64,000 nt of DNA from Engelhardtia mirabilis (GTDB taxonomy: Bacteria; Planctomycetota; UBA1135; GCA-002686595), in contig CP036296.1 of assembly GCA_007751255.1 (NCBI GenBank), forward strand, positions 5,332,001 through 5,396,000, in the 5' to 3' direction. The position numbers and the translations under genes are program-made. Positions 1 through 64,000 of the stretch are shown in pieces. Every line of letters starts with the position of its first letter. The stretch's first letter is position 1. Below the pieces are notes generated by a model. The model did not search any database and had not been told where the DNA came from. It saw only the letters and a program-made list of their open reading frames with translations.

Positions 1-2
1 GC

Positions 3-1082
3 AGGGTCACCGCGCGCTACGACGCCTCACTGCGCGCGCAGCTCCAGGGCCAGTCGCGTTGGATCTTCTTCCCCGACTCCGCGGGTACTTCCCCCGGGGT
101 GACCTCCGATAGTCAGTGGTGGGAGTCGTCGGATGGGAGCACAGCCCAGGATCCGAGTCCCGATGAGTTCGAGACCTCGGAGGACTGGACCGAGGTCTGG
201 AGCTGGACCTTCGAGGTCGAGTACCCATCGCCGCGCGATCGGCGGGTCTACCCCTTCGATCGCATCGACGCCCTTCGACTGCAGGCGATCGGCGGCCAGT
301 TGGACGTCCGCTTCGCAGAGGTCCCCGAGATCCAAGCCACGCCGCCCCTCGGCTGGCGCTTCGGCGAGCCCCGCTTCGAGCCGTCGATCGAGGGGGAAGC
401 CCCCGCCTCGTCGAACCTGCTGATCCCCCTGCAGCGCGTCGCCTGGACGCCGATGCTGCGCGAGCTCGTCCCGCTCGTCGCCGTGCTCGCCCTGCTCTTC
501 GCCCTGATCCTGGCCGGCAGCGGCAAGGGCGCCCAACGCCCTGGCGCCGGCGCGGCCATCGCGTGCGGCGCGGCCCTGCTGCTGATCGTCGTCGTGTCCC
601 ACGCGGTCCTGCGGCTGCAGCTCGGTTCCGCCCCGATCGTCTACATCGAGTCCTTCCACGCGATCGCCTACCTCGCGATCCTCGCCGTCGTGCTCGGCGG
701 CGTGACCGGCGGCAAGGTCCTGTCGGAGCTGCACGTCCTCTACTGGCCCCTGATCAGCGCCACGGCCCTCTTGGCCGCCATGGCCTTACTCACCGGTTGG
801 CAGGTGCCGGCGAGTTCCGCCCTGATCCCCTTGATCGTGGCCGGAGTGCTCTGCCTCCTGGCCCTGTTGTTCCTGGGTCCCGGCAAGCGCGGCCAGACAG
901 CCCCTGGCACCGACACTCCCCTGGGCGTCCTGCACCACCTGACCCCCACCGGCGGCACCCGCTGCGGCGCCGACTCCGACTACGCGACCCGCGACCCGCA
1001 GCAGGTCACCTGCCGAACCTGCAACAAGCTGCTCTACGAGGGCACCGACGACCCGCGCCCGCTCGACACCTGGATGGAGTGA
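3..1082 (+). CDS. Membrane protein of unknown function with C-terminal Cys pairs, 5' truncated by window edge
   Basis: The frame is open from base 3, so the true start lies before the window; a GTG at 99 is internal and not a convincing start. About 359 residues are visible. The first part is soluble and contains an R-x-Y-P-F-D-R motif (bases about 225-260), a pattern found in several extracytoplasmic beta-sandwich domains. Five hydrophobic segments follow between about 455 and 890. The tail holds CG...VTCRTC (bases about 960-1025), which looks like a small zinc ribbon preceded by an HH pair. I do not recognise the family. It ends 76 bases before a convergent membrane gene. The membrane location is well supported; the function is unknown. 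Confidence 0.7.
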   Translation, partial: RVTARYDASLRAQLQGQSRWIFFPDSAGTSPGVTSDSQWWESSDGSTAQDPSPDEFETSEDWTEVWSWTFEVEYPSPRDRRVYPFDRIDALRLQAIGGQLDVRFAEVPEIQATPPLGWRFGEPRFEPSIEGEAPASSNLLIPLQRVAWTPMLRELVPLVAVLALLFALILAGSGKGAQRPGAGAAIACGAALLLIVVVSHAVLRLQLGSAPIVYIESFHAIAYLAILAVVLGGVTGGKVLSELHVLYWPLISATALLAAMALLTGWQVPASSALIPLIVAGVLCLLALLFLGPGKRGQTAPGTDTPLGVLHHLTPTGGTRCGADSDYATRDPQQVTCRTCNKLLYEGTDDPRPLDTWME

Positions 1083-1157
1083 TCGACCGCGCGCGGCGCG
1101 ACGACGAACCGGCTCGGCTTCGCGCCCCGGCGGGTCCCGTCGGGCCTGACGCCAGGA

Positions 1158-1805
1158 TCAGACTCGGCCGGCGCTCGGCTCTCGCCACCACCACCAGCGC
1201 GAGCCGCGTGGCATCAGCCAGCCGAGGGCTGTGTAGACCCAGACGACAATCGCCCCGTAGATGGTGGACCCGCGAAGCTCGGTCGGCTCGCCTGCCAGTG
1301 CGAATCCGATCACGAGCAGACCCTCGGAAACCGCCGCGAGCCAGAGGAGCGGGCGGGCGGCCCGCTTGGCCGAATCCGCGGACCAAATCGGCAGGAAGTA
1401 GGCGAGGCCCGTGGCGATCATCACCACCTGCAGCAGCGCGTGGAGCCCCGCGGGGGCTTCGGCCGGGACGATCGAGGCCAGCACCAGCACGACCGGAAAG
1501 ACCCCATTCGGCGAGCTCGCCGCGGACGACTCGAGCCGACCTTCCATCCGCGACAGCCACTCCCGGCGGGTGAAGACCAGCACCAGAGCAAACGTCCCGA
1601 CGAGGACCGCCCCGACGTGCGGCTCGAGGTGCTGGGCCGAATCACCGCGGTCGGCCGCGACCAAGGAGAAGGCCACCGCGAGCCAGGCGATGTAGACCAG
1701 CGCGACCCCATGCACGAGGCGCAGCGCGAGGCGCCCGTCGGGTCCGGGACCCGGGTAGAGGGCCAAGTCTGCGGCCGCGGCTTGCTCGGAAATTTGCCCG
1801 TCCAC
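1158..1805 (-). CDS. Hypothetical six-helix membrane protein
   Basis: A 215-residue protein with about six hydrophobic segments (residues about 28-51, 64-80, 99-115, 120-142, 150-172, 180-198), a WWWW run near the C-terminus and a short polar N-terminus. No family is recognised. The start is GTG at 1805. A TAGCCT box lies only 6 bases upstream, so the message is probably leaderless and no Shine-Dalgarno site is expected. Its stop faces the stop of the preceding plus-strand gene. The hydrophobic pattern argues that this is the real frame rather than the overlapping alternatives. Confidence 0.7.
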   Translation of the reverse strand: MDGQISEQAAAADLALYPGPGPDGRLALRLVHGVALVYIAWLAVAFSLVAADRGDSAQHLEPHVGAVLVGTFALVLVFTRREWLSRMEGRLESSAASSPNGVFPVVLVLASIVPAEAPAGLHALLQVVMIATGLAYFLPIWSADSAKRAARPLLWLAAVSEGLLVIGFALAGEPTELRGSTIYGAIVVWVYTALGWLMPRGSRWWWWREPSAGRV

Positions 1806-1811
1806 ACCGCG

Positions 1812-1817
1812 AGGCTA
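1812..1817 (-). promoter_or_regulatory. Candidate -10 box TAGCCT, 6 bases before the 1805 start
   Basis: On the minus strand TAGCCT fits the TAnnnT pattern of a sigma-70 -10 element. Six bases separate it from the GTG start, which would place transcription initiation at or next to the start codon. Similar boxes precede several other genes in the window. Confidence 0.4.
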
Positions 1818-1873
1818 GTGACTCCCCTCGATCGATGGGATCCGAGCCAGGGCGATCTTCGTCGCGCGGGCTC

Positions 1874-3358
1874 TCAGTGCCCCGCCGCTTCCCCACTCTT
1901 CGCCCGCTCCAGGATGCTCGTCGTCGAGCGCCCCGCGAGCAGCGGCGCGAGGTGCACCTGGCCGCCGTGCTGTTCGACCCACTCGCGGCCGACGACGCCC
2001 TTGTCGGCCCAGTCCTCGCCCTTGACCAGGGCGTGGGGCGTGATGCGCTCGATGATCTCTTTGGGCGTGTCCTCGCCGAACGCCACCACGGCGTCGACCA
2101 TCTCGAGGGCGGAGAGGACCTCCAGGCGGTCGGCGATCTTGTTGACGGGGCGGGTTTCGCCCTTCAGGCGGCGCACCGAGTCGTCGTCGTTGACGCCGAC
2201 GATCAAGCGGTCGCCCTTGGAGCGGGCAAAGCGCAGGTACTGCACGTGGCCGGCGTGCAGGACGTCGAAGCAGCCGTTGGTGAAGGCGATGGTCTTGCCC
2301 TCGGCGCGCCATTCGGCGATCACGGCGGCGACCTCGCCGGGCTCGAGGATCTTGCCGCGCGAGGGGGACGACTCGCCCAGGGCCGCGCGCACCTCGTTGC
2401 GGGTGACCGACGCGGCGCCGCGGCGGCCGACGACGATGCCGGCGGCGTGGTTGGCGAGCAGCACCGCTTCACCCAGGCTCCAGCCGGCGGCCAGGCCCAG
2501 GGCCAGGTGGGAGATGACCGTGTCGCCGGCGCCGGTGACGTCGAACACGGCGCGGGCCAGGGTCGGGATGCGGCCGGCCTGGCCGTCCTGGTCGACGAAG
2601 AAGATGCCGTCGCCGCCGAGGGTGATGACCGACATGTCGAGCTGGGCGATGCGCTGCAGCTCGGCGGCGGCCTCCGGCACGGCCTCGAGGGACGACAGCT
2701 TGCGGCCCAGGGCCTGCTCGGCCTCCTTGCGGTTGGGCGTCAGCAGGGTCGCGCCCTTGTAGCGCGCGTAGTCCGAGCCCTTGGGGTCGACCAACACCGG
2801 CTTGCCGGCGGCGCGGCAGGCGGCGATGGCGGCCTCGATCACGGGCGCGGTCAGGACGCCCTTGCCGTAGTCGGAGAGGATCACGGCGTCGGCGCGGCCG
2901 ATGCGCGCCTCGAGCTGGGACAACAGCTCCGCCTCGACGCGACCTTCGACCGGCGCCGAGCTCTCCCAGTCCACGCGCAGCATCTGCTGCACGCCCGAGA
3001 CCAGGCGCGTCTTGATCGTCGTCGGCCGGCCAGGGTCCACGACGCAGCCGGTGGCGTCGATGCCGATGGCGCTGAACAGCTCCACGCAGTGGCGCCCGAG
3101 GCCGTCGTCCCCCACCACCCCGAGGATCTCGACCTGGGCCTCCATCGCGCGCAAGTTGGCGGCCACGTTGCCGGCGCCGCCCAACCGATCGTCCTCGTGC
3201 CCGACCGCCAGGATCGGGATCGCGGCCTCGGGCGAGATGCGCGTGACCTCGCCGGTCACGTAGCGGTCGAGGATCAGGTCGCCGACGATCAGCACGCGCG
3301 GCGTGCCGAGGGAGTCCAGTCGGGTGACCAGTTGGGATGAAGTGGGCGTCGGAGCCAT
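1874..3358 (-). CDS. hldE: Bifunctional heptose-7-phosphate kinase / heptose-1-phosphate adenylyltransferase
   Basis: A 494-residue protein with the full two-domain HldE layout. Residues about 15-330 form a PfkB-type sugar kinase with GGAGNVAANL near the N-terminus and the anion-hole motif TGAGDT. Residues about 355-494 form a nucleotidyltransferase with NGCFDVLHAGH, which carries the HxGH signature. HldE phosphorylates D-glycero-D-manno-heptose 7-phosphate at C1 and, after HldE-independent dephosphorylation at C7, makes the ADP-activated sugar for the lipopolysaccharide inner core. It is the last gene of a minus-strand run with lpxL-like and lpxK genes, 13 bases after the acyltransferase stop. 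A GT9 glycosyltransferase at 15595 could use its product. Confidence 0.95.
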   Translation of the reverse strand: MAPTPTSSQLVTRLDSLGTPRVLIVGDLILDRYVTGEVTRISPEAAIPILAVGHEDDRLGGAGNVAANLRAMEAQVEILGVVGDDGLGRHCVELFSAIGIDATGCVVDPGRPTTIKTRLVSGVQQMLRVDWESSAPVEGRVEAELLSQLEARIGRADAVILSDYGKGVLTAPVIEAAIAACRAAGKPVLVDPKGSDYARYKGATLLTPNRKEAEQALGRKLSSLEAVPEAAAELQRIAQLDMSVITLGGDGIFFVDQDGQAGRIPTLARAVFDVTGAGDTVISHLALGLAAGWSLGEAVLLANHAAGIVVGRRGAASVTRNEVRAALGESSPSRGKILEPGEVAAVIAEWRAEGKTIAFTNGCFDVLHAGHVQYLRFARSKGDRLIVGVNDDDSVRRLKGETRPVNKIADRLEVLSALEMVDAVVAFGEDTPKEIIERITPHALVKGEDWADKGVVGREWVEQHGGQVHLAPLLAGRSTTSILERAKSGEAAGH

Positions 3359-3371
3359 GGGGGGGAGCCGA

Positions 3372-4346
3372 TCAGGCCGGCGGGGCGTCGCGATAGCGGT
3401 CGTGGAGCCAGAAGTACTGCTCGGGAGCGGCGAGGATCTTACGCTCGAGCTCTGAGTTGATCCGGGCCGAGATGGCCTCCGGGCGCTGACCGGCCACGTC
3501 CTCGGGGCGCAGGATCGGGCCCAGCTCGAGGCGATAGTGCAAGGGCCGCTCGGGAATGCGATAGCAGGCCGCGAAGACCACCGGCGCGCCCAGACGGCGC
3601 AAGAGCACCCCCACCGAGCGATCGCAGCGGGCCGGCCGCCCGAAGAAGGGCGCGAGCACCGGCTTCACCCGCGCGCGCTGGTCCAGGAGCATGCCCAGGA
3701 TGTCGCCGCCCTCGACGATCGCCGGCGCCTGCGCCATGGCCCCGCGGCGCGGCAGGATGTGGACCCCGCGCTCCAGGCGCGAGCGGTAGATGTAGCGTGA
3801 GATGAAGCGGTTCTTGACCGGCTTGGCGATGCCCCAGAAGTCGCCCAGGCCCAGGGCCTGGACGCCCATGATGGCCACCTCCCAGTTGCCCAGGTGGCAG
3901 CCGACGATGACCGCGCCGGACTCGCCGCCGAGGGCTTCGCGCGCGCCCTCGAACCAGACCAGGTCGAAGTGCTCCAGCACGTGCCCGCGCTCGACCCGCA
4001 GCAGGAAGCGCTGGCTCTCGAGCACGACCCGGAAGAAGTGCCGGTAGGACTCGCGCACGCGGCGCTCGAGCTCGTCCTCGGACAGCTCGCCCAGGGCCGT
4101 GGTCAGGAACTCGCGCGCGGCGCGGGTGTGACGCTTGTCGAAACGGTGTGCCAGGGCGGCGACGGCGCTGACGGCCAGGTCGCACAGCTTCCACGGCAGG
4201 CGCGACAGCACCGCAATCGCCGCCCGGAACAGGAGGTAGACGAGGAACGCCCCGACGCTGTCGTCGGGACCGTGGGCGTCTTCGAAGGCCGCCGCACCCG
4301 CCGCGGCGTCCGCGTCGGCGGGCTCGGTCTCGCTGACCTCAACCAT
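3372..4346 (-). CDS. lpxL: Lysophospholipid/lipid A acyltransferase (LpxL/HtrB family)
   Basis: A 324-residue protein if it starts at the ATG at 4346, which overlaps the lpxK stop by eight bases (ATGGTTGA). An upstream extension in the same frame has poor composition and would run deep into lpxK. The catalytic H-x4-[DE] motif of this family is seen as HLGNWE, and GMLLDQR followed by FFGRPA matches the second conserved block. One hydrophobic segment near residues 30-50 would anchor it in the inner membrane. LpxL-type enzymes transfer a secondary acyl chain to the lipid A precursor. Its position between lpxK and hldE supports that role; the exact acyl chain and position cannot be read from sequence. 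Confidence 0.88.
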   Translation of the reverse strand: MVEVSETEPADADAAAGAAAFEDAHGPDDSVGAFLVYLLFRAAIAVLSRLPWKLCDLAVSAVAALAHRFDKRHTRAAREFLTTALGELSEDELERRVRESYRHFFRVVLESQRFLLRVERGHVLEHFDLVWFEGAREALGGESGAVIVGCHLGNWEVAIMGVQALGLGDFWGIAKPVKNRFISRYIYRSRLERGVHILPRRGAMAQAPAIVEGGDILGMLLDQRARVKPVLAPFFGRPARCDRSVGVLLRRLGAPVVFAACYRIPERPLHYRLELGPILRPEDVAGQRPEAISARINSELERKILAAPEQYFWLHDRYRDAPPA

Positions 4347-5496
4347 GCAACCCCTCGTGCAGCGACTGGCGCTGGAGTCGGGCGCGCCCGGGCCGGATGG
4401 CCTCGAGTACGGCCTCGAAGGCGGCCTCGCCACTTTGCGGCTCGAACTCGATCTCCACCGCCAGGGCCCCGGGCAGCAGGGTCTCGAGCTTGACCGCGTC
4501 CTTCGAAGTCGTGACCACCGGCACCGGCGGCGCCTCGGGATCGAGCTTGTCCGCAGCGCCCAGACCGATCAGGTCCGCGGCGGTGTAGGCGTGGTGATCG
4601 ACGAAGCGACGGTGCTCCCGCACCCGCGCGCCGAGGCGCTCGATGGTCTGCTCGAAGGCGTCGGGGTTGCCGATCGCGCTGACCAGGTCGACCTGACGAC
4701 CGGCGAGGCGCGACAGGGGCCAGAAGCCACCGGCTCCATCGCGCAGGCCCGTGACGCGGTGGCTGCTGGTCACCAGCGGGACGCCCGGCGCGAACTCGGC
4801 CAACTCCGCCACCAGGGCGCGCAGGCGCTCCTGCTCGACCTGGTCGCAGCGGGTGACGACGATCGCGTCCGCGCGCGCCAGGGCCGAGGGCGACTCGCGC
4901 AACAGGCCCCGCGGCAGGAGTGCGCGCACGGCCTCGCCGCCCGCGGGCGGCAGGCCCCAGGGCCGCGTGGCGTCGACCAGCACGATGTCGCGCTCGCGGT
5001 GCAGGCGGCGGTGCTGGAAGCCGTCGTCCATCAGGATCACGTCGACGCCGGCGCGTTCGAGCTCGCGACCCCCGGCCACGCGATCGGCGTTCTGGACCAT
5101 GGGCACGCCGGGGAGTGTACGGGCGAGCAGGCGCGCCTCGTCACCGCGGGGGGCGCCCGGCGTCGACGCTGCGCCCAGGGACCGATCCAGCGCCTGCGAG
5201 CCGTAACCGCGGGACAGGACCCCCGGCCGCCAACCCCGCGCCGCGAACCAGCGCGCGAGCCAGATCACCAGGGGCGTCTTGCCGGTGCCGCCCGCGGTCA
5301 GGTTGCCGACGCAGACCACGGGCACGTCCAGCCGGCTGATCGGCAAGAGGCGCAGGTCGTAGAGCCGCGAGCGCGCGCCGGACACCGCGCCGAACAGGGC
5401 CGCGGGAACGCGCAGCAACTCGACGCTGCCGCCGCGCCGCGCGAGCAGCTCCTCCGGGCGCCGACGGCCGCGATCGCTTCGGTGACCGGCGCTCAT
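4339..5496 (-). CDS. lpxK: Tetraacyldisaccharide 4'-kinase
   Basis: A 385-residue protein, slightly longer than the usual 320-350. A P-loop of the LpxK type (GNLTAGGTGKTP) lies near residues 63-75, and DDGFQH followed by VDATRPWG matches the conserved second block with the Asp pair. LpxK phosphorylates the 4' position of the lipid A disaccharide at the inner membrane. Its ATG overlaps the upstream sulfatase-like gene stop as ATGA, and its own stop overlaps the acyltransferase start, so the three genes are probably translationally coupled. The N-terminal 30 residues are Arg-rich and variable. Confidence 0.93.
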   Translation of the reverse strand: MSAGHRSDRGRRRPEELLARRGGSVELLRVPAALFGAVSGARSRLYDLRLLPISRLDVPVVCVGNLTAGGTGKTPLVIWLARWFAARGWRPGVLSRGYGSQALDRSLGAASTPGAPRGDEARLLARTLPGVPMVQNADRVAGGRELERAGVDVILMDDGFQHRRLHRERDIVLVDATRPWGLPPAGGEAVRALLPRGLLRESPSALARADAIVVTRCDQVEQERLRALVAELAEFAPGVPLVTSSHRVTGLRDGAGGFWPLSRLAGRQVDLVSAIGNPDAFEQTIERLGARVREHRRFVDHHAYTAADLIGLGAADKLDPEAPPVPVVTTSKDAVKLETLLPGALAVEIEFEPQSGEAAFEAVLEAIRPGRARLQRQSLHEGLHG

Positions 5497-6914
5497 CGCT
5501 CCACCGGTCCGTCGTCCACGGGCAGGCGCTCGGCGCCGTCGAGTCCGCCCAGGGGCGAGGCCACAAGTCCGCGCAACCGCGCCAAGCGCAGCCTGTCCGC
5601 GGGCAGGCGCCCCTCGTCCGCGAGGTCGTCGAGCTCATCGGGATCGCTGGCGAGGTTGACCAACGCGCCGCGCGGCGCGCCGCCCTCGTTCAGGTGATCG
5701 ACGGTCCACTTGTCGAGGGTCTCGCCGTCGATGACGCCGAAGAGGTGGGCGCGCTTGGGCGCGGAGGCGCTGAGGACCGGCTCGAAGCGCGTGTGCAGGA
5801 ACAGGTATCGACGCACCTCGATCGAACGACCGAAGAGCAGCGGCGCGAAGCTGTGGTGCGGGCCCAGGTGCTCGGGCCGCGCGGCCGCGCCGACGCCCAG
5901 CCAATCGAGCAGGCTGCGACCGAGGTCGACCTGGGAGACCGGCGCGGCTTCCCGTTCGCCGCGGCGCGCCTCACCCCAAGCCGCCGGCGCCTTGACCACG
6001 AGCGGCACGTGCACGAGGTCGTCGCGCAGATTCACCGTGTGGCCGATCCAGCCCCGTCGGCCGAGCTCCTCGCCGTGGTCCGCGGTGAACAGGATCAAGG
6101 CTTCGTCCCAGAGCCCGCGCTCTTCGAGCCCGGCGCGCAGCGTGGCCACCGCCCGGTCCGCGGCGGCCACTTCGCCCTGGTACAAGGCCTCGAGGTGAGC
6201 GATGTCGGCCTCCGTCAACGCGTCTTCACCGCCGACCAGGCGCCGACGCAGCTCGGCCAAGTCCTCCTGACCGGTCAGCGTCCCGTCGTACCGCGCGCCG
6301 AAGACGAGCCCCGCGTGGCGCTCGTAGCGGAAGTGCGGCTCGAACAAGAGCGCGAAGCCGAACAGGGGCGCGTCCGGCGCCGCCGCGCGCGCGTCGTCGA
6401 TCTCCGACAACAGCCGTTCGGCCGCCAACTCGCCCGTGCTGCCCTCGTGGCCCAGGGCCAGGGCGTCGTCGAATTGGTCGAAGCCCTGGCCGAAGCCCAG
6501 GCGACCGGTGGCCACGAAGTTGGTCGTCACCCCCACCGTGCGCCAACCGGCCCGCTGCAAGACCTCGGGCACCGTCACGAGCTCCTGGTCGAGGGGCGCG
6601 AGCAGCTCCGTCGCCCCGTGGTCGAAGGGCCAGCGCCCGGTGAGCTGCGTCACCAGGCTGGGGATCGTCCAGGGCGCGGCCGAGTAGCAACGCTCGAACA
6701 AGAGCCCCTCGCGGGCGATGGCGTCGATGGCCGGTGACGGCTGCAGCGGCGAGCCGTCGGCCGCGATGCCGCGCACGCTGCTGCCGTAGCAGCCCAGGGC
6801 GTCGGCGCGCAGGGTGTCGACCTCGACCCACAGGGCGACGGAGGGGGGCGGCGCAATTGCAGCGCCCCCGCAGCCGGCGACGAGTGCCAGGGCTACGGGG
6901 GCGGCGAATCGCAT
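5493..6914 (-). CDS. Sulfatase-like (alkaline phosphatase superfamily) lipoprotein with Thr at the catalytic site
   Basis: A 473-residue protein starting at the ATG at 6914, chosen because it gives a short lipoprotein signal ending LVAGC. The metal-binding motif DTLRADALGCYG is near the N-terminus and FTADHGEELG further on, as in sulfatases. The usual formylglycine motif C/S-x-P-S-R is replaced by TIPSL, so Thr sits where Cys or Ser is needed for formylglycine. Thr nucleophiles are typical of phosphoethanolamine and phosphoglycerol transferases in this superfamily. The gene overlaps lpxK by four bases. A role in modifying lipid A or another envelope glycan fits, but this is inference. The protein is predicted to be anchored to a membrane facing the periplasm. 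Confidence 0.82.
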   Translation of the reverse strand: MRFAAPVALALVAGCGGAAIAPPPSVALWVEVDTLRADALGCYGSSVRGIAADGSPLQPSPAIDAIAREGLLFERCYSAAPWTIPSLVTQLTGRWPFDHGATELLAPLDQELVTVPEVLQRAGWRTVGVTTNFVATGRLGFGQGFDQFDDALALGHEGSTGELAAERLLSEIDDARAAAPDAPLFGFALLFEPHFRYERHAGLVFGARYDGTLTGQEDLAELRRRLVGGEDALTEADIAHLEALYQGEVAAADRAVATLRAGLEERGLWDEALILFTADHGEELGRRGWIGHTVNLRDDLVHVPLVVKAPAAWGEARRGEREAAPVSQVDLGRSLLDWLGVGAAARPEHLGPHHSFAPLLFGRSIEVRRYLFLHTRFEPVLSASAPKRAHLFGVIDGETLDKWTVDHLNEGGAPRGALVNLASDPDELDDLADEGRLPADRLRLARLRGLVASPLGGLDGAERLPVDDGPVER

Positions 6915-7040
6915 TGGAACAGCAGTGCCTTCGTGCGCGCGGGCAGGCCGGGCCGTCTTGCGCGCGGGCAGGCCGGCGCTGGCCGAGCCGTGTCGGGAGC
7001 GGCGGGGAGTCGAACTCCCCACCGGCCCGGGACCCGCGGC

Positions 7041-7268
7041 TCAGATCAGCGGGCGCTCTTCCTCGGGGATGAGCTCGATCAAGCCGCGCTCCATCTCGAG
7101 GAAGGCGACCTTGATCGGGTTGCGCTCGCGCGTCTCGATCAGCGGTGCAGCGCCCTTGATCAGCTCACGGACGCGCTTCTGCAAAAGCGCGGTCTTGTGG
7201 AAGGAGCCCGAGACGGACTTCTGGAGTCGCTGGGGCAGGGTGCTGTCGTGGGAGATGGTTCCGGGCAT
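7041..7268 (-). CDS. rpoZ: RNA polymerase omega subunit
   Basis: A 75-residue protein with the short omega pattern: SGSFHKTALLQKRVREL, then GAAPLIE and a conserved hydrophobic segment around KVAFLEMERGLIEL. This matches the helix, P-L-[VI]-E and A-[LF]-x-E blocks of the Rpb6/omega family. Omega helps assemble RNA polymerase by clamping the beta' subunit. The protein is short, as omega subunits of this kind often are, so the assignment rests on few residues. It lies 127 bases upstream of the sulfatase-like gene on the same strand. Confidence 0.7.
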   Translation of the reverse strand: MPGTISHDSTLPQRLQKSVSGSFHKTALLQKRVRELIKGAAPLIETRERNPIKVAFLEMERGLIELIPEEERPLI

Positions 7269-7386
7269 CGGAGGCCTTATCTGAGGGTCTGGGGCGCTAG
7301 CGCGAACCGGTCAAGTTAGGCCCCCTGGGTGATCCCCGTCAAGGCCGGACGAGCGCAGGAACTGCCCTGTCGGCCGACTGCGGGAG

Positions 7387-8391
7387 TCAACGGCGGTCAG
7401 GCAGGTCCAGGGGCGAACCCGTGCCCAGACGCCGGATCGGCGGACTTGCCGCCAAGACCCGGGCCACGTGCTCGGCCTCCAGGCTCGACCGCTCCAGGGC
7501 AGCCTCCTGGCCCGCCGCGCCACCGAGCACCGCCGACCGAACCCGTACCTCGCGCAGGGCCTGCGGCGCCGTGGCCTCCAGGACCGCTTCGAGGCAGTCC
7601 GACGGCCAGCCATCCGCGGCGGCCGGGCCGTGGGTGATGACCAGGGCGTCGATCTCGAGCAGGTCCTCGAGGACCCGGCGTTCGGCCACTTCATCGGCCT
7701 CCCCGCCCAGGGCCTGACGGGGCGCAGTCGTCGCGGCAACCCCCACGGCGGCGAGGGCTCGAGCCAGGTCGCGGGCCACCAGCCCTGCGCCGCTTCCGGC
7801 GGGGCCCACCAGTGCCAGTCCGGAGGGCCGGTCGAGCTCGATCCACAGCTCGCGCAGCCGGCGCGGCCGCCGATCGAGGACCCGGGGCAGATCGACCAGT
7901 CGATCGATGGTCGCGTCGGACCCGGGGACCGAGGCGGGGTCCGCCCCAGTGCCCACGAAGTGCACGAAGGGCAGGCCGTTGGCCCAGGCGGCGGCACCGT
8001 CGCCGCGGGTGTCGCCGATCACGACAGCGGAGCGCGTGTCGAACTCGAGCAGCAGGTCCGCGACCATCATCGCCTTGTCGGAGCAGCCGGGACTGTCGAG
8101 GCAGCGGCCGGCGTCGACCTCCGCGGACAGTCCGAGACGCTCCATGCCGTCGGCGAGGAATCCCCGGCCGCAGAGACTGGCCAGGGCCAGGCGCGCGCCC
8201 GAATCGCGCAGCACAGCCAGGGTCTCGCCGGAGCCCGGCACGCGCACGTGGCGCCCACCGCCCCGCGGAGCGCTGATCAGCGTGCCGTCCAGATCGAAGA
8301 TGACCAGGTCGAACGCCGGTCCCGCGGCCGCCAGGCCGTTCGGCGGAGACTGGCCGTCCTGCCCGGATTGAATCGTCAAGGGATGCACCAA
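7387..8391 (-). CDS. HAD-family phosphatase fused to a degenerate P-loop domain
   Basis: A 334-residue protein. Residues about 25-180 are a haloacid-dehalogenase domain with motif I IFDLDGTL and a late VIGDTRGD motif, so a phosphatase-type activity is expected. Residues about 200-330 begin with ALVGPAGSGAGLVARDLARAL, which looks like a Walker A loop in which the essential Lys is Ala, followed by an acidic LEIDALVITHGP segment. This second half is unlikely to hydrolyse nucleotide in the usual way. The start is TTG at 8391, with a GTG at 8388 as an alternative. The substrate is unknown. No neighbour points to a pathway. Confidence 0.75.
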   Translation of the reverse strand: MVHPLTIQSGQDGQSPPNGLAAAGPAFDLVIFDLDGTLISAPRGGGRHVRVPGSGETLAVLRDSGARLALASLCGRGFLADGMERLGLSAEVDAGRCLDSPGCSDKAMMVADLLLEFDTRSAVVIGDTRGDGAAAWANGLPFVHFVGTGADPASVPGSDATIDRLVDLPRVLDRRPRRLRELWIELDRPSGLALVGPAGSGAGLVARDLARALAAVGVAATTAPRQALGGEADEVAERRVLEDLLEIDALVITHGPAAADGWPSDCLEAVLEATAPQALREVRVRSAVLGGAAGQEAALERSSLEAEHVARVLAASPPIRRLGTGSPLDLPDRR

Positions 8392-8473
8392 CCCGCTCGC
8401 ACTCGCCGGACCCGATGGGGGCAGTCGCCCCCCGGCGCCTACGGTGCCGGCACCTGAGAGGAGCGATCCGGCC

Positions 8474-8588
8474 GGAGCTTCAACATTCGAGGGCCCGGAG
8501 TTCTAACGCTCGAAAGCCCGGAGTTCTAACGCTCGAAAGCCCGGAGCTTCAGCGCTCGAAGGCCCGGAGCTTCAGCGCTCGAAGGAAG
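8474..8588. repeat. Five tandem copies of a 23-base repeat
   Basis: Five adjacent 23-base units start at 8474, 8497, 8520, 8543 and 8566. Units 2 and 3 are identical; units 4 and 5 share a variant (GCTTCAGCGCTCGAAGG); unit 1 is the most diverged. There are no spacers, so this is a direct tandem array rather than CRISPR. It fills most of the gap between the HAD gene start and the receiver-like gene, and the last unit supplies that gene's stop codon and final residues. Confidence 0.9.
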
Positions 8589-9093
8589 AGTCCGCCCGGC
8601 GAAAGGCGGCGTGGCTCAGGGCGTCACGCAGATCGCTTACCGGTGACGGCCAGCCCAGCACGCGGTCCGCGCCGGCTCCGATCAAGTCCGCTTGATCGAC
8701 CTGAAGGTCCCGGCCGGTGACGACCAGCGTCGAATCCTTGTACAGCGCACGCACCGCGCGGACCCGATCGAACTCGTCCGGACCGGCTCCACAGATCCAA
8801 ACGACGTCCGGCGTCCCGCCGTGGTCCTCGAAAATCAGCTCCAGATCGGGGATCTCGGAGGCGAACAGCCGCGGCAGGGGTGCCACCAGATTGGGATCGC
8901 CACTGACCGCGACGAACAGGCATCGCCGTCGAACGACCCGCAGGGAGTGCACGCGCACGGGCTCCACCGGGAAGACCGGCGCCGCCGCGTCGAGACCGGA
9001 CCCGGCCCGGGAAGAGTCCGACGGCGGGGTCTTGGGCGACTCGACCGGAGCGTCAAGAGGCGGTTGAGGCTGCAAGCTGTGGCTGGCTTCCAT
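8572..9093 (-). CDS. Receiver-like domain protein
   Basis: A 173-residue protein from the ATG at 9093; a longer in-frame extension upstream is low-complexity and crosses the intergenic region. After a Pro/Ser-rich N-terminus (about 45 residues) comes a segment resembling a response-regulator fold: CLFVAVSGDP, then PDVVWICGAG where a phospho-acceptor Asp would be expected, then LVVTGRD and GADRVLGWP. Key acidic and Lys residues are not clearly conserved, so phosphorylation is doubtful. There is no output domain. The last residues are encoded by a tandem repeat. The function is unknown; the fold call is tentative. Confidence 0.55.
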   Translation of the reverse strand: MEASHSLQPQPPLDAPVESPKTPPSDSSRAGSGLDAAAPVFPVEPVRVHSLRVVRRRCLFVAVSGDPNLVAPLPRLFASEIPDLELIFEDHGGTPDVVWICGAGPDEFDRVRAVRALYKDSTLVVTGRDLQVDQADLIGAGADRVLGWPSPVSDLRDALSHAAFRRADSSFER

Positions 9094-9394
9094 GTTCGAG
9101 GCAGGGTGTCCGCGGAGGGGACCTCGGTGGGAGGACCCTCGGAGAGGACGGAAGGGCCGACCTGACTGACCTAGGTCGTACCCGACCCTGGCACTACGTT
9201 TACTTGGTGGCGGTTTGGTCCAGATTCGTTCCCCTTTCTCCGCCACCAGGTCGAAATCGGGAAGGAACCGTCCCAAGCCCGGCCCTCGTGACGTGGGCAT
9301 GACGCCACTCGGCGACGTCCCCGGACTCCCCAGCGCTCCTCAACATCCGGTCCGGCGGGCCGTAGGATCCGCCGGCCCACAGCACCCCACGGAC
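9094..9394. promoter_or_regulatory. 301-base divergent intergenic region
   Basis: This region separates the receiver-like gene (minus) from the parvulin gene (plus). It holds GTAGGAT at 9362-9368, a candidate -10 box 26 bases before the ATG at 9395. It also holds GGCACTACGTTT at 9190-9201, which recurs exactly at 41321-41332, and a 9-base inverted repeat (TGGTGGCGG at 9205-9213 with CCGCCACCA at 9240-9248) that could be an operator. No RNA gene is seen. Confidence 0.4.
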
Positions 9395-11380
9395 ATGAGC
9401 AGCACAAACTCCCCCTCGAACCGCGTCCATCGCACCCTCCTCGCCACCCTCGCCTTCGGCCTTCTCCTCGGCTCGGGGGCGCTCTGCGCCCCGGCGAGCG
9501 GGCAGGAGGGCTCAGCCGCTGCCGCGCCGGCCGCCGCGACCTCGAGGCTGGCCGATCGGCAGCACACCGAGGGCTCGCAGGATCCCGTGCTGCTGATCAA
9601 CGGGGAGCCCATTTCCCAGGTCACCTTCGAGAACTGGATGCTCGACAACCGCGGGGAGACCTTCGCGTCGACCTTCGCCCTCGCCGTCGCCATCGAGTGG
9701 GCGGCGGAGCGGGCGGGGATCACGATCGACGACGCCTCCGTCAACGCGATCGTCCAGGCCGAGATCCAGGTCCGCGTCGACAACGTCTTCGGCGGTGACC
9801 GGGCCGGTTGGATCGCGGAGTTGGCCGTCAACGACCGGACCGAGGCGGGCTACGTGGCCCAGCAGATGCTCGACGTGCGGTCGCGCGAGCAGGCCCGGGC
9901 CCTGGCCAACATCGATCGGGTGGTGCCGGAAGCGAAGATCGTGCGCGATTGGGAGCTGCAGTACGGCCCACAGGGCACGCGCCTCGGTGTGCGCGGACTC
10001 AAGCGCGGGGTGCAACTCGTGTCGACTCGCACGGGCCTCACGGTCGGGGAACGCAACGCCATGGTCGAGGAGCGCACGCTCCAGGCCCGGACGGAACTCG
10101 AGGGCCTGCGAGCTCGCATCGCCGGCGGCGAGACCCTGGCCTTCCTGGCCAAGCAACTCAGCGACGACGAGGACACGGCGTCGCGCGGCGGTCTCTTCGA
10201 CGGCCCCTTCGACCCGCTCGGTTGGCCGAACGCCACGACCGACGCGCTCCTGTCACTGCCGGTGGGCCCGGTCTCGGAGCCGCTGCAGGGGCGTGGTGGC
10301 CTGTGGCTGTTCGAGGTCGTCTCGCGCAGCGTGACCCCCCTCGAGTCCGTGCGGGAGCAGCTGCACCAAGCCCTGGTCTTGGCCGGACCGGAGAGTGACG
10401 AGATCAACGACGTGGTGGTCGCCCTGGCCGATTCGACGACGATCGAAGTCGGCGACGCCCTGGCCCAGGACGATTTCTCCGATCGCAGCGCCGCGGCCGT
10501 GTTGATCGACGGCGAAGCAGTCGACCTGCACAACTTCGCCCGCTGGCTGCGCCTGCAGAACGGCGAGACCGTCAGTCGGCGCTTCGCCGAAGAGCGACTG
10601 ATCGAGCACCGCGCCGCCGAAGCCGGAATTGTCCTGACCGAGGCCGAGATCCAGGCCCAGATCCGTGAGGATCGCGAGCGCATCGTCAAGCTCGGCCACG
10701 ACGGCAACGAGGACAAGTGGCTGCAGGTACTCGACCGCAGCGGCCGCACCGTCGAGAGCTGGACCCGCGGCGCCCGCGAGCGCGCGGAGATCACGGTCCT
10801 GGCCGAGAAGCTGTGGCTGAAGGATCGGGTGGTCACCGACCAGGAGGTCCGCGACTTGTGGGCCAACCGCTATGGCATCGACGGGATCTCGGTCGCCGCG
10901 CGCCTGATCGCGAAGTCCTTCGAGATGCCCGAGCGCCTCGAAGACGAACCTGAACGGACCTACAACATGCGGATTCTCGAGGCAGCGCGGCCCGACTACG
11001 ACGAACTGGTCGAGCTGGGCCTGCGGGTGGAGGACGGCGAAGACTTCGGCGCGCTCGCCCGCCAGTACAGCGAGGACTCCGAGAGCGCCGCCCTGGGCGG
11101 CATGGTCCCCGGCGGCTTCGACATCACGGCCTGGCCCGAGATCGTGCGCACGGCCCTCGGCGGCCTGAGGCCCGGTGAGGTGACCCCGCCCGTGCTGGTC
11201 GAGAACACGCTCTACCTGTTCGAAGTCACCGAGTACGTGGAGACCACCCTCGATTCCGTGGCCGAAGCCCTGCGCGCCGAGCTGCTCGTGACGCCGCCCA
11301 CCGGCGTCGCCCTGGCCGCCTTCCGCAACGAACTGACCCGCGACCTGAGCTACGAAATCCTGCCGGCGATGCGCCAGTAG
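9395..11380 (+). CDS. Periplasmic peptidylprolyl isomerase with two parvulin-type domains
   Basis: A 661-residue protein from the ATG at 9395, chosen because a signal peptide follows directly (hydrophobic LLATLAFGLLLGSGAL, cleavage near APASGQ). After an Ala-rich linker comes an N-terminal helical chaperone-like region. Two rotamase-like domains are visible: one around residues 195-315 (TLAFLAKQLSDDEDTASRGG to WLFEVVSR) and one around 525-635 (FGALARQYSEDSESAALGG to LYLFEVTE). The layout resembles SurA/PpiD-type folding factors acting on exported proteins. It is convergent with the next gene, with only 25 bases between the stops. The enzymatic activity of each domain is not certain. Confidence 0.82.
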   Translation: MSSTNSPSNRVHRTLLATLAFGLLLGSGALCAPASGQEGSAAAAPAAATSRLADRQHTEGSQDPVLLINGEPISQVTFENWMLDNRGETFASTFALAVAIEWAAERAGITIDDASVNAIVQAEIQVRVDNVFGGDRAGWIAELAVNDRTEAGYVAQQMLDVRSREQARALANIDRVVPEAKIVRDWELQYGPQGTRLGVRGLKRGVQLVSTRTGLTVGERNAMVEERTLQARTELEGLRARIAGGETLAFLAKQLSDDEDTASRGGLFDGPFDPLGWPNATTDALLSLPVGPVSEPLQGRGGLWLFEVVSRSVTPLESVREQLHQALVLAGPESDEINDVVVALADSTTIEVGDALAQDDFSDRSAAAVLIDGEAVDLHNFARWLRLQNGETVSRRFAEERLIEHRAAEAGIVLTEAEIQAQIREDRERIVKLGHDGNEDKWLQVLDRSGRTVESWTRGARERAEITVLAEKLWLKDRVVTDQEVRDLWANRYGIDGISVAARLIAKSFEMPERLEDEPERTYNMRILEAARPDYDELVELGLRVEDGEDFGALARQYSEDSESAALGGMVPGGFDITAWPEIVRTALGGLRPGEVTPPVLVENTLYLFEVTEYVETTLDSVAEALRAELLVTPPTGVALAAFRNELTRDLSYEILPAMRQ

Positions 11381-11405
11381 CGCGCGAGCTCTCCCACTGG
11401 CCGGT

Positions 11406-13298
11406 TCACTGGCCCGTCAGCTCGGCGATGCGCGCCAGGACCTGCGGCGTGGGCTCGAGCAGTCGCAACTGCTCGAGTGCCTCGTCGACGTGCCCTTCCA
11501 GGTGCAGCGCGTTCGCAAAGCCGAAGCGCAGTGCCTCATCGGCGGGGTCGAATTCCAAGGCGTCGCTGAAGCGTCGGGCCGCCGCGGGACCGTTGCCGAG
11601 CTGAAGCTGGATCCAAGCGGCCAAGGCGTTGGCGCGAAAGCGCTCGCGCTGGTTCGTCTGGGGATGCTCGACCACCAAGCGCAGGCGACCCAGGGCTTTC
11701 TGGAGCAGGGACTGGGCCTGGGCGCGGTCGCCCTCGGGATCCTCGAGGGAGGCGAAGGCCCGCCGCGACTCGAGCTCCGCCAGCAGCGTCTCGACTCGCG
11801 AAGTGCCCGGGTAACGTCGAGCCAAGCCCGTCGCGATCGATTCGGCCCGCTCGAGCTCGCCGGCCTCGACCGAGTAGACGGCCAGGTTGAACTCGCGCTT
11901 GTCGAGGTCCTGTTGCAACTCGTGGGCGTCGAAGACCGGGATCAACGTCGCGGCTGCTCCGATCGCCACGGCCGCGAGCAGACGCTTGGGGTCACGGTCG
12001 GCCGCGAGGAACCGCGTGACGAGGTAGCCGGCGAAGGGCAAGAGCAGTGGCACCAACGGCAGGCGGGCGCGCATGCTCGTCACGGTCGCCACGATCGTGC
12101 CCAGATAGAGCAGGTACAGGATCGCGAGGGCCGCCCCACCGCCGCGGCGCGCCCCGCGGCCGCGCTCGAGGACGAACAGCAAGAGCCCCGCCAGACCCAG
12201 GCTGCCCCACAGGGCATAGCCCGGCACCAGGGGCGATAGCAGCGGCACGTACGTTGCCGCCCAGTCGAGCGAGTGGTTGTCCGGCACCTCGTAGGCGCCC
12301 AGGGTCAGGCGCAGCTTGTTCCAGAGGATGCGCGCGTGCAGCGACGGGTCAGCGGCGATGGAACGCAGCGTCTCGCCCAGCCAGAAGCTCGAGACCTCGC
12401 TCGGAGCGAGCTCGTGCCCCACCCGCCGCTCCGCCTCGTGGGCCCAGTCCGCGGCCTCGAACTGCGGGATCCCGCGCACCCAGTCGAACTCGGTGGCGCG
12501 TCCATAGGGGTTCTGGGCGTTGTTGCCGCCGTAGAGGTTGGTGCCGGCGCCGCTGGTGGTCAGGGCCAAGTCGCCGCCCACGACCCAGTTGCGCGTGGCC
12601 ACCGGACCGAGGATCGCGAGCACGCCGACGGCCGTCGCCGCGGCCAAGGCCAGGGCGCGGCGCGCGCCGTCGCGACGCCAGACCGCCGCCGCCGGCCAAG
12701 CGACGAGGATCGGAAGGAGCAACACCATGTTGCCGCGCAGCAACGCCCCCAGCCCCGCGAGGCAACCCAGGCCGAGGGACCGCCGCAGGGCCGAGCGCCG
12801 CTCGACGGGCGGGGGCGCCAGGCCCAGGGCGAGCAGCGCTGCGAGCCCCAGGAGCAAGGGCAGGAACAGATTCGGCTTGAGCAGTAGCGCCGGCATGAAC
12901 AGGCCGGCGCGGTGCACCGCGAAGCCGAGCCCCGCGAGCCAACCCGCCGCCGGCCCGAAGAGCCTGCGCGTCAGGCCGAAGACCCCCGCCGCCACGAGGG
13001 CGCCGGAGAGGGCCTGCACGACTCGCAGACCGTGGCGCTCGGGACCCAGGACGGTGTAGACCGAGGCGATCCAATAGGGATAGAGGGGTTCCTGGAAGAA
13101 GACCTCGTCGCCGATCCAGTCGCCGCCGGCGATCTCGAGCGCCCAAGTCTCGTAGGAGGCTTCGTCGATCACCGGACGGTCGGCGAGGGGGTAGTGGGCC
13201 TCGACCTGGACCAGGACCGCGAGTCGCAGGGCCAGCCCCACGACGAACACCACCAGGGCCCCGATCAGGGCTCCGCGACCGGGCTCGGGAGCGCTCAC
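11406..13298 (-). CDS. GT39-like membrane glycosyltransferase with C-terminal TPR region
   Basis: A 630-residue protein starting at the GTG at 13298, which overlaps the upstream GT2 stop as GTGA; the longer open frame upstream is antisense-like Arg/Ala-rich sequence within the GT2 gene. After a first membrane helix come DRPVIDEASYETWA and FFQEPLYPYWIASVY, the acidic loop and downstream pattern typical of PMT/ArnT-type glycosyltransferases. About ten further hydrophobic segments follow. The last 180 residues are soluble helical repeats resembling TPRs. Such enzymes transfer sugars from polyprenyl-phosphate donors on the outer face of the inner membrane. The polyprenol-phosphate mannose synthase at 16806 could supply the donor, which is inference. 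Confidence 0.8.
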   Translation of the reverse strand: MSAPEPGRGALIGALVVFVVGLALRLAVLVQVEAHYPLADRPVIDEASYETWALEIAGGDWIGDEVFFQEPLYPYWIASVYTVLGPERHGLRVVQALSGALVAAGVFGLTRRLFGPAAGWLAGLGFAVHRAGLFMPALLLKPNLFLPLLLGLAALLALGLAPPPVERRSALRRSLGLGCLAGLGALLRGNMVLLLPILVAWPAAAVWRRDGARRALALAAATAVGVLAILGPVATRNWVVGGDLALTTSGAGTNLYGGNNAQNPYGRATEFDWVRGIPQFEAADWAHEAERRVGHELAPSEVSSFWLGETLRSIAADPSLHARILWNKLRLTLGAYEVPDNHSLDWAATYVPLLSPLVPGYALWGSLGLAGLLLFVLERGRGARRGGGAALAILYLLYLGTIVATVTSMRARLPLVPLLLPFAGYLVTRFLAADRDPKRLLAAVAIGAAATLIPVFDAHELQQDLDKREFNLAVYSVEAGELERAESIATGLARRYPGTSRVETLLAELESRRAFASLEDPEGDRAQAQSLLQKALGRLRLVVEHPQTNQRERFRANALAAWIQLQLGNGPAAARRFSDALEFDPADEALRFGFANALHLEGHVDEALEQLRLLEPTPQVLARIAELTGQ

Positions 13299-14371
13299 GA
13301 GCGCACCATCTCCCAGGAGTCGCTGACTTGCCCCGCCCGCTCTTCGCGGCTCCCCCGCGCGATGTCGGCCAACAGGCGCCGCAGCCCGCGGCCGGGGGGC
13401 GAGAGCCACAGCAGGGCGACGAAGAGCGCGCACGCGGAGCCGCTCGGCCCACCCCACCGGGCCCAGACGAGCGCCGGCAGGGCCACCGACAGGAGCGCGG
13501 CGAGCCACGGGGTCGCTCCCGGCAGCCAGCGATAGGCGAACCACTGCAGTCGATCGAGCAGGCCGCCGCGCAGGGGGTGGGCGGTGCGCCGAACCAGGTG
13601 GAAGTAGCCGGCGGCGCGGCGGCGCACCTGGGACTCGCGCGCGTCACCGGCCGCGACCTTGGGCTCGAGGAAGCGCGCCCCGTCCACCAGCACCACCCGG
13701 CGCCCCGCGGCGCGCACTTGCAGCATCAGGTCGATGTCGTCGGCCACGAAGCCCCGCGGCGGCAGCAGCGCCAGGTCGGCGCGCCAACACAGGGCCTGGC
13801 CATGCACGCTGAACACGCGGCCGAAGCGCGACTCGATGCGCCGCACCAGCGCAGTGATCCGGTCGTACCGATCCCCCGCCGGCAGCGCCTCGGCCCCGTC
13901 GGCGCCGACGCAGCGACCGTCGGCCGCCAGGTCGCGCACGAACTCCTGGGTGCCACTGGCCATGCCGACCCGCCCGTCGTCGAAGGCCCTCGCGAAGGCC
14001 GCTGGGGCGCCTTCGCGCAGCACGACATCGGCGTCGGTCAACAGGACCAGGTCCGCGCTGCCGGCGAGCTCCTCGAGCGCGGTCGAGACGGCGCTGGCCT
14101 TGCCCGCCGGTCCGCGGTTGGCGATGACTTCGATCGCTAGCCCCTCGCGCGCGAGCTTCGCCGCGCAGCTGCGGGCCAACTCGGCCGTGGCATCGCTCGA
14201 TGCGTCGTCGACCACCAGCACGCGCGGCGCGACGCCTCGCGGCCACTCGAGCCACGCCAGGTTGGACAGCTTGCGCTCGATCACCGCCGCCTCGTTGCGG
14301 CAGGGAACGATCACCCCGAAGCGCGGCCCGCCGGCCGCCGGACCGGCCTCATCGACGCTCGGCACGACCAA
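13295..14371 (-). CDS. Family 2 glycosyltransferase with C-terminal membrane helices
   Basis: A 358-residue protein. The GT-A fold begins with VIVPCRNEAAVIERKL, continues with VLVVDDASSDAT and has LLTDADVV as the metal/nucleotide-binding motif near residue 110. DDIDLMLQVRAAGRRVV follows where GT2 enzymes carry the acceptor-site ED motif. Two to three hydrophobic segments near residues 285-340 would tether it to the inner membrane. It overlaps the upstream radical SAM gene by 23 bases and the downstream GT39-like gene by four bases, so all three are probably co-translated. The sugar and acceptor are unknown. Confidence 0.86.
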   Translation of the reverse strand: MVVPSVDEAGPAAGGPRFGVIVPCRNEAAVIERKLSNLAWLEWPRGVAPRVLVVDDASSDATAELARSCAAKLAREGLAIEVIANRGPAGKASAVSTALEELAGSADLVLLTDADVVLREGAPAAFARAFDDGRVGMASGTQEFVRDLAADGRCVGADGAEALPAGDRYDRITALVRRIESRFGRVFSVHGQALCWRADLALLPPRGFVADDIDLMLQVRAAGRRVVLVDGARFLEPKVAAGDARESQVRRRAAGYFHLVRRTAHPLRGGLLDRLQWFAYRWLPGATPWLAALLSVALPALVWARWGGPSGSACALFVALLWLSPPGRGLRRLLADIARGSREERAGQVSDSWEMVRS

Positions 14372-15449
14372 CCGTCATCTGCGCCAGGAGCTTGGGCCAG
14401 GCCCGCGCGTTGAACAACACGTTGTCGGCCTGGGCGCACTCCCAGGTGCACTCGCAGCGGGTGTCGATGATCTCGCGCCGCAGCTCCTTGGCCTCGTGGG
14501 CTCTCCACAGGGCCGCCAGGTCCCAGTCGAAGTCGTCGAGCTGCCCCATGGGCTTGCCGAGTACCTCGCAGGGGTGCACCTCGCCGCCCTCGAAGATCAC
14601 CGCCGAAAGAGCGCCCGCGGTGCAGGGCAGGTGGCGCTTGGCGCCGCCCGCGGCGACCTGCTCCACGTGGTCGTACATCAGCCGATCGCGGGCCACCGCG
14701 ACCTTGGCCAGGGGGAAGTCGAAGTAGGGCAGCTTGCCGGCGTCCATCAGGCGCCGCTTGGTCTCGACCACCTCGCGGTAGCGGGCCAGGTCGACCACCA
14801 ACAGGCTCTCGTCGAGGGCCGTCTGCCGCGCCAGGTTGATCGTCACGTTGTCGGGGTGGAGCTCGTCGACCAGCTCCTCCAGGTGACCGGCCAGGGAGTC
14901 CTGGTTCTCCGCGGTGACCGTCACGATCACGCCCACGCCCAGGTTGGGCTCGTCCGCGGCGCGCTCCTTGAGGCGCTTGACCGCCGCCATCGACTTGGCG
15001 TGGCCGCCGTCGATCTGACGGATCGCGTCGTGCACCGCCGGGGGTCCGTCGAAGGACACCGAGACCGACAGGTAGGTCTGCGGGCAACGCTCGAGGATCG
15101 CGTCGATCGAGCCGTCCATGTGCTTGATCAGGCCGTTGGTCGGGATCGCCAGGTGGCGCAGGCCGTGGCGTCCGAAGGCGTCGGCCAGGTCCGGCAGGTC
15201 GCGCCGCAGGAACGGCTCACCGCCGCCGAAGCTGACCCACAGGAGCGGCCCCATGGTCGCGGCCGAGTCCGCCAGGCGCTGGATCTTCTCGAGCGACGGC
15301 CCCTGGATCCCCTCGGCCACTTCCTTCCAGTGGAAGCAGTGGCGGCAACGCAGGTTGCAGGCCCCCGTGACGAACAGGGTCAGGTGCAGGGGCGGACCGT
15401 CGCGGCGAAGCCCGCGCGCGACGAAGGGGAGGTAGCGGAGGGCGTTCAC
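14349..15449 (-). CDS. Radical SAM protein with SPASM-like C-terminus
   Basis: A 366-residue protein. TGACNLRCRHCFHW carries the C-x3-C-x2-C motif that binds the catalytic 4Fe-4S cluster; FGGGEPFLRRDL is the SAM-binding GGE block. The C-terminal third has further Cys residues (CTAGAL, HPCEVLG, RCECTWEC) like the auxiliary cluster region of SPASM/twitch proteins. The start is GTG at 15449; a TAGATT box 8 bases upstream suggests a leaderless message. It heads a tightly overlapping run with GT2 and GT39-like genes, so modification of a sugar, lipid or peptide in envelope glycan assembly is plausible but inferred. Confidence 0.85.
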   Translation of the reverse strand: MNALRYLPFVARGLRRDGPPLHLTLFVTGACNLRCRHCFHWKEVAEGIQGPSLEKIQRLADSAATMGPLLWVSFGGGEPFLRRDLPDLADAFGRHGLRHLAIPTNGLIKHMDGSIDAILERCPQTYLSVSVSFDGPPAVHDAIRQIDGGHAKSMAAVKRLKERAADEPNLGVGVIVTVTAENQDSLAGHLEELVDELHPDNVTINLARQTALDESLLVVDLARYREVVETKRRLMDAGKLPYFDFPLAKVAVARDRLMYDHVEQVAAGGAKRHLPCTAGALSAVIFEGGEVHPCEVLGKPMGQLDDFDWDLAALWRAHEAKELRREIIDTRCECTWECAQADNVLFNARAWPKLLAQMTVGRAERR

Positions 15450-15457
15450 CGGCGGCC

Positions 15458-15463
15458 AATCTA
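15458..15463 (-). promoter_or_regulatory. Candidate -10 box TAGATT for the radical SAM gene
   Basis: TAGATT on the minus strand matches TAnnnT and lies 8 bases before the GTG start at 15449. No Shine-Dalgarno-like sequence is seen between them. Confidence 0.45.
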
Positions 15464-15594
15464 ACAGAAGGATGCCAGTGCCCCCGGGGCGGCGACGGCT
15501 GGCGCAGTACGCCTGGCAGCGGTGCCGGGACGGTCGGACGACCGATCGGCCCCCTTGCCCGGAGTTGGGGGAACGGAACGCCCGCCCGTCGCCC

Positions 15595-16683
15595 TCAGGC
15601 GTCGCTGCCGGGAGTCCGGGAGCGGGCGCGACTGGCGAGCAGTTCCAGGGCCGGGGGCGCGAGTCGCTCCACGGTCAGGGTCGAGGTGTCCGCATCGCGG
15701 GCGTAGGAGCAGTAGTCGGGTGCGGTGCTCCAGACCTTCGCCCCGCGGCCGTAGAGCTCGATCTCCGCCGCCGAGGTCGGGGCGAAGAAGGCCAGCACCG
15801 GCACCCGCCGCGCCACGGCCACGTGCAGGGCCAGGCTGTCGCTGGTGACCAGCAGGTCGAGCAGGTCGACGATCGCGGCGAAGTCCAAGAGGGCGTTGTC
15901 GGTGCCCGCGTCGACCCAGCGCAGGCCCTCGCCCAGGGCGACGCCGATGGCTGCGTTGCGCTCGCGCTCCTCGGGCCCCCCCAAGAGCACGAAGCCGAGC
16001 CCCTCGGGATGGGCGGCGTCCAGGGTCCGCGCCAGCTCGACGGTGCGCTCGACCGAGAGCTTCTTCGACTCCCAACGCCCACCGGAGCCCGTGTTCAGGC
16101 CGATCCACAGGCGGCTCGCGTCGATCCCGTGGCGCATGGCGAAGGTGCGGCCGGCGGCCTCGGCGGCGGCGCCCAGGGGCAGCTCGGGCTCGCCCATCTC
16201 GATGCCGAGCATGGCCGCGTAGATCGCGGCGTGGCTCTCGGTGTTCTCGAGCTTGAGCTGGTCGGCGCGCGCCTTGCCATGCACCGACAACAGGCCCATA
16301 TCGAACCAGGGGCCTACGTCCGGCGTGTAGGCGCGCTCCCCGTCGGGTCGCAGCCAGGCGCCGGAGAGCACGCCGGGGCGGTCCTTCGGGTCGGCCACGA
16401 CCGTGGCCAGGGCGCACAGGGGCAGCTCGTCGTCGAGGCTGATCACCCGCTCCCAGGCGCTGCCCAGCTCGACACCCAGGCGCCGGGCGCCATCGGCGTC
16501 GTCCGGACGCAGGCTGAGGGTCCGCGCCACCTGGGGGTGACCCTGGACCAGGTCCAGGGCAGCCGGAGCGGTGACCCAGGTGACCTCGGCCCCCGGGTAG
16601 CGAAGGTGGAGGCCGGGGAGAATCGACGTCGTGCGCAGCACGTCGCCCAGGGCGCCGGTCTTGAGGATCAGGATCGCTGTCAT
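15595..16683 (-). CDS. Family 9 glycosyltransferase (heptosyltransferase-like)
   Basis: A 362-residue protein. The N-terminus ILILKTGALGDVLRTTSILP is the GT9 signature, with the Gly-Asp that binds the acceptor. Later blocks fit the family: IGLNTGSGGRWESKKL at the donor site, VLLGGPEERERN, and LVTSDSLALHVAVA followed by PVLAFFAPTS. GT9 enzymes transfer ADP-heptose to the lipopolysaccharide inner core in the cytoplasm; hldE at 1874 makes that donor. The C-terminal extension after the fold is short and polar. It is 145 bases downstream of the divergent-strand boundary with the radical SAM gene and probably has its own promoter. Confidence 0.85.
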   Translation of the reverse strand: MTAILILKTGALGDVLRTTSILPGLHLRYPGAEVTWVTAPAALDLVQGHPQVARTLSLRPDDADGARRLGVELGSAWERVISLDDELPLCALATVVADPKDRPGVLSGAWLRPDGERAYTPDVGPWFDMGLLSVHGKARADQLKLENTESHAAIYAAMLGIEMGEPELPLGAAAEAAGRTFAMRHGIDASRLWIGLNTGSGGRWESKKLSVERTVELARTLDAAHPEGLGFVLLGGPEERERNAAIGVALGEGLRWVDAGTDNALLDFAAIVDLLDLLVTSDSLALHVAVARRVPVLAFFAPTSAAEIELYGRGAKVWSTAPDYCSYARDADTSTLTVERLAPPALELLASRARSRTPGSDA

Positions 16684-16694
16684 GGGGCCCGCGA

Positions 16695-16700
16695 AGCCTA
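16695..16700 (-). promoter_or_regulatory. Candidate -10 box TAGGCT for the GT9 gene
   Basis: TAGGCT on the minus strand lies 11 bases before the ATG at 16683. The spacing would leave a leader of only a few bases. A second TAGGCT on the plus strand at 16765-16770 serves the divergent gene. Confidence 0.4.
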
Positions 16701-16763
16701 TCCCACCCGCGCCCGAGGGTCAGCGACCGTGGGCACGAACCTCGCGCGGACCCCGGGCTCGCC

Positions 16764-16770
16764 GTAGGCT
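16764..16770 (+). promoter_or_regulatory. Candidate -10 box GTAGGCT for the mannose synthase gene
   Basis: GTAGGCT lies 35 bases before the ATG at 16806 in a 122-base divergent intergenic region. It fits TAnnnT. No convincing -35 hexamer is seen. Confidence 0.3.
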
Positions 16771-16805
16771 TCCGGCGGCCACGGCCGTCCCCCCGCCTCC
16801 CCCCC

Positions 16806-17531
16806 ATGCGCTCCCTCGTCGTCCTGCCCACGTACAACGAGGCGGAGAACGTGCTCCTGCTCGCGCGCGAGGTCCTGGCGGCCGCGGCGGAGATCGAGGT
16901 GCTGGTGGTTGACGACGCCAGCCCCGACGGGACCGGCGCCCTGGTGCGCGGCGAGATGGAGCGCGAGCCGCGCCTGCACCTGCTCGAGCGCGCCGGCAAG
17001 CTGGGCCTGGGCACGGCCTACCTGGCGGGTTTCGAGCACGGCTTGAAGCACGGCTACGACCGCGTCCTGACCATGGACTGCGACTTCAGCCACAAGCCCC
17101 AGTACCTGCCGCAACTGCTGGCCGGCATGGCCGATCACGACATGATGATCGGCTCGCGCTACGTGCCCGGCGGCGGTATCGAGAACTGGCCCATGCACCG
17201 CAAGTTCCTGTCGGGCTTCGCGAACGTCTACACGCGCGTGCTGCTGCGCCTGCCCGTGCGCGACTGCACCAGCGGCTACCGCTGCTACAGCCGCGAAGTG
17301 CTCGAACGGGTCGATCCCTTCGCCGTGCGCTCCAGCGGCTACTCCTTCCTGGAAGAGATGGTCTGGCGCGTGCAGCGCCACGGCTTCCGCATCGGCGAGA
17401 CGCCGATCATCTTCGAGGACCGTGTGCGCGGTCAGTCGAAGATCAGCCAGGACGAGATCTACCGCGCGGCGTGGCACGTTCTCGCCACGGCGCTGCGCCC
17501 GTCGCCGGCGGGGCGTCGGGACGGGCGCTGA
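16806..17531 (+). CDS. Polyprenol-phosphate mannose synthase (dolichol-phosphate mannosyltransferase-like GT2)
   Basis: A 241-residue GT2 enzyme without membrane helices, the usual size for the short form. VVLPTYNEAENV, VLVVDDASPDGTG and MDCDFSHKP (D-x-D type) are family hallmarks, and IGSRYVPGGGIENWP plus TSGYRCYSR match the Dpm1/Ppm group closely. It transfers mannose (or a related sugar) from a nucleotide donor to a polyprenyl phosphate at the cytoplasmic face of the inner membrane. The lipid-linked sugar is the donor for GT-C enzymes such as the GT39-like protein at 11406 and perhaps the membrane/TPR protein at 30343. It is divergent from the GT9 gene. Confidence 0.9.
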   Translation: MRSLVVLPTYNEAENVLLLAREVLAAAAEIEVLVVDDASPDGTGALVRGEMEREPRLHLLERAGKLGLGTAYLAGFEHGLKHGYDRVLTMDCDFSHKPQYLPQLLAGMADHDMMIGSRYVPGGGIENWPMHRKFLSGFANVYTRVLLRLPVRDCTSGYRCYSREVLERVDPFAVRSSGYSFLEEMVWRVQRHGFRIGETPIIFEDRVRGQSKISQDEIYRAAWHVLATALRPSPAGRRDGR

Positions 17532-17636
17532 GGGGCAGGGCCGGCTCCGCGTGGCCTTGGCAAGACGGTCCGCAGGGATGGTCGGCCCCAGGGACGGTCG
17601 GCGAGGGGATTCCGAGCGCCCCCCCCCATTTCGGGC

Positions 17637-17643
17637 GTAACGT
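17637..17643 (+). promoter_or_regulatory. Candidate -10 box GTAACGT
   Basis: TAACGT matches TAnnnT and lies 37 bases before the ATG at 17681, leaving room for the GGAG ribosome binding site at 17671-17674. Confidence 0.3.
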
Positions 17644-17680
17644 CAAGACCTATCGCGGCCAAGGCGCTGCGGAGGTCTCT

Positions 17681-19012
17681 ATGAAACTCATCGCCCCGCT
17701 CGCGGCCCTCCTCACCCTGGCCGCCCCCTCGTTCGCCGACACCCTCTTCGTCGATGCCGTGACCGGCGACGACCAACAGGGCCTCGGCTCCCCCACGGCG
17801 CCCTTTGCCACGGTCACCAAGGCCGTGGCCGCCCTGGGAGCCCAGCCCGGTCCGCACACGATCCGCGTGGCGCCAGGGGTCTACAACGTCGCCCTGGGGG
17901 AGTCGTTCCCGATCCAACTGCCCAAGGACACGGAGTTGCAAGGAGCCGGCCACAGCCTCTGCACCATCAGCGGCGAGGGCGACGGCACCCTGTTGCGAAT
18001 GGACCGTGGCGTGCTGATCACCGACTTCACCGTGCAGCGCGGCGACGTGGGCATCCTGTCGGCCGTACCCGGCTTCACGATCATGGGACCGGAGCGCCAC
18101 GTGCGGCGCTGCGTCGTGCGCCAGTGCACGGTGGGCATCCGCATGACCGATGCGTTGCATACCGACTACGGCTTGGTGGTGACCAACTCGGTGATCACAG
18201 GCAACATCGTGGGGCTCGAAGCGGAGGTCACCGGCAACGACTTCCAGAGCTGCTCGCTGCTCGTCTACGGCTGCACGATCACCGACAACCTGCAGGGCCT
18301 GAACGCCAGCAAGCCTGGATTCGGTGCGGAGCTGTACCTGACCCTCTCCACCTCGATCCTGCGCGGCAACGGTGACGACTCGATCGCCGGTTGGGCCGGG
18401 GCGCCGACGGTGCAGGGTTGCGTGCTCGAGGACAGCTCGAGCTTCGTCGGCCAGGACGGAAACCAAGCCTTCGATCCGCAGCTGCCCGGCGGCTTCGACG
18501 ACGACGCGCACCTGAAGGTGACATCACCCGCCGTGGACATGGGCGGACCCGCGGTAGCTTGGCCGCCCTCGGTGCAGTGGGTCGGGACGTCGGGCTGGGC
18601 CTGGGAGCCCGCCTTCGCCGCGACCCTCGACATCGACCTCGGTCCGCGCGTGTCGGAGCTCGACATCGACCCCGGCGCCGACGAGCGCCGTCCGCCGACC
18701 CTCTATCTATTGGGCAAGGGCAAGGTCGGCGGATCGATCCAGACCCGCATGCAGGCGGATGCCTTCGACCCCGCGGCGATCTACCTGGGACTGGACGTGC
18801 TGCCCGCGCCCCTGGGCGGCTTGGTCTGGCTCGCACCGCCGCAGTTCGCGATGGGTTCGGTGGTGTTGGATGCGGGCGGGCTCGGTGGCCTGACCTTGCC
18901 GATCCCGAACGACCCCGTGCTGATCGGACTCGACGTCTGGTTCCAGGGCTTCCGCATCGGGGCGACAGGCCTGGGCGGGACGACGCCGAAGAAGCTGCGG
19001 ATCTTGCCCTGA
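17681..19012 (+). CDS. Secreted right-handed beta-helix protein
   Basis: A 443-residue protein from the ATG at 17681, preceded by GGAG and followed by a signal peptide (LIAPLAALLTLAAPSFA). Residues about 20-300 resemble a pectate-lyase-like beta helix of the DUF1565 type: FVDAVTGDDQQGLGSPTAPF then A-rich coils with repeated N-x-I/V patterns. The last 100 residues form a separate beta-rich domain with LPIPNDPVLIGL and WFQGFRIG, a C-terminal domain I associate with planctomycete secreted proteins. It may be a cell-surface or polysaccharide-binding protein. No catalytic residues can be assigned. A GTAACGT box lies 37 bases upstream, and a long palindrome follows 11 bases after the stop. Confidence 0.75.
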   Translation: MKLIAPLAALLTLAAPSFADTLFVDAVTGDDQQGLGSPTAPFATVTKAVAALGAQPGPHTIRVAPGVYNVALGESFPIQLPKDTELQGAGHSLCTISGEGDGTLLRMDRGVLITDFTVQRGDVGILSAVPGFTIMGPERHVRRCVVRQCTVGIRMTDALHTDYGLVVTNSVITGNIVGLEAEVTGNDFQSCSLLVYGCTITDNLQGLNASKPGFGAELYLTLSTSILRGNGDDSIAGWAGAPTVQGCVLEDSSSFVGQDGNQAFDPQLPGGFDDDAHLKVTSPAVDMGGPAVAWPPSVQWVGTSGWAWEPAFAATLDIDLGPRVSELDIDPGADERRPPTLYLLGKGKVGGSIQTRMQADAFDPAAIYLGLDVLPAPLGGLVWLAPPQFAMGSVVLDAGGLGGLTLPIPNDPVLIGLDVWFQGFRIGATGLGGTTPKKLRILP

Positions 19013-19023
19013 GTGACGCGATG

Positions 19024-19162
19024 CCCGTCGGGGAGGCGTTCGTACGGTGCCAGGCACGAAACCGCCGCCTACGGGGATGACCATCGGCGCCTTCGGCGCC
19101 GATGGTCATCCCCGTAGGCGGCGGTTTCGTGCCTGGCACCGTACGAACGCCTCCCCGACGGG
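19024..19162. repeat. Perfect 68-bp inverted repeat with TTC loop (palindrome family A)
   Basis: Arms 19024-19091 and 19095-19162 are exact reverse complements over all 68 bases, separated only by TTC. The arm contains GTTCGTACGGTGCCAGGCAC followed by GAAACCGCCGCCTA, also present in the element at 27761. Sequence inside and outside this shared core differs from that copy yet is still palindromic here. It lies between two convergent genes, so it could end transcription from both sides. Confidence 0.97.
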
Positions 19163-19207
19163 TGCGTGGCTCCACGGCGCCGCCCCCTTCGGTTCGGTCG
19201 ACGCCGC

Positions 19208-21349
19208 TCAGCCGCCCGCGATGACCAGGACCAGGTCGACCTGGTCTCCGTCCGCGAGGCGATCGTTCAGACCCATTCGTCGCCCGCCACGCCACAGCCC
19301 CACCAGGGCCGAGCCTGGATCGCCCAGGTAGGAGCGCGCCGCGGGGCGTGCTTCGACGAGGGCTGCGAGCAGCTCGCGCGGGCTCGCGGGGAGGTCGAGC
19401 TGTAGCTCCAGGTCGCCGCCGATGGCGTCGCCCAGGGGACCGACCGCGCGTAGATGCAGGCTGCCCCGGGCCATGGGCCTCTCGGCGTCGACGCGCAGGC
19501 CGGAGCTCGGAGCCAGGTCGATCGCCGCGCGCTCGAGCACTCTCCATGGCTCGGCCAGGCGCGAGGTGCCCACCGCGCTCCACACCTCGTCCAGGGGCAG
19601 GCCGTCCGCCCCGATCCCCCTCGCTGCCCGATAGGCGTCGAGCAGGCCGGGACGATCGAGGCTCGCCGCGGCCGCGGCCGGGCGATCGCGGTCCGCCGGT
19701 GCGCCCCAGCGTCCATCGAGTTGCCTGCGAGCGAGGACGATCGCCGCCCCGCCGGCGAGCAAGCGCTGGCCGGAGGTGCCCTCGGTCGCCGGCCATGCGA
19801 GGGGCAGGATCCATTCGGCCAACGCGTCGGTGTCGCACACGCCGTCGGCCAAGAGCCCCGCGGTCGAGAAGGCGCAGAAACCCACGGCGTCGACGGCCGC
19901 GACCAGGGCCTCGTGCCAGGCGACGAGCTCGCCGGGCGTCGGATCGTCGCGACCGACCAGCGACGCGATGCGCTCAGGATCGGCCTCCTCCGCCAGGAAG
20001 GCGAAGGAGCGCATCGGATCGCTGCCGCCGCCGGAAACGCACTGCCCGAGCAGGGCCGCGTCGCCCGCGACACCCGCGCGCACGGCTTGGCCGCCGGCCA
20101 TCGGGGACTCGGGCTCGAGACCGAGCTCGCGCGACAGGGCGGCCGCGCCCTGGGCCAGGCGCGCACCCTCGCCCTCGCAGCGGGCGGTCTCGCCAATCCA
20201 GGCCTCGAGCAGCGCCACATCCCCGCGCCCCGACGGCCCGGGGCGCAGGCCGCGCTCGGCCGCGCGGATCCAAAGGGCCAGGGCCGCGCCCATCTCCTTG
20301 GCGTCCACGCCCACGGCGTCGCAAGCTCCGAGCAGCCGCAGGGAGTCATCCAGATGTTCGAGGCCCAGGGCCGGCCCCACCGCCTGGGCCGCGCCGAAGT
20401 GGGCCCGTTGGGTTCCGCCGCCGCTGCGCTCGAAGGTCCAGCCGCAGGGCGTCGGGCAGCCGCGGCAGCCGTGGCGTCCGAGCCCGGCCGCGCGGGCCTC
20501 GGAGACCAACCGCGCCCCGGCCTCGGGGTCGAGCCGTGCGCCCTCGGGGCCCGAGATCAGCTCGCCCCGGGCGGCCAGGGCGTGCCACAGCTCCGTTGTT
20601 CCCGCGCCGGCACGCATGGCCAGACGCGGTGAGCGGCCGAGGGCCCGCAGGAGGTCCAGGGCGCGCGGATCCGCCGCCGGCGCGCCCGGTTCGGCGCGTA
20701 CCGCCACCGCCGCCAGGCCGAGGGCGCCGAGGGCCGCCCCCAGGCCGCCGCGGCCCACGAAGCTGGGCTCGTCACCCCCCGAGGCCAGGCTGGCGAAGGG
20801 CACCTGGGCCGCACCCGCCGGACCGAGCCGCAGCACCGCGCAGGGCCCCAGGCGGGCGCGCAGGTGCGCGGCGACGTCGGCGGGCCGTGCGCCGCCCAGC
20901 TCCTCGGCCAGCTCCAGGCGGACGCCGCCCCCGGACTCGATCACGAGCACGAGGGGCTCGCCGCTGGGGTCGAGCTGGCCGCTGATGACCAGGGCATCCG
21001 CCACGGCGGCGAGGCGCGGGCCCAGGTCGCCGCCCACCTGGCCCTCGGCCAGGCGACCCGTCAGGGGCCCGCGCGAGGCGACGGTCGCCCGGGCTGCAGT
21101 GGGCAATCCGCGCGAGACCGCGTCCCCCGCCGCAATCACCAGGGGCGCCGGATTCCGCTCGGCGGCCTGGGCCAGGAGTGCCACCGCCAGGCCCGAGCCG
21201 CCGCAGGCACCTACGGCGTCCCAGGCCGGGTCGGGGTCCGACCAAGGCTCGAGCACGGAGCGGACCTGCGCCCCGGCGGCGCCCTGGACGAGCTCCACGC
21301 GTAGAACCCGCGGCCGCGCCGCTCGGAATTCCTGACTGCTTATTCCCAA
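19208..21349 (-). CDS. Aldehyde:ferredoxin oxidoreductase-family protein fused to a MoaD/ThiS-like domain
   Basis: A 713-residue protein. FVGRGGLGAALGALGLAAVAV (about 198-218) is the pterin-binding block of tungsten aldehyde oxidoreductases; GCRGCPTPCGW gives Cys 295, 298 and 302 for a 4Fe-4S cluster, and CDAVGVDAKEMG and GFCAFS match later blocks including the fourth Cys. The last 85 residues look like a beta-grasp sulfur carrier: LHLRAVGP, GLNDRLADGDQVDLVLVIAGG, ending exactly in Gly-Gly. MoaD normally is a separate subunit that donates sulfur to molybdopterin. The start is TTG at 21349 and is uncertain; the N-terminal domain is weakly conserved. It probably oxidises an aldehyde or a related substrate in the cytoplasm. 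Confidence 0.82.
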   Translation of the reverse strand: MGISSQEFRAARPRVLRVELVQGAAGAQVRSVLEPWSDPDPAWDAVGACGGSGLAVALLAQAAERNPAPLVIAAGDAVSRGLPTAARATVASRGPLTGRLAEGQVGGDLGPRLAAVADALVISGQLDPSGEPLVLVIESGGGVRLELAEELGGARPADVAAHLRARLGPCAVLRLGPAGAAQVPFASLASGGDEPSFVGRGGLGAALGALGLAAVAVRAEPGAPAADPRALDLLRALGRSPRLAMRAGAGTTELWHALAARGELISGPEGARLDPEAGARLVSEARAAGLGRHGCRGCPTPCGWTFERSGGGTQRAHFGAAQAVGPALGLEHLDDSLRLLGACDAVGVDAKEMGAALALWIRAAERGLRPGPSGRGDVALLEAWIGETARCEGEGARLAQGAAALSRELGLEPESPMAGGQAVRAGVAGDAALLGQCVSGGGSDPMRSFAFLAEEADPERIASLVGRDDPTPGELVAWHEALVAAVDAVGFCAFSTAGLLADGVCDTDALAEWILPLAWPATEGTSGQRLLAGGAAIVLARRQLDGRWGAPADRDRPAAAAASLDRPGLLDAYRAARGIGADGLPLDEVWSAVGTSRLAEPWRVLERAAIDLAPSSGLRVDAERPMARGSLHLRAVGPLGDAIGGDLELQLDLPASPRELLAALVEARPAARSYLGDPGSALVGLWRGGRRMGLNDRLADGDQVDLVLVIAGG

Positions 21350-21536
21350 CCTCGATGCCTCACCGGCGATCCTTGTCCGTAGTCCGGGTCCACCCTACGT
21401 TCCCCTGCCCAGGCGCCGACAGGGCGCCGCCGGCGGAACCGCATCGGGGCGACGCGGCGACGACCGGGCTACGACCAGGTCCTCTCGGCCCCGCTGCAGC
21501 CCGCTCCACCGCAACCCTTCCCCGCAAATCACCAAC

Positions 21537-22514
21537 GTGCTCGGCTCCATCAAGATCGGCCAAGTCTTCGGCATCACCATCCGGGTGAGCTGGCTGTTCG
21601 TGCCGTTGTTGATGTTCGTCTTCGCCGGCGCCGTGGCCTCGAGCTGGGTCGCCGTGGCCAGCGTGGTACTGCTGCTCGGCTCGGTCTTCCTGCACGAGCT
21701 CGGCCACAGCCTGGTGGCCCAGACCTTCGGCATCCGGGTGCTCGACATCACCTTCTGGCCCCTGGGCGGGATGGCTCGCATGAGCGAAATCCCGGAGAGC
21801 CCCCGCATCGAGGGCGCGGTCGCGTTCGCCGGCCCGGCGGTGAACTTCGTGCTGGTCCTGTTGGCCCTGCCCGTGTGGTTCCTGGTCTCCGCGCCCAGCT
21901 ACGGCCCGACGGCGCCGACGCTGGTCGAGTCGTTCATCGTCGTCAACTTGATCCTGGGCGTCTTCAACCTCGTCCCCGCGTTCCCCATGGACGGGGGACG
22001 TCTCTTGCGCGCCCTGCTCGGGACCCGCGGCGACTGGGTCTGGGCCACCGAGCAGGCGGTGCGCTTCGGCCGCATCGTCGCGGTGGTCATGGCCATCGTC
22101 GGCCTGATGGCCTTCGGCAAGAGCCTGATCCTGCTGCCGTTCATCGCGATCTTCGTCTGGTTCGCCGGGGCCCAGGAGCTGGCCGCGGTGCGCCTGCGCC
22201 ACGGCCGCTCGCCCTTCACCGGCCAACCGATCTTCGGTGGAGGCATGGGTCCCGACTTCGCCGCTGGCGATCCGCGCGGTGGCTTCAACCCTTTCGGGGC
22301 GCGCGAGCCCGAGCCGGTCCACGCTCGCCCCGCGCCGCGCTCCACGCCGCGGCCCGAGCCCCGCACCTTCGATCAGGACGGCGCCGGCCACGCCCGCCGC
22401 CCCGCCGGCTTCGACGGCGCGGACCTGAACGACATCGGCCGCGGCGGCTTCACCGAGGAAGCCGTGCGCCGCCTCGAGTCGTTCCGCGGCCGGCTGCGGC
22501 GCCGGTCCGACTGA
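21537..22514 (+). CDS. Site-2 protease family M50 zinc metalloprotease
   Basis: A 325-residue membrane protein starting at the GTG at 21537. HELGHS (about residue 60) is the zinc-binding HExxH motif, and NLVPAFPMDGGRLLRALL carries the conserved N-P-x-D-G second motif. Five to six hydrophobic segments surround them. The last 100 residues are hydrophilic, Pro/Arg-rich and probably cytosolic, without CBS domains. Such proteases cut membrane-spanning substrates such as anti-sigma factors or act in membrane quality control. No sigma factor is adjacent. A complex palindrome begins seven bases after the stop, shared with the convergent patatin gene. Confidence 0.88.
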   Translation: MLGSIKIGQVFGITIRVSWLFVPLLMFVFAGAVASSWVAVASVVLLLGSVFLHELGHSLVAQTFGIRVLDITFWPLGGMARMSEIPESPRIEGAVAFAGPAVNFVLVLLALPVWFLVSAPSYGPTAPTLVESFIVVNLILGVFNLVPAFPMDGGRLLRALLGTRGDWVWATEQAVRFGRIVAVVMAIVGLMAFGKSLILLPFIAIFVWFAGAQELAAVRLRHGRSPFTGQPIFGGGMGPDFAAGDPRGGFNPFGAREPEPVHARPAPRSTPRPEPRTFDQDGAGHARRPAGFDGADLNDIGRGGFTEEAVRRLESFRGRLRRRSD

Positions 22515-22520
22515 CTGGTG

Positions 22521-22719
22521 GTGCGGTGGGACGTACCGGAAGTACGGCGGAAGTACGGTGCTGCGATCATTTGTCCCAACTGGGCGTACGGTGCCGCGAT
22601 CATTTGTCCCAACAGCCGCCAGCGATGTTGCGAACCGCAACATCGCTGGCGGCTGTTGGGACAAATGATCGCGGCACCGTACGTCCCAATTGATCGCGGC
22701 ACCGTACGTCCCACCGCAC
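22521..22719. repeat. Nested palindrome, 48-bp perfect core arms, AAC loop (family B)
   Basis: Core arms 22585-22632 and 22636-22683 are exact reverse complements. Each side carries a further imperfect copy of the unit (GATCATTTGTCCCAAC on the left at about 22565-22580; GATCGCGGCACCGTACG on the right), and the outermost 16 bases 22521-22536 and 22704-22719 again match perfectly. It fills the gap between two convergent genes. Confidence 0.95.
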
Positions 22720-22732
22720 GACCAGTACGCCC

Positions 22733-23917
22733 CTACAAGTTCCCCAACCGGATCGCACCGGTCGGGCAGTTCCTGGCGCAGGCGTGGTCGCGGGTGCACT
22801 CGTAGTTGGAGCGCTTCCTGACCGTCGCCTTCTCGCCGCGGGCCCAGAAGGCGTCGGTCTCGCAGACCATCTCGCACAGGCCGCAGCCGATGCAGAGGTC
22901 GCGCTCCACGCGCACCGAGACGTAGTCGCGCGGCGTGCTCGGGCAGGCGGTGCCCTCGGGTAGATCGAGCGAGACCAGGTCACGCGTCGCCGCGTGGGAC
23001 GTGAGCGTCTTGATCGTCTCCTCCTCGCCGAGCTTGACGACCGAGTGCACGTCGTCGAAGTCGAAGCGCGAAAGGTGGCCGATCTTGGGCTGCACGAGGG
23101 CCACCTTGTAGTCCACGTGCATGTGGAGGTTCTGCTCGGCCACGACCTCCTCCGCGATCTCGAAGGCGCGGAACAGCGTCGAGACGGCGCGGCTCTTGTA
23201 GTTGGGCGTCTTCATCGTGGCCTTGACCGTCAGGTCCACCGCGATGATCACGTCGGGCGCGAGGGTGCGCGCAAAGCGCAGGGGGACGGGGTCGACGATG
23301 CCGCCGTCCATGTAGTTGAACTCGCCGTCGTTGAAGGGCTCGAAGATGCCGGGCAGGGCGCAGGAGGAGTACACCGCGTCCACCAGCGAGACCTCGGTGA
23401 AGCCGGGGCTGCCCCAGAACACGCTGCCGCCGGTCTCGAGCCGCACGGCGTTGCAGAAGTACGGCACGCCGAGCTGCTCGAAGCCGCCCTCGGGCAGGAT
23501 CTCGCGCAGCCGCTCCCGGAAGGTGTCGCCGCGGTACATGCTCGGCGCGCGCATGCCCTTGAGCAGGAACTTCACGACGTTGAGCCGGAAGTAGTCCTCC
23601 TTCTTGATGCCCTCGACCAGCTTCTCCATGCGCTCGACCGAGTAGTTGGCCGCACCCATGGCTCCGATCAGCGAGCCGATCGAGGTCCCGACGATCGCGT
23701 CGACCTGGATCCCGAGGGTCCGTAGGGCCTTGAAGACCCCGATGTGGGCCATGCCACGCATGCCGCCACCGCCCAGGACCAGGACGACCCGAGGCCGGCG
23801 GCCGTCGCGGGGCGCGGCGGCGTCGACGGTGGATTGGGCCGGGGCGGCGGGCGAAGCGGTTACGGAGTCCGAGCCTTCGGGCGACGGGGTATCAGCGGTG
23901 TCTTGCGGTCGCAGCAT
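22733..23917 (-). CDS. Patatin-like phospholipase fused to a C-terminal ferredoxin domain
   Basis: A 394-residue protein from the ATG at 23917; a longer frame upstream has no features. Residues about 40-320 are a patatin domain: oxyanion loop GGGGMRGMAHIG (49-60), nucleophile GTSIG (Ser 79) and DGG with Asp 204, so the Ser-Asp dyad is complete. The C-terminus has CIGCGLCEMVC (Cys 342, 345, 348, 352) and CTRDHACARNCPTGAI (Cys 374, 380, 384), a bacterial ferredoxin arrangement in which the second cluster motif is irregular. Lipid hydrolysis coupled to an electron-transfer module is unusual. It is divergent from the beta-oxidation genes, which may hint at fatty-acid release, but that is inference. 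Confidence 0.85.
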   Translation of the reverse strand: MLRPQDTADTPSPEGSDSVTASPAAPAQSTVDAAAPRDGRRPRVVLVLGGGGMRGMAHIGVFKALRTLGIQVDAIVGTSIGSLIGAMGAANYSVERMEKLVEGIKKEDYFRLNVVKFLLKGMRAPSMYRGDTFRERLREILPEGGFEQLGVPYFCNAVRLETGGSVFWGSPGFTEVSLVDAVYSSCALPGIFEPFNDGEFNYMDGGIVDPVPLRFARTLAPDVIIAVDLTVKATMKTPNYKSRAVSTLFRAFEIAEEVVAEQNLHMHVDYKVALVQPKIGHLSRFDFDDVHSVVKLGEEETIKTLTSHAATRDLVSLDLPEGTACPSTPRDYVSVRVERDLCIGCGLCEMVCETDAFWARGEKATVRKRSNYECTRDHACARNCPTGAIRLGNL

Positions 23918-24182
23918 CGAGGTGGGGAGCCGTCGGGCGCGGCCCCGCCGAAGTCCCTTCGGGTCGGTTGTCGGCGCGGCCTGTGGGCGTTGGGGCCAGT
24001 CGACCCGATTCCGGGACGCGAGGTCGATCAATCGTCGGTCAGGTTCGATGGAAAGAGTCGCACCGGTGGGTTCCAATCCGAAGCGTAGGTTTCGTTCCGA
24101 GTTCGATCGCCCGCGCGCCGGGCCCTGCGCCCCTCGGACAGCCCCCACCCCGCCGCGTCCCAGCCCGGAGCCCCATCACACC

Positions 24183-25499
24183 GTGGTCGCCTGCTCCCCG
24201 TCCCGCCGCATCGTCATCGCCGCCGGTCTGCGCCTGCCCCAGGCTCGAGCCGGAGGTGCATTCGCCAAGGAGGACGCCGGGCACTTAGGTGCCCGCGCCG
24301 CCCGCGAACTCCTGGCCCGCACCGCCATCCCCGGCGACCAGCTCGACGAGGTCATCGTCGGCTGCGTCGGGCCGCCCCACGACCAGGCCAACGTGGCGCG
24401 GGTGATCGCCCTGCGCGCCGGTGTGCCCCGGGGCGTGCCCGCGTACACCGTGGGCCGTAACTGCGCCAGCGGCATGCAGGCGGTGACCTCGGCCGTGACC
24501 CGCATCGAGGCCGGCATCGGCGACCTCTACCTGTGCGTCGGCGTCGAGGTGATGAGCGGCTACCCGCTGATCTTCAACCAGGCCGCGACCGACTTCTTCG
24601 CGCGCCTGGCCGGGGCGCGGACGTCGATGGCCAAGCTGGCCGCGATGGCCTCCTTCCGGCCCAAGATGCTCAGCCCCCGCATCGCGCTGATGGAGGGCCT
24701 GACGGACCCGACCAACGGGTTGATCATGGGCAAGACCGCCGAGAACCTCGCGCGCGACTTCGGCATCGGCCGCGAGGAGGCCGACCGCTACGCCGTGCGC
24801 AGCCACAAGCGTGCGGCCGCCGCCCGGGACAGCGGTCGCATGGCGCGCGAAATCGTGCCCCACCTGGGGCTGGGCTCGCGGCCGGGCAAGCTGGCCCTGA
24901 CCGCCGACGACGGCACGCGCGACGACCAGAGCTTGGAGGCTCTGGGACGTCTGCGACCCTACTTCGAGAAGCCTGACGGCGTGGTTACCGTGGGCAACGC
25001 GTGCGGCATCACCGACGGCGCGACGGCTCTGGTCATCACCACCGAAGAGCGCGCACAGGAGCTGGGCCTCGAGCCCCTGGCCGTGATCCGCGGCTTCGCC
25101 TGGTCCGGCTGCGACCCTTCCCGCATGGGTCTGGGCCCGGTCCACGCCACCTCGCAACTGCTCGAGCGCACCGGCGTCAGCGTCGGCGACCTGGGCGCGG
25201 TGGAGATCAACGAGGCCTTCGCGGTGCAGGTCCTGGCCTGCGAGAAGGCCTTCGCCAGCCGCGAGTTCGCGGCCAAGCACCTGGGCCGCAGCGAGGCCCT
25301 GGGCGAGCTCGATCCGCGCCTTCTGAACCCCAACGGCGGCGCCATCGCCATCGGCCATCCGGTCGGTGCGACGGGTGCGCGGCTCTTGTTGACCTCGGCC
25401 CACGAACTGCACGTGCGGCACTGCGAGCTGACCCTCGCGACCCTCTGCATCGGCGGTGGCCAAGGCGGCGCCGTCCTCCTCGAGCGGCCCTCCGCCTGA
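24183..25499 (+). CDS. Acetyl-CoA acyltransferase (thiolase)
   Basis: A 438-residue thiolase, close to FadI in length, starting at the GTG at 24183. The acyl-accepting Cys sits in NCASGMQAV (about residue 98), INEAFAVQV carries the conserved NEAF, and NPNGGAIAIGHPVGATGAR and CIGGGQGGAV supply the catalytic His and second Cys. It cleaves 3-ketoacyl-CoA with CoA to release acetyl-CoA in the last step of beta-oxidation. The partner FadB/J-like gene follows 21 bases later, so the two form an operon and probably a complex. It is divergent from the patatin gene across a 265-base region that should hold both promoters. Confidence 0.93.
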   Translation: MVACSPSRRIVIAAGLRLPQARAGGAFAKEDAGHLGARAARELLARTAIPGDQLDEVIVGCVGPPHDQANVARVIALRAGVPRGVPAYTVGRNCASGMQAVTSAVTRIEAGIGDLYLCVGVEVMSGYPLIFNQAATDFFARLAGARTSMAKLAAMASFRPKMLSPRIALMEGLTDPTNGLIMGKTAENLARDFGIGREEADRYAVRSHKRAAAARDSGRMAREIVPHLGLGSRPGKLALTADDGTRDDQSLEALGRLRPYFEKPDGVVTVGNACGITDGATALVITTEERAQELGLEPLAVIRGFAWSGCDPSRMGLGPVHATSQLLERTGVSVGDLGAVEINEAFAVQVLACEKAFASREFAAKHLGRSEALGELDPRLLNPNGGAIAIGHPVGATGARLLLTSAHELHVRHCELTLATLCIGGGQGGAVLLERPSA

Positions 25500-25520
25500 C
25501 CCCGCGACCACGATCAGACG

Positions 25521-27749
25521 ATGCCCAGCCACACGATCGCGATCGACATCGACAACCTCCCCTGCCCCGCGGGAGCGCCCGAGCCCGGCTCGTGCGTGCG
25601 CGTGGAGCGCGAGGAGGACGGCGCCCTGGTGCGCCTGCGCCTGGATCCGCCCCACCGCGCCAACCCCGTCTTCGACGCGCCCCTTCTGCGTGACCTGGCG
25701 CGGGCCCTGGGCGACGTGGAGCGCGACCCCGCCGTGCGCGGACTGATCGTCTGCGGCCGCGAGCCCTTGGTGTTCTGCTACGGCGCCGACATCGACTCCA
25801 TCTCGGAGCTCGAGTCGGTGGAGGAAGCCACGCGCATCGGCCGCGCGGGGCAGGAGATCTTCCAGCGCCTGCATCGCCTCTCGCGCAGCGGCGGCGGGCG
25901 CGTCACGACCGTGGCCGCGGTCGGCGGGCCGGTGCCCGGCGGCGCCTGCGAGGTCAGCCTGGCCTGCGACTACATCGTGCTGGCCGACGACCCAAGATCG
26001 CGCATCGGCCTGCCCGAGGTGATGCTCGGCATCCTGCCCGGTTGGGGCGGCTGCCAGCGCCTACCGCGGCGGCTCGGTGTGCCCAAGGCGTTGGGCGCGA
26101 TCCTGACCGGCAAGCTCTACGGCGCGCGCCAGGCCAAGAAGCTCGGTCTGGTCGATCGACTGGCCCACCCGGTCTACCTCGATCGCATCGCGGCCGACGT
26201 GGCCACTGGACGCGAGCGCTTGCGGCGCCCGGAGCGTGGCTATTGGACCTGGCTGATCGACCGCAACCCGGCGGCCCTGGCGGTGATCAAGTCCCAGGCG
26301 CGCAAGGGCGTGATGGAGCAGACCAAGGGGCACTATCCGGCGCCCCTGCGCGCCCTCGAGATCGCGGCGGACGCGGTGCGCTCGCCCTTGCAGGAGGGCC
26401 TGCAGCGCGAGGCCGCGGCCCTGGGTCAGCTCGCCCTGAGTCCCCAGTCGCGGGCCCTGGTTCGCATCTTCCGTACCGGCGAGGCGGTCAAGCGCCGCGC
26501 GGCGGGCGCTGACGGTGAGAAGCCGGCTCGCTTCACCCGCGCGGCCGTGCTGGGCGCGGGGATCATGGGCGGCGGCATCGCCAGCCTGTTGGCCGAGAAG
26601 CGCATTCCCACGCGGCTCAAGGACCTGGCCCAACACCAACTCGACGAGGCCCAGAGTGCCCACGAGCAGCGCATCGCCAAGAAGCGCAAGCGCCGCAGCC
26701 TCGAGGCCTACCAGGCCGACGCCGCCATCGATCGCCTCGAGCTGACGCGCGAGGACCTGGGCTTCGCCTCCTGCGACTTCCTGATCGAGGCCATCGCCGA
26801 ACGCCTGGACGTCAAGCGCGCGGTGCTCGGGCAGTTCGCCGAGTTCGTCGGCCCCGACACGGTCATCGCGACCAACACCTCGTCGCTCTCGGTCGACGCC
26901 ATCGCCGACGGCCTGCCGCACCCCGAGCGGGTGATCGGCATGCACTTCTTCAACCCGGTGGCCAAGATGCCGCTGGTCGAGGTGATCCGCGGGGCCGCGA
27001 CCAGTGACGCGGTGGTGCGCCGCGTGGTGCAGCTCGCCATCGACCTGGGCAAGACCCCGGTGGTCTGCGCCGACGCGCCGGGCTTCGTGGTCAACCGCCT
27101 GCTGGCGCCTTACCTCGACGAGGCCATGCGCCTGTTCGAGAGCGGCAGCGCCCCCGCCGAGCTGGATCGCCTGGCCCTGGGCTTCGGCCTGCCGATGGGC
27201 CCGTTCACCCTCTTGGACGAAGTCGGCCTCGACATCGGCGCCCACACCGTGGCGTCGCTCGAGGCAGCGTTTGGCGAGCGCATGGCGCCCTCGAAGGTGC
27301 TCGAGCCCCTGGTCGCGGCGGGGCACCTGGGCAAGAAGTCCGGGCGCGGCATCTTCCTGTACGGCAAGGGCGAGGACGGCGACGAGCTGAACCCGGCCCT
27401 GCGCCGTCCGGCCTCCGCGCCGGCGGTGTCCTCACTCTCGAGCGAGGATCGCGTGGACCGCATGGTCCTGCCGATGGTCAACGAGGCCGCGCGGATCCTG
27501 GCCGAAGGCGTGGTCGAGAGCGCCGCCGAGTTGGACCTGGCCACCGTCTACGGCATGGGCTTCGCGCCCTTCCGCGGCGGGGTGTTGGCCTACGCCGACG
27601 CCCGCGGCCTGGCCAACGTGGTCGAGCGGCTGCGGGAGCTGGCGGCTTCGCCCGAGGTGTCCAAGCGCGAGGGCGGCCGGGCGCGTTTCGAGCCCTGCGA
27701 GCCGCTGGTCGAGCTGGCGGCCTTGGGCGGGACCTTCTACGGGTCCTGA
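25521..27749 (+). CDS. fadJ: Bifunctional enoyl-CoA hydratase / 3-hydroxyacyl-CoA dehydrogenase
   Basis: A 742-residue FadB/FadJ-type protein. The N-terminal crotonase domain has GADIDSISEL, the oxyanion segment PVPGGACEVSLACDY and IGLPEVMLGILPGWGG, so both catalytic Glu residues are present. The dehydrogenase part starts with AAVLGAGIMGGGIA (Rossmann motif, about residue 345), has the catalytic His in GMHFFNPVAKMP and ends with two HCDH C-terminal domains. It hydrates trans-2-enoyl-CoA and oxidises the 3-hydroxyacyl-CoA with NAD. Whether it is closer to FadB or FadJ cannot be decided by eye. A family A palindrome lies 11 bases after the stop. Confidence 0.92.
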   Translation: MPSHTIAIDIDNLPCPAGAPEPGSCVRVEREEDGALVRLRLDPPHRANPVFDAPLLRDLARALGDVERDPAVRGLIVCGREPLVFCYGADIDSISELESVEEATRIGRAGQEIFQRLHRLSRSGGGRVTTVAAVGGPVPGGACEVSLACDYIVLADDPRSRIGLPEVMLGILPGWGGCQRLPRRLGVPKALGAILTGKLYGARQAKKLGLVDRLAHPVYLDRIAADVATGRERLRRPERGYWTWLIDRNPAALAVIKSQARKGVMEQTKGHYPAPLRALEIAADAVRSPLQEGLQREAAALGQLALSPQSRALVRIFRTGEAVKRRAAGADGEKPARFTRAAVLGAGIMGGGIASLLAEKRIPTRLKDLAQHQLDEAQSAHEQRIAKKRKRRSLEAYQADAAIDRLELTREDLGFASCDFLIEAIAERLDVKRAVLGQFAEFVGPDTVIATNTSSLSVDAIADGLPHPERVIGMHFFNPVAKMPLVEVIRGAATSDAVVRRVVQLAIDLGKTPVVCADAPGFVVNRLLAPYLDEAMRLFESGSAPAELDRLALGFGLPMGPFTLLDEVGLDIGAHTVASLEAAFGERMAPSKVLEPLVAAGHLGKKSGRGIFLYGKGEDGDELNPALRRPASAPAVSSLSSEDRVDRMVLPMVNEAARILAEGVVESAAELDLATVYGMGFAPFRGGVLAYADARGLANVVERLRELAASPEVSKREGGRARFEPCEPLVELAALGGTFYGS

Positions 27750-27760
27750 GCCCGCGGGCC

Positions 27761-27892
27761 GCGGTGTAGCCGTTCGTACGGTGCCAGGACGAAACCGCCG
27801 CCTAACCGACCTCGACCAGCCGCCGTTGGCGGCTGGTCGAGGTCGGTTAGGCGGCAGTTTTGTGCCTGGCACCGTACGAACGGCTACACCGC
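27761..27892. repeat. Near-perfect 64/65-bp inverted repeat with GTT loop (palindrome family A)
   Basis: Arms 27761-27824 and 27828-27892 match except for one single-base gap and two mismatches. The core GTTCGTACGGTGCCAGG and CCGCCGCCTA is shared with the element at 19024, but the innermost 20 bases and outermost 10 bases differ from that copy and remain self-complementary. It lies between fadJ and tkt, which read in the same direction. Confidence 0.95.
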
Positions 27893-27925
27893 ATGAATCG
27901 GGCGTGAGCGCGGTGGCGGGTCGGC

Positions 27926-27932
27926 GTATCCT
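27926..27932 (+). promoter_or_regulatory. Candidate -10 box GTATCCT upstream of transketolase
   Basis: GTATCCT lies 36 bases before the ATG at 27969 and just after a palindrome. The identical heptamer lies 43 and 49 bases before the genes at 30343 and 50162. Confidence 0.4.
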
Positions 27933-27968
27933 CCGACCTCCCCCTCCCCCCGCGCCCGGACCCGAGCG

Positions 27969-29987
<2,019 letters not shown>

Positions 29988-29995
29988 GCGGGGAT

Positions 29996-30128
29996 CTGGG
30001 CGTACGGTTGGGCGTACGGTGGCGGGACCATCTGGCCCAACGGCCGCCAACGGCGTTGCGATTCGCAACGCCGTTGGCGGCCGTTGGGCCAGATGGTCCC
30101 GCCACCGTACGCCCAACCGTACGCCCAG
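29996..30128. repeat. Perfect 65-bp inverted repeat with ATT loop (palindrome family B)
   Basis: Arms 29996-30060 and 30064-30128 are exact reverse complements over 65 bases. The outer part of each arm contains GGGCGTACGGT twice. A further partial half-copy (CCACCGTACGCCCA) follows at about 30129-30143. It starts nine bases after the transketolase stop. The remaining 200 bases to the next gene hold a GTATCCT box and nothing else recognisable. Confidence 0.97.
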
Positions 30129-30292
30129 CCACCGTACGCCCAGATCGTCCCGCCACCCACCCCCGCACGAGGCTCTCGATCCTCCAGGCTCGCGGCCATC
30201 CTGCCGATGGTCCACGTCTCAGGGCCAACTCCGGGGGGGCGCCGCGCGTAGGGCGACGGTTCCCCCGCCGACGACCCGGGCGCCGCTGCCGG

Positions 30293-30299
30293 GTATCCT
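30293..30299 (+). promoter_or_regulatory. Candidate -10 box GTATCCT upstream of the membrane/TPR gene
   Basis: GTATCCT lies 43 bases before the ATG at 30343, identical to the boxes at 27926 and 50106. No clear -35 element is seen. Confidence 0.4.
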
Positions 30300-30342
30300 C
30301 TGCGCCCCAACCCGGCCCCCGCCCCCCCTCCCCATCAGCCCC

Positions 30343-33300
30343 ATGACCGCCAACGCCCCCGCCGGCGCCGCCCCCAAGGAGGGCTCGAACCCCCTCGAGC
30401 TGGCCCTGGTCGCGCTCCTCGCGATCGCCTGCCTCCTGACGCCCTACCTGTTCTCGTCGCCCACGACCACGGGCGGCAGCGTGGGCAACGAACTGGTCTT
30501 CGACGGCCGCGAGCTCCTGACCCAGCACGAGGTCCTGAGCGCGATCCCCGAGGAGCCCGGGCGCCTGTTCGAGACGCTGACGACCTCCTGGTGGGGCGAT
30601 GCCTACGCCGAGCAGAAGCTCTATCGCCCCGCGTCCAGCTTCGTCCTGGGCCTGGGTGGTGTGGTCTCGGGTGAACGCTACGACCCGGCCAATCCGGGCT
30701 CGGCGGCGGTTCCGTACAAGCTCTTCGCGGTCAGCCTGAAGGTCATCTGCGCGCTGTTGGTGGTCGAGTTGGGGGCGCTGCTGCTCGGCTCCCGACGTCG
30801 CGGATTCATCGCTGGCCTACTCTTCGCGACGCTGCCCGTGCACGGGGAGGCGATCTTCGACGTGGCCGGCACGGCGGAGCTCTTGTGCGCCGCCTTCTCC
30901 CTGGCGGCGTGGACCGCGTGGTTGAAAGCCGGCGACCGGCCGTTCGAGAAGCCCTTGGCATTGGGCGCGAGCCTGCTGCTGCTGTTCGGCGCGATCCACG
31001 CCAAGGAGAGCGCCTACGCCCTGCCGCTCTTGTTCTTCCTCGGCGACATCGGTCGCGTGCGCGAGGGCGGCTTCGGAGCGGGGGTCAAGCACGCCCTCTC
31101 CAAGCTGCCGGCCCTGGCGGCCTGCGCCGTGGTGATCGGAGTCTCCCTGGGCCTGCGGATGGCGGTGCTGGGCTCCATCGCGCCCGCTGCCGGCAGCCTT
31201 TCGCCGATCGACAACCCGCTGCTCGACACCGACCCGCTGACCCGCGCCATGAACGCGGTTCGCATCCTCGTCGGTGGTCTCGGCACGGCCGTGGGTCTGA
31301 ACCCCTTCTCGGGCAACTGGGGTTTCAGCGCCGACTACTCGATGAGCCAGATCCCGGTGCTGGGCGCCTTCGCGCCGGCCAACCTGGGCGCGCTGGCGGT
31401 GCTGATCGCGATCCTCGGCGGGTCCGTGCTGCTGTTCAAGAAGTGCCGCACGCGAGCGTCCTTGGTGCTGTGCTACTTCGGCGCGCTGCTGATCGTGTCG
31501 AACCTGTTCGTGCCGATCGGGACGATCTTCGCCGAGCGCCTGCTGTTCTTCCCCACCGCGATCCTGGCCCTGTTCCTCGCGCCGTTCCTCGCCGGCCTGG
31601 GCTCCATCGGTGTGATCGTGGCCGTGGTCATCGCCCTGGGCAACGGCTACTGGACCTACAACCGCGCCGACGTCTGGCACGACAACGCCAACCTGTGGCG
31701 CGACACGGCGAACAAGACCTCTCCTGACTCCGCGCGGGCGCAGTTCAACCACGGCGTCGCCCTGGCTCGGGAGCAGCTCTATCCCTTGGCGGAGTCGAGC
31801 TTCGAGAAGGCGCTCGAGATCGCGCCCGACTTCGACCTGGCCCGCATCCAGCAGGCGGCGGCGCTGATGGCGTCCTTCCGCACCGAGGAGGCGCTGGTGC
31901 CCCTGCGCGCCGTGGTCATCAACCAAGTGGTCGCGGACGACTTCAAGTACGAGCGCGACCCGGTCGTCGGCCTGCTCAACGTCGACCTCTTGCTGTTCCA
32001 GATCACGCAGATCGACGCCATGGACGCGGGCGGCGATCCCGAGCGTCACCTGGCGTGGCTCGATGGCCTGATCGAGGAGGGCTACGAGAGCCCCTTCGCG
32101 CACCTCTACCGCGCGGAGACCCTCAGCAAGCTGGGACGCAACGCCGAGGCCGAGGCGGCCTTCCGTCGCTCGCTCGAGATCGAGCCGACCCCGGCGGCCG
32201 TGCGCGGCTTCGGCAGCTTCCTGCGGATCCGCGGGCGCAACGAAGAGGCCCTGGCCCTGTACCAGTCCGAGATCGGTCGACTGGGCAGCGAGAGCACCGA
32301 CGCCAACGACAAGGCGGCGTCGATCGAGTTCAAGCTGCAGGAGGCCGACCTCGAGTACCTGCGCGACCCGGCCCGGGCGAACCAGTTGGTCTCGGCTCTG
32401 ATCGAGGCCGGCGGGATGACGCCCGACCAACTGTCGCGCGCCCTGATCCTGCGAGCCCAGACGCGCCTGGACCTGGTCCCCGCCTCGGACAGCCTGGCCG
32501 CGGCCACCGCGGTGGCCGACAGCGCCCGTGACCTGCAGAAGGCCCTGGGCACCTACCAAGGCCAGTCCGAGCAGTCCTACATCGCCCTCTACATGCTGGT
32601 CGACCTGTTGATGCAGCAGGGTCGCGTGGGCATGGCCGAGGCCACGATTCTCGAGCTGGTGGCCTTCCGCCGCGCGCCGGTGCTGCACGGCCGCCTGGGC
32701 GAGCTGTATGCCAACACCGGCAACCACGACAAGGCCGCCGAGCAGTTCGAGCTCTCCACCTCGGGCCTGGCCGACGAGACCGGCGCGCCCTTGGATCCGG
32801 GCATCTACGTGCGCACGCGCATGCTCCAGCTCCACAACCTCGCCGCCCTTGGAGGTCGCGAGGCGGAGATCGCCGAGATCATCGGCGCCGAGCGCGCGCG
32901 CGCCGATGCCGCAGCGGCCTCGATCGACGCCTACTGGTCCGCGGCGACCGGCGACTGGTCGGCCCTGGAGGCCGCCATCATCGACCTGCGCGACCGGGTC
33001 CCGGGACTCAGCGTCCAGGCGACCATCGGCCAGCTCGAGGACTACCGGCAAGTCGCCCAGGCGCTCGCGGTCTCCGACCTCGACCTAGGGTCGCTAACCC
33101 GCCAGGCCCAGCTCGCCCTGGAGCTCTACAACTACCCGCGGGCCAAGAGCGCCATCGAGCGCGCCTTGGACCTGACCCCCGACAGCGACACCGACGGACG
33201 AGCCTTCCGCACGTCGATCCTGGCCCAGGTGCTCGAGCGCACCGGCAACCCGGCCGGAGCGCTCGAGGCACTCCAAGCCGTCGCCGCGTTGGAAGGTGTG

Positions 33301-33366
33301 TCCGTCGACGGACGCGCCTTCCTCGGCGAACAGATCGAGCGCCTCGAGGCACTGCTGAGCACCTGA
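30343..33366 (+). CDS. Large membrane protein with C-terminal TPR repeats (GT-C/TMTC-like)
   Basis: A 1007-residue protein from the ATG at 30343. Residues about 15-445 hold roughly ten hydrophobic segments. The first periplasmic loop has DGRELLTQHE and a later YRPASSFVLG, a layout similar to GT-C mannosyltransferase-like proteins with TPRs. From about residue 465 the protein is soluble, with helix pairs such as HGVALAREQLYPLAESSFEKALEIAP-like units (seen in parts) repeated to the C-terminus, probably ten or more TPRs. The TPRs would bind partner proteins or acceptors. A glycosyltransferase role is inferred from architecture; no catalytic residue is proven. A strong terminator follows. Confidence 0.75.
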   Translation: MTANAPAGAAPKEGSNPLELALVALLAIACLLTPYLFSSPTTTGGSVGNELVFDGRELLTQHEVLSAIPEEPGRLFETLTTSWWGDAYAEQKLYRPASSFVLGLGGVVSGERYDPANPGSAAVPYKLFAVSLKVICALLVVELGALLLGSRRRGFIAGLLFATLPVHGEAIFDVAGTAELLCAAFSLAAWTAWLKAGDRPFEKPLALGASLLLLFGAIHAKESAYALPLLFFLGDIGRVREGGFGAGVKHALSKLPALAACAVVIGVSLGLRMAVLGSIAPAAGSLSPIDNPLLDTDPLTRAMNAVRILVGGLGTAVGLNPFSGNWGFSADYSMSQIPVLGAFAPANLGALAVLIAILGGSVLLFKKCRTRASLVLCYFGALLIVSNLFVPIGTIFAERLLFFPTAILALFLAPFLAGLGSIGVIVAVVIALGNGYWTYNRADVWHDNANLWRDTANKTSPDSARAQFNHGVALAREQLYPLAESSFEKALEIAPDFDLARIQQAAALMASFRTEEALVPLRAVVINQVVADDFKYERDPVVGLLNVDLLLFQITQIDAMDAGGDPERHLAWLDGLIEEGYESPFAHLYRAETLSKLGRNAEAEAAFRRSLEIEPTPAAVRGFGSFLRIRGRNEEALALYQSEIGRLGSESTDANDKAASIEFKLQEADLEYLRDPARANQLVSALIEAGGMTPDQLSRALILRAQTRLDLVPASDSLAAATAVADSARDLQKALGTYQGQSEQSYIALYMLVDLLMQQGRVGMAEATILELVAFRRAPVLHGRLGELYANTGNHDKAAEQFELSTSGLADETGAPLDPGIYVRTRMLQLHNLAALGGREAEIAEIIGAERARADAAAASIDAYWSAATGDWSALEAAIIDLRDRVPGLSVQATIGQLEDYRQVAQALAVSDLDLGSLTRQAQLALELYNYPRAKSAIERALDLTPDSDTDGRAFRTSILAQVLERTGNPAGALEALQAVAALEGVSVDGRAFLGEQIERLEALLST

Positions 33367-33386
33367 GCGACGCACGCTTCGATCCA

Positions 33387-33425
33387 GCGAGGGCGCCCCA
33401 CCGCAATGCGGTCGGGCGCCCTCGC
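33387..33425 (+). terminator. Intrinsic-type hairpin after the TPR gene
   Basis: GCGAGGGCGCCC at 33387-33398 pairs perfectly with 33414-33425, and ACCGC/GCGGT inside extend the stem around an AAT loop. CGTTTC follows, a weak T tract. It lies 20 bases after the stop at 33366. The rest of the 306-base convergent gap, apart from the next hairpin, shows nothing recognisable. Confidence 0.75.
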
Positions 33426-33604
33426 TCGTTTCGGACCGCCCTGCGCGAGTTCGCGAGGAATCCGCGAGGCGCTGGGACCGCGCCGCTCGGGATCGAGCGC
33501 GGCAAGTCGTCGTCGAGGTTGCAAAGGCGCAGATCGACTCGCCGACTCGGACCTCGAGCTGCAGACTCGGCCCGCGAACGGGCCAGAACCCGGCGGGGAC
33601 GGCC

Positions 33605-33661
33605 CTAGCCGGAAGGGGTGAGAAGGCCGATCTCCTGGCCGTAGTCACCCCGTCCGGCTAG
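33605..33661 (-). terminator. Hairpin after the OLD-like gene
   Basis: Arms 33605-33621 (CTAGCCGGAAGGGGTGA) and 33645-33661 pair over 17 bases with one mismatch; GGCC pairs lie inside the 23-base loop. It sits 11 bases beyond the stop of the minus-strand gene and could act from both sides. Confidence 0.65.
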
Positions 33662-33672
33662 ATCCAGGTCCC

Positions 33673-35478
33673 TCAATCCTCGCTCGCGGCGGCCGAGGTA
33701 CGCGCCGCCAGCGCGCGCTCGGCGGCCGCGCGAATCGACGCCGTCAAGCGCCGCGCGGCCTCCGCAAGGGGCGCCGGCAAGTCATCCATCGACTGCGCCG
33801 CCGCCATCCGCTCCTCGAGGACGCGGGCGATCGCCGCCTTGGGATAGCGTTGGCCCGCGGCTTCGAGGGCGTGGGACAGGCGCAGGGCGAGGCTGGTGCT
33901 CGGCTCGCTGCCGCCGTCGCGGGCGCGGTCGAGTGCCTCGGCTGCCGCGCTGCCGCAGACCTCGCGCGCCGCGCTCAGGTAGTAGTCGAGCGGAAACAGG
34001 TCCTCGATCGTGGCGTTCTCGAGCTCCATTCCGGCGGCCGGCGCGAGCTGCAGGAGCTGCACGTGCCAGTGGGCGCCGGCGTCGCGACTGACCTCGCGCA
34101 GCTCTCGATAGGCTGCGACCCCGGCGTCGTCGAAGTCGAGCAGCACGATCACCCCCAGACCCTTGCGCCCCAGGAACTCCGCCACCGCGACCACCTCTCG
34201 CACGCCGCCCGCGCTGATCACGCCCAGATCGTCGGGCAGGCCAGGCTCGCCGGAACGGTCCAGCAGGCGACCCAGGGCCTTGACGATCAACTCGTCGGTC
34301 GCGCCCTCGACGATCAGGTTCAGCTCGTCGATGCGGAAGGATGCACGCCCGGTCATGCCGAGCACCGAGCGCACGACCAGGTCGCGCCCCGCGTCGTGGG
34401 CGTGCCAGGCCACGGCTCCCGCCCGCGGTGCCGGGGTCAGGGCCAGGACCTGCTCGGAGTACTGCAGGTCCACGTCGAAGGGCAGCCGGGAGGTGTAGAC
34501 CACCTGGGCTCCCGCCTGGGCGAGTCGCTCGACCATGGCGTGCAGCCGGCCGCGCGCTTCGCCGCGGAAGAATCGGCCGGGGCCGTCGAGCAGGCACAGG
34601 GGGCGCGAGCGGGGGCCGCCGAAGGCCGCCATCAGGCGCAGCTCCAGGGTCAGGCGGTAGCGCTCGGGCGGCGGCAGCTCGTCGAGCGGCACGCGCACGC
34701 CACCCAACTCGAAGTCCAAGAGCAGTCGGCCGCGGTCGATGCCCAGGTGCAGGGCCGAACCCAAGCCACGCGCCGCGAGGGCCTGGCCCAGGGCGACGCT
34801 GGCCTCGCTCACCCGCCGCGCGGCGCGGTCCCCCGCCAGCGCTGCATCGTCCAACCCCACCCGGGACAGGAGGCTGGCCAGGGCTGCGATGCCGGAGTCG
34901 ACGGTGGACGAGCGCGCGGGCGACAGGTCCTGACCCGCGATGGCTCCGGGTAGGAAGGGGTCGTGCCCCGCGTGGACGATGCGGGGCAGGTGTTCCTGCA
35001 CGAAGGCGGTCAGGGCCGGGCTGCCGCCGAAGCGCTCGTGGCCGTTGGCGAGCTCGTCCCCGGCCGGATCGCCACACCAGGCCTCGGTCACGAACTCACC
35101 CGCGAAGGTGCGACCCACGCGCACGCCGCAGGCGTCGGCAGCGACGGCGCCCTGCTCGACCAGGCGCGCGCGCGCCGACTCGCCCAAGCGGTAGGCCGTG
35201 AGGCAGGGCACCTGGTCGGCATCGCGTCGTTGTCGTCGATCGTGGGGCCAGTCGCGCTCCAGGGAGTAGGGCGAGGACGTGTCGGGATCGAGCCCGCGCA
35301 GGGCTCGGATCAGGGTCGTCTTGCCGGAAGGCTGACTGCCGACCAGAGCCGTGATCTGCGCCAGGGGCACGAAGCCCGAGTCGCGCACCGTGCGGAACAT
35401 CCGCACCCGGAAGCCCACGAGTCCGAGCGGCTGCTCGTCGCGCTCGGGCGGGACGTCGGTGGGTCGCGGGCGATCCAA
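33673..35478 (-). CDS. OLD-family-like ATPase/TOPRIM protein
   Basis: A 601-residue protein. FRVRMFRTVRDSGFVPL then ALVGSQPSGKTTLIRAL gives a SMC/ABC-like N-terminal lobe with Walker A; PLCLLDGPGRFF occupies the Walker B position but has Gly where the catalytic Glu is expected, and the signature motif is not obvious. The C-terminal third has LIVEGATDELIVKALGRLL and GVIVLLDFDDAG, the E and DxD motifs of a TOPRIM domain. This order is that of OLD nucleases, some of which (including GajA of Gabija) act in phage defence. No UvrD-like partner helicase is adjacent. The start is a TTG at 35478 and is tentative. It is a candidate defence or DNA-repair nuclease. Confidence 0.75.
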   Translation of the reverse strand: MDRPRPTDVPPERDEQPLGLVGFRVRMFRTVRDSGFVPLAQITALVGSQPSGKTTLIRALRGLDPDTSSPYSLERDWPHDRRQRRDADQVPCLTAYRLGESARARLVEQGAVAADACGVRVGRTFAGEFVTEAWCGDPAGDELANGHERFGGSPALTAFVQEHLPRIVHAGHDPFLPGAIAGQDLSPARSSTVDSGIAALASLLSRVGLDDAALAGDRAARRVSEASVALGQALAARGLGSALHLGIDRGRLLLDFELGGVRVPLDELPPPERYRLTLELRLMAAFGGPRSRPLCLLDGPGRFFRGEARGRLHAMVERLAQAGAQVVYTSRLPFDVDLQYSEQVLALTPAPRAGAVAWHAHDAGRDLVVRSVLGMTGRASFRIDELNLIVEGATDELIVKALGRLLDRSGEPGLPDDLGVISAGGVREVVAVAEFLGRKGLGVIVLLDFDDAGVAAYRELREVSRDAGAHWHVQLLQLAPAAGMELENATIEDLFPLDYYLSAAREVCGSAAAEALDRARDGGSEPSTSLALRLSHALEAAGQRYPKAAIARVLEERMAAAQSMDDLPAPLAEAARRLTASIRAAAERALAARTSAAASED

Positions 35479-35526
35479 GGTCGGTTCGAGCTCCGAGCGG
35501 CGGCGTGGTGAGGAGGACGACCCCGA

Positions 35527-36888
35527 TCAGGAGGCCGAGAGCTCGAGCGTCTCGCCCTGGTCGGCCACGTGGGCCGGCAGCTTCAGGTCCTGCGCCACGC
35601 GCTGGCGCAGGGTGTCGAGGGATGCCGGCTCGCCGTGGACCAGGATCACGCCCGCGGGCGGGCGCGGCGAGCGGCCCAGCCAGGCCAACAGCTCGGCCTG
35701 GTCCGCGTGGGCCGAGAGCATCGAGAACTGCAACACCTCGGCGTTGATCGGCAGTCGCTCGCCGTGGACCTTGACCTCCCTGGCCCCGGCGGCGAGGTCG
35801 GCCCCGCGCGTGCCCGGCGCCATGAAGCCGGGCAACAGGATCAAGTTCTCGGCGCGCGGACCAAAGGCCTTCAAGTGGTGCAGGACCCGCCCGCCGGTGA
35901 GCATGCCAGCGGCGGAAAGGACGATGCGCGGTGCGCCCGGCCGGTCCAGCGCCTTCGACTCTTCGACGGAGCGCGCGAAGTCCGCCAGGGAGCAGACCGC
36001 CTCGCACAGGGACGCGTCCATGCGATGCTCGTCCACGTGTCGCTCGTAGACCGAGGTCACCTTGCGCGCCATGGGGCTGTCCACGTGCACCGGCACCCGC
36101 GGCAGCGAACCGGACTCGAACAGCTTGTGGAGCGCGAAGAGCAGGGCCTGGGTGCGCCCCACCGCGAAGGCCGGCACGAGGGCCACGCCGCCCCGCTCGA
36201 TGCAACGCCGCAGCGGATCGGCCAAGGCCTCGAGCACGTCGACGTCCTCGTGCAGGCGGTCGCCGTAGGTCGACTCCATGACCACGTGGTCGGCCTCCTG
36301 GGGCGCGCCCGGCGGGCGCATCAACAGGTCGTGGTCGCGCCCGAGGTCGCCCGAGAACAGCACGCTCGTCGAACCGTCGTCGACCCGAACGCTACAGGCC
36401 CCGAGGATGTGGCCCGCCTGGCTGAAGCGCACGGTCAGACCGCCCACGCTCAGGTCGCGGCCACGCTCGACGATCTGGAAGTGGCGATCGACCCGCTCGG
36501 CGTCGGCGACGGTGTACAGGGGCAGGGCCGGATGGTGCTTCGAGTAGCCCTTGCGGTTGGCGCGCTCGGCGTCGTCCTCCTGGATCCGCGCGCTGTCCGG
36601 CAACAGGATCCCGCACAGGTCGCGGGTGGCGGCGGTAGCCAGGATCGGCCCCTCGAAACCATCGCGGACCAGGGCCGGGAGGAAGCCGGAATGGTCCACG
36701 TGGGCATGGGTCAGGAGCACCCCGTCGAGGCTCGCGGGGTCCAGGGGCAGACCGCGCCAGTTGCGCTCGCGCAGGACCTTGTAGCCCTGGAACAGGCCGC
36801 AATCGACCAGGACCCGAGTACCACCGCCCTCAACCAGGAAGCGGGATCCGGTCACGCAGCCCGCGGCACCGAGAAAGGTCACCTGCAT
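35527..36888 (-). CDS. Beta-CASP metallo-beta-lactamase RNase (CPSF73/YSH1-like)
   Basis: A 453-residue protein. VTFLGAAGCVTGSRFLV begins the metallo-beta-lactamase fold; THAHVDHSGFLP is the zinc motif, and FSGDLGRDHD, VMESTYGDR and SAHADQAELLAWL are the later metal/beta-CASP motifs. VHGEPASLDTLRQRV is the C-terminal hallmark of the COG1236 group. These enzymes are RNA endonucleases or exonucleases in the cytoplasm. A TAGACT box lies only 6 bases before the ATG at 36888, so its message is probably leaderless. The OLD-like gene follows 48 bases downstream on the same strand and may be co-transcribed, which would pair an RNase with a nuclease. Confidence 0.9.
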   Translation of the reverse strand: MQVTFLGAAGCVTGSRFLVEGGGTRVLVDCGLFQGYKVLRERNWRGLPLDPASLDGVLLTHAHVDHSGFLPALVRDGFEGPILATAATRDLCGILLPDSARIQEDDAERANRKGYSKHHPALPLYTVADAERVDRHFQIVERGRDLSVGGLTVRFSQAGHILGACSVRVDDGSTSVLFSGDLGRDHDLLMRPPGAPQEADHVVMESTYGDRLHEDVDVLEALADPLRRCIERGGVALVPAFAVGRTQALLFALHKLFESGSLPRVPVHVDSPMARKVTSVYERHVDEHRMDASLCEAVCSLADFARSVEESKALDRPGAPRIVLSAAGMLTGGRVLHHLKAFGPRAENLILLPGFMAPGTRGADLAAGAREVKVHGERLPINAEVLQFSMLSAHADQAELLAWLGRSPRPPAGVILVHGEPASLDTLRQRVAQDLKLPAHVADQGETLELSAS

Positions 36889-36894
36889 CGGGGC

Positions 36895-36900
36895 AGTCTA
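36895..36900 (-). promoter_or_regulatory. Candidate -10 box TAGACT, 6 bases before the 36888 start
   Basis: TAGACT on the minus strand with a 6-base gap to the ATG, identical in sequence and spacing to the box at 45270-45275 upstream of the hybrid kinase. Confidence 0.5.
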
Positions 36901-36914
36901 GCGCTCGCGCGCGC

Positions 36915-36971
36915 TGGCGTTCGGTACGGTGCCAGGCAGCGGACAGGTGCCTGGCACGGTGCCGAACGCCA
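36915..36971. repeat. Short palindrome with GTGCCAGGCA/TGCCTGGCAC arms
   Basis: Arms 36915-36938 and 36948-36971 pair over 24 bases with two mismatches around a nine-base loop. The arm shares GGTACGGTGCCAGGCA with family A. It lies between divergent genes, so it cannot be a terminator for either of them. Confidence 0.85.
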
Positions 36972-37003
36972 AACGAATCACACCGCACCCCGTACACACC
37001 GTC

Positions 37004-37264
37004 ATGAGCTCCGATTCCGAAGCCGAACTGCGTCAACGTATCGAGCGACTCGAGACCGACTACGGCTACCTCAAGCTCAAGGTCGACGAGCTGGACGCCG
37101 CCAGCGAGCTGGAGCAGAAGATCGCCATCGCGCGCAAGCGCCTGGGCGAGTTGAAGGCCAAGGGCGAGGACTCACTGGACGACGCCACGCGCATGGCCGA
37201 GATGGCCTGGGGCGAGGTCGAAGGGGCCTTCGAGCGCCTGCGCAAGCGCTTCAAGCGCGACTGA
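37004..37264 (+). CDS. Small coiled-coil protein
   Basis: An 86-residue protein from the ATG at 37004. It is almost entirely charged and helical: heptad-like LRQRIERLETDYGYLKLKV near the N-terminus suggests a coiled coil reminiscent of SlyX, and RKRFKRD closes it. There is no signal peptide or membrane segment. No function is recognised. It is divergent from the beta-CASP gene and ends 27 bases before the convergent mgtE stop. Confidence 0.65.
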   Translation: MSSDSEAELRQRIERLETDYGYLKLKVDELDAASELEQKIAIARKRLGELKAKGEDSLDDATRMAEMAWGEVEGAFERLRKRFKRD

Positions 37265-37291
37265 GGCACGGCCGGCGAGGTCAGAGCCCGG

Positions 37292-38638
37292 TCAGGTCAG
37301 GCGCGAGAGCAGGGCCGAGGCCGTGCCGAGCACCAGCAGGAAGCCGCACATGTCGGTCAACGTGGTCAGGATCGGGCCCGAGGCCAGGGCCGGGTCCATC
37401 CCGAAGCGCCGCAACAGCAGCGGAACCGTTCCCCCGATGGCGACCGCCACCAGGGTGTTGGCCGTCAAGGCGCCGCCGACCACGAGCCCCAGGTAGGGGT
37501 TGCCCTTCCAGATCCACGCCGCCGAGCCGACCATCACGCCCAGCACCACGCCGTTGACCAGGCCCACCGAGAGCTCCTTGCCGAGCACCGAGAGGGCGTC
37601 GGAGGGTCGCAGGATGCCCAGGGACATCTCGCGCATGCTGACGGCGACGGCCTGGTTGCCGGAGCAGCCGCTCATGTCCGAGATGATCGGCAGGAACACG
37701 GCCAGGGCGATCACCGCCTCGAGCGTGTCCTGGTGCGCGGCGATCACGCAGGCGGCCGCGATGTTCAGGAGCACGTTGGTCGACAGCCAGGCCAGACGCC
37801 GCCGCGAGCGCACCGCCAGGGGCATGGAGCGCAGCTCCTCTCCGCCGACGATGCCCTGGCTGGCGCGGTAGGTCTCGTCCGACTCCTCGACCATCGCGCG
37901 CTCGAGGTCGTCGCTCTTGACGACTCCGATCAGGCGGCCGCGGTCGTCGACCACGGGTAGGGCCGAGTAGTCGGTCTCCCGGAACAGGGGCGCCAGCTCC
38001 GCGATGTCCGAGACGTCGGTGACGCTGGGGAAGTCCGGCTGCATCAGGTCGACCAACCGGCGCCGGCGGGGCGTCAGCACCAGGTCGCGCAGCAGGAAGG
38101 AGCCGATCAGCTTCCACTCGTCGTCCACCACGAAGGCGCGGTGGAAGCCCGAGCCGACCAGGTCCTCGGCGCGCTCGGCCAGGTCGACCAAGACCGCCGC
38201 CACGTCGTGGGTGCCCGGGTAGGCCAGGAACTCGGTGACCATCAGGCCCCCGGCCTGGTCGTCCTCGTAGGCGGCCAGGCGCCGCACACTCTCGGCCTCC
38301 TCCTGGCCCAGCTCCACGAGGATCGCCTCGGCGTCCCCGGCATCGAGCTCGCCGATCAGGTCGGCCTGCTCGTCGCTGGAGAGCTCCTCGAGGATCCGCG
38401 CCGCCGCCGAGGGCTCGAGGGACTCGAGCGCCTCCAGGGCCTGGGGCTCGGGCAAGGACTCGAGCACCTCGGCCGCCGCGGCCGGCTCGAGCAGGTTCAG
38501 AAGGCCCTCGCGCTCGTCATCGGACAGGCGCGCGAGCACGCGCACCGTGTCCAGGCTGGGAGTGGCCTTGAGCCACTCGGCGCAGGCCGCGCCGTCACCC
38601 GCCCGCAGGAGATCGCGCAGGTCGACGACCTCGGTCAC
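37292..38638 (-). CDS. mgtE: Magnesium transporter MgtE
   Basis: A 448-residue protein of MgtE length. The N-terminal superhelical domain contains the repeated acidic L-x-E-L units (for example LLNLLEPAAAAEVLESL). A CBS pair lies around residues 130-255 (VLTPRRRRLVDLM, SALPVVDDRGRLIGVV). Five membrane helices follow, with FLPIISDMSGCSGNQA matching the pore motif, where MgtE usually has GNxGxQ. The channel imports Mg2+ and is gated by magnesium on its cytoplasmic domains. Its start overlaps the stop of the upstream CNNM-like gene by four bases. Confidence 0.92.
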   Translation of the reverse strand: MTEVVDLRDLLRAGDGAACAEWLKATPSLDTVRVLARLSDDEREGLLNLLEPAAAAEVLESLPEPQALEALESLEPSAAARILEELSSDEQADLIGELDAGDAEAILVELGQEEAESVRRLAAYEDDQAGGLMVTEFLAYPGTHDVAAVLVDLAERAEDLVGSGFHRAFVVDDEWKLIGSFLLRDLVLTPRRRRLVDLMQPDFPSVTDVSDIAELAPLFRETDYSALPVVDDRGRLIGVVKSDDLERAMVEESDETYRASQGIVGGEELRSMPLAVRSRRRLAWLSTNVLLNIAAACVIAAHQDTLEAVIALAVFLPIISDMSGCSGNQAVAVSMREMSLGILRPSDALSVLGKELSVGLVNGVVLGVMVGSAAWIWKGNPYLGLVVGGALTANTLVAVAIGGTVPLLLRRFGMDPALASGPILTTLTDMCGFLLVLGTASALLSRLT

Positions 38639-39717
38639 GTGACGCTCCTGTCGCGCAGGGGCCGCACCGGGTGGGGACGGGCGTCGACCTTGACTCGCGA
38701 CTCACCCTCCACGGGCACGATGCCGCGCATCAGGAAGCCGAGCAGGTCCGCGCCGGTCAGGACCCGACGCTCGTCGTCGTTCCACAGCAGGATCAGGTCC
38801 TCGTCGATCACGTCGTCCTCGTCGCCCTCGGGACGCACGTGGAGCTTGCGCAGGGCGCGCCCGATGGTCGTGGTCGAGTTGCGAACCACGATCGGTCGGT
38901 GGCAGCAGTGGTAGGGCTTGAAGGCCGGGCCGTCGAGGAACAGGCCGCGCAGGAACTCGTCCGAGTCGAGCACCAGCAGGGGCTCCTCGTCCTCACCGCA
39001 CAGGATCACCCACTTGTGGCCCGACTTGGACACCAGCTGCACGAAAGGATCGTCGGCCGAAGCCTCGCACTGGGGCAGCACCGGCAGGTCCAGTTGGGTG
39101 GGCAGCACGATGACCGAGTCCGGATCGACCGGCTGGCCCTCGTGGCTGAGGGGCAGGTCGTCGAGGGCCAGGAAGTTGAGCACGCCGCGGCCTTCGTGGA
39201 CCTCGAGGTCGGCCTCGTCGGCCTCCATGTGCTTCACGATCACGCGGCGCAGGTCGTGCTCGCGCAGGTAGGCGATGCCTTCCTTGCCGAGCCAGCGGTC
39301 GAGCATCCAGGCCGAGGGCTTGGCCACGGGCCACAACAGGAACTGGTAGACACGCAGCACCGGCGCGAGCCGCGCGCCCATCCGCAGGGCGTTGCGCGAG
39401 AACCAGGCCTGGGGAACGATCTCACCGAAGAAGGTGATGCCGAAGGTCGAGAAGGCGAAGGCCCAGACCCCGGTCATGACCGAGTCCGTCAGCAGCGTCA
39501 GCAGCACGTTCGCGCCGACGTTGCCCCACAGGATCGTGGTCAACAGGAAGTTCGAGTCCCGGCGCAGGGCGATGATCGCGGCGGCCTCGGTGCTGCCGCC
39601 CTCGGCCTCGACTTCCAGCTGGAGTCGGCCGAGCCCGAACAGGGCCAAGTTCAGGCCGGAGAAGATCGCGGAGTGGGCGAGGCACAGGGCCACGCCGAAC
39701 CAGGTCAGTGCTTGCAT
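38635..39717 (-). CDS. CNNM/CorC-family transporter (DUF21 domain)
   Basis: A 360-residue protein. Residues about 1-180 form a DUF21/CNNM membrane domain: AIFSGLNLALFGL has the conserved helix with Ser and Asn, and FFGEIVPQAWFSRNA is the second signature (G-E-x-x-P-x). A CBS-like cytoplasmic part follows (residues about 185-340), including VVRNSTTTIGRALRKL. CNNM proteins export Mg2+ or related cations. Its stop overlaps the mgtE start (ATGA-type), so an exporter-like and an importer are co-expressed. The cation specificity is inferred from the family and neighbour. Confidence 0.85.
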   Translation of the reverse strand: MQALTWFGVALCLAHSAIFSGLNLALFGLGRLQLEVEAEGGSTEAAAIIALRRDSNFLLTTILWGNVGANVLLTLLTDSVMTGVWAFAFSTFGITFFGEIVPQAWFSRNALRMGARLAPVLRVYQFLLWPVAKPSAWMLDRWLGKEGIAYLREHDLRRVIVKHMEADEADLEVHEGRGVLNFLALDDLPLSHEGQPVDPDSVIVLPTQLDLPVLPQCEASADDPFVQLVSKSGHKWVILCGEDEEPLLVLDSDEFLRGLFLDGPAFKPYHCCHRPIVVRNSTTTIGRALRKLHVRPEGDEDDVIDEDLILLWNDDERRVLTGADLLGFLMRGIVPVEGESRVKVDARPHPVRPLRDRSVT

Positions 39718-39806
39718 GGAACGCGGCGCCGAACGCGGCCGCTCCGGTACGCGGGGCAGACTGGATCGTCGAACCGCCCGGGACCGGGGCCGTCAGGTGG
39801 CGGAGA

Positions 39807-40073
39807 CTAGTGCAGGGACTGGAGGAACTGGCGGATTTGCTCGAGCTTTAGTCGGTAATCCCGCCAAGCAGATCGGCGCTCGGCGGCCAGGTCGACCAGC
39901 GAAGGCTCGTCCAGATCGAGGAGCGCCGCAGCGGCCGCCTTCAGCTCGGCCAGCTCGGACTGGGCCAGGTCCTGCAACTCCTGCTCGAGGCCCGCTTCGG
40001 TCGCGGCCGCAAGCGTCGCAGCGACCTCGGCTACGTCCTGGCCGATGCTGGCATGGGTCGGGGTGGTGGGCAT
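39807..40073 (-). CDS. Small helical protein of unknown function
   Basis: An 88-residue, Ala/Leu/Glu-rich protein without signal or membrane segment, probably helical throughout (for example LEQELQDLAQSELAELKAA then WRDYRLKLEQIRQFLQSL). An alternative minus-strand frame over the same bases is Pro/Arg-rich and less protein-like. No family is recognised. It lies between the CNNM and lipoprotein genes on the same strand, 93 bases after the latter's stop. Confidence 0.5.
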   Translation of the reverse strand: MPTTPTHASIGQDVAEVAATLAAATEAGLEQELQDLAQSELAELKAAAAALLDLDEPSLVDLAAERRSAWRDYRLKLEQIRQFLQSLH

Positions 40074-40166
40074 GGGAAGGGCTTCTCGCTCGTCCAGGGC
40101 AGGTACGACGGTCGGGAGGGATGGACGCCGACCCGAGAGTCGGCGCCCCGCCCGTCACATTCCCGC

Positions 40167-40997
40167 TCAGCTACCGGCCGTACCGACCGGGATGCTCTCG
40201 ATCGGCTTGAGGACCTCCTCGAGCTTCTCCGTGGGACTCTTCTTCACCGGGACCGGCGCCGGGGCCTGGACCTGGGGCACCGGGGCGGGGGTCGGCGCCT
40301 CCGGCCAGTCCGGGCGGTACTCGGACTCGATCGCGCGGTTGGCCACGTAGATCGAGACGCCGTTCTCGACCGAATGGTCGGCCATCTGCGGCACCTGCCC
40401 GTCCATCACCAGCCACACGTAGCAGTCGCCGTTGGCCGGGTCGAACCACATGGCGCGCTGGCGGCTGCCGGACAGCACCAGGTCGGTGATGGCGCGATCG
40501 ACCCCGAGGGACGACTTGGCCGAGCTGTTGTCGAAGGTGACCTCGTCGACCACCCGCGCGGCCTCGATGTACTGCTCCAGGTCGCCGCGGCCGACCTCTT
40601 GGACGCGGACCTCGAGCATGCGCGCCAGCTCGATGCGACCGTCGCGGCGTGCCTCGTTGAGCTGCTCGCGGGTACCCAGATCATTCTCGGGCGCGACGCC
40701 CAGGGATCCGAGCACGCCGTCGATGGCTGGATTCACGATCCAGTCCGGCGGGGTGAAGCGCACGTTGGCCGGCAGGCCCAGGGTCGTGATGTAGCGCGTG
40801 CCCGGCTCGAAGGGACGGGTCTGGCCGTCGTGGATGACCTTCACCACCTGGGTCGTGCCGTCGCCGGCCGGAACCAGGACCTGGGTCTCTTTCTGGGGCT
40901 CCTCGGCTGAGCCCGCCTTGGTGGTCGCGCAGCCTGCGATCCAGGTCGCGCAGGTCAGGCTGATGAGGATTCGGGTCGATCGGAGGAGGACGGTCAT
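40167..40997 (-). CDS. LPP20-like lipoprotein
   Basis: A 276-residue protein with a lipoprotein signal ending WIAGC at residue 23, so it should be lipid-anchored in the outer or inner membrane. PPDWIVNPAIDG then GTREQLNEARRDGRIELARML resembles the LPP20 domain, in which a WxxNP motif precedes an amphipathic helix with A-x-x-x-A-R-xx-LA. The C-terminus is a Pro-rich linker (APTPAPVPQVQAPAPVPVKK). The function of LPP20 proteins is not well defined. GAAGAAG lies just before the ATG at 40997 as a ribosome binding site. Confidence 0.75.
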   Translation of the reverse strand: MTVLLRSTRILISLTCATWIAGCATTKAGSAEEPQKETQVLVPAGDGTTQVVKVIHDGQTRPFEPGTRYITTLGLPANVRFTPPDWIVNPAIDGVLGSLGVAPENDLGTREQLNEARRDGRIELARMLEVRVQEVGRGDLEQYIEAARVVDEVTFDNSSAKSSLGVDRAITDLVLSGSRQRAMWFDPANGDCYVWLVMDGQVPQMADHSVENGVSIYVANRAIESEYRPDWPEAPTPAPVPQVQAPAPVPVKKSPTEKLEEVLKPIESIPVGTAGS

Positions 40998-41340
40998 GGC
41001 TTCTTCTTCGGGGGAGGCGGGGATGCGGGCGGGGCGTCGTCAGAGGCCCCACTCACTTGCTCGGGGTCGTGTGGCGCGCCACCCGGACGGTCGGCGGTGG
41101 TCGAACCGCGGGGCGGGCCGGCCACGCTTCGCAGCCGCCGTGCGGGCAGTGCGCGGAACGACAAGGGCTAAGGCTTCCCCCGAGGCTTGCACGGGCCGTG
41201 CCGCGATCCATCCCCACGCCATAAGAGGCTCCCCCGCAACGACTTCGGGTGGAGCGTGAGCGCCCACTTCGCAGCCGCCCGCACACTTCGGGCCTTCAGC
41301 ACCGTTTTTTCAGGCAGCCAGGCACTACGTTTCCGGGCCC
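40998..41340. promoter_or_regulatory. 343-base divergent intergenic region
   Basis: Separates the lipoprotein (minus) and the sigma-54 activator (plus). CTTCGCAGCCGCC occurs twice in direct orientation (about 41127 and 41270). GGCACTACGTTT at 41321-41332, also found at 9190-9201, ends just before the ATG. A run of T (ACCGTTTTTTC) lies at about 41301-41311. No RNA gene or protein-like frame is convincing. Confidence 0.35.
41326..41331 (+). promoter_or_regulatory. Candidate -10 box TACGTT before the sigma-54 activator
   Basis: TACGTT fits TAnnnT and ends nine bases before the ATG at 41341, which would give an almost leaderless transcript. Confidence 0.35.
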
Positions 41341-42789
41341 ATGCTGCTGCGAATCCTGATCGGCTCCCACGACCCCGATCAGGCGGCCGCGCTCGGCAAG
41401 CTGCTGGGGCCGAGCCTCGCGGCCCACGTTCGCGCCCTTCGGCCCAACGAGAACTTGTGGGCCGTCCTTCGCGCCGAACCGATCGACCTACTCGTCGTCG
41501 ACGAACCGCTCCTGGGTGGAGGCGCCCTGGCCGCGATCCACGAGCTGCGCTCGCTCCCGGACGCGCCGGAGGTAGTGGTGCTGGTCGAGGCGGACGACGC
41601 GACCCACCGGGCCGAGCTGCTAGCGGCCGAGGCCTTCGCGGTGATCAACCCCGACATCCCCCCCGCCGAGCTGATCGCGGCTTTCCAGACGATCGTGCGA
41701 CGCCGCGCCCACCAGGCACACCGCGAGGCCGCGGCAGCCAGACAGCAGACCACGAACCTGCTCAGTGACCTCGCCACCAAGAGCCCGGTCATGCGCGAGT
41801 TCCTGGCCCTGGTACGCAAGGTCGCGGACACCGACAGCACGCTCCTGGTCCAGGGCGAGACGGGCGTCGGCAAGGAATTCCTGTCGCGCGCGATCCACAC
41901 CCAGAGCCGCCGCTTCGCCGCGCCCTTCGTGGCGGTCAACTGCTCGGCGCTCTCCGAGAGCCTGCTCGAGAGCGAGCTCTTCGGTCACGTCGAGGGCGCC
42001 TTCACCGGCGCGCGCCGAGCGCGCCGCGGCTACTTCGAGCTGGCCCACGGCGGAACGCTGTTCATCGACGAGGTCGGCGAGCTGTCGCCCCAGTTGCAGG
42101 TCAAGCTGCTGCGCGTGATCCAGGACCGGCGCATCCAACCGGTCGGCTCCGAGGAGGAGTTCGAGGTCGACGTCCGCATCATCGCCGCGACGAACCTGGA
42201 CCTGAACCAGGAGATGGAGGCCGACCGCTTCCGGCCCGACCTGTTCTACCGGCTCAGCGTCGTGACCCTCGACATCCCGCCCCTGCGTTTGCGCCGCGAG
42301 GACATCCGGGCCATGGTCGACACCCACGTGGAGCACTTCGCGATCAACCTGCGGCGAGCCGTGGCGAGCGTCTCGCCGGAGGCCCTGGAGCTGCTCGAGG
42401 GCTACGACTGGCCCGGCAACGTGCGCGAGCTGGTCAACGTGGTCGAGCGCGCGGTGCTGTTGACCGATTCGCGCTCGATCCTCGTGCGCGACCTGCCGGA
42501 AGAGATTCGCAGCGGTCGGTCAACGGCGCAGCCTCCCGGCGGCGGCGACCTGGCCCTGCAGCCTCGGACAGCGAGCCAGGTCCGAAACGACCCGACCCAG
42601 CGCCCCTTCGCAGAAGCCCGCCAGGAGCTGCTCGACCAGTTCGAGATGAACTACCTGCGCGCGCTCTTGGGCCGCACCAACGGGCGCGTGACCGACGCCG
42701 CGCGCCTGGCCGAACTCAACTCCCGCAGCCTCTACGAGAAGATGCGCCGCCACGGGATCCGCAAGGAGTTTTTCAAGCTCGGCTCCTGA
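41341..42789 (+). CDS. Sigma-54-dependent NtrC-family response regulator
   Basis: A 482-residue protein with receiver, AAA+ and DNA-binding domains. The receiver (1-120) has an acidic pair in SHDPD and the phospho-acceptor candidate Asp 54, but the conserved Lys is replaced by Asn 103. The AAA+ domain has Walker A GETGVGKE (172-179), the sigma-54 contact loop GAFTGA (219-224) and Walker B LFIDEVGEL. WPGNVRELVNVVERAVLL and a Fis-type helix-turn-helix (about 445-478) follow. It activates RNA polymerase-sigma-54 at enhancer sites. The cognate kinase is unknown; a hybrid kinase lies convergent downstream. Confidence 0.93.
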   Translation: MLLRILIGSHDPDQAAALGKLLGPSLAAHVRALRPNENLWAVLRAEPIDLLVVDEPLLGGGALAAIHELRSLPDAPEVVVLVEADDATHRAELLAAEAFAVINPDIPPAELIAAFQTIVRRRAHQAHREAAAARQQTTNLLSDLATKSPVMREFLALVRKVADTDSTLLVQGETGVGKEFLSRAIHTQSRRFAAPFVAVNCSALSESLLESELFGHVEGAFTGARRARRGYFELAHGGTLFIDEVGELSPQLQVKLLRVIQDRRIQPVGSEEEFEVDVRIIAATNLDLNQEMEADRFRPDLFYRLSVVTLDIPPLRLRREDIRAMVDTHVEHFAINLRRAVASVSPEALELLEGYDWPGNVRELVNVVERAVLLTDSRSILVRDLPEEIRSGRSTAQPPGGGDLALQPRTASQVRNDPTQRPFAEARQELLDQFEMNYLRALLGRTNGRVTDAARLAELNSRSLYEKMRRHGIRKEFFKLGS

Positions 42790-42808
42790 CGCGACTCCGA
42801 GGCACCGC

Positions 42809-42895
42809 CTGCGCGAAGAAGCACCCCTCTGCGCGAAGAAGCACCCCTCTGCGCGAAGAAGCACTGCCTGCGCGAAGAAGCACTGCCTGCGCGAA
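42809..42895. repeat. Tandem repeat of a 19-20 base unit, 4.5 copies
   Basis: CTGCGCGAAGAAGCAC-containing units start at 42809, 42829, 42849, 42868 and 42887 (last one partial). The first two end CCCCT and the next two end TGC. There are no spacers. The array occupies almost the whole convergent gap between the activator and the kinase. Confidence 0.92.
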
Positions 42896-42902
42896 CCCGA
42901 CC

Positions 42903-45263
42903 TCAGTCGGCCTGGGCCGGCGCCGCGTCGCCCAGGAACTCCTGGACGCGGAGCGCCAGCTTCGCGGGTGAGATGGGCTTCTCGACGAAGTTCAAGCCCG
43001 GCTTGAGAACGCCGTGGTGGACGATCACGTTGTCGGTGTAGCCCGACATGAACACCACGAACAGGTCGGGGCGCTCGACCTGGAGCTCTTGCGACAGCAC
43101 CAAACCGCTGTCGCCGGTCAGCACCACGTCGGTGAGCAACATGTCGATGGTGCCCGAGTGGTTGCGACTGACCTCGAGAGCGGAGGCCGCGTCCCGCGCT
43201 TCGAGCACCTGGTAGCCCACGGCTCGCAGTCCCTGCACGAACAGCTCGCGCAGGGTGTCGAAGTCCTCGACCACGAGGATCGTGCGCTCCCCCTTGCGCC
43301 TGCTCCGAGGCAGCGCGGCCTTGGGTTCGGAGGCGGAGCTCGGTCCCTCATCCGCGGCGACGGGCAGGTAGAGCTTGAAGGTCGTCCCGACCCCCGGCTC
43401 GCTGTAGACCCAGATGTTCCCGCCGCACTGTTTGATCACCCCGTGGACCGACGCGAGCCCCAGGCCGGTGCCCTTGCCGACTCCCTTGGTGGTGTAGAAG
43501 GGCTCGAAGATCCGCTCGATCTGGGCTTCCTCCATGCCGTTGCCCGTGTCCGAGACGGCGAGCATCACGTGGGGACCGACCGTGGCCTCGACATGGTTGT
43601 CCGCGTAGTCCTGATCCAGAACCACGGCGCCCGTCTCGATCGTGAGCTGACCGCCCCGCGGCATGGCGTCGCGGGCGTTGGCCGCCAGGTTGATCAGAAC
43701 CTGCTCCACTTGCCCTGCGTCTGCGCGCACGCTGCCGATGTCGGTGTGAAGGGCGACGATGATCCGCACGTCCTCGCCGATCAGGCGTTCGATCATCGGC
43801 AGCGTGCGCTCGACGATCGCGTTGATGTCGAGCACCTCCATCCGCAACACCTGCTTCCGACTGAAAGCCAGGAGCTGGTGGGTCAAGGTCGCCGCGCTCT
43901 CGGCCGCCTGGACGACGAGTTCGAGCGACGCGCGCGCGGGGTGCGCGTCGGGGAGCTGGTCGCGCGCGTCCTCGGAGAAGCCGATGACCACGGTCAACAG
44001 ATTGTTGAAGTCGTGGGCGACTCCGCCCGCGAGCCTTCCGATTGCGGCCAGCTTGTTTGACTGGGCAACCTGACGTTGCAAGCGGTCGTGCTCCTCCAGG
44101 CTCTCCGCGAGGTTGCGGCTCAGGTCCTCGAATCTCCTGGCCAGGAGGCCGATCTCGCCACTTGTCACCTGGGGGACCTCGATCACCTGGCCCGGCTCGA
44201 GGTCCGCGACGGCGGTGGACAGGCACTGCAGGGGCTTGGTCAGAGAACGCGCCAACCACAGGCCGACCAGCAGCGCCAGGGCCACGGCGATCGACATGGC
44301 CCAGGCTGTGCTGGCCCTCACACTGGCGGCCGGGCGGCCGAGAACCTGCCCGTCGAGGACCCTCACGACCCAGACCACCGGTCCATCGGCCAGTCGCACG
44401 GGGCTCAGCCCGATCCCCATCGACTCACCCGCGACCTCGAGCGGCGCGGCGACAGAGCCCGTGCCGTGCAACATGGCCGCAATCTCCGGCATCGACTCGC
44501 TCAAGCGAAGCGGTCGTCCCCGATCGAAGCCGAACTCGAACTCGCGGTCGGGATGCACCAGGTAGTCCCCGTCGCCGTTGACCAGGAAGGTGCGCTGCCC
44601 GTCCTCGACCTCACGCAGGGCGTCGAGCGCGGGGCCGACGTCGACGTTGATCACGACGATGCCGATGGGCGCCCCGCCGCGGCCGAAGACGGGTCCGGAC
44701 ACCCGCAGGACGGGGATATTGCGCTCGTCGATTTCTCCGTGCTCGCGGTTCAAGTCGATCGGGGACACGTAGAACTCGCCCCGCGCCAGCGACCCCGCCG
44801 CGCTGACGTAGGGTCTGTGGCCCTTGCGCTGGAGCTGCGCTTCCCCGACCCGAGCCACGGGCGCTCCCGACCGCTCGCGGTCAACCCGGACGATCTCCAG
44901 GCCGTCCGCGTCCGCAGCGATCAGTCGCGCCTGGAGGTACTGGGGGTGCGCTTCCAGCTCCGCGGCGAAGCGCGCTGCGAGTCGGTCGAGGGCCGGAGCG
45001 GAACCGCCGACCGCGCCCGACGCGGCGGCGTCGGCGACGTCCCTCAGCGTGGGATCCGCGAGCAACGCCTGAACGCTCGCTCGCACGCCGAGGACGTAGC
45101 GATCGAGGCCGGCGCCCAGGCGCTCGGTCGAGGACCTCAAGCGATCGAGCTCGAGCGGGTCGACCACCCGCTGCACGCCGGAATAGGACAAGAACCCGGT
45201 GGTCACGGCGCTCAGCACCGCGATCGCGACGAACGCCCCGGCGCACCGAGAGGCAAGGTTCAT
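42903..45263 (-). CDS. Hybrid sensor histidine kinase with Cache-like sensor
   Basis: A 786-residue protein. A membrane helix (9-28), a periplasmic Cache-like sensor (about 30-310), a second helix (about 319-340) and HAMP (to about 393) precede the kinase. The phospho-acceptor His 417 lies in AGGVAHDFNNLL; NLAANARDAMP is the N box, and DTGNGMEEA and GKGTGLGLASVHGV are the G boxes. A C-terminal receiver (661-778) has Asp 712 in LLTDVVL and Lys 762. The ligand of the sensor is unknown. The start ATG at 45263 has a TAGACT box six bases upstream. The phosphoryl group presumably passes from His to Asp internally and on to a partner. Confidence 0.93.
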   Translation of the reverse strand: MNLASRCAGAFVAIAVLSAVTTGFLSYSGVQRVVDPLELDRLRSSTERLGAGLDRYVLGVRASVQALLADPTLRDVADAAASGAVGGSAPALDRLAARFAAELEAHPQYLQARLIAADADGLEIVRVDRERSGAPVARVGEAQLQRKGHRPYVSAAGSLARGEFYVSPIDLNREHGEIDERNIPVLRVSGPVFGRGGAPIGIVVINVDVGPALDALREVEDGQRTFLVNGDGDYLVHPDREFEFGFDRGRPLRLSESMPEIAAMLHGTGSVAAPLEVAGESMGIGLSPVRLADGPVVWVVRVLDGQVLGRPAASVRASTAWAMSIAVALALLVGLWLARSLTKPLQCLSTAVADLEPGQVIEVPQVTSGEIGLLARRFEDLSRNLAESLEEHDRLQRQVAQSNKLAAIGRLAGGVAHDFNNLLTVVIGFSEDARDQLPDAHPARASLELVVQAAESAATLTHQLLAFSRKQVLRMEVLDINAIVERTLPMIERLIGEDVRIIVALHTDIGSVRADAGQVEQVLINLAANARDAMPRGGQLTIETGAVVLDQDYADNHVEATVGPHVMLAVSDTGNGMEEAQIERIFEPFYTTKGVGKGTGLGLASVHGVIKQCGGNIWVYSEPGVGTTFKLYLPVAADEGPSSASEPKAALPRSRRKGERTILVVEDFDTLRELFVQGLRAVGYQVLEARDAASALEVSRNHSGTIDMLLTDVVLTGDSGLVLSQELQVERPDLFVVFMSGYTDNVIVHHGVLKPGLNFVEKPISPAKLALRVQEFLGDAAPAQAD

Positions 45264-45269
45264 GGCGGG

Positions 45270-45275
45270 AGTCTA
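45270..45275 (-). promoter_or_regulatory. Candidate -10 box TAGACT for the hybrid kinase
   Basis: TAGACT on the minus strand with six bases to the ATG at 45263, the same sequence and spacing as at 36895. Confidence 0.5.
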
Positions 45276-45458
45276 GCCCCGGTGACGCGACTTGCTGCCA
45301 TCGGTCCAGAGGCCAGGGCCTGCAGGTCTCGGCCCAGGGTGTCGCCTCGCGCCTTGAGCCCCGAACCCGGCCAGATTCCCCGGAGAAGGCCTGGTCAGGA
45401 CTGGCTGCTGCGCGCGACGGGCCCAGCGACGGTTAGGCAACCGGCCACGCGGCCACGT

Positions 45459-45842
45459 TCACCGCAGGCCCGTCCGACCGACGAGCATCGGACCGATGCT
45501 GCTGTCGACCGCGAAGGGCTCCGACCGGTCGGTCGTGTCCTCGTTGAGGACCGCGATCAGACCGCCGTCCGCGCCGTCGTGGATCCAGACCTCGCCGTCG
45601 ATCTGGTCGGGTGCAGCGGTGCAGATACGTCCCATCGCGACCTCGCGAACCCCGTCGCCGTTGACGTCGCCGATGAAGGCCGCGGAGACGCCGAACTCGA
45701 TCGGAACGGTGGCCTCCGCGTCGGTCGGGTCGACGAGCTCGAGCCGGGGTCCGCCTCCCCCTCGATCGAAGACGTAGGCGCCGGGCTGGAAGCTGCTGTC
45801 CGCGCCAACCAGCGATCGACCCCCGAGCCCGTCGATCGCCAC
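45459..45842 (-). pseudogene. FG-GAP repeat protein remnant
   Basis: A frame of about 127 residues reads FGVSAAFIGDVNGDGVREVAMG, the calcium-binding D-x-N-x-D-G core of an FG-GAP repeat, followed by a partial second unit and a stop at 45459. It has no signal peptide and no good start (GTG at 45842 is the best), and the frame upstream runs into the carrier protein gene. FG-GAP proteins normally carry several repeats, so this is most likely a decayed 3' end of a longer gene. Confidence 0.4.
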
Positions 45843-45898
45843 TGCGTCGACCCTCTGCGGAGGCGTGACGGCGCGCGGGCTTGCGCGCCGTCCGCCGC

Positions 45899-46417
45899 TC
45901 ACGCCTCTTCGGCCGGCGCCTTGATCGAGACCAGCTTGGCACCACCCTCGACCGCTTGGCCGGCCTCCACGAAGATCGCCTCGACCGTGCCCGCGATGGG
46001 CGACTTGATCTCGTTCTGCATCTTCATGGCCTCGAGGATCAGCATCGGCTGGTCCTCCTCGACCTCGGCACCGACCTCGACCAGCAGCGTGACGACCACG
46101 CCGGGCATGACCGCCTTGACCACGCCGCCCTTGCCACCGCGGGCGCGGGCGGCGGCGTTGGCGGCGCGTTCGCGCTCGTCCTCGATCTCGAAGGCGTAGC
46201 GCGAGCCGGCGATGCAGACGGCGCCGTCGTGGGTGTCGCCCTCGATCGAGACGCCGTAGGCCCTGCGGTCGACGACCACCGCGAACTGACCCAGGCCGTC
46301 GACGTCGGCCACGGACAGGTCCATGGACGCGCCGTCGACGGAGATCTCGAGCTGCCCCAGGCGCTCGGTCAGCTCGACCTCGTGGTCCTTGCCGTTGACG
46401 GTGACGAAGTACTTCAC
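45899..46417 (-). CDS. Biotin carboxyl carrier subunit of an acyl-CoA carboxylase
   Basis: A 172-residue protein. The C-terminal 70 residues are a biotinyl domain with LILEAMKMQNEI, where the Lys of A-M-K-M carries biotin, and SPIAGTV follows. The N-terminal 90 residues resemble the BT linker domain of propionyl-CoA carboxylase alpha chains (AFEIEDERE near its end) rather than AccB. It starts four bases inside the biotin carboxylase stop (ATGA-type overlap). It shuttles carboxy-biotin between the carboxylase at 46414 and the transferase at 47957 and is probably a split form of a PccA-like alpha chain. Confidence 0.9.
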   Translation of the reverse strand: MKYFVTVNGKDHEVELTERLGQLEISVDGASMDLSVADVDGLGQFAVVVDRRAYGVSIEGDTHDGAVCIAGSRYAFEIEDERERAANAAARARGGKGGVVKAVMPGVVVTLLVEVGAEVEEDQPMLILEAMKMQNEIKSPIAGTVEAIFVEAGQAVEGGAKLVSIKAPAEEA

Positions 46418-47943
46418 TGGTTGCCTCCGGGCTCAGCGCCGGGCGAGGAGCTGGGCAGCGGGTAGCGGGTGTGTTGGATGCGGGCGCGGTTGGTCCAGGC
46501 CTCGCGGCGGCCGGCGGTCGGGGCCAGGGCGCTGCGGCGGGCGAGCTGCCAGCGATGCACCGTGGCCACCGCGGCGGCCACACCCGACAGGCCCAGCACG
46601 TCCTCCGACATGTCCAGGCTCTCCAGGAAGTGGGTGTCGTAGTCGCCGCTGCGGAACTTGGCCTCGCTCAAGACCCGCAGCGCGGCGGGCGCGCCGGTGG
46701 AGACGCCGCCGACGTTGAGCTCCTGCAGGGCGCGGGTCATGCGCGCGATCGCGGAGGCCCGGTCGGGACCCCAGACGATCAGCTTGGCCAGCATCGGGTC
46801 GTAGTTCAGACCGACCTCCATGCCCCGGTACAGGGCCGAGTCGATCCGCACCCACGGCCCGCCGGGCAGGCGCAGGTTGGAGATCGTGCCCGTCGACGGC
46901 AGGAAGCCGGCGACCGGGTCCTCGGCGTTGATCCGCACCTCGATCGACCAGCCGTGCATCGAGATGGCCGACTGGTCGTAGCCCAGGGGTTCGCCGCTGG
47001 CCACGCGCAGCTGCTCGCGCACCAGGTCCACGCCCGTGACCATCTCGGTCACCGGGTGCTCCACCTGCAGGCGCGTGTTCATCTCGAGGAAGAAGAACTC
47101 GCCCTTCGAATAGAGGAACTCGACCGTGCCGGCGCCCTGGTAGCCCACCGCGCGGCCGGCCTGGAGCGCGGCCTCGCCCATCTGCTCGCGCAGCTCGGGC
47201 GTGATCACCGGCGAGGGGCACTCCTCCACCAGCTTCTGGTGGCGGCGCTGGATCGAGCACTCGCGCTCGCCGAAGTGCACGCCGTTGCCGTGGGCGTCGA
47301 ACATGACCTGGATCTCCACGTGGCGCGGGTTGTCCAGGTAGCGCTCGGGGTACATGCGACCGTCGCCGAAGGCCGCCTGGGCCTCGGCGGAGGCCTGGGT
47401 GAAGGCCGAGGCCATCTCCGACTCCTCGCGCACGATGCGGATGCCCTTGCCCCCGCCGCCGGCGGAGGCCTTGAGGCAGATCGGGTAACCGATGTCCTTG
47501 GCGGCCTCGACCGCCGCGTTGGCGTCGGCCACCGGCTCGGCCAGGCCGGGCACGATCGGCACCCCGGCGGCGCGCATCAGTTGGCGGCTGCCGATTTTGT
47601 CGCCCATGCCGCGGATCGCGTCCGGCGGCGGACCGACCCAGGTCAGACCGGCCGCGATCACGCGCTCGGCGAAGCCCGCGTTCTCGGCCAGGAAGCCGTA
47701 GCCCGGGTGCACCGCATCGGCGCCGGTGGCCTCCGCGGCCGCCAGGACCTTATCCACGTCGAGGTAGGACTGGGCCGGGGTCGAGCCACCCAGGGGATAG
47801 GCCAGCTCGGCGAAGCGCGTGTGCAGGGCGCTGCGGTCGGGATCGGAGTAGATCGCGACCGACTCGATGCCCATCTCGCGCGCGGTGCGAATGACGCGCA
47901 GCGCGATCTCGCCGCGGTTGGCGATCAGGAGTCGTTTGATCAT
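46414..47943 (-). CDS. Biotin carboxylase subunit of an acyl-CoA carboxylase
   Basis: A 509-residue protein. IANRGEIALRVIRTAREMGI is the biotin carboxylase N-terminus, ASAGGGGKGIRIV the ATP-grasp glycine loop and FLEMNTRLQVEHPVTEMVTG the catalytic ATP/biotin block. The length is longer than AccC by about 60 residues, with a C-terminal Arg-rich tail. The enzyme carboxylates biotin on the carrier subunit using ATP and bicarbonate. With the beta chain at 47957 and the epimerase it is best read as part of a propionyl-CoA carboxylase. GGAG lies before the ATG at 47943. Confidence 0.93.
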   Translation of the reverse strand: MIKRLLIANRGEIALRVIRTAREMGIESVAIYSDPDRSALHTRFAELAYPLGGSTPAQSYLDVDKVLAAAEATGADAVHPGYGFLAENAGFAERVIAAGLTWVGPPPDAIRGMGDKIGSRQLMRAAGVPIVPGLAEPVADANAAVEAAKDIGYPICLKASAGGGGKGIRIVREESEMASAFTQASAEAQAAFGDGRMYPERYLDNPRHVEIQVMFDAHGNGVHFGERECSIQRRHQKLVEECPSPVITPELREQMGEAALQAGRAVGYQGAGTVEFLYSKGEFFFLEMNTRLQVEHPVTEMVTGVDLVREQLRVASGEPLGYDQSAISMHGWSIEVRINAEDPVAGFLPSTGTISNLRLPGGPWVRIDSALYRGMEVGLNYDPMLAKLIVWGPDRASAIARMTRALQELNVGGVSTGAPAALRVLSEAKFRSGDYDTHFLESLDMSEDVLGLSGVAAAVATVHRWQLARRSALAPTAGRREAWTNRARIQHTRYPLPSSSPGAEPGGNQ

Positions 47944-47956
47944 CGTGCTCTCCGGA

Positions 47957-49507
47957 TCACAAGGGGATATTGCCGTGCTTGCGCGTGGGGCGATGCTCGT
48001 GCTTCGAGCGCAACAGCTCCAACGAACGGATCAGCATCGGCCGCGTGCGGTGGGCCTCGATCACGTCGTCCACGAAGCCCCGCGCGGCAGCCTTGTAGGG
48101 GTTGTTGAAGGTCTCCTCGTACTCGGCGGCCTTCTTCTTCTCCATCGCCACCGGGTCGTCGGCGGCCAGGATCTCGCGGCGGTGGATGATCTTCGCGGCG
48201 CCGGCGGCGCCCATCACGGCGATCATCGAGCCGGGCCAGGCCAGGTTGATGTCGGCGCGGATGTGCTTGCTGGCCATCACGTCGTAGGCGCCGCCGTAGG
48301 CCTTGCGGGTGATCACGGTCAGCTTGGGCACGGTCGCCTCACAGTAGGCGTAGAGCAGCTTGGCCCCGTGCAGGATGATCCCGTCGTGCTCCTGGGCGGT
48401 GCCGGGCAGGAACCCGGGCACGTCCTCGAAGGTCACCACGGGGATGTTGAACGAGTCGCAGAAGCGGATGAAGCGCGCGCCCTTGATCGAGGCGTGGATG
48501 TCGAGACACCCCGCCAGCACCGCCGGCTGGTTGGCGACGACGCCGACCACGTGTCCGCCCAGGCGCGCGAAGCCGGTCAGGATGTTGCGCGCGTAGCCGT
48601 CGAGCACCGGGAACCACGTCTCGCGGTCGACGATCAGCTCGATCACGCGGTTCATGTCGTAGGGCTTGGTGTCGTCGCGCGGCACCAGCTCGTCCAGGGC
48701 GTGCTCCTCGCGGTCGGCCGGGTCGTCGGTCGGCACGAAGGGCGGGCCCTCGGCGTTGTTGAGCGGCAGGTACGACAACAGGCGCCGCACGAGCTGCATG
48801 CAGCTCTTGTCGTCGGAGCTGGTGAAGTGCGCCACGCCGCTCTTGGTGTGGTGCACCTCGGCGCCGCCGAGCTCCTCGCTGGTGACCTCCTCGTGGGTCA
48901 CCGTCTTCACGACGTCGGGCCCGGTGATATGCATGAACGAGGTGTTCTCGACCATGCAGATGAAGTCGGTGATCGCCGGGCTGTAGACCGCGCCGCCCGC
49001 GCAGGGGCCCAGGATGGCCGAGATCTGCGGCACGACCCCGGAGGCCTGGGTGTTGCGCCAGAAGATCTCCGCGTAGCCGCCGAGGCTGCTGACGCCCTCC
49101 TGGATGCGCGCGCCGCCCGAATCGTTCAGGCCGATCACGGGCACGCCCACCTTCAGGGCCATGTCCATGATCTTGCAGATCTTCTCGGCGTGGGTCTCCG
49201 AGAGGGAGCCGCCGAAGACCGTGAAGTCCTGGCTGTAGAGGTAGACCGGGCGGCCGTCGATCAGCGCGTGGCCGGTGACCACGCCGTCGCCGAGGACCTG
49301 CTGCTCCTGCATGCCGAAGTTGGAGCAGCGGTGGGTCACGAAGCGATCGATCTCGACGAAGGAGCCCTCGTCGACCAGGAAGTCGATGCGCTCGCGCGCC
49401 GTCAACTTGCCCTTCTTGTGTTGGGCTTCGATGCGCTGCTCGCCGCCGCCGACGAGGGTCGACTCGCGCATACGGCGCAGTCGGTCCAGGGGGGTCTCAG
49501 GACTCAA
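47957..49507 (-). CDS. pccB: Acyl-CoA carboxylase beta chain (propionyl-CoA carboxylase-like)
   Basis: A 516-residue carboxyltransferase. [28 protein letters not shown] and [20 protein letters not shown] match the N-terminal domain; [20 protein letters not shown] and [14 protein letters not shown] match the C-terminal domain of PccB. It transfers carboxyl from biotin to propionyl-CoA, giving (S)-methylmalonyl-CoA. I place the start at a TTG at 49507, which overlaps the epimerase stop as TTGA and gives SPETPLDRL; an ATG 42 bases further in is possible. A very long upstream extension in the same frame is non-coding antisense sequence. The biotin carboxylase gene follows 13 bases later. Confidence 0.93.
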
Positions 49508-50022
49508 TGGGACTCTCCTTGGGGGAGCTGGCCTTGGGGGAGCTGGCCTTGGGGAAGCTGGCCTTGGGGAAGCTGGACGAGCTCGGTCAGCACGCCGCCG
49601 GTGCTCTTGGGGTGGATGAAGGCGATGGTCGTGTGGTGGGCGCCGGGGCGCGGCTCGCGGTCGATCATCCGCAGGCCCGCCGCCTCCAGGGACGCGATCG
49701 CGGCCGCCACGTCGTCGACGCGGTAGGCCACGTGGTGCAGCCCGCCCCCGCGCTTGGCCAGGAAGCCGGTCACGGGCGAGTCGTCGCTGGCCGGCTCGAC
49801 CAGCTCGATGCGCTGGCCCCCGGCGTGGAGCACGAGCACGTTGACCTTCTGGTCGGCGACGAACTCGGGCTCGCCGGCGTCCAGGCCCAGGGCGGTCTCG
49901 TAGACCTTCCGGGCTTCCGCGATGCTCTCGACGACGATGGCGATGTGATGGAGATCGCGGACGACCCCGGCCGGCAGGTGGCCAGGGGACGCCGCGTCGC
50001 TGGGACGGGTCGGGGGGGACAT
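49504..50022 (-). CDS. mce: Methylmalonyl-CoA epimerase with a repeated C-terminal tail
   Basis: A 172-residue protein. Two VOC-type halves carry HHIAIVVES (metal-binding His), [11 protein letters not shown] with a catalytic Glu, GLHHVAYRV and GVLTELVQ with another ligand. The family is usually about 135-150 residues; here the tail adds three LPQGQ units and LPQGESH. The enzyme interconverts (S)- and (R)-methylmalonyl-CoA between the carboxylase and a mutase that is not in this window. It heads the operon. A TAGAAT box lies nine bases before the ATG at 50022, suggesting a leaderless message. Confidence 0.9.
49515..49580. repeat. 15-base tandem repeat in the epimerase 3' end
   Basis: On the plus strand, GGGAGCTGGCCTT-type units recur about four times, encoding LPQGQ on the minus strand. 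The first two units contain GGGGG and the last two GGGAA. The repeat is in frame and ends near the stop codon. Confidence 0.9.
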
Positions 50023-50031
50023 GGGCTGCGG

Positions 50032-50037
50032 ATTCTA
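50032..50037 (-). promoter_or_regulatory. Candidate -10 box TAGAAT for the epimerase/carboxylase operon
   Basis: TAGAAT on the minus strand lies nine bases before the ATG at 50022. It is the best match to TAGANT in the window. Confidence 0.5.
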
Positions 50038-50105
50038 ACGGGCCGAGGGCCGCGGCTCCCGACTCGACATGGGTACCGGAGGGCGAATAGAGCTCGGGTG
50101 GCGTC

Positions 50106-50112
50106 GTATCCT
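50106..50112 (+). promoter_or_regulatory. Candidate -10 box GTATCCT
   Basis: GTATCCT lies 49 bases before the ATG at 50162, identical to the boxes at 27926 and 30293. Confidence 0.4.
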
Positions 50113-50161
50113 GCCCGGCGTCGATCCCGGCGCCTCTCCGTCGCCGAGCCCCTGGCACCCC

Positions 50162-53100
50162 ATGAAGAATCTCGGCCTGATCCTCGCCGCGCTCGCGCTC
50201 CTCGCAGGGGGCCTCGTCGCATACCTGCTGGTCGGCCGCACGGCTCCGGAAGAGGACGCGGGGATCGGCGGCGCCGCGACTGCGATGGATCGGCCTGTCG
50301 ACGCGACACCGACCGCTCCGGCGAGCGTCCCCCTCGCGTCGAGCGGTGGTCGATCGAGTGGCCGCGAGGAGCTGGCCGCGGACCCCGCCGCGCCTGCGGG
50401 TTCCATCGCGGCCGCGCAGCGCGCCCCCGAGTCCGCCGGCGGCTCCGTCCGCGGGCGCGTGGTGGACCCTGTCGGCGCCGGGTTGGCGGGCATGCTCGTG
50501 GCCGCCTACGCCCCCGATCTCGAGGCTCGCGTCGTCCTCGGCTCGATCGTCGCCCACGTGGATGCAGCGCGTAGCGGTCTGGACACCGACGAAGAGAAGC
50601 TGCCCCTCGCCGCCGTGATGGCGGCGGACGACGGCAGCTTCGAGCTGACGCTCCCCAGGGGTCGCCGGGCGGTGCAGCTCGCGGCGGTCGGACCGCGGCA
50701 CTTCACGGCGCTCCCGCTGGAGGCCCTGGCCGACGACAGTCCGATCGAGCTGCGCTGCAAGCTCGGCGCGCGCGTCGTGGGCACGATCATCCCGCCCGAT
50801 GGCCACGAGCTTGCGAACCTGGCCGGGATCGCGATCTCCATGGACCAGTCCCTGGCGGACGGCCTCGAGTTCACGCAGGGAGCCTCCCCGAGCCGCAAGA
50901 CGGTCACGGACGTGCGCGGCGAGTTCTCCTTCCCCGCGGTTGGGCCCGACACCAGTCGACGGGTCCTGGCCCTGCCCGATTCCCTCGCGAGTGCCTCCGC
51001 CCAAGTGTCCGACATCGAAGCCGGCGAGGTCCGTCAGGTGTTCCTGGAGCTGAGTCTCGGCGCGACCCTGCGGGGCCGGGTGGTCGACGAGTTGGGCCAG
51101 GGCATCGGCGGCGCGCAGGTGACCGCGGCGGGAGACACGGGCCTCGGAGTCCAAGGCAAGGCGCTGCGCGAGGCCGAGTCCGCCGCCGACGGCCAGTTCG
51201 TGCTGGAGCACGTCGCGCCGGTCAAGCTGCGCGTGCGCGCGGAGGCCGAGGGCTTCCTGCCGAGAAGCATCGACCCTGGGCAGCTCCAGAACGGCGACAC
51301 CGTCGGCGGCCTGACCCTGAGCCTGGCTGCCGGCCAGCGCATTCGAGGCGTCGTGCTGCTCCCGGACGGTTCTCCGGCCCCAGGCGCAGAGCTCGTCGCA
51401 CTCATCGACGTCGCCGCGGCCCAGGGCTCCAACCAGATGGACCTGTGGGGCTCGCGCGGATCGGAGACCGAGTCCGATGAGGACGGCACGTTCAGCCTGG
51501 AGGGCCTCAAGGGTCGGGCCTTCGTGATCGACGCGCGCGTCGAGCTCGATGCGGACGACGCGCGCGTCGCCAAGCTCGGCGGGCGGCACTTCTGGGCCCA
51601 CATCGAGGGCTGCAGGCCGTCGGACGACATGGAGCTGCGTCTGCAGGTCGCGTCTGTGCTGTCGGGTCGCGTGGTCGATGCGGCCGCCCGACCGGTGACC
51701 GAGTTCTCGATCGTCGCCGAGCAGCCCAGCTCGTCGCCCCTGGTTCGCAACGGTCCGCCCCAGCGCTTCTGGTTCGAACACGACGACGGCCGCTTCGAGA
51801 TCGCCGAGCTCAGCGACGGACTGTGGTCCCTGCGGGCCTCGGCGCCCGGCTTCGCCATCTCGGAGGCCGTCGAGGTCACGCTGCCTGACTCCGCGGGGGT
51901 GCAGATCAGCCTGGTGGACGGGGTGATCGTGTCCGGCCGGGTGGCGACCCCGCGCGGCGACGGTGTCGGCGGAGCGGTGGTGACCCTCGACCGCAACTGG
52001 ATCGACGCGATCGTTCAGCTCGACTCGCGCCAGGCGACGAGCCTCGAGGACGGCAGTTTCGAGCTGCGCGATCAAGCCCCCGGCGAGCTGGCCCTGGTAG
52101 CCAAGCACCCCGACTGGGCCGACAGCGAGACGATCACCGTCGGGCTGCCGCAGTCCGGACGGCTGGACGGCGTCGAACTGGTCCTGCGCCAGGGCGGACG
52201 GATCACGGGCGTGGTCTACGACGAGGACGGACAGCCCGCCCCCGGGGCCCAGGTCATCTGCCAGAACCCGCAGACCTTCGAACCGATGTTGGCCCCCGCG
52301 GACGACAACGGTCGATTCGGCTTCGGGCCCCTGAAGCCGGGCACCTACCAGGTCGTCAGCATGGGCAACTTGACCGAACTGGCCGAGGGTGGTGGCGATT
52401 CCTCGCCCCTGTCGCTGTTGTCCGACATGAAGGTCGCCATGGTCGACGTCGTCGACGGCGAGACGGTCGAAGTCGAGCTCGGCGTGCCCCCGTCCAACCC
52501 CGTGGAAGTCAGCGGCCGGGTTACATCGGCGGGCGAACCCGTCACCACCGGCGCGATCCAGTTCATCCAGGAGTCCAAGGGCATGGACTCGCTCAAGTTC
52601 GCCGAGATCGGCGCCGACGGCCGCTACGAAGTGACCCTCAACGAGCCAGGCGACTACCTCGTCACCATCCAGCCCCATCGCCAGGGCGGGATGAGTCTGC
52701 GTCAGAACAACATCGAGTACAGAAAGCTGGTGCCGGAAGGGCCGGAGTGCCGCATCGACCTGACCCTGCCGGATTCGTCCATCTCAGGCCGCGTCACCGA
52801 TCAGGACGGCGAGCCCCTGGACGGGGTGATCGTCAACTCGACCCGGCAGGAGGGCGTGATCTACGGCATGGCCTTCGGCGGCGGCTTCTCGACGACGACC
52901 ACCGACGAGGACGGTCGCTACGAGCTGACCCACATGCGCCCCGGCCGCTACCAGGTCACCGCGGGCGGCACCTTCTTCGGAATGCAGCTCAGCAGCGGCC
53001 AGGTGCGCGGTCGGATCAACCGCGCCGACCTGGTGATCGAGGCCGATCAACACCTGGAGGGCATCGACTTCGAGCTCGGGCCCCCGATCACCGTTACCGG

Positions 53101-53629
53101 CACCGTGCGCTCGACCAACGGCGAGCCCGTCGCCGCCGCCACGATCTTCGTGCGCGACGCGGCGGGCAATCCGATCGAGCGCTTCTCCATGATCCTGACC
53201 GACGCCAGCGGGCGCTTCCGCTTCGAGGGCCTGGCACCGGGCGAGTACAGCTTCAGCGCGCGCAACCGCGAGATGGCGTCGATCGAGACCGACCCGGTCG
53301 AGGTCAACGCCGAGAACCCGCCGGTGGTGAACATGGTCGCCGAGGTCGGCACGACCCTGATCGCGCGCATCGAACTCGACGACGAGCCCTCGATCGACGC
53401 CTCGGTACGGGTCTTCGACGAGCGCGAGCACGACGTCTCGGGAATGGTCGGCTACCCCGACCTGATGGCCGCCATCACCGCCGGCTTCGAGTCCGGCGAG
53501 TTCCGCATCGGCCCCCTGGCCCCCGGCAAGTACCGCGTCGAGGCCACGGCCCCGGACGGGCGTTCGAAGTCGAAGGTCGTGGTCCTGGGCGGCAGCGACG
53601 AGCGGCGGGTGCGGATCCGGATCCACTAG
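50162..53629 (+). CDS. Large protein of repeated CarboxypepD_reg-like domains
   Basis: A 1155-residue protein from the ATG at 50162. A membrane anchor ([20 protein letters not shown]) is followed by a low-complexity stretch and then about eight to ten beta-sandwich domains, each with G-x-V/I-x-D-x-x-G-x-P-x-x-G/A and a later D-G-x-F/Y-x-L/F-x-x-L-x-P-G-x-Y pattern (for example [17 protein letters not shown] and [20 protein letters not shown]). These resemble carboxypeptidase regulatory domains, which support surface attachment or binding. No enzymatic domain is seen. It probably sits in the periplasm, held to the inner membrane. A family B palindrome begins 18 bases after the stop. Confidence 0.82.
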
Positions 53630-53646
53630 TGGGACGTGCGGTGGCG

Positions 53647-53757
53647 GCGGGACGTACGGTGGCGGGATCATTTGTCCCAACGGCCGCCGTCGGCGCTGCG
53701 TTCCGCAGCGCCGACGGCGGCCGTTGGGACAAATGATCCCGCCACCGTACGTCCCGC
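53647..53757. repeat. Perfect 54-bp inverted repeat with TTC loop (palindrome family B)
   Basis: Arms 53647-53700 and 53704-53757 are exact reverse complements. The arm contains GACGTACGGTGGCGGG and ATCATTTGTCCCAACGGCCG. It starts 18 bases after one stop and ends three bases before the stop of the convergent RluD-like gene, so it is the whole terminator space for both. Confidence 0.97.
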
Positions 53758-53759
53758 GC

Positions 53760-54737
53760 CTACGACTGCTCCGGTCGGTTCGCCCGCAACCACTCGAGGA
53801 ACGCTGCCATGTCCTCGGGCAGGGGCGCCTCGAACTCCACGGGCCCCGTCCCGTCGGGGTGGCTGAAGCTCAGTCGAGAGGCGTGCAGACACTGCCGGCG
53901 CGGCACCGGCGCGTCCGCGGGGAGCGCCTTGTGGGTTCTCCCACCCGTGTAGATCTTGTCGGCCACGATCGAGTGACCGAGCCACTCGAGGTGCACGCGG
54001 ATCTGGTGCGTGCGCCCAGTGCGCGGCTTGCACTCGAGCAGGGAGTAGCCGTCGAAGCGCTCGCGCACCTCGTAGAAGGTCTGGGCCTCGCGGCCCTCCT
54101 CGGAGGGCACCACGCTGATCCGATCCGACGCGCGCTCGGAGCGGCCCAGGGGCTGGTCGATCCACTCGGACTCGAAGCGCGGCTGGCCGTGGACGATCGC
54201 CAGGTACGACTTGCTCACCTCGCGCTCGCGGAACTGGCGTCGTACCGACTCGCCCGCGGCCTCGGTCTTGACGATCACCATCAGGCCGCTGGTCGCGCCG
54301 TCCAGTCGATGCACGATGCCGGGGCGGTCGGGGCCCTGTACGGCGGGCAGCTCGCCCCACTGTTCCACGGCCAGGTCGGCCACGGTGCCGCCGGAGACGC
54401 CGTCGTTGGGGTGGGCGACCAGCCCCGCGGGCTTGTCGATGATGGCGAAGGATGGCTCGTCGTGGATCACCGCGAAGCGCACGACCCCGGACGCGACCCG
54501 GCGCTGCTTGGCCACCGGGCGCCAGACGAGCCTCTGGCCCTGGACCAAGGGCGTCGAGGGCCGCAGCAGGACCTCGTCATCCACCTGCACCCCGCCGCCC
54601 TTGATCCACTCCTGGATCTTGGTCCGGGAGGTGTCCGGACAGAGGTCGCAGAGCGCCTTGTCCAGCCGCATCCCCTCCCACTCCGGGGGGATCACGTGGC
54701 GTCGCTCCTCTGTTTGGTCGGCCTCGTTGGTGGTCAC
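53760..54737 (-). CDS. rluD: Large-subunit rRNA pseudouridine synthase, RluD family
   Basis: A 325-residue protein from the GTG at 54737, chosen because E. coli RluD is 326 residues and the frame upstream is Pro/Gly-rich. An S4 domain (RLDKALCDLCPDTSRTKIQEWI-like, residues about 22-85) precedes the synthase domain with IIDKPAGLVAHP and the catalytic HRLDGATSGLMV. GRTHQIRVHLEWLGHSIVADKIY is the C-terminal signature. It converts uridines to pseudouridine in 23S rRNA. The precise positions cannot be deduced; RluC/RluA relatives are the alternatives. Confidence 0.9.
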   Translation of the reverse strand: MTTNEADQTEERRHVIPPEWEGMRLDKALCDLCPDTSRTKIQEWIKGGGVQVDDEVLLRPSTPLVQGQRLVWRPVAKQRRVASGVVRFAVIHDEPSFAIIDKPAGLVAHPNDGVSGGTVADLAVEQWGELPAVQGPDRPGIVHRLDGATSGLMVIVKTEAAGESVRRQFREREVSKSYLAIVHGQPRFESEWIDQPLGRSERASDRISVVPSEEGREAQTFYEVRERFDGYSLLECKPRTGRTHQIRVHLEWLGHSIVADKIYTGGRTHKALPADAPVPRRQCLHASRLSFSHPDGTGPVEFEAPLPEDMAAFLEWLRANRPEQS

Positions 54738-55238
54738 AACGGGATCATGGACGAGCGGAGGGGGCAGGTCGAGCCCTGCGCGGTCTGCTTGCCCCGCCTC
54801 GGAGCCCTTCGGCGGGCCCAGGTCGCCCCTGACGAGCCGGGGTTCGGCCGGTAACATGCGCCGCTCGACCGGGTAGACCGAGCGCGTCGGGCTCTCTCCC
54901 GGGCCCCCGACGGCTCGATCTCTCGCCCGAGAGCCTGCGGGGTCCACCCGAGGGTCCCGACACGGGCCCGCCTGCGGCCCAACAGCGGCCCGCCTGCGGG
55001 ATCGACCCGTCCCGACCGTTCCTGGCCCACACTCCTGTCACGGACGCGCCCGAGATCGACTATCCCCCCCGGCATCTTCGCGGAGCCGAGGACGGCGCCC
55101 GCGCGGATCCGATCCGGGCGGGGATGAATCCAAGCCCGCAGAACTTCGCCAGCACTGCCAAGGCCCACCCGTAAGACCGACGCGGACTGTCCTCGACGCC
55201 AGTACCGCCGCCCGACGAACCGACGCCAAGCAACGCCC
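54738..55238. other. 501-base intergenic region between divergent genes
   Basis: It holds no convincing gene. GGCCCGCCTGCGG is duplicated at about 54965-54977 and 54987-54999. If RluD started further upstream, at an ATG at 54947, part of this region would be coding; its composition does not favour that. Promoters for both flanking genes must lie here, but no clear TAnnnT box stands out. Confidence 0.4.
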
Positions 55239-56927
55239 ATGAGCCTCGCCGCCATCGTTCTCCCGCTCGCCACCGCCTTCGCACCGCAGCAGGGGGCCGT
55301 CGCCCCCCCCCCGGGGATGGTCTTCGTCGAAGGCGGTCGGGTCACGGTCGGCGCCGACAAGGACCACCTCGAGCCCCTGATCGAGGCGGATCAAGAGTTC
55401 GCCCCCTCCTTCGCCTCGGAGTTCCCCCAGCACACGGAGAACGTGCGGGAGTTCTTCCTCATGCCGACCGAGGTCACGAACGAGCAGTACGCCGCGTTCG
55501 TGCGCGCCACGGGGCACCGGGTTCCCTTCCACATGGCCGACCAGGAGGCCGTCGCCGCCGCCCAGGCGGCCTTCCTCGAGGAGGACGGTCGCCGGCGGCA
55601 GGAGCTCAAGGACGCGGGGCAGACCGTGCCCCCGGCCCAGAAGTTCGACCAGCAGGCCTGGTGGGACGACAACTGGCGCGACTTCGAATGGTCCATCCCG
55701 GAGGGCAAGGAGGACCATCCGGTCGTCTACGTCGACTACCAGGACGCCCAGGCCTACGCCAAGTGGGCCGGACTGCGGCTGATGACCGAGGTCGAGTTCC
55801 AGGCCGCGGGCCGCGGCAAGGAGGAGACGGTCTACCCCTGGGGCGACGAGTGGGATGGCTCCAAGGTCACCTCGAGCGCGGATCGCCCGAAGAGCTCGAC
55901 CCTTGCGGTGGGCGCCACCAAGTCCGCTACCGGCGCGGGCTTCTACGACCTGCTCGGCAGTGTCTGGGAGTGGACCTCGAGCCCCTTCACGCCCTTCGAC
56001 AAGTACAAGGCCTTCACCGTCGACGTGGGCAAAGGCAGCCGCTCGCGCACGGTGAATGCCGCCGCCGAGTGGAATGCGGACTTCCGCGTGGCCGTGGGCG
56101 GCTCCTGGGGCAGCCCGGCCTTCCACTGCCGCCTGACGACGCGCCGCCGCTGCGACCGCAGCCAGCAGACCGCTGCCTTGGGCTTCCGCTGCGCGGCCTC
56201 GCCGGGCATCGCCACGGACCTGGTCCAGGCGGTCGTCGACGACCTGCCCCACGCCCTGCGTCCGGACCTCGACCTGGAGCCGGTGGCGGCCCTCTCGATG
56301 GACCGCTACATCTCCGACGCCGGCACCGCGAAGGTGCCCGGCTACGCGCGGATCACGGGCTACGACTACTTCTCGGTCATCCCGGTGGACCGCATCCTGC
56401 ACAGCAACCCCTCGAGCTTCGGGGTCGAGACCCTCGAAGAGGGTCCCGTGGGCGTGGCCGTGCTGACCACCTCGCTGCCGATCCTCGAGCCCGCGCTGGA
56501 GCCCGGGACCTACCTGATCTCCTTCCGTGAGAAGGGCAAGGACCGCCGCGACAAGGGCGAAGAGGACGAGAAGGCCGCCGCGCAGGGAGTCGCCAGTCGC
56601 CAGGACGGGCCCAGCGCCGATGAGGCCGAGCCCGCCTACGACATCGAGAGCGCGAACCTCTTGATCACCGACGCCAATGGCGTCCTGATCCACGCCATCC
56701 CGATCAAGGACGTCGAGTACGCGACGGTCGACAAGGACTACCCCGACGGACGACTGCTGGTCACCGCCTACAAGGCGCCGAAGCGGGCCGGCGAGGACGA
56801 GGTCGTGGGCGACACGCTCGGCGTGACCCTCGACGTCTCGTCGAAGAACAGCAAGAAGGCCATGCGCTTCGAGTTCAAGGTCAAGGTCGAGAAGGACCTG
56901 ATCGACGGCACCTGGCGCAAGCGCTGA
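55239..56927 (+). CDS. Secreted SUMF1/formylglycine-generating-enzyme-like protein
   Basis: A 562-residue protein. After a short signal-like N-terminus, PGMVFVEGGRVTVGAD opens an FGE-sulfatase domain (residues about 25-330) with TEVTNEQYAAFVRATG, HPVVYVDYQDAQAYAKWAG, RLMTEVEFQAAGRG, YPWGDEWDG and GSVWEWTSSPF. In true FGE two Cys near GGS bind copper; here the first is missing (GGSWGSPAFHC), leaving one Cys. A C-terminal beta-rich extension of about 230 residues is unassigned. A formylglycine-generating role is therefore doubtful; such domains also occur in carbohydrate-binding and signalling proteins. It is probably exported. Confidence 0.8.
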   Translation: MSLAAIVLPLATAFAPQQGAVAPPPGMVFVEGGRVTVGADKDHLEPLIEADQEFAPSFASEFPQHTENVREFFLMPTEVTNEQYAAFVRATGHRVPFHMADQEAVAAAQAAFLEEDGRRRQELKDAGQTVPPAQKFDQQAWWDDNWRDFEWSIPEGKEDHPVVYVDYQDAQAYAKWAGLRLMTEVEFQAAGRGKEETVYPWGDEWDGSKVTSSADRPKSSTLAVGATKSATGAGFYDLLGSVWEWTSSPFTPFDKYKAFTVDVGKGSRSRTVNAAAEWNADFRVAVGGSWGSPAFHCRLTTRRRCDRSQQTAALGFRCAASPGIATDLVQAVVDDLPHALRPDLDLEPVAALSMDRYISDAGTAKVPGYARITGYDYFSVIPVDRILHSNPSSFGVETLEEGPVGVAVLTTSLPILEPALEPGTYLISFREKGKDRRDKGEEDEKAAAQGVASRQDGPSADEAEPAYDIESANLLITDANGVLIHAIPIKDVEYATVDKDYPDGRLLVTAYKAPKRAGEDEVVGDTLGVTLDVSSKNSKKAMRFEFKVKVEKDLIDGTWRKR

Positions 56928-56951
56928 CACGGTCCGCGACAGGTTCCGAAT

Positions 56952-56996
56952 GCGAACCGGCCCCGCGGTGCTCGTCGCACCGCGGGGCCGGTTCGC
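56952..56996. terminator. Bidirectional 19-bp hairpin
   Basis: Arms 56952-56970 and 56978-56996 (GCGAACCGGCCCCGCGGTG) are exact reverse complements with a CTCGTCG loop. It lies 24 bases after the SUMF1-like stop and 73 bases from the valS stop, both pointing inward. No clean T tract is present. Confidence 0.75.
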
Positions 56997-57069
56997 GTTC
57001 ATCAGGTGGCACTGCGGGCCGGACTCCGTTCCTCGGGCAGTGGGGTCGGGGCTAGCGCCGCCCCCCGCC

Positions 57070-59748
57070 TCAGGACAGCCCTTCGAGGTTGCGCTCTAAG
57101 AGCGCCAGCTCCTGCTCGAGCTCCTCCTGCTTGACCTTCTCGGCCTCGACCATCTCCGGCTCGGCGTTGGCCAGGAAGCCCTGGTTGGCGAGCTTCTTCG
57201 ACAGGGCCTCGAGGCCCTTCCTGGCCTTGTCCGCCCGGCGCGCGAGGGTCTCGCTCAGCTTGGCCGTGTCCACGTCCTCGCCCAGGCGCACGAAGACCTC
57301 GATGCCGCCGGCCACCGCCGCCGCCGAGGACGGCGGGCGCTCGGCGGCCGCATGGACCTCGACCGTCTCCAGGTGCGCCAGGCCGCGCAGGCGCTCGACC
57401 GAGGACTCGATCACGTCGCGGTCCTCGGCACGGGGGGCCACGATCACCGTGTCCAGGGCCTTGCGCTCGCCGACCATCGTCAGGGCGCGCACGGAACGCA
57501 CGGCCCGCACGACCTCCTGCAACACGCCGATACGCGCCTCGGCCGCCTCGTCGACGGCCAGGCCCTCGCCCGTGGGCCAGGGACCTCGCACGAGCATCCC
57601 GCGCTCCCCGTCGCCGAGCACGCGCCCGAGCTCCGCCCACAGCACCTCGGTCTGGAAGGGCGTGAAGGGGTGCAGCAGCGCCAGCATGTCGTTCAGCACC
57701 CGCGCCAGGGTCCCTCGCGCCGCCTTCGCCGAGTCGTCCTCGCCGGCCAGGCGCCCCTTCGCGAGCTCCACGTACCAGTCGCAGAAGTCGTTCCAGACGA
57801 AGCGGTACAGGGCCGTGGCCGCGTCGTTGAAGTGGTAGTCGGTCAGGGCCGTGTGGACCTCCGACCGCGTCCGCGCCAGGCGCGACAGGATCCAGCGGTC
57901 CTCGACCTCCACGGCCGCGGCGGACGAGCCGTCCGTGCGCTCGCCCTCGAGGTTCATCATCACGAAGCGCGCCGCGTTCCAGATCTTGTTGGTGAAGCGC
58001 CGCCCCTCCTCGAAGCGCGCCGGGGCCAGCTTCACGTCCTGCCCCTCGCGGGTCAGCATCATCAGCGAGTAGCGCACGGCGTCCGCACCGAACTCCTCGA
58101 TCATCGCGATCGGGTCGATGCCGTTGCCCGCGCTCTTGCTCATGCGCTTGCCCTTGCCGTCGAGCACGGTCGCGTGCACGTAGCAGGTGGTGAAGGGGCA
58201 ACGCTCGGCCTCGGGCAGCGAGTCCACGAACTCGTAGCCCGCCATGACCATGCGCGCGATCCACAGGTAGATGATCTCGCGCGCCGTGGAGATGAACTGG
58301 GTCGGGTAGAAGCGGCGCAGGTCCGCCGTGTCGTCGGGCCAACCCAGGGTCGCGAAGGGCCAAAGCCACGAGGAGGCCCAGGTGTCGAGCACGTCCGCGT
58401 CCTGGCGCACGATCGGCTTGCCGGTCTTCGGGTGGGCGTCGCCGAGCTGCAGCTCGTCGGCCGAGCCCGCCGGCACGCCGTCCTCGTCGTACCAGATCGG
58501 AATCCGGTGCCCCCACCACAGCTGGCGGCTGATGCACCAGTCCTGCACGTTCTCGAGCCAGTCCAGGTAGACCTTCTTCCAGCGCTCGGGCCGGAAGGTC
58601 AGCGAGCCGTTGCCAACGGCCGCGATGGCCGGCTCGGCCAGCTCCTTCATGCGCACGAACCACTGCTCGCTGACCAGCGGCTCGATGACGGACTTGGAGC
58701 GATCCGACAGGGACACGTTGTGGGTGATCGACTCGACCTTGTCGAGCAGGCCCAGCTCCTCGAGTTGCTTGACCACCTCGGTGCGGGCCTTCTCGCGCGA
58801 CATCCCCGCGAACGGCCCGCCTTCCGCGTTCAGCGTGCCGTCCTTCTCGAGGATCGAGATGATCGGCAAGTTGTGCCGCGCGCCGCGCTCGTAGTCGGCG
58901 GGGTCGTGGCCGGGCGTGACCTTGACCGCGCCCGTACCGAAGGCCGGGTCCACGCTCTCGTCGGCCACGATCGGGATCTCACGCCCCAGGAAGGGCAGCA
59001 CCACCGACTTGCCGACCAGGTCGCCGTAGCGCTCGTCGTCCGGGTGCACCGCCACGCCCGTGTCGCCGAGCATGGTCTCCGGCCGCGTGGTCGCCACCAC
59101 CAGGAAGCGCTCCGGCTGGTCCTTGACCGGGTACTTGAGGTGCCAGAGCTTGCCCTTGCGGGTCTCGTACTCGATCTCGTCGTCGCTGATCGCCGTCTGC
59201 AGCACGCAGTCCCAGTGCACCAGCCGCGCGCCGCGATAGATCAGCCCCTTCTCCCACAGGGCCAGGAACGACACGCGCACGGCGCGCGACAGGTCCTCGT
59301 CCATGGTGAACTTGGTGCGCGACCAGTCGCAGGAGGCGCCCAGGCGCCGGTACTGCTCGAGGATCTGGTTGCCGTGCAGCTCCTTCCACTCCCAGACCTT
59401 CCCCAGGAAGGCGTCGCGCCCCAGGTCCTGGCGCGTCTTGCCCTCTTCCGCATAGAGCTTCTTCTCCACCACCGCCTGGGTCGCGATGCCCGCGTGGTCG
59501 GTGCCCGGCAGCCACAGGGCGTCGAAGCCCTGCATGCGCTTGTGGCGGATCACGATGTCCTGGATCGCCCCGTTCAAGGCGTGCCCCATGTGGAGCACCC
59601 CCGTCACGTTGGGCGGCGGGATCATGATCGTGAAGGGCTCGGCCCCCTTCGGCGCTTCGGCAGCGGGTGTGAACGAGCCGGCCTCGAGCCAGCGGGTGTA
59701 GACCGCTGCCTCGTGCTCGTGCGGGTCGTAGCGCGGAGAGAGTTCCAT
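57070..59748 (-). CDS. valS: Valyl-tRNA synthetase
   Basis: An 892-residue class I synthetase from the ATG at 59748, which gives MELSPRYDPHEHE; an upstream extension is Ala/Pro-rich. PPPNVTGVLHMGHALN carries the HIGH motif and GKGKRMSKSAGNGIDP the KMSKS motif. The editing domain includes ATTRPETMLGDTGVAVHP, which hydrolyses Thr-tRNAVal. The C-terminal coiled coil typical of ValRS (QEELEQELALLERNLEGL) ends the protein. It charges tRNAVal with valine. It stands alone and is convergent with the SUMF1-like gene. Confidence 0.97.
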   Translation of the reverse strand: MELSPRYDPHEHEAAVYTRWLEAGSFTPAAEAPKGAEPFTIMIPPPNVTGVLHMGHALNGAIQDIVIRHKRMQGFDALWLPGTDHAGIATQAVVEKKLYAEEGKTRQDLGRDAFLGKVWEWKELHGNQILEQYRRLGASCDWSRTKFTMDEDLSRAVRVSFLALWEKGLIYRGARLVHWDCVLQTAISDDEIEYETRKGKLWHLKYPVKDQPERFLVVATTRPETMLGDTGVAVHPDDERYGDLVGKSVVLPFLGREIPIVADESVDPAFGTGAVKVTPGHDPADYERGARHNLPIISILEKDGTLNAEGGPFAGMSREKARTEVVKQLEELGLLDKVESITHNVSLSDRSKSVIEPLVSEQWFVRMKELAEPAIAAVGNGSLTFRPERWKKVYLDWLENVQDWCISRQLWWGHRIPIWYDEDGVPAGSADELQLGDAHPKTGKPIVRQDADVLDTWASSWLWPFATLGWPDDTADLRRFYPTQFISTAREIIYLWIARMVMAGYEFVDSLPEAERCPFTTCYVHATVLDGKGKRMSKSAGNGIDPIAMIEEFGADAVRYSLMMLTREGQDVKLAPARFEEGRRFTNKIWNAARFVMMNLEGERTDGSSAAAVEVEDRWILSRLARTRSEVHTALTDYHFNDAATALYRFVWNDFCDWYVELAKGRLAGEDDSAKAARGTLARVLNDMLALLHPFTPFQTEVLWAELGRVLGDGERGMLVRGPWPTGEGLAVDEAAEARIGVLQEVVRAVRSVRALTMVGERKALDTVIVAPRAEDRDVIESSVERLRGLAHLETVEVHAAAERPPSSAAAVAGGIEVFVRLGEDVDTAKLSETLARRADKARKGLEALSKKLANQGFLANAEPEMVEAEKVKQEELEQELALLERNLEGLS

Positions 59749-59867
59749 CGATGCGAAGGGGTAGGTGCGGGCCGGGGGCGGCGGACGGGCGCGGGCCGCT
59801 GGAGCAGCGGGCGCCCACTTCAACGGGGCTCCCGGCAGGGGTCAAGCGATGCGGGCGCGGGCCGGGC

Positions 59868-60863
59868 TCAATCGGGGGCGAAGCCACGATCTGTCGCCCA
59901 ACGGTCGATTCCGGCCTGCAGACCGGGCAGCTCGAAGGACAGGAGCGCGGCCGCGCGGCGCGCGTCGAGGGAGGTGTCGCCGGGGCGATCGGCGGCGCCG
60001 GCGTCGGCTCGCAGGCTGGCCCGCGGAGGCTCCAGGTCGCCGGCCGCCGAGCCCACAGCGGCCAGGGCCGCCAGGCCCAGATCCAGACGGCTGACGCGCT
60101 CGGGTCCGGCCACGTGCAGGATCCCCCGCGCGTCGCCCGCGACCAGCTCGACCAGGGCCGCGGCGGCGGCGCCCACCTCGAGGGGCGTGCGCCACTCGTC
60201 CTTGAAGAGGGTGAAGGGGCCCCGTGCGAGGGCCGCCAGGAGTCCGTCCGTGGCGCCCAGTCCGCGCCCGCGCGAGTCCCCGAACAGCAGCGGCAGGCGT
60301 ACCACGAGGGCGGCGGGGCAGGCGTCGAGCACGGCCCGCTCCCCGGCCCACTTCGACTGGCCGTAGACGCTCACCGGCGCCGGCAGCGCGTCTTCGTCGA
60401 AGCCCCCCGGCGGCGCGGGCTCGGCGCCGAAGACGAGGTCGGTGGAGACGTGCAAGAGCCGCGCGCCGTGGCCTTGGCACCAGGCCGCGATCTCTCCAGG
60501 CGCCGCCGCGTTGATGCGATTCGCGAGCTCGGGCTGGGCCTCGCACACGCCTTGGCTCGCGATGGCGGCCAGGTTCAGCACGTGGGTCGGCGCGCAGCGC
60601 TCGAGCGCGGAGGAGATCGCCGCGCAGGAGGCGAGGTCGATCGCGACGGGCTCGAAGGCCACGCCGGTGAGCGGCGGGCAGGAGCGCCGCGGATCGCGGG
60701 CGCCGGCCGCGACGGTCCAGCCGGGCCGCGCCGCCGCGCGCTCCAGCACGTGGGGACCGAGGAAACCCGACGCGCCGAGCACCAGGACCACGCGGCGATC
60801 CGCGCTTCCGCCACCACTCCCGAGCGCACCGTCCCCGCGCAAGCTGTCCGCAACCTGGTCCAT
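59868..60863 (-). CDS. RmlD-like NAD(P)-dependent sugar reductase/epimerase
   Basis: A 331-residue short-chain extended dehydrogenase. VVLVLGASGFLGPHVLE gives the Rossmann Gly motif, VLNLAAIAS the sugar-binding strand and VYGQSKWAGERAVL the catalytic Y-x3-K. The length and blocks are close to dTDP-4-dehydrorhamnose reductase RmlD, but no other Rml gene is near, so the sugar is uncertain. It may feed the glycan cluster at 11406-17531. Divergent from the diacylglycerol kinase-like gene with a 105-base gap. Confidence 0.82.
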   Translation of the reverse strand: MDQVADSLRGDGALGSGGGSADRRVVLVLGASGFLGPHVLERAAARPGWTVAAGARDPRRSCPPLTGVAFEPVAIDLASCAAISSALERCAPTHVLNLAAIASQGVCEAQPELANRINAAAPGEIAAWCQGHGARLLHVSTDLVFGAEPAPPGGFDEDALPAPVSVYGQSKWAGERAVLDACPAALVVRLPLLFGDSRGRGLGATDGLLAALARGPFTLFKDEWRTPLEVGAAAAALVELVAGDARGILHVAGPERVSRLDLGLAALAAVGSAAGDLEPPRASLRADAGAADRPGDTSLDARRAAALLSFELPGLQAGIDRWATDRGFAPD

Positions 60864-60922
60864 AGCCGTCGATTGTCACGCGCAACGGCGCGACGGTGCC
60901 AGTCTCCGACGTCGCTCCGCGC

Positions 60923-60928
60923 TATAAC
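60923..60928 (+). promoter_or_regulatory. Candidate -10 box TATAAC for the diacylglycerol kinase-like gene
   Basis: TATAAC within GCTATAACG lies 40 bases before the ATG at 60969 in a 105-base divergent region. Confidence 0.35.
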
Positions 60929-60968
60929 GACCCGCCGCCACCGGTCATCGCCGCGGGCGGGATCCCCC

Positions 60969-61886
60969 ATGGCCGACCGCAGCAACAGCGCCGACGTCTC
61001 CGAGCCCGCGCGCGAGTTCCGCCGGGCCCAGGTGATCGCCAACCCGATCGCCGGCCGCGGCCGCGGCTCAAGCTACGCGCGCGAGCTGACCGAGGGCCTG
61101 CGCGCGGCGGGGATCGAGACCGAGCTGCTGCTCACCGCCGGCCGCGGCGACGCGGGCAAACGCGCCTGCGAGGTCGCGGGCGAGGTCGACCTGATCGTCA
61201 GCGTGGGCGGCGACGGAACCCTCAACGAGGTCCTGGGCGGAGTCGGCAGCGCGAGCCCGGCGATCGCGCAGCTGCCCCTGGGCACCGCCAATGTGCTGGC
61301 CACCGAGCTGCACCTGCCGCGCAGGGTCGAGGCCGCCGTCGAGATCATCCGCCGCGGCCGCACGACGCCCCTCGACACCTCACAGGTGAACGGCCGGCTC
61401 AGCTTCCTGTGCGTCGGCGTCGGCATCGACGGCTTCGCCGTGCGCGAGGTCGAGCGGCGCCGCACCGGCGCGATCACCAAGCTGGCCTACGTGACCGCGA
61501 TGGCGCGCGTGCTGGGCGGCTACCGCCCGCCGCAGCTCAGCCTGGAGATCGACGGCGTCCCGGTGGACGGCCACTTCGGCTTCGTCCTGATCAGCAACGT
61601 GCGCGGTTACGGCGCGGTCTTCAACCTCAGCCCCGACTGCCGCCACGCAGACGGCCTGGTGGAGGTCTACGGCCTGCGCTCCGGCTCGATCCCCGCCCTG
61701 GTCAAGATGGCCGCCGTCGGCATGGCCGGCCGCCTGCCGGGCAGGGCGGTCGAATTCTGGCAGGGCAGCCGCGTGCGGGTCACCGCCCCCGAAGAAGTGC
61801 CCTTCCAGGTCGACGGCGACTTCGGCGGCGCGGGCCCGGTGGACTTCGAGGTCAGCGGGCGCCAGGTCCGGATCGTGGTGCCGTGA
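60969..61886 (+). CDS. Diacylglycerol/lipid kinase, DagK/YegS family
   Basis: A 305-residue protein from the ATG at 60969. VIANPIAGRGRG opens the DAGK catalytic domain, and IVSVGGDGTLNEVLGG carries GGDGT, the nucleotide-binding signature. LPLGTANVLATEL and the C-terminal DGDFGGAG-type segment complete the two-domain fold. These enzymes phosphorylate diacylglycerol or related lipids at the inner face of the membrane. The lipid substrate is unknown. The gene is convergent with the next one; the 155-base gap has no obvious structure. Confidence 0.88.
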   Translation: MADRSNSADVSEPAREFRRAQVIANPIAGRGRGSSYARELTEGLRAAGIETELLLTAGRGDAGKRACEVAGEVDLIVSVGGDGTLNEVLGGVGSASPAIAQLPLGTANVLATELHLPRRVEAAVEIIRRGRTTPLDTSQVNGRLSFLCVGVGIDGFAVREVERRRTGAITKLAYVTAMARVLGGYRPPQLSLEIDGVPVDGHFGFVLISNVRGYGAVFNLSPDCRHADGLVEVYGLRSGSIPALVKMAAVGMAGRLPGRAVEFWQGSRVRVTAPEEVPFQVDGDFGGAGPVDFEVSGRQVRIVVP

Positions 61887-62041
61887 GTGCCCCGGTCCAC
61901 TGAGGACGAGCTGCCCGAGTCCACGTGTACTCCGCTCGCCTCTGATCGCCCATGGACCTCTGCATGTCGACCCGCTGGTCGGCTGACTGCGGCCGCCGAG
62001 GTGTTCTGCGCCGATCGGGCCGTTGAGGTGGCGGCGCGCGA

Positions 62042-63589
62042 TCAACGGAAGGGCAAGCGGACCTGCTCAGGCACCTTCCGACGCGCATCAACGACGACTT
62101 CGGTGCTCCAGATCGGCGGTTCGGCGGTCTCGTCCCACCAGCGAGTACGCAGGGTGTAGACCCCGGGCAGCAAACGCTCCCCGATGATCGGGAGCTCGTC
62201 CGCCCCCGTCATTCTCCCGAACGCACCGCTCATGTTCTGGGTGACGACTCGGCCCTGGTCGTCGATGACGTCAACGATCGGCGTGGCCTTCGAACCAGCC
62301 GGACGTTCGAACTTCGCGCGCAGGAGAACCCCGGGGACGATTCGCACGGTTGCCCTCGCATGGCCACCCGCCGGAACGGTCACGAGTTGAGGATCGGGCA
62401 CCCACCCCTCCTGTAGAGCCCGCTGAAAGGGCGACAGCGCAATCCGCCACGTCCCTGGCTGCAAGTCGACGAGTTCGACCTGCTTGCGGGCGAGCAGCTC
62501 ATCCATCTCCTGGTTCCGAAGCAGATCCTCGTTCGCTTCGAGCGTCCAATGGATCGGCAGCGGCGCCTCGGATCCGCCCCAGTGGTCGAGGCGATGCTGT
62601 CGGCGGTAGTGTTGGACGAGGAGCGTGCCGCCGGCCTCGCTCTCTCGGTTCCCCGAGAGGAACTCCAACGTCATCGCGCCCGGACGTTGCAACTGCGCGA
62701 CGAATGGCGTTCCGGCCTGTTCCAGGTCGAACCGGAAGATCCGCCTGAAGGGAGCGAAGCCCTCCGCCTCCAGGCGCAGCTCGTAGGGCTGGCCGTCGAC
62801 GAGTTCGGACTGCAAGGACGAGCCCTCGACCTCGAGGGCGACGAGGCTCGAGCGCCAGGTCGTGTCCCCACCCAACCAGGTGAGCTTGGCGTCGACGATG
62901 GCCGGTACAAGGTCGCCGGCGGCGGAGCGAGCCTCGCAGGTCCACCGCCCGCGCTCCGCATCCGCGAAGCCGAGCTGTACCGTTGGCCTCGCGCCCCTCT
63001 CCAGCGCCAGCTTGGTGATGACCTGGGCCGCCAAGTCGGGTCGATTGGAGGGGCGCTCGACGGTCAGGACGAAGTCACCGCCCGGGAACAGGCCGAGCTC
63101 GGCAATGCCGTCGTCCCCGGTGGCCCCGCGCTCCATTGCGAAGTGCATCCCATTGCGAACCTCGACCAGCACACTGGCCCTCGGGACCGGCTTCCCGTCG
63201 GCTTCCACGACCAGGACCTCCAGCGGGCTCGCCGGCAGCATCACGAGCTGGGAGCCACTGGCGAAGAGGTCGCCGGAGGCCGAGCGCATCTGACGATGGC
63301 CGGCAAGAGTGAGCTCGACCTGTGCAATCCCCGCGTCGGCGACGCTCGAAGCAATCAGGAAGCGTCCGTTCCCATCTGTGACCGCCTCGCAATAGGAGTC
63401 CTCCGAAGGGTCTCCTACGTACCCCAACAGGGCCAGGACGTAGTGGAGCGAGCCGCAGAAGACCTCGACTCCCTCGAGGGGTGAGGCTTCTCCATCGACA
63501 ACGGTCAGCCCCGAGTCGACGGGAGGCGGGTCGTCCTGCGCAGCGAGTACTGGGCAGAGGAGCGCGAGGGCCAGCGAGGCGAGAGACAT
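62042..63589 (-). CDS. Secreted CarboxypepD_reg-like protein
   Basis: A 515-residue protein with a signal peptide (LASLALALLCPVLAAQ). Two beta-sandwich repeats resembling carboxypeptidase regulatory domains are visible (GLTVVDGEASPLEGVEVFCG with NGRFLIAS; LVVEADGKPVPRASVLVEV with DDGIAELGLFPGGDFVL), followed by about 300 residues without recognised motifs. It is probably a periplasmic or surface protein. GGAGAA lies eight bases before the ATG at 63589. Function is unknown. Confidence 0.72.
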   Translation of the reverse strand: MSLASLALALLCPVLAAQDDPPPVDSGLTVVDGEASPLEGVEVFCGSLHYVLALLGYVGDPSEDSYCEAVTDGNGRFLIASSVADAGIAQVELTLAGHRQMRSASGDLFASGSQLVMLPASPLEVLVVEADGKPVPRASVLVEVRNGMHFAMERGATGDDGIAELGLFPGGDFVLTVERPSNRPDLAAQVITKLALERGARPTVQLGFADAERGRWTCEARSAAGDLVPAIVDAKLTWLGGDTTWRSSLVALEVEGSSLQSELVDGQPYELRLEAEGFAPFRRIFRFDLEQAGTPFVAQLQRPGAMTLEFLSGNRESEAGGTLLVQHYRRQHRLDHWGGSEAPLPIHWTLEANEDLLRNQEMDELLARKQVELVDLQPGTWRIALSPFQRALQEGWVPDPQLVTVPAGGHARATVRIVPGVLLRAKFERPAGSKATPIVDVIDDQGRVVTQNMSGAFGRMTGADELPIIGERLLPGVYTLRTRWWDETAEPPIWSTEVVVDARRKVPEQVRLPFR

Positions 63590-63876
63590 TGGTTCTCCGG
63601 GTTGGCGCCACTAGCGCGACTGGGCGATTGGGGCGAGGCCGACGTCGAATATGCCGGCGCCACGCGTGCGAGAGCGAACCCGTTGGAACGAGATCACAGG
63701 CCTCGAACAGGCGGAGGTGAGCGTATGGAAGCGCATGCCGATCCGCTGAACGAGCGAGGGCGAGTGTCGGATCTGCTCCTTCAGCAAGAGGAATCGGAGT
63801 CGACCTCTTGGCCCCGGAGCGGCCGTGGCTCCATCGATCGCCTGTCGCTGACCTTTCCATCCGATCGATCGCTGGG

Positions 63877-63999
63877 CTACTCCGAGCCATCGAGCTCCAG
63901 CGGCGCGAAGCGCTCGCCGTCGAAGACGTAGACTCCCTGAGTGAGGGTGCCGACCCAGAGCTTGCCGTCCCGGGCCCCGAGGATGGAGAGGGCGTAGGC
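63877..63999 (-). CDS. Reg_prop-type propeller protein, 3' end only
   Basis: The last 40 codons of a gene that continues past the window edge. They read AYALSILGARDGKLWVGT then GVYVFDGERFAPLELDG, the D-G-x-L-W-V-G-T and G-V-x-x-F-D-G-x-x-F pattern of ligand-binding propeller repeats found in periplasmic sensor kinases. The stop is TAG at 63877. The 287 bases between it and the next gene hold no convincing gene. Confidence 0.7.
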   Translation of the reverse strand, partial: AYALSILGARDGKLWVGTLTQGVYVFDGERFAPLELDGSE

Positions 64000-64000
64000 C

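What the first reader, a model, noticed from the sequence alone, without database searches (positions are those of the whole stretch)
22521..53757. Family of perfect intergenic palindromes whose differences are mirrored
Elements at 22521, 29996 and 53647 share a 48-base core beginning CGTACGGTG. Between 29996 and 53647 six core positions differ, and each change is accompanied by the matching change in the opposite arm, so every copy stays a perfect hairpin of 48-65 bp with a 3-base loop. Such long perfect palindromes are usually unstable (SbcCD cleaves them), so their maintenance points to selection on structure or to a copying mechanism that rewrites one arm from the other. All three lie at gene ends.
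Basis: partly seen in the sequence, partly recalled or inferred. Interest (0 to 1): 0.78.

Follow-up and report, generated by a model that had tools for sequence, protein, structure and literature searches.

The report
Mobile hairpins with self-matching arms
This bacterium carries about a hundred copies of small, probably mobile DNA hairpins, mostly sitting at gene ends, whose two halves stay near-exact mirror copies even as the hairpins change, which suggests that the cell keeps rewriting one half from the other.

Summary
The three elements belong to one of two families of dispersed palindromes (A and B) in a 6.95-Mb genome, probably of a planctomycete. In 880 kb of it I catalogued 45 paired A, 31 paired B and 17 single B copies. 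At the 17 free positions of the conserved A block, all 67 deviations from consensus are mirrored, none one-armed. On a tree A shows 196 mirrored steps against 12 one-armed.

Outside the window a Y1 (HUH) transposase of the TIRYT/RAYT kind lies between two A palindromes. In 7 of 11 relatives' loci the homologous gene is flanked by 24-51-nt inverted repeats with a similar core. The palindromes are best read as non-autonomous, REPIN/MITE-like derivatives. They sit at gene ends, above all between convergent genes.

Mirroring is best explained by DNA-level copying between adjacent arms. Half of the mirrored steps in the conserved blocks are transversions (24 of 49), which a G-U intermediate cannot explain. 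The kind is known; the length, near-perfection and link to a type of enzyme reported to lack REPs make it a new variant.

The parts
19024..19162 (.). Family B palindrome, 68-bp perfect arms, 3-nt loop; X + AGGCGTTCGTACGGTGCCAGGCACGAAACCGCCGCCTA + variable inner stem, mirrored
22514..22726 (.). Family A element with uneven outer flanks: core palindrome 22585-22683 (48-bp perfect arms), outer arms 22514-22536/22704-22726 (96% complementary), extra partial unit 22549-22580 on the left
27761..27892 (.). Family B palindrome with two one-armed substitutions and one indel in its core (decaying copy)
29996..30128 (.). Family A palindrome, 66-bp perfect arms including a mirrored partial outer unit (CTGGGCGTACGGTTGGG)
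36915..36971 (.). Small degenerate B-like palindrome (TGGCGTTCGGTACGGTGCCAGG...CCTGGCACGGTGCCGAACGCCA), 24-nt arms at 92%
53630..53646 (+). Degenerate outer family A unit present on the left side only (TGGGACGTGCGGTGGCG)
   Evidence: sequence
53647..53757 (.). Family A palindrome, 54-bp perfect arms, 3-nt loop, between convergent genes ending at 53629 and 53760

Best explanation
The palindromes are non-autonomous mobile elements: REPIN- or MITE-like miniatures made of two inverted end-units of a Y1/HUH transposase element (a TIRYT, 'TIRtron') with a short variable hairpin in place of the gene. Family A is the set of an apparently intact transposase, which itself lies between two A palindromes at 4.71 Mb. 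Family B looks like an older set whose only candidate enzyme found here is a 3' remnant. Copies sit at gene ends, above all between convergent genes, where they may also serve as two-way terminators. Because the arms are only 1-5 nt apart, the strand can fold into a hairpin when it is single-stranded. A change in one arm is then copied to the other by intrastrand template switching or by mismatch repair in the hairpin stem, so the family diversifies in mirrored steps. Shown here: the families, the mirrored changes, the transposase between palindromes, the inverted repeats with related cores around homologous genes in relatives, and the placement. Inferred: mobility by this enzyme, the copying mechanism, and termination.
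For: Family A conserved block (26 nt, of which 17 lie outside the exact search anchor; 45 elements): 67 mirrored deviations, 0 one-armed; family B gap-free (26 of 31): 18 mirrored, 3 one-armed. Parsimony: A (38 of 45 elements) 196 mirrored against 12 one-armed steps, B (24 of 31) 142 against 20. In the conserved blocks 24 of 49 mirrored steps are transversions. The nearest arm is the own partner for 68 of 76 A arms (7 tied, 1 not) and 50 of 52 B arms (2 tied). Transposase: alignment A1 finds G000:C1:4713652-4714635 at 264 bits; NCBIfam REP_Tyr_transpos 53.9 bits, E 1.7e-14, below its cut-off of 80; motifs THFH and YIDANP. It lies between palindromes 4713412-4713566 and 4714672-4714828. Inverted repeats of 24-51 nt flank the homologous gene in 7 of 11 relatives' loci. 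Those distant repeats differ at 15 of 241 positions against 12 of 1518 in gap-free A arms outside the anchor (p 2.8e-7). Near-identical A copies lie at sites with different flanks, and 5 A neighbours lie under 3 kb apart against 0.85 expected. Context: 46 of 97 convergent and 9 of 97 divergent, against 25 and 49 of 188 background gaps.
Against: No transposition, cleavage or excision was observed. The relatives' repeats used as a comparison come from other genomes and have unknown age. Pfam Y1_Tnp missed the enzyme and scores it 16.7 bits against a cut-off of 23. Standing one-armed mismatches lean to transition type in A (11 of 14; 7 of 10 one-armed steps), while mirrored steps do not (17 of 37 in the A block), so simple copying of ordinary mutations does not explain the spectrum fully. 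The inner stem differs so much between copies (52%) that parts of it may have been replaced wholesale, so parsimony counts there are soft; steps also depend on one tree from short arms, and random reassignment of right arms still gives about 63 (A) and 58 (B) apparent shared steps. The mirrored substitution between sister copies could also have come from a third copy. The link between family B and the remnant at 6466864 rests on proximity only. Around relatives' enzymes, long palindromes were absent from 6 of 6 loci and from 10 of 11 (partly the same genomes).
Confidence: 0.72

Rival explanations
1. Selection on an RNA hairpin (terminator or mRNA stabiliser) keeps the arms complementary by ordinary two-step compensatory mutation.
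For: Placement at gene ends and between convergent genes; REPs are known to sit mostly downstream of coding regions (abstract of PMC3733652, seen).
Against: A terminator stem needs far fewer base pairs (recalled) than the 49-84 of the palindromes without mismatch (37 of 67 with score 40 or more). No one-armed state is seen at 17 positions of 45 A elements, while two-step evolution should leave G-U intermediates. Half of the mirrored steps in the conserved blocks are transversions, which cannot pass through G-U.
Confidence: 0.12
2. Arm rewriting happens during transposition: the new copy is built from one arm by hairpin-primed synthesis under the transposase, so perfection marks young copies, not upkeep in place.
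For: Family A, with an apparently intact enzyme, has fewer arm mismatches than family B (12 of 1518 against 22 of 1077 outside the anchor, p 0.008). I found no single A copies but 17 single B copies.
Against: Sister copies at 343265 and 343959 share a one-armed indel, so that copying step did not rebuild the whole arm. Locus-specific outer flanks are mirrored too, which copying before insertion cannot explain.
Confidence: 0.2
3. For the outer, locus-specific mirrored flanks only: the elements insert at the centre of pre-existing short palindromes or terminator hairpins.
For: In PMC3733652 (section 7) some REP families lie inside palindromes. One A element sits symmetrically inside B outer sequence (6128623-6128767).
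Against: In many copies listed the mirrored flank is flush with the element, with no loop bases left over. No near relative with an empty site was available.
Confidence: 0.35
4. The perfect symmetry is an assembly or polishing artefact.
For: Palindromes are hard to assemble; a palindrome at a contig end in relative G017 (L306) is suspect.
Against: 76 paired copies with a shared core and varying inner parts in a 2-contig assembly; comparable palindromes with other cores in G029 and G004; one-armed differences are present, so symmetry was not imposed.
Confidence: 0.02

Closest known systems
TIRYT / TIRtron (Y1 transposase flanked by long terminal inverted repeats; PMC3733652; subclass 2.1 of PMC6006769)
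   Same: Long class-2 Y1 protein with a C-terminal extension; the C-terminal part of the profile also touches DnaA (E 0.004; the touched gene is DnaA). Gene flanked by inverted repeats in relatives. Repeats dispersed as a family, which PMC3733652 reports for some TIRs, including self-complementary ones.
   Different: Here the flanking repeats are whole near-perfect palindromes of about 155 bp, and the family has 45 or more copies. Their core is CGTACGG rather than the GGGGWSAS motif shared by several TIRs. PMC6006769 reports no REP-like sequences beside subclass 2.1 genes.
REPIN / BIME (inverted REP doublets moved by RAYT; PMC3116915)
   Same: Two inverted conserved end-units around a variable spacer that folds into a hairpin; high copy number outside genes; singlets as decayed doublets; compensatory changes in the hairpin called common there.
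   Different: Arms of roughly 50-85 bp, more than half of them without mismatch outside the tip (37 of 67), and a spacer that is itself a near-perfect stem; no GTAG foot in family A.
Quasi-palindrome correction by template switching (PMC8794818; PMC3820800, abstract start in a listing)
   Same: Arm identity extended or restored in one event and multibase compensatory changes. In pair 6636369/6639153, aligned by the outer array, the loop reads AAA against TTT, like a spacer inversion.
   Different: In what I saw it is described for single hairpins and RNA genes; here it would act across a whole dispersed family.
Symmetric indels in very long perfect inverted repeats of Enterococcus faecium plasmids (PMC13155455)
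   Same: Changes reported as symmetrical, preserving the inverted repeat.
   Different: Three related plasmids with single large repeats, not a dispersed family.
MITE
   Same: Short, non-autonomous, with inverted ends and an autonomous partner (definition recalled).
   Different: Almost nothing but the inverted ends remains; no target-site duplication was established.

Membership tests
TIRYT / TIRtron | Y1 transposase with HUH motif and class-2 Y motif (Y---NP) | tested here: met
   THFH and YIDANP in the 339-aa protein; REP_Tyr_transpos 53.9 bits, below the curated cut-off of 80; Pfam Y1_Tnp 16.7 bits, below 23
TIRYT / TIRtron | Gene flanked by terminal inverted repeats | tested here: met
   Own gene between two palindromes 97% alike as an inverted pair; 24-51-nt TIRs in 7 of 11 relatives' loci; of the other 4, 3 were cut short by contig ends and 1 showed none
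TIRYT / TIRtron | GGGGWSAS motif in the repeats (shared by several, not all) | tested here: not met
   Own units read CGTACGGTG..., relatives [AG]TAC[CG]G[AT]...; not a strict criterion in PMC3733652
TIRYT / TIRtron | Subclass 2.1 by phylogeny, with Bac_DnaA_C / HTH C-terminal domain | tested here: inconclusive
   No Pfam HTH match in the own protein even at E 10; weak profile match to DnaA; no tree with the published classes was built
REPIN with RAYT | Inverted doublets of a conserved unit forming a hairpin | tested here: met
   76 paired copies
REPIN with RAYT | GT[AG]G tetranucleotide at the hairpin foot | tested here: not met
   Family A lacks it in the unit; family B has GTAG at the left outer foot in 14 of 31 pairs
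REPIN with RAYT | Cognate transposase gene flanked by the same repeats | tested here: met
   Family A only; for family B only a remnant nearby
REPIN with RAYT | Excision or transposition intermediates | not testable with these tools
   Needs population sequencing or biochemistry
IS200/IS605 (subclass 1.1) | Short TnpA (median 152 aa) with Y---Q motif, high intragenomic copy number | tested here: not met
   339 aa with YIDANP; one full copy found

The most novel reading that the evidence does not exclude
Symmetry upkeep is part of the element's life cycle: a TIRYT-driven hairpin element in which one arm is the master and the other is rebuilt from it, during transposition or at each replication, so that the family evolves as single-arm genomes written twice, and mirrored locus flanks record how far each rebuilding ran past the element.
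Probability: 0.2. Interest if true: 0.85.

Novelty: new variant of a known kind. Interest (0 to 1): 0.62.

Why it matters
Compensatory change is usually read as a sign of selection on RNA structure. Here dozens of dispersed copies, two families, sister pairs and a distant-repeat comparison point to a mutational mechanism that writes both arms at once. The system could turn the question of how palindrome arms stay matched into a measurable rate. It also gives a type of Y1 transposase, reported to have no REPs beside it, a candidate set of cognate hairpin elements.

Tried and rejected
No transposase: Pfam Y1_Tnp found none in this genome. That was a false negative; an alignment built from relatives found it. 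RNA family: no Rfam match in the window at gathering scores. The 16S gene carries the PLA46 probe site exactly, but has 1 mismatch to EUB338, 2 to EUB338-II and 3 to PLA886, so 'planctomycete' is likely, not proven; the probe sequences are recalled. Empty sites: none of the 60 relatives was of the same genus, so the origin of the mirrored flanks stays open. Families A and B in relatives: besides the own genome, 8 of 60 had short partial A matches at E up to 0.001 and 1 of 60 a B match at E up to 1e-6. A palindrome scan of samples found comparable ones in G029 (400 kb) and G004 (70 kb) and none in 253 kb of 12 other relatives. Long palindromes beside the enzyme in relatives: none in six loci; one of eleven (G017, at a contig end), possibly an assembly effect. 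Solved structures: no useful match. Structure prediction of the enzyme was not tried, because its locus came from the fetch from genomes, which the tool's description does not include.

Dropped rows. The pair catalogue needed an exact CGTAC[CG]GTG in both arms, 40-140 bp apart. Six palindromes of score 30 or more in the held sequence are therefore not in it: two A and one B with a mirrored change in the anchor, two B with a one-armed change in the anchor (5304394, 5990653), and one miniature (6862822). Of 22 B copies with one anchor, 5 lie in full or partial palindromes, leaving 17 single copies. The filter for these (CCAGGCA) also passed over a few more decayed B-like singles seen. One search listed 100 of 105 A places, so a few A copies may be missing. 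Gapped elements (7 A, 5 B) were left out of the substitution and tree counts. The B count (20 mirrored, 27 one-armed) included one misaligned gapped element and was replaced by the gap-free count.

Full report
What is in the window. Three family A palindromes (22585-22683, 29996-30128, 53647-53757) and two family B palindromes (19024-19162, 27761-27892) lie between genes, with a small B-like one at 36915-36971.

The genome. The window is G000:C1:5332001-5396000 of a 6,947,277-base genome in 2 contigs, and contig 1 begins with dnaA. The core CGTACGGTG occurs 129+121 times against 2+2 for the reversed control. The B pattern occurs 44+39 times and the A pattern 52+53 times, with 0 controls. I held 879,597 bases of it: targeted stretches, a 20 x 20 kb sample and the window. 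With an exact anchor in both arms there are 76 paired elements, 45 A and 31 B. Another 22 B copies have one anchor; 5 of them lie in full or partial palindromes, 17 are single. The only A unit among anchors outside a listed palindrome (343930) is an outer extra unit next to one. Six further palindromes of score 30 or more missed the anchor rule: three with a mirrored change in the anchor, one miniature, and two B with a one-armed anchor change.

Anatomy. An A arm reads TGGGACGTACGGTGSCGSGAYCATTTGTCCCA followed by a variable inner stem of about 20 nt. A B arm reads TAGGCGTTCGTACGGTGCCAGGCACAAAACCGCCGCCTA followed by an inner stem of similar length. Loops are 1 or 3 nt in 43 of 45 A and 26 of 31 B pairs. 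Of 67 palindromes with score 40 or more, 37 have no mismatch outside the central three positions, with arms of 49-84 bp. Outside the conserved unit the two sides go on matching: the median perfect match outward from CGTACGGTG is 17 nt in A, much of it mirrored partial units, and 13 nt in B, of which about 8 are family sequence and the rest is specific to the locus. Of 22 single-anchor B copies that I listed by hand (a slightly different list), 19 could be measured, and 11 of these have 7 or more matched bases beyond GGCG/CGCC, two of them family sequence. At 6128623-6128767 an A element lies symmetrically inside B outer sequence, so some B copies seem to predate A insertions.

Mirroring. In the 26-nt A block, elements differ from each other by 8.3% on average and arms of one element by 0 (45 elements); 67 deviations from consensus are mirrored and 0 are one-armed. 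The first 9 of the 26 positions were fixed by the search, so the test rests on 17 positions, 765 pairs. These are counts of cells, not events. On a tree of 38 gap-free A elements the block has 37 steps in the left arm, 37 in the right and 37 jointly; over 47 columns there are 196 mirrored and 12 one-armed steps. For 24 B elements the figures are 142 and 20. Random reassignment of right arms leaves about 63 and 58 apparent shared steps. Of the 49 mirrored steps in the two conserved blocks, 24 are transversions. One-armed mismatches in A are mostly of transition type (11 of 14), so the two spectra differ, which a plain copying model does not predict. One pair of sister copies, 343265 and 343959, lies in inverted orientation with different outer flanks. 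It shares a 1-nt indel present in one arm only, yet differs by a substitution present in both arms. The inner stem differs by 52% between A elements, so wholesale replacement there cannot be excluded.

The transposase. Pfam Y1_Tnp gave nothing in this genome. An alignment of four Y1 proteins from relatives found G000:C1:4713652-4714635 with 264 bits. The protein of 339 aa starts at 4713646, and the gene lies between A palindromes at 4713412-4713566 and 4714672-4714828. NCBIfam's REP-associated tyrosine transposase model scores 53.9 bits, E 1.7e-14, under its cut-off of 80. A second, partial match at 6466864-6467233 is a 3' remnant about 1.2 kb from a B palindrome. Homologues at E up to 1e-10 occur in 27 of 61 genomes including the own one. 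In 7 of 11 loci from relatives the gene is flanked by inverted repeats of 24-51 nt; 3 of the other 4 loci were cut short by contig ends. All seven contain [AG]TAC[CG]G[AT]; five contain [AG]TACGG[AT]G[CT]C, and two contain the variants ATACCGAGCC and GTAC[CG]GTACC. This resembles the start of the A and B units. Those repeats, a kilobase apart, mismatch at 15 of 241 positions (from, where BLAST picks similar stretches), against 12 of 1518 in gap-free A arms outside the anchor (p 2.8e-7), though age and genome differ.

Family A against family B. Arm mismatches outside the anchor are 12 of 1518 in A and 22 of 1077 in B (Fisher p 0.008); 28 of 38 and 13 of 26 gap-free elements are perfect. This fits an active A family and a decaying B family.

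Placement. Of 97 placed elements, 46 lie between convergent, 42 between tandem and 9 between divergent genes; background gaps of 60 bp or more in the longer stretches, elements included, are 25, 114 and 49 (the gene caller was my own script). In 80 of 88 cases with a stop facing the element the core is within 60 bp of it. One more element was called inside a gene, perhaps a wrong start call. Of catalogued A pairs 31 of 45 lie in the half of the chromosome around the contig start (p 0.016), of B pairs 17 of 31.

Tolerance. The best SbcD match is 25.4 bits over positions 28-88, cut-off 77.65, while 13 of 14 control genomes ring and 8 pass the cut-off. A canonical SbcD thus seems absent, which would make long palindromes easier to keep. 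This is inference.

What is known. I saw passages of PMC3116915, passages and section 7 of PMC3733652, passages and sections 12 and 20 of PMC6006769, the abstract and section 8 of PMC8794818, passages of PMC13155455, one passage of PMC12306157, and the start of the abstract of PMC3820800 in a listing. REPINs already show compensatory changes. TIRs can be self-complementary and form moderately abundant families. Template switching can write both arms at once. PMC6006769 states that no REP-like sequences were found beside subclass 2.1 genes. That the present enzyme belongs to 2.1 is my inference from its length, its motifs and the weak match of the profile's C-terminal part to DnaA; Pfam shows no HTH domain in it. 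None of the titles and abstract starts listed describes perfect palindromes of this length tied to such an enzyme.

Verdict. A real, strong pattern; a new variant of a known kind (TIRYT/REPIN-like miniature elements), with good evidence that its arms are rewritten from each other at the DNA level.

Noticed in passing
G000:C1:4712782-4716410 (L099): The transposase cassette lies in a local duplication: a neighbouring small gene and its hairpin recur on the other side (409 bp at 92%).
   Followed up: partly
G000:C1:6466864-6467233 (L282): 3' remnant of a second Y1 transposase beside a gene on the other strand that looks like a radical-SAM protein (by eye), about 1.2 kb from a B palindrome.
   Followed up: partly
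L155-L234, MAG CSMAG_2820 (Planctomycetia): Many REP-like units CCCTYGTACGGTGCCAGGCACC...GCAAGGG, some paired; several contigs end at them, as if short-read assembly broke there.
   Followed up: no
G037 (same order), L247: 52 Y1_Tnp matches in one genome; the one locus looked at carries near-perfect or perfect hairpins with GGGGTCAGACCCC.
   Followed up: no
L306 (G017) 2466-2603: Perfect 69-bp-arm palindrome ending at the contig end beside a homologous transposase gene; it may be an assembly effect.
   Followed up: no
G000:C1:5990568-5990697: Tandem array of CGTTCGTACTGTGCC units leading into a B element.
   Followed up: no
window 56948-57000: 24-bp hairpin near gene ends, unrelated in sequence to the two families.
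   Followed up: no
G029 (L115, L118, L122) and G004 (L137): Same-family genomes carry comparable long palindromes with other core sequences (GGTACGGCGTCAGGCAC..., TTGTACGGTGCCAGAGC...).
   Followed up: partly
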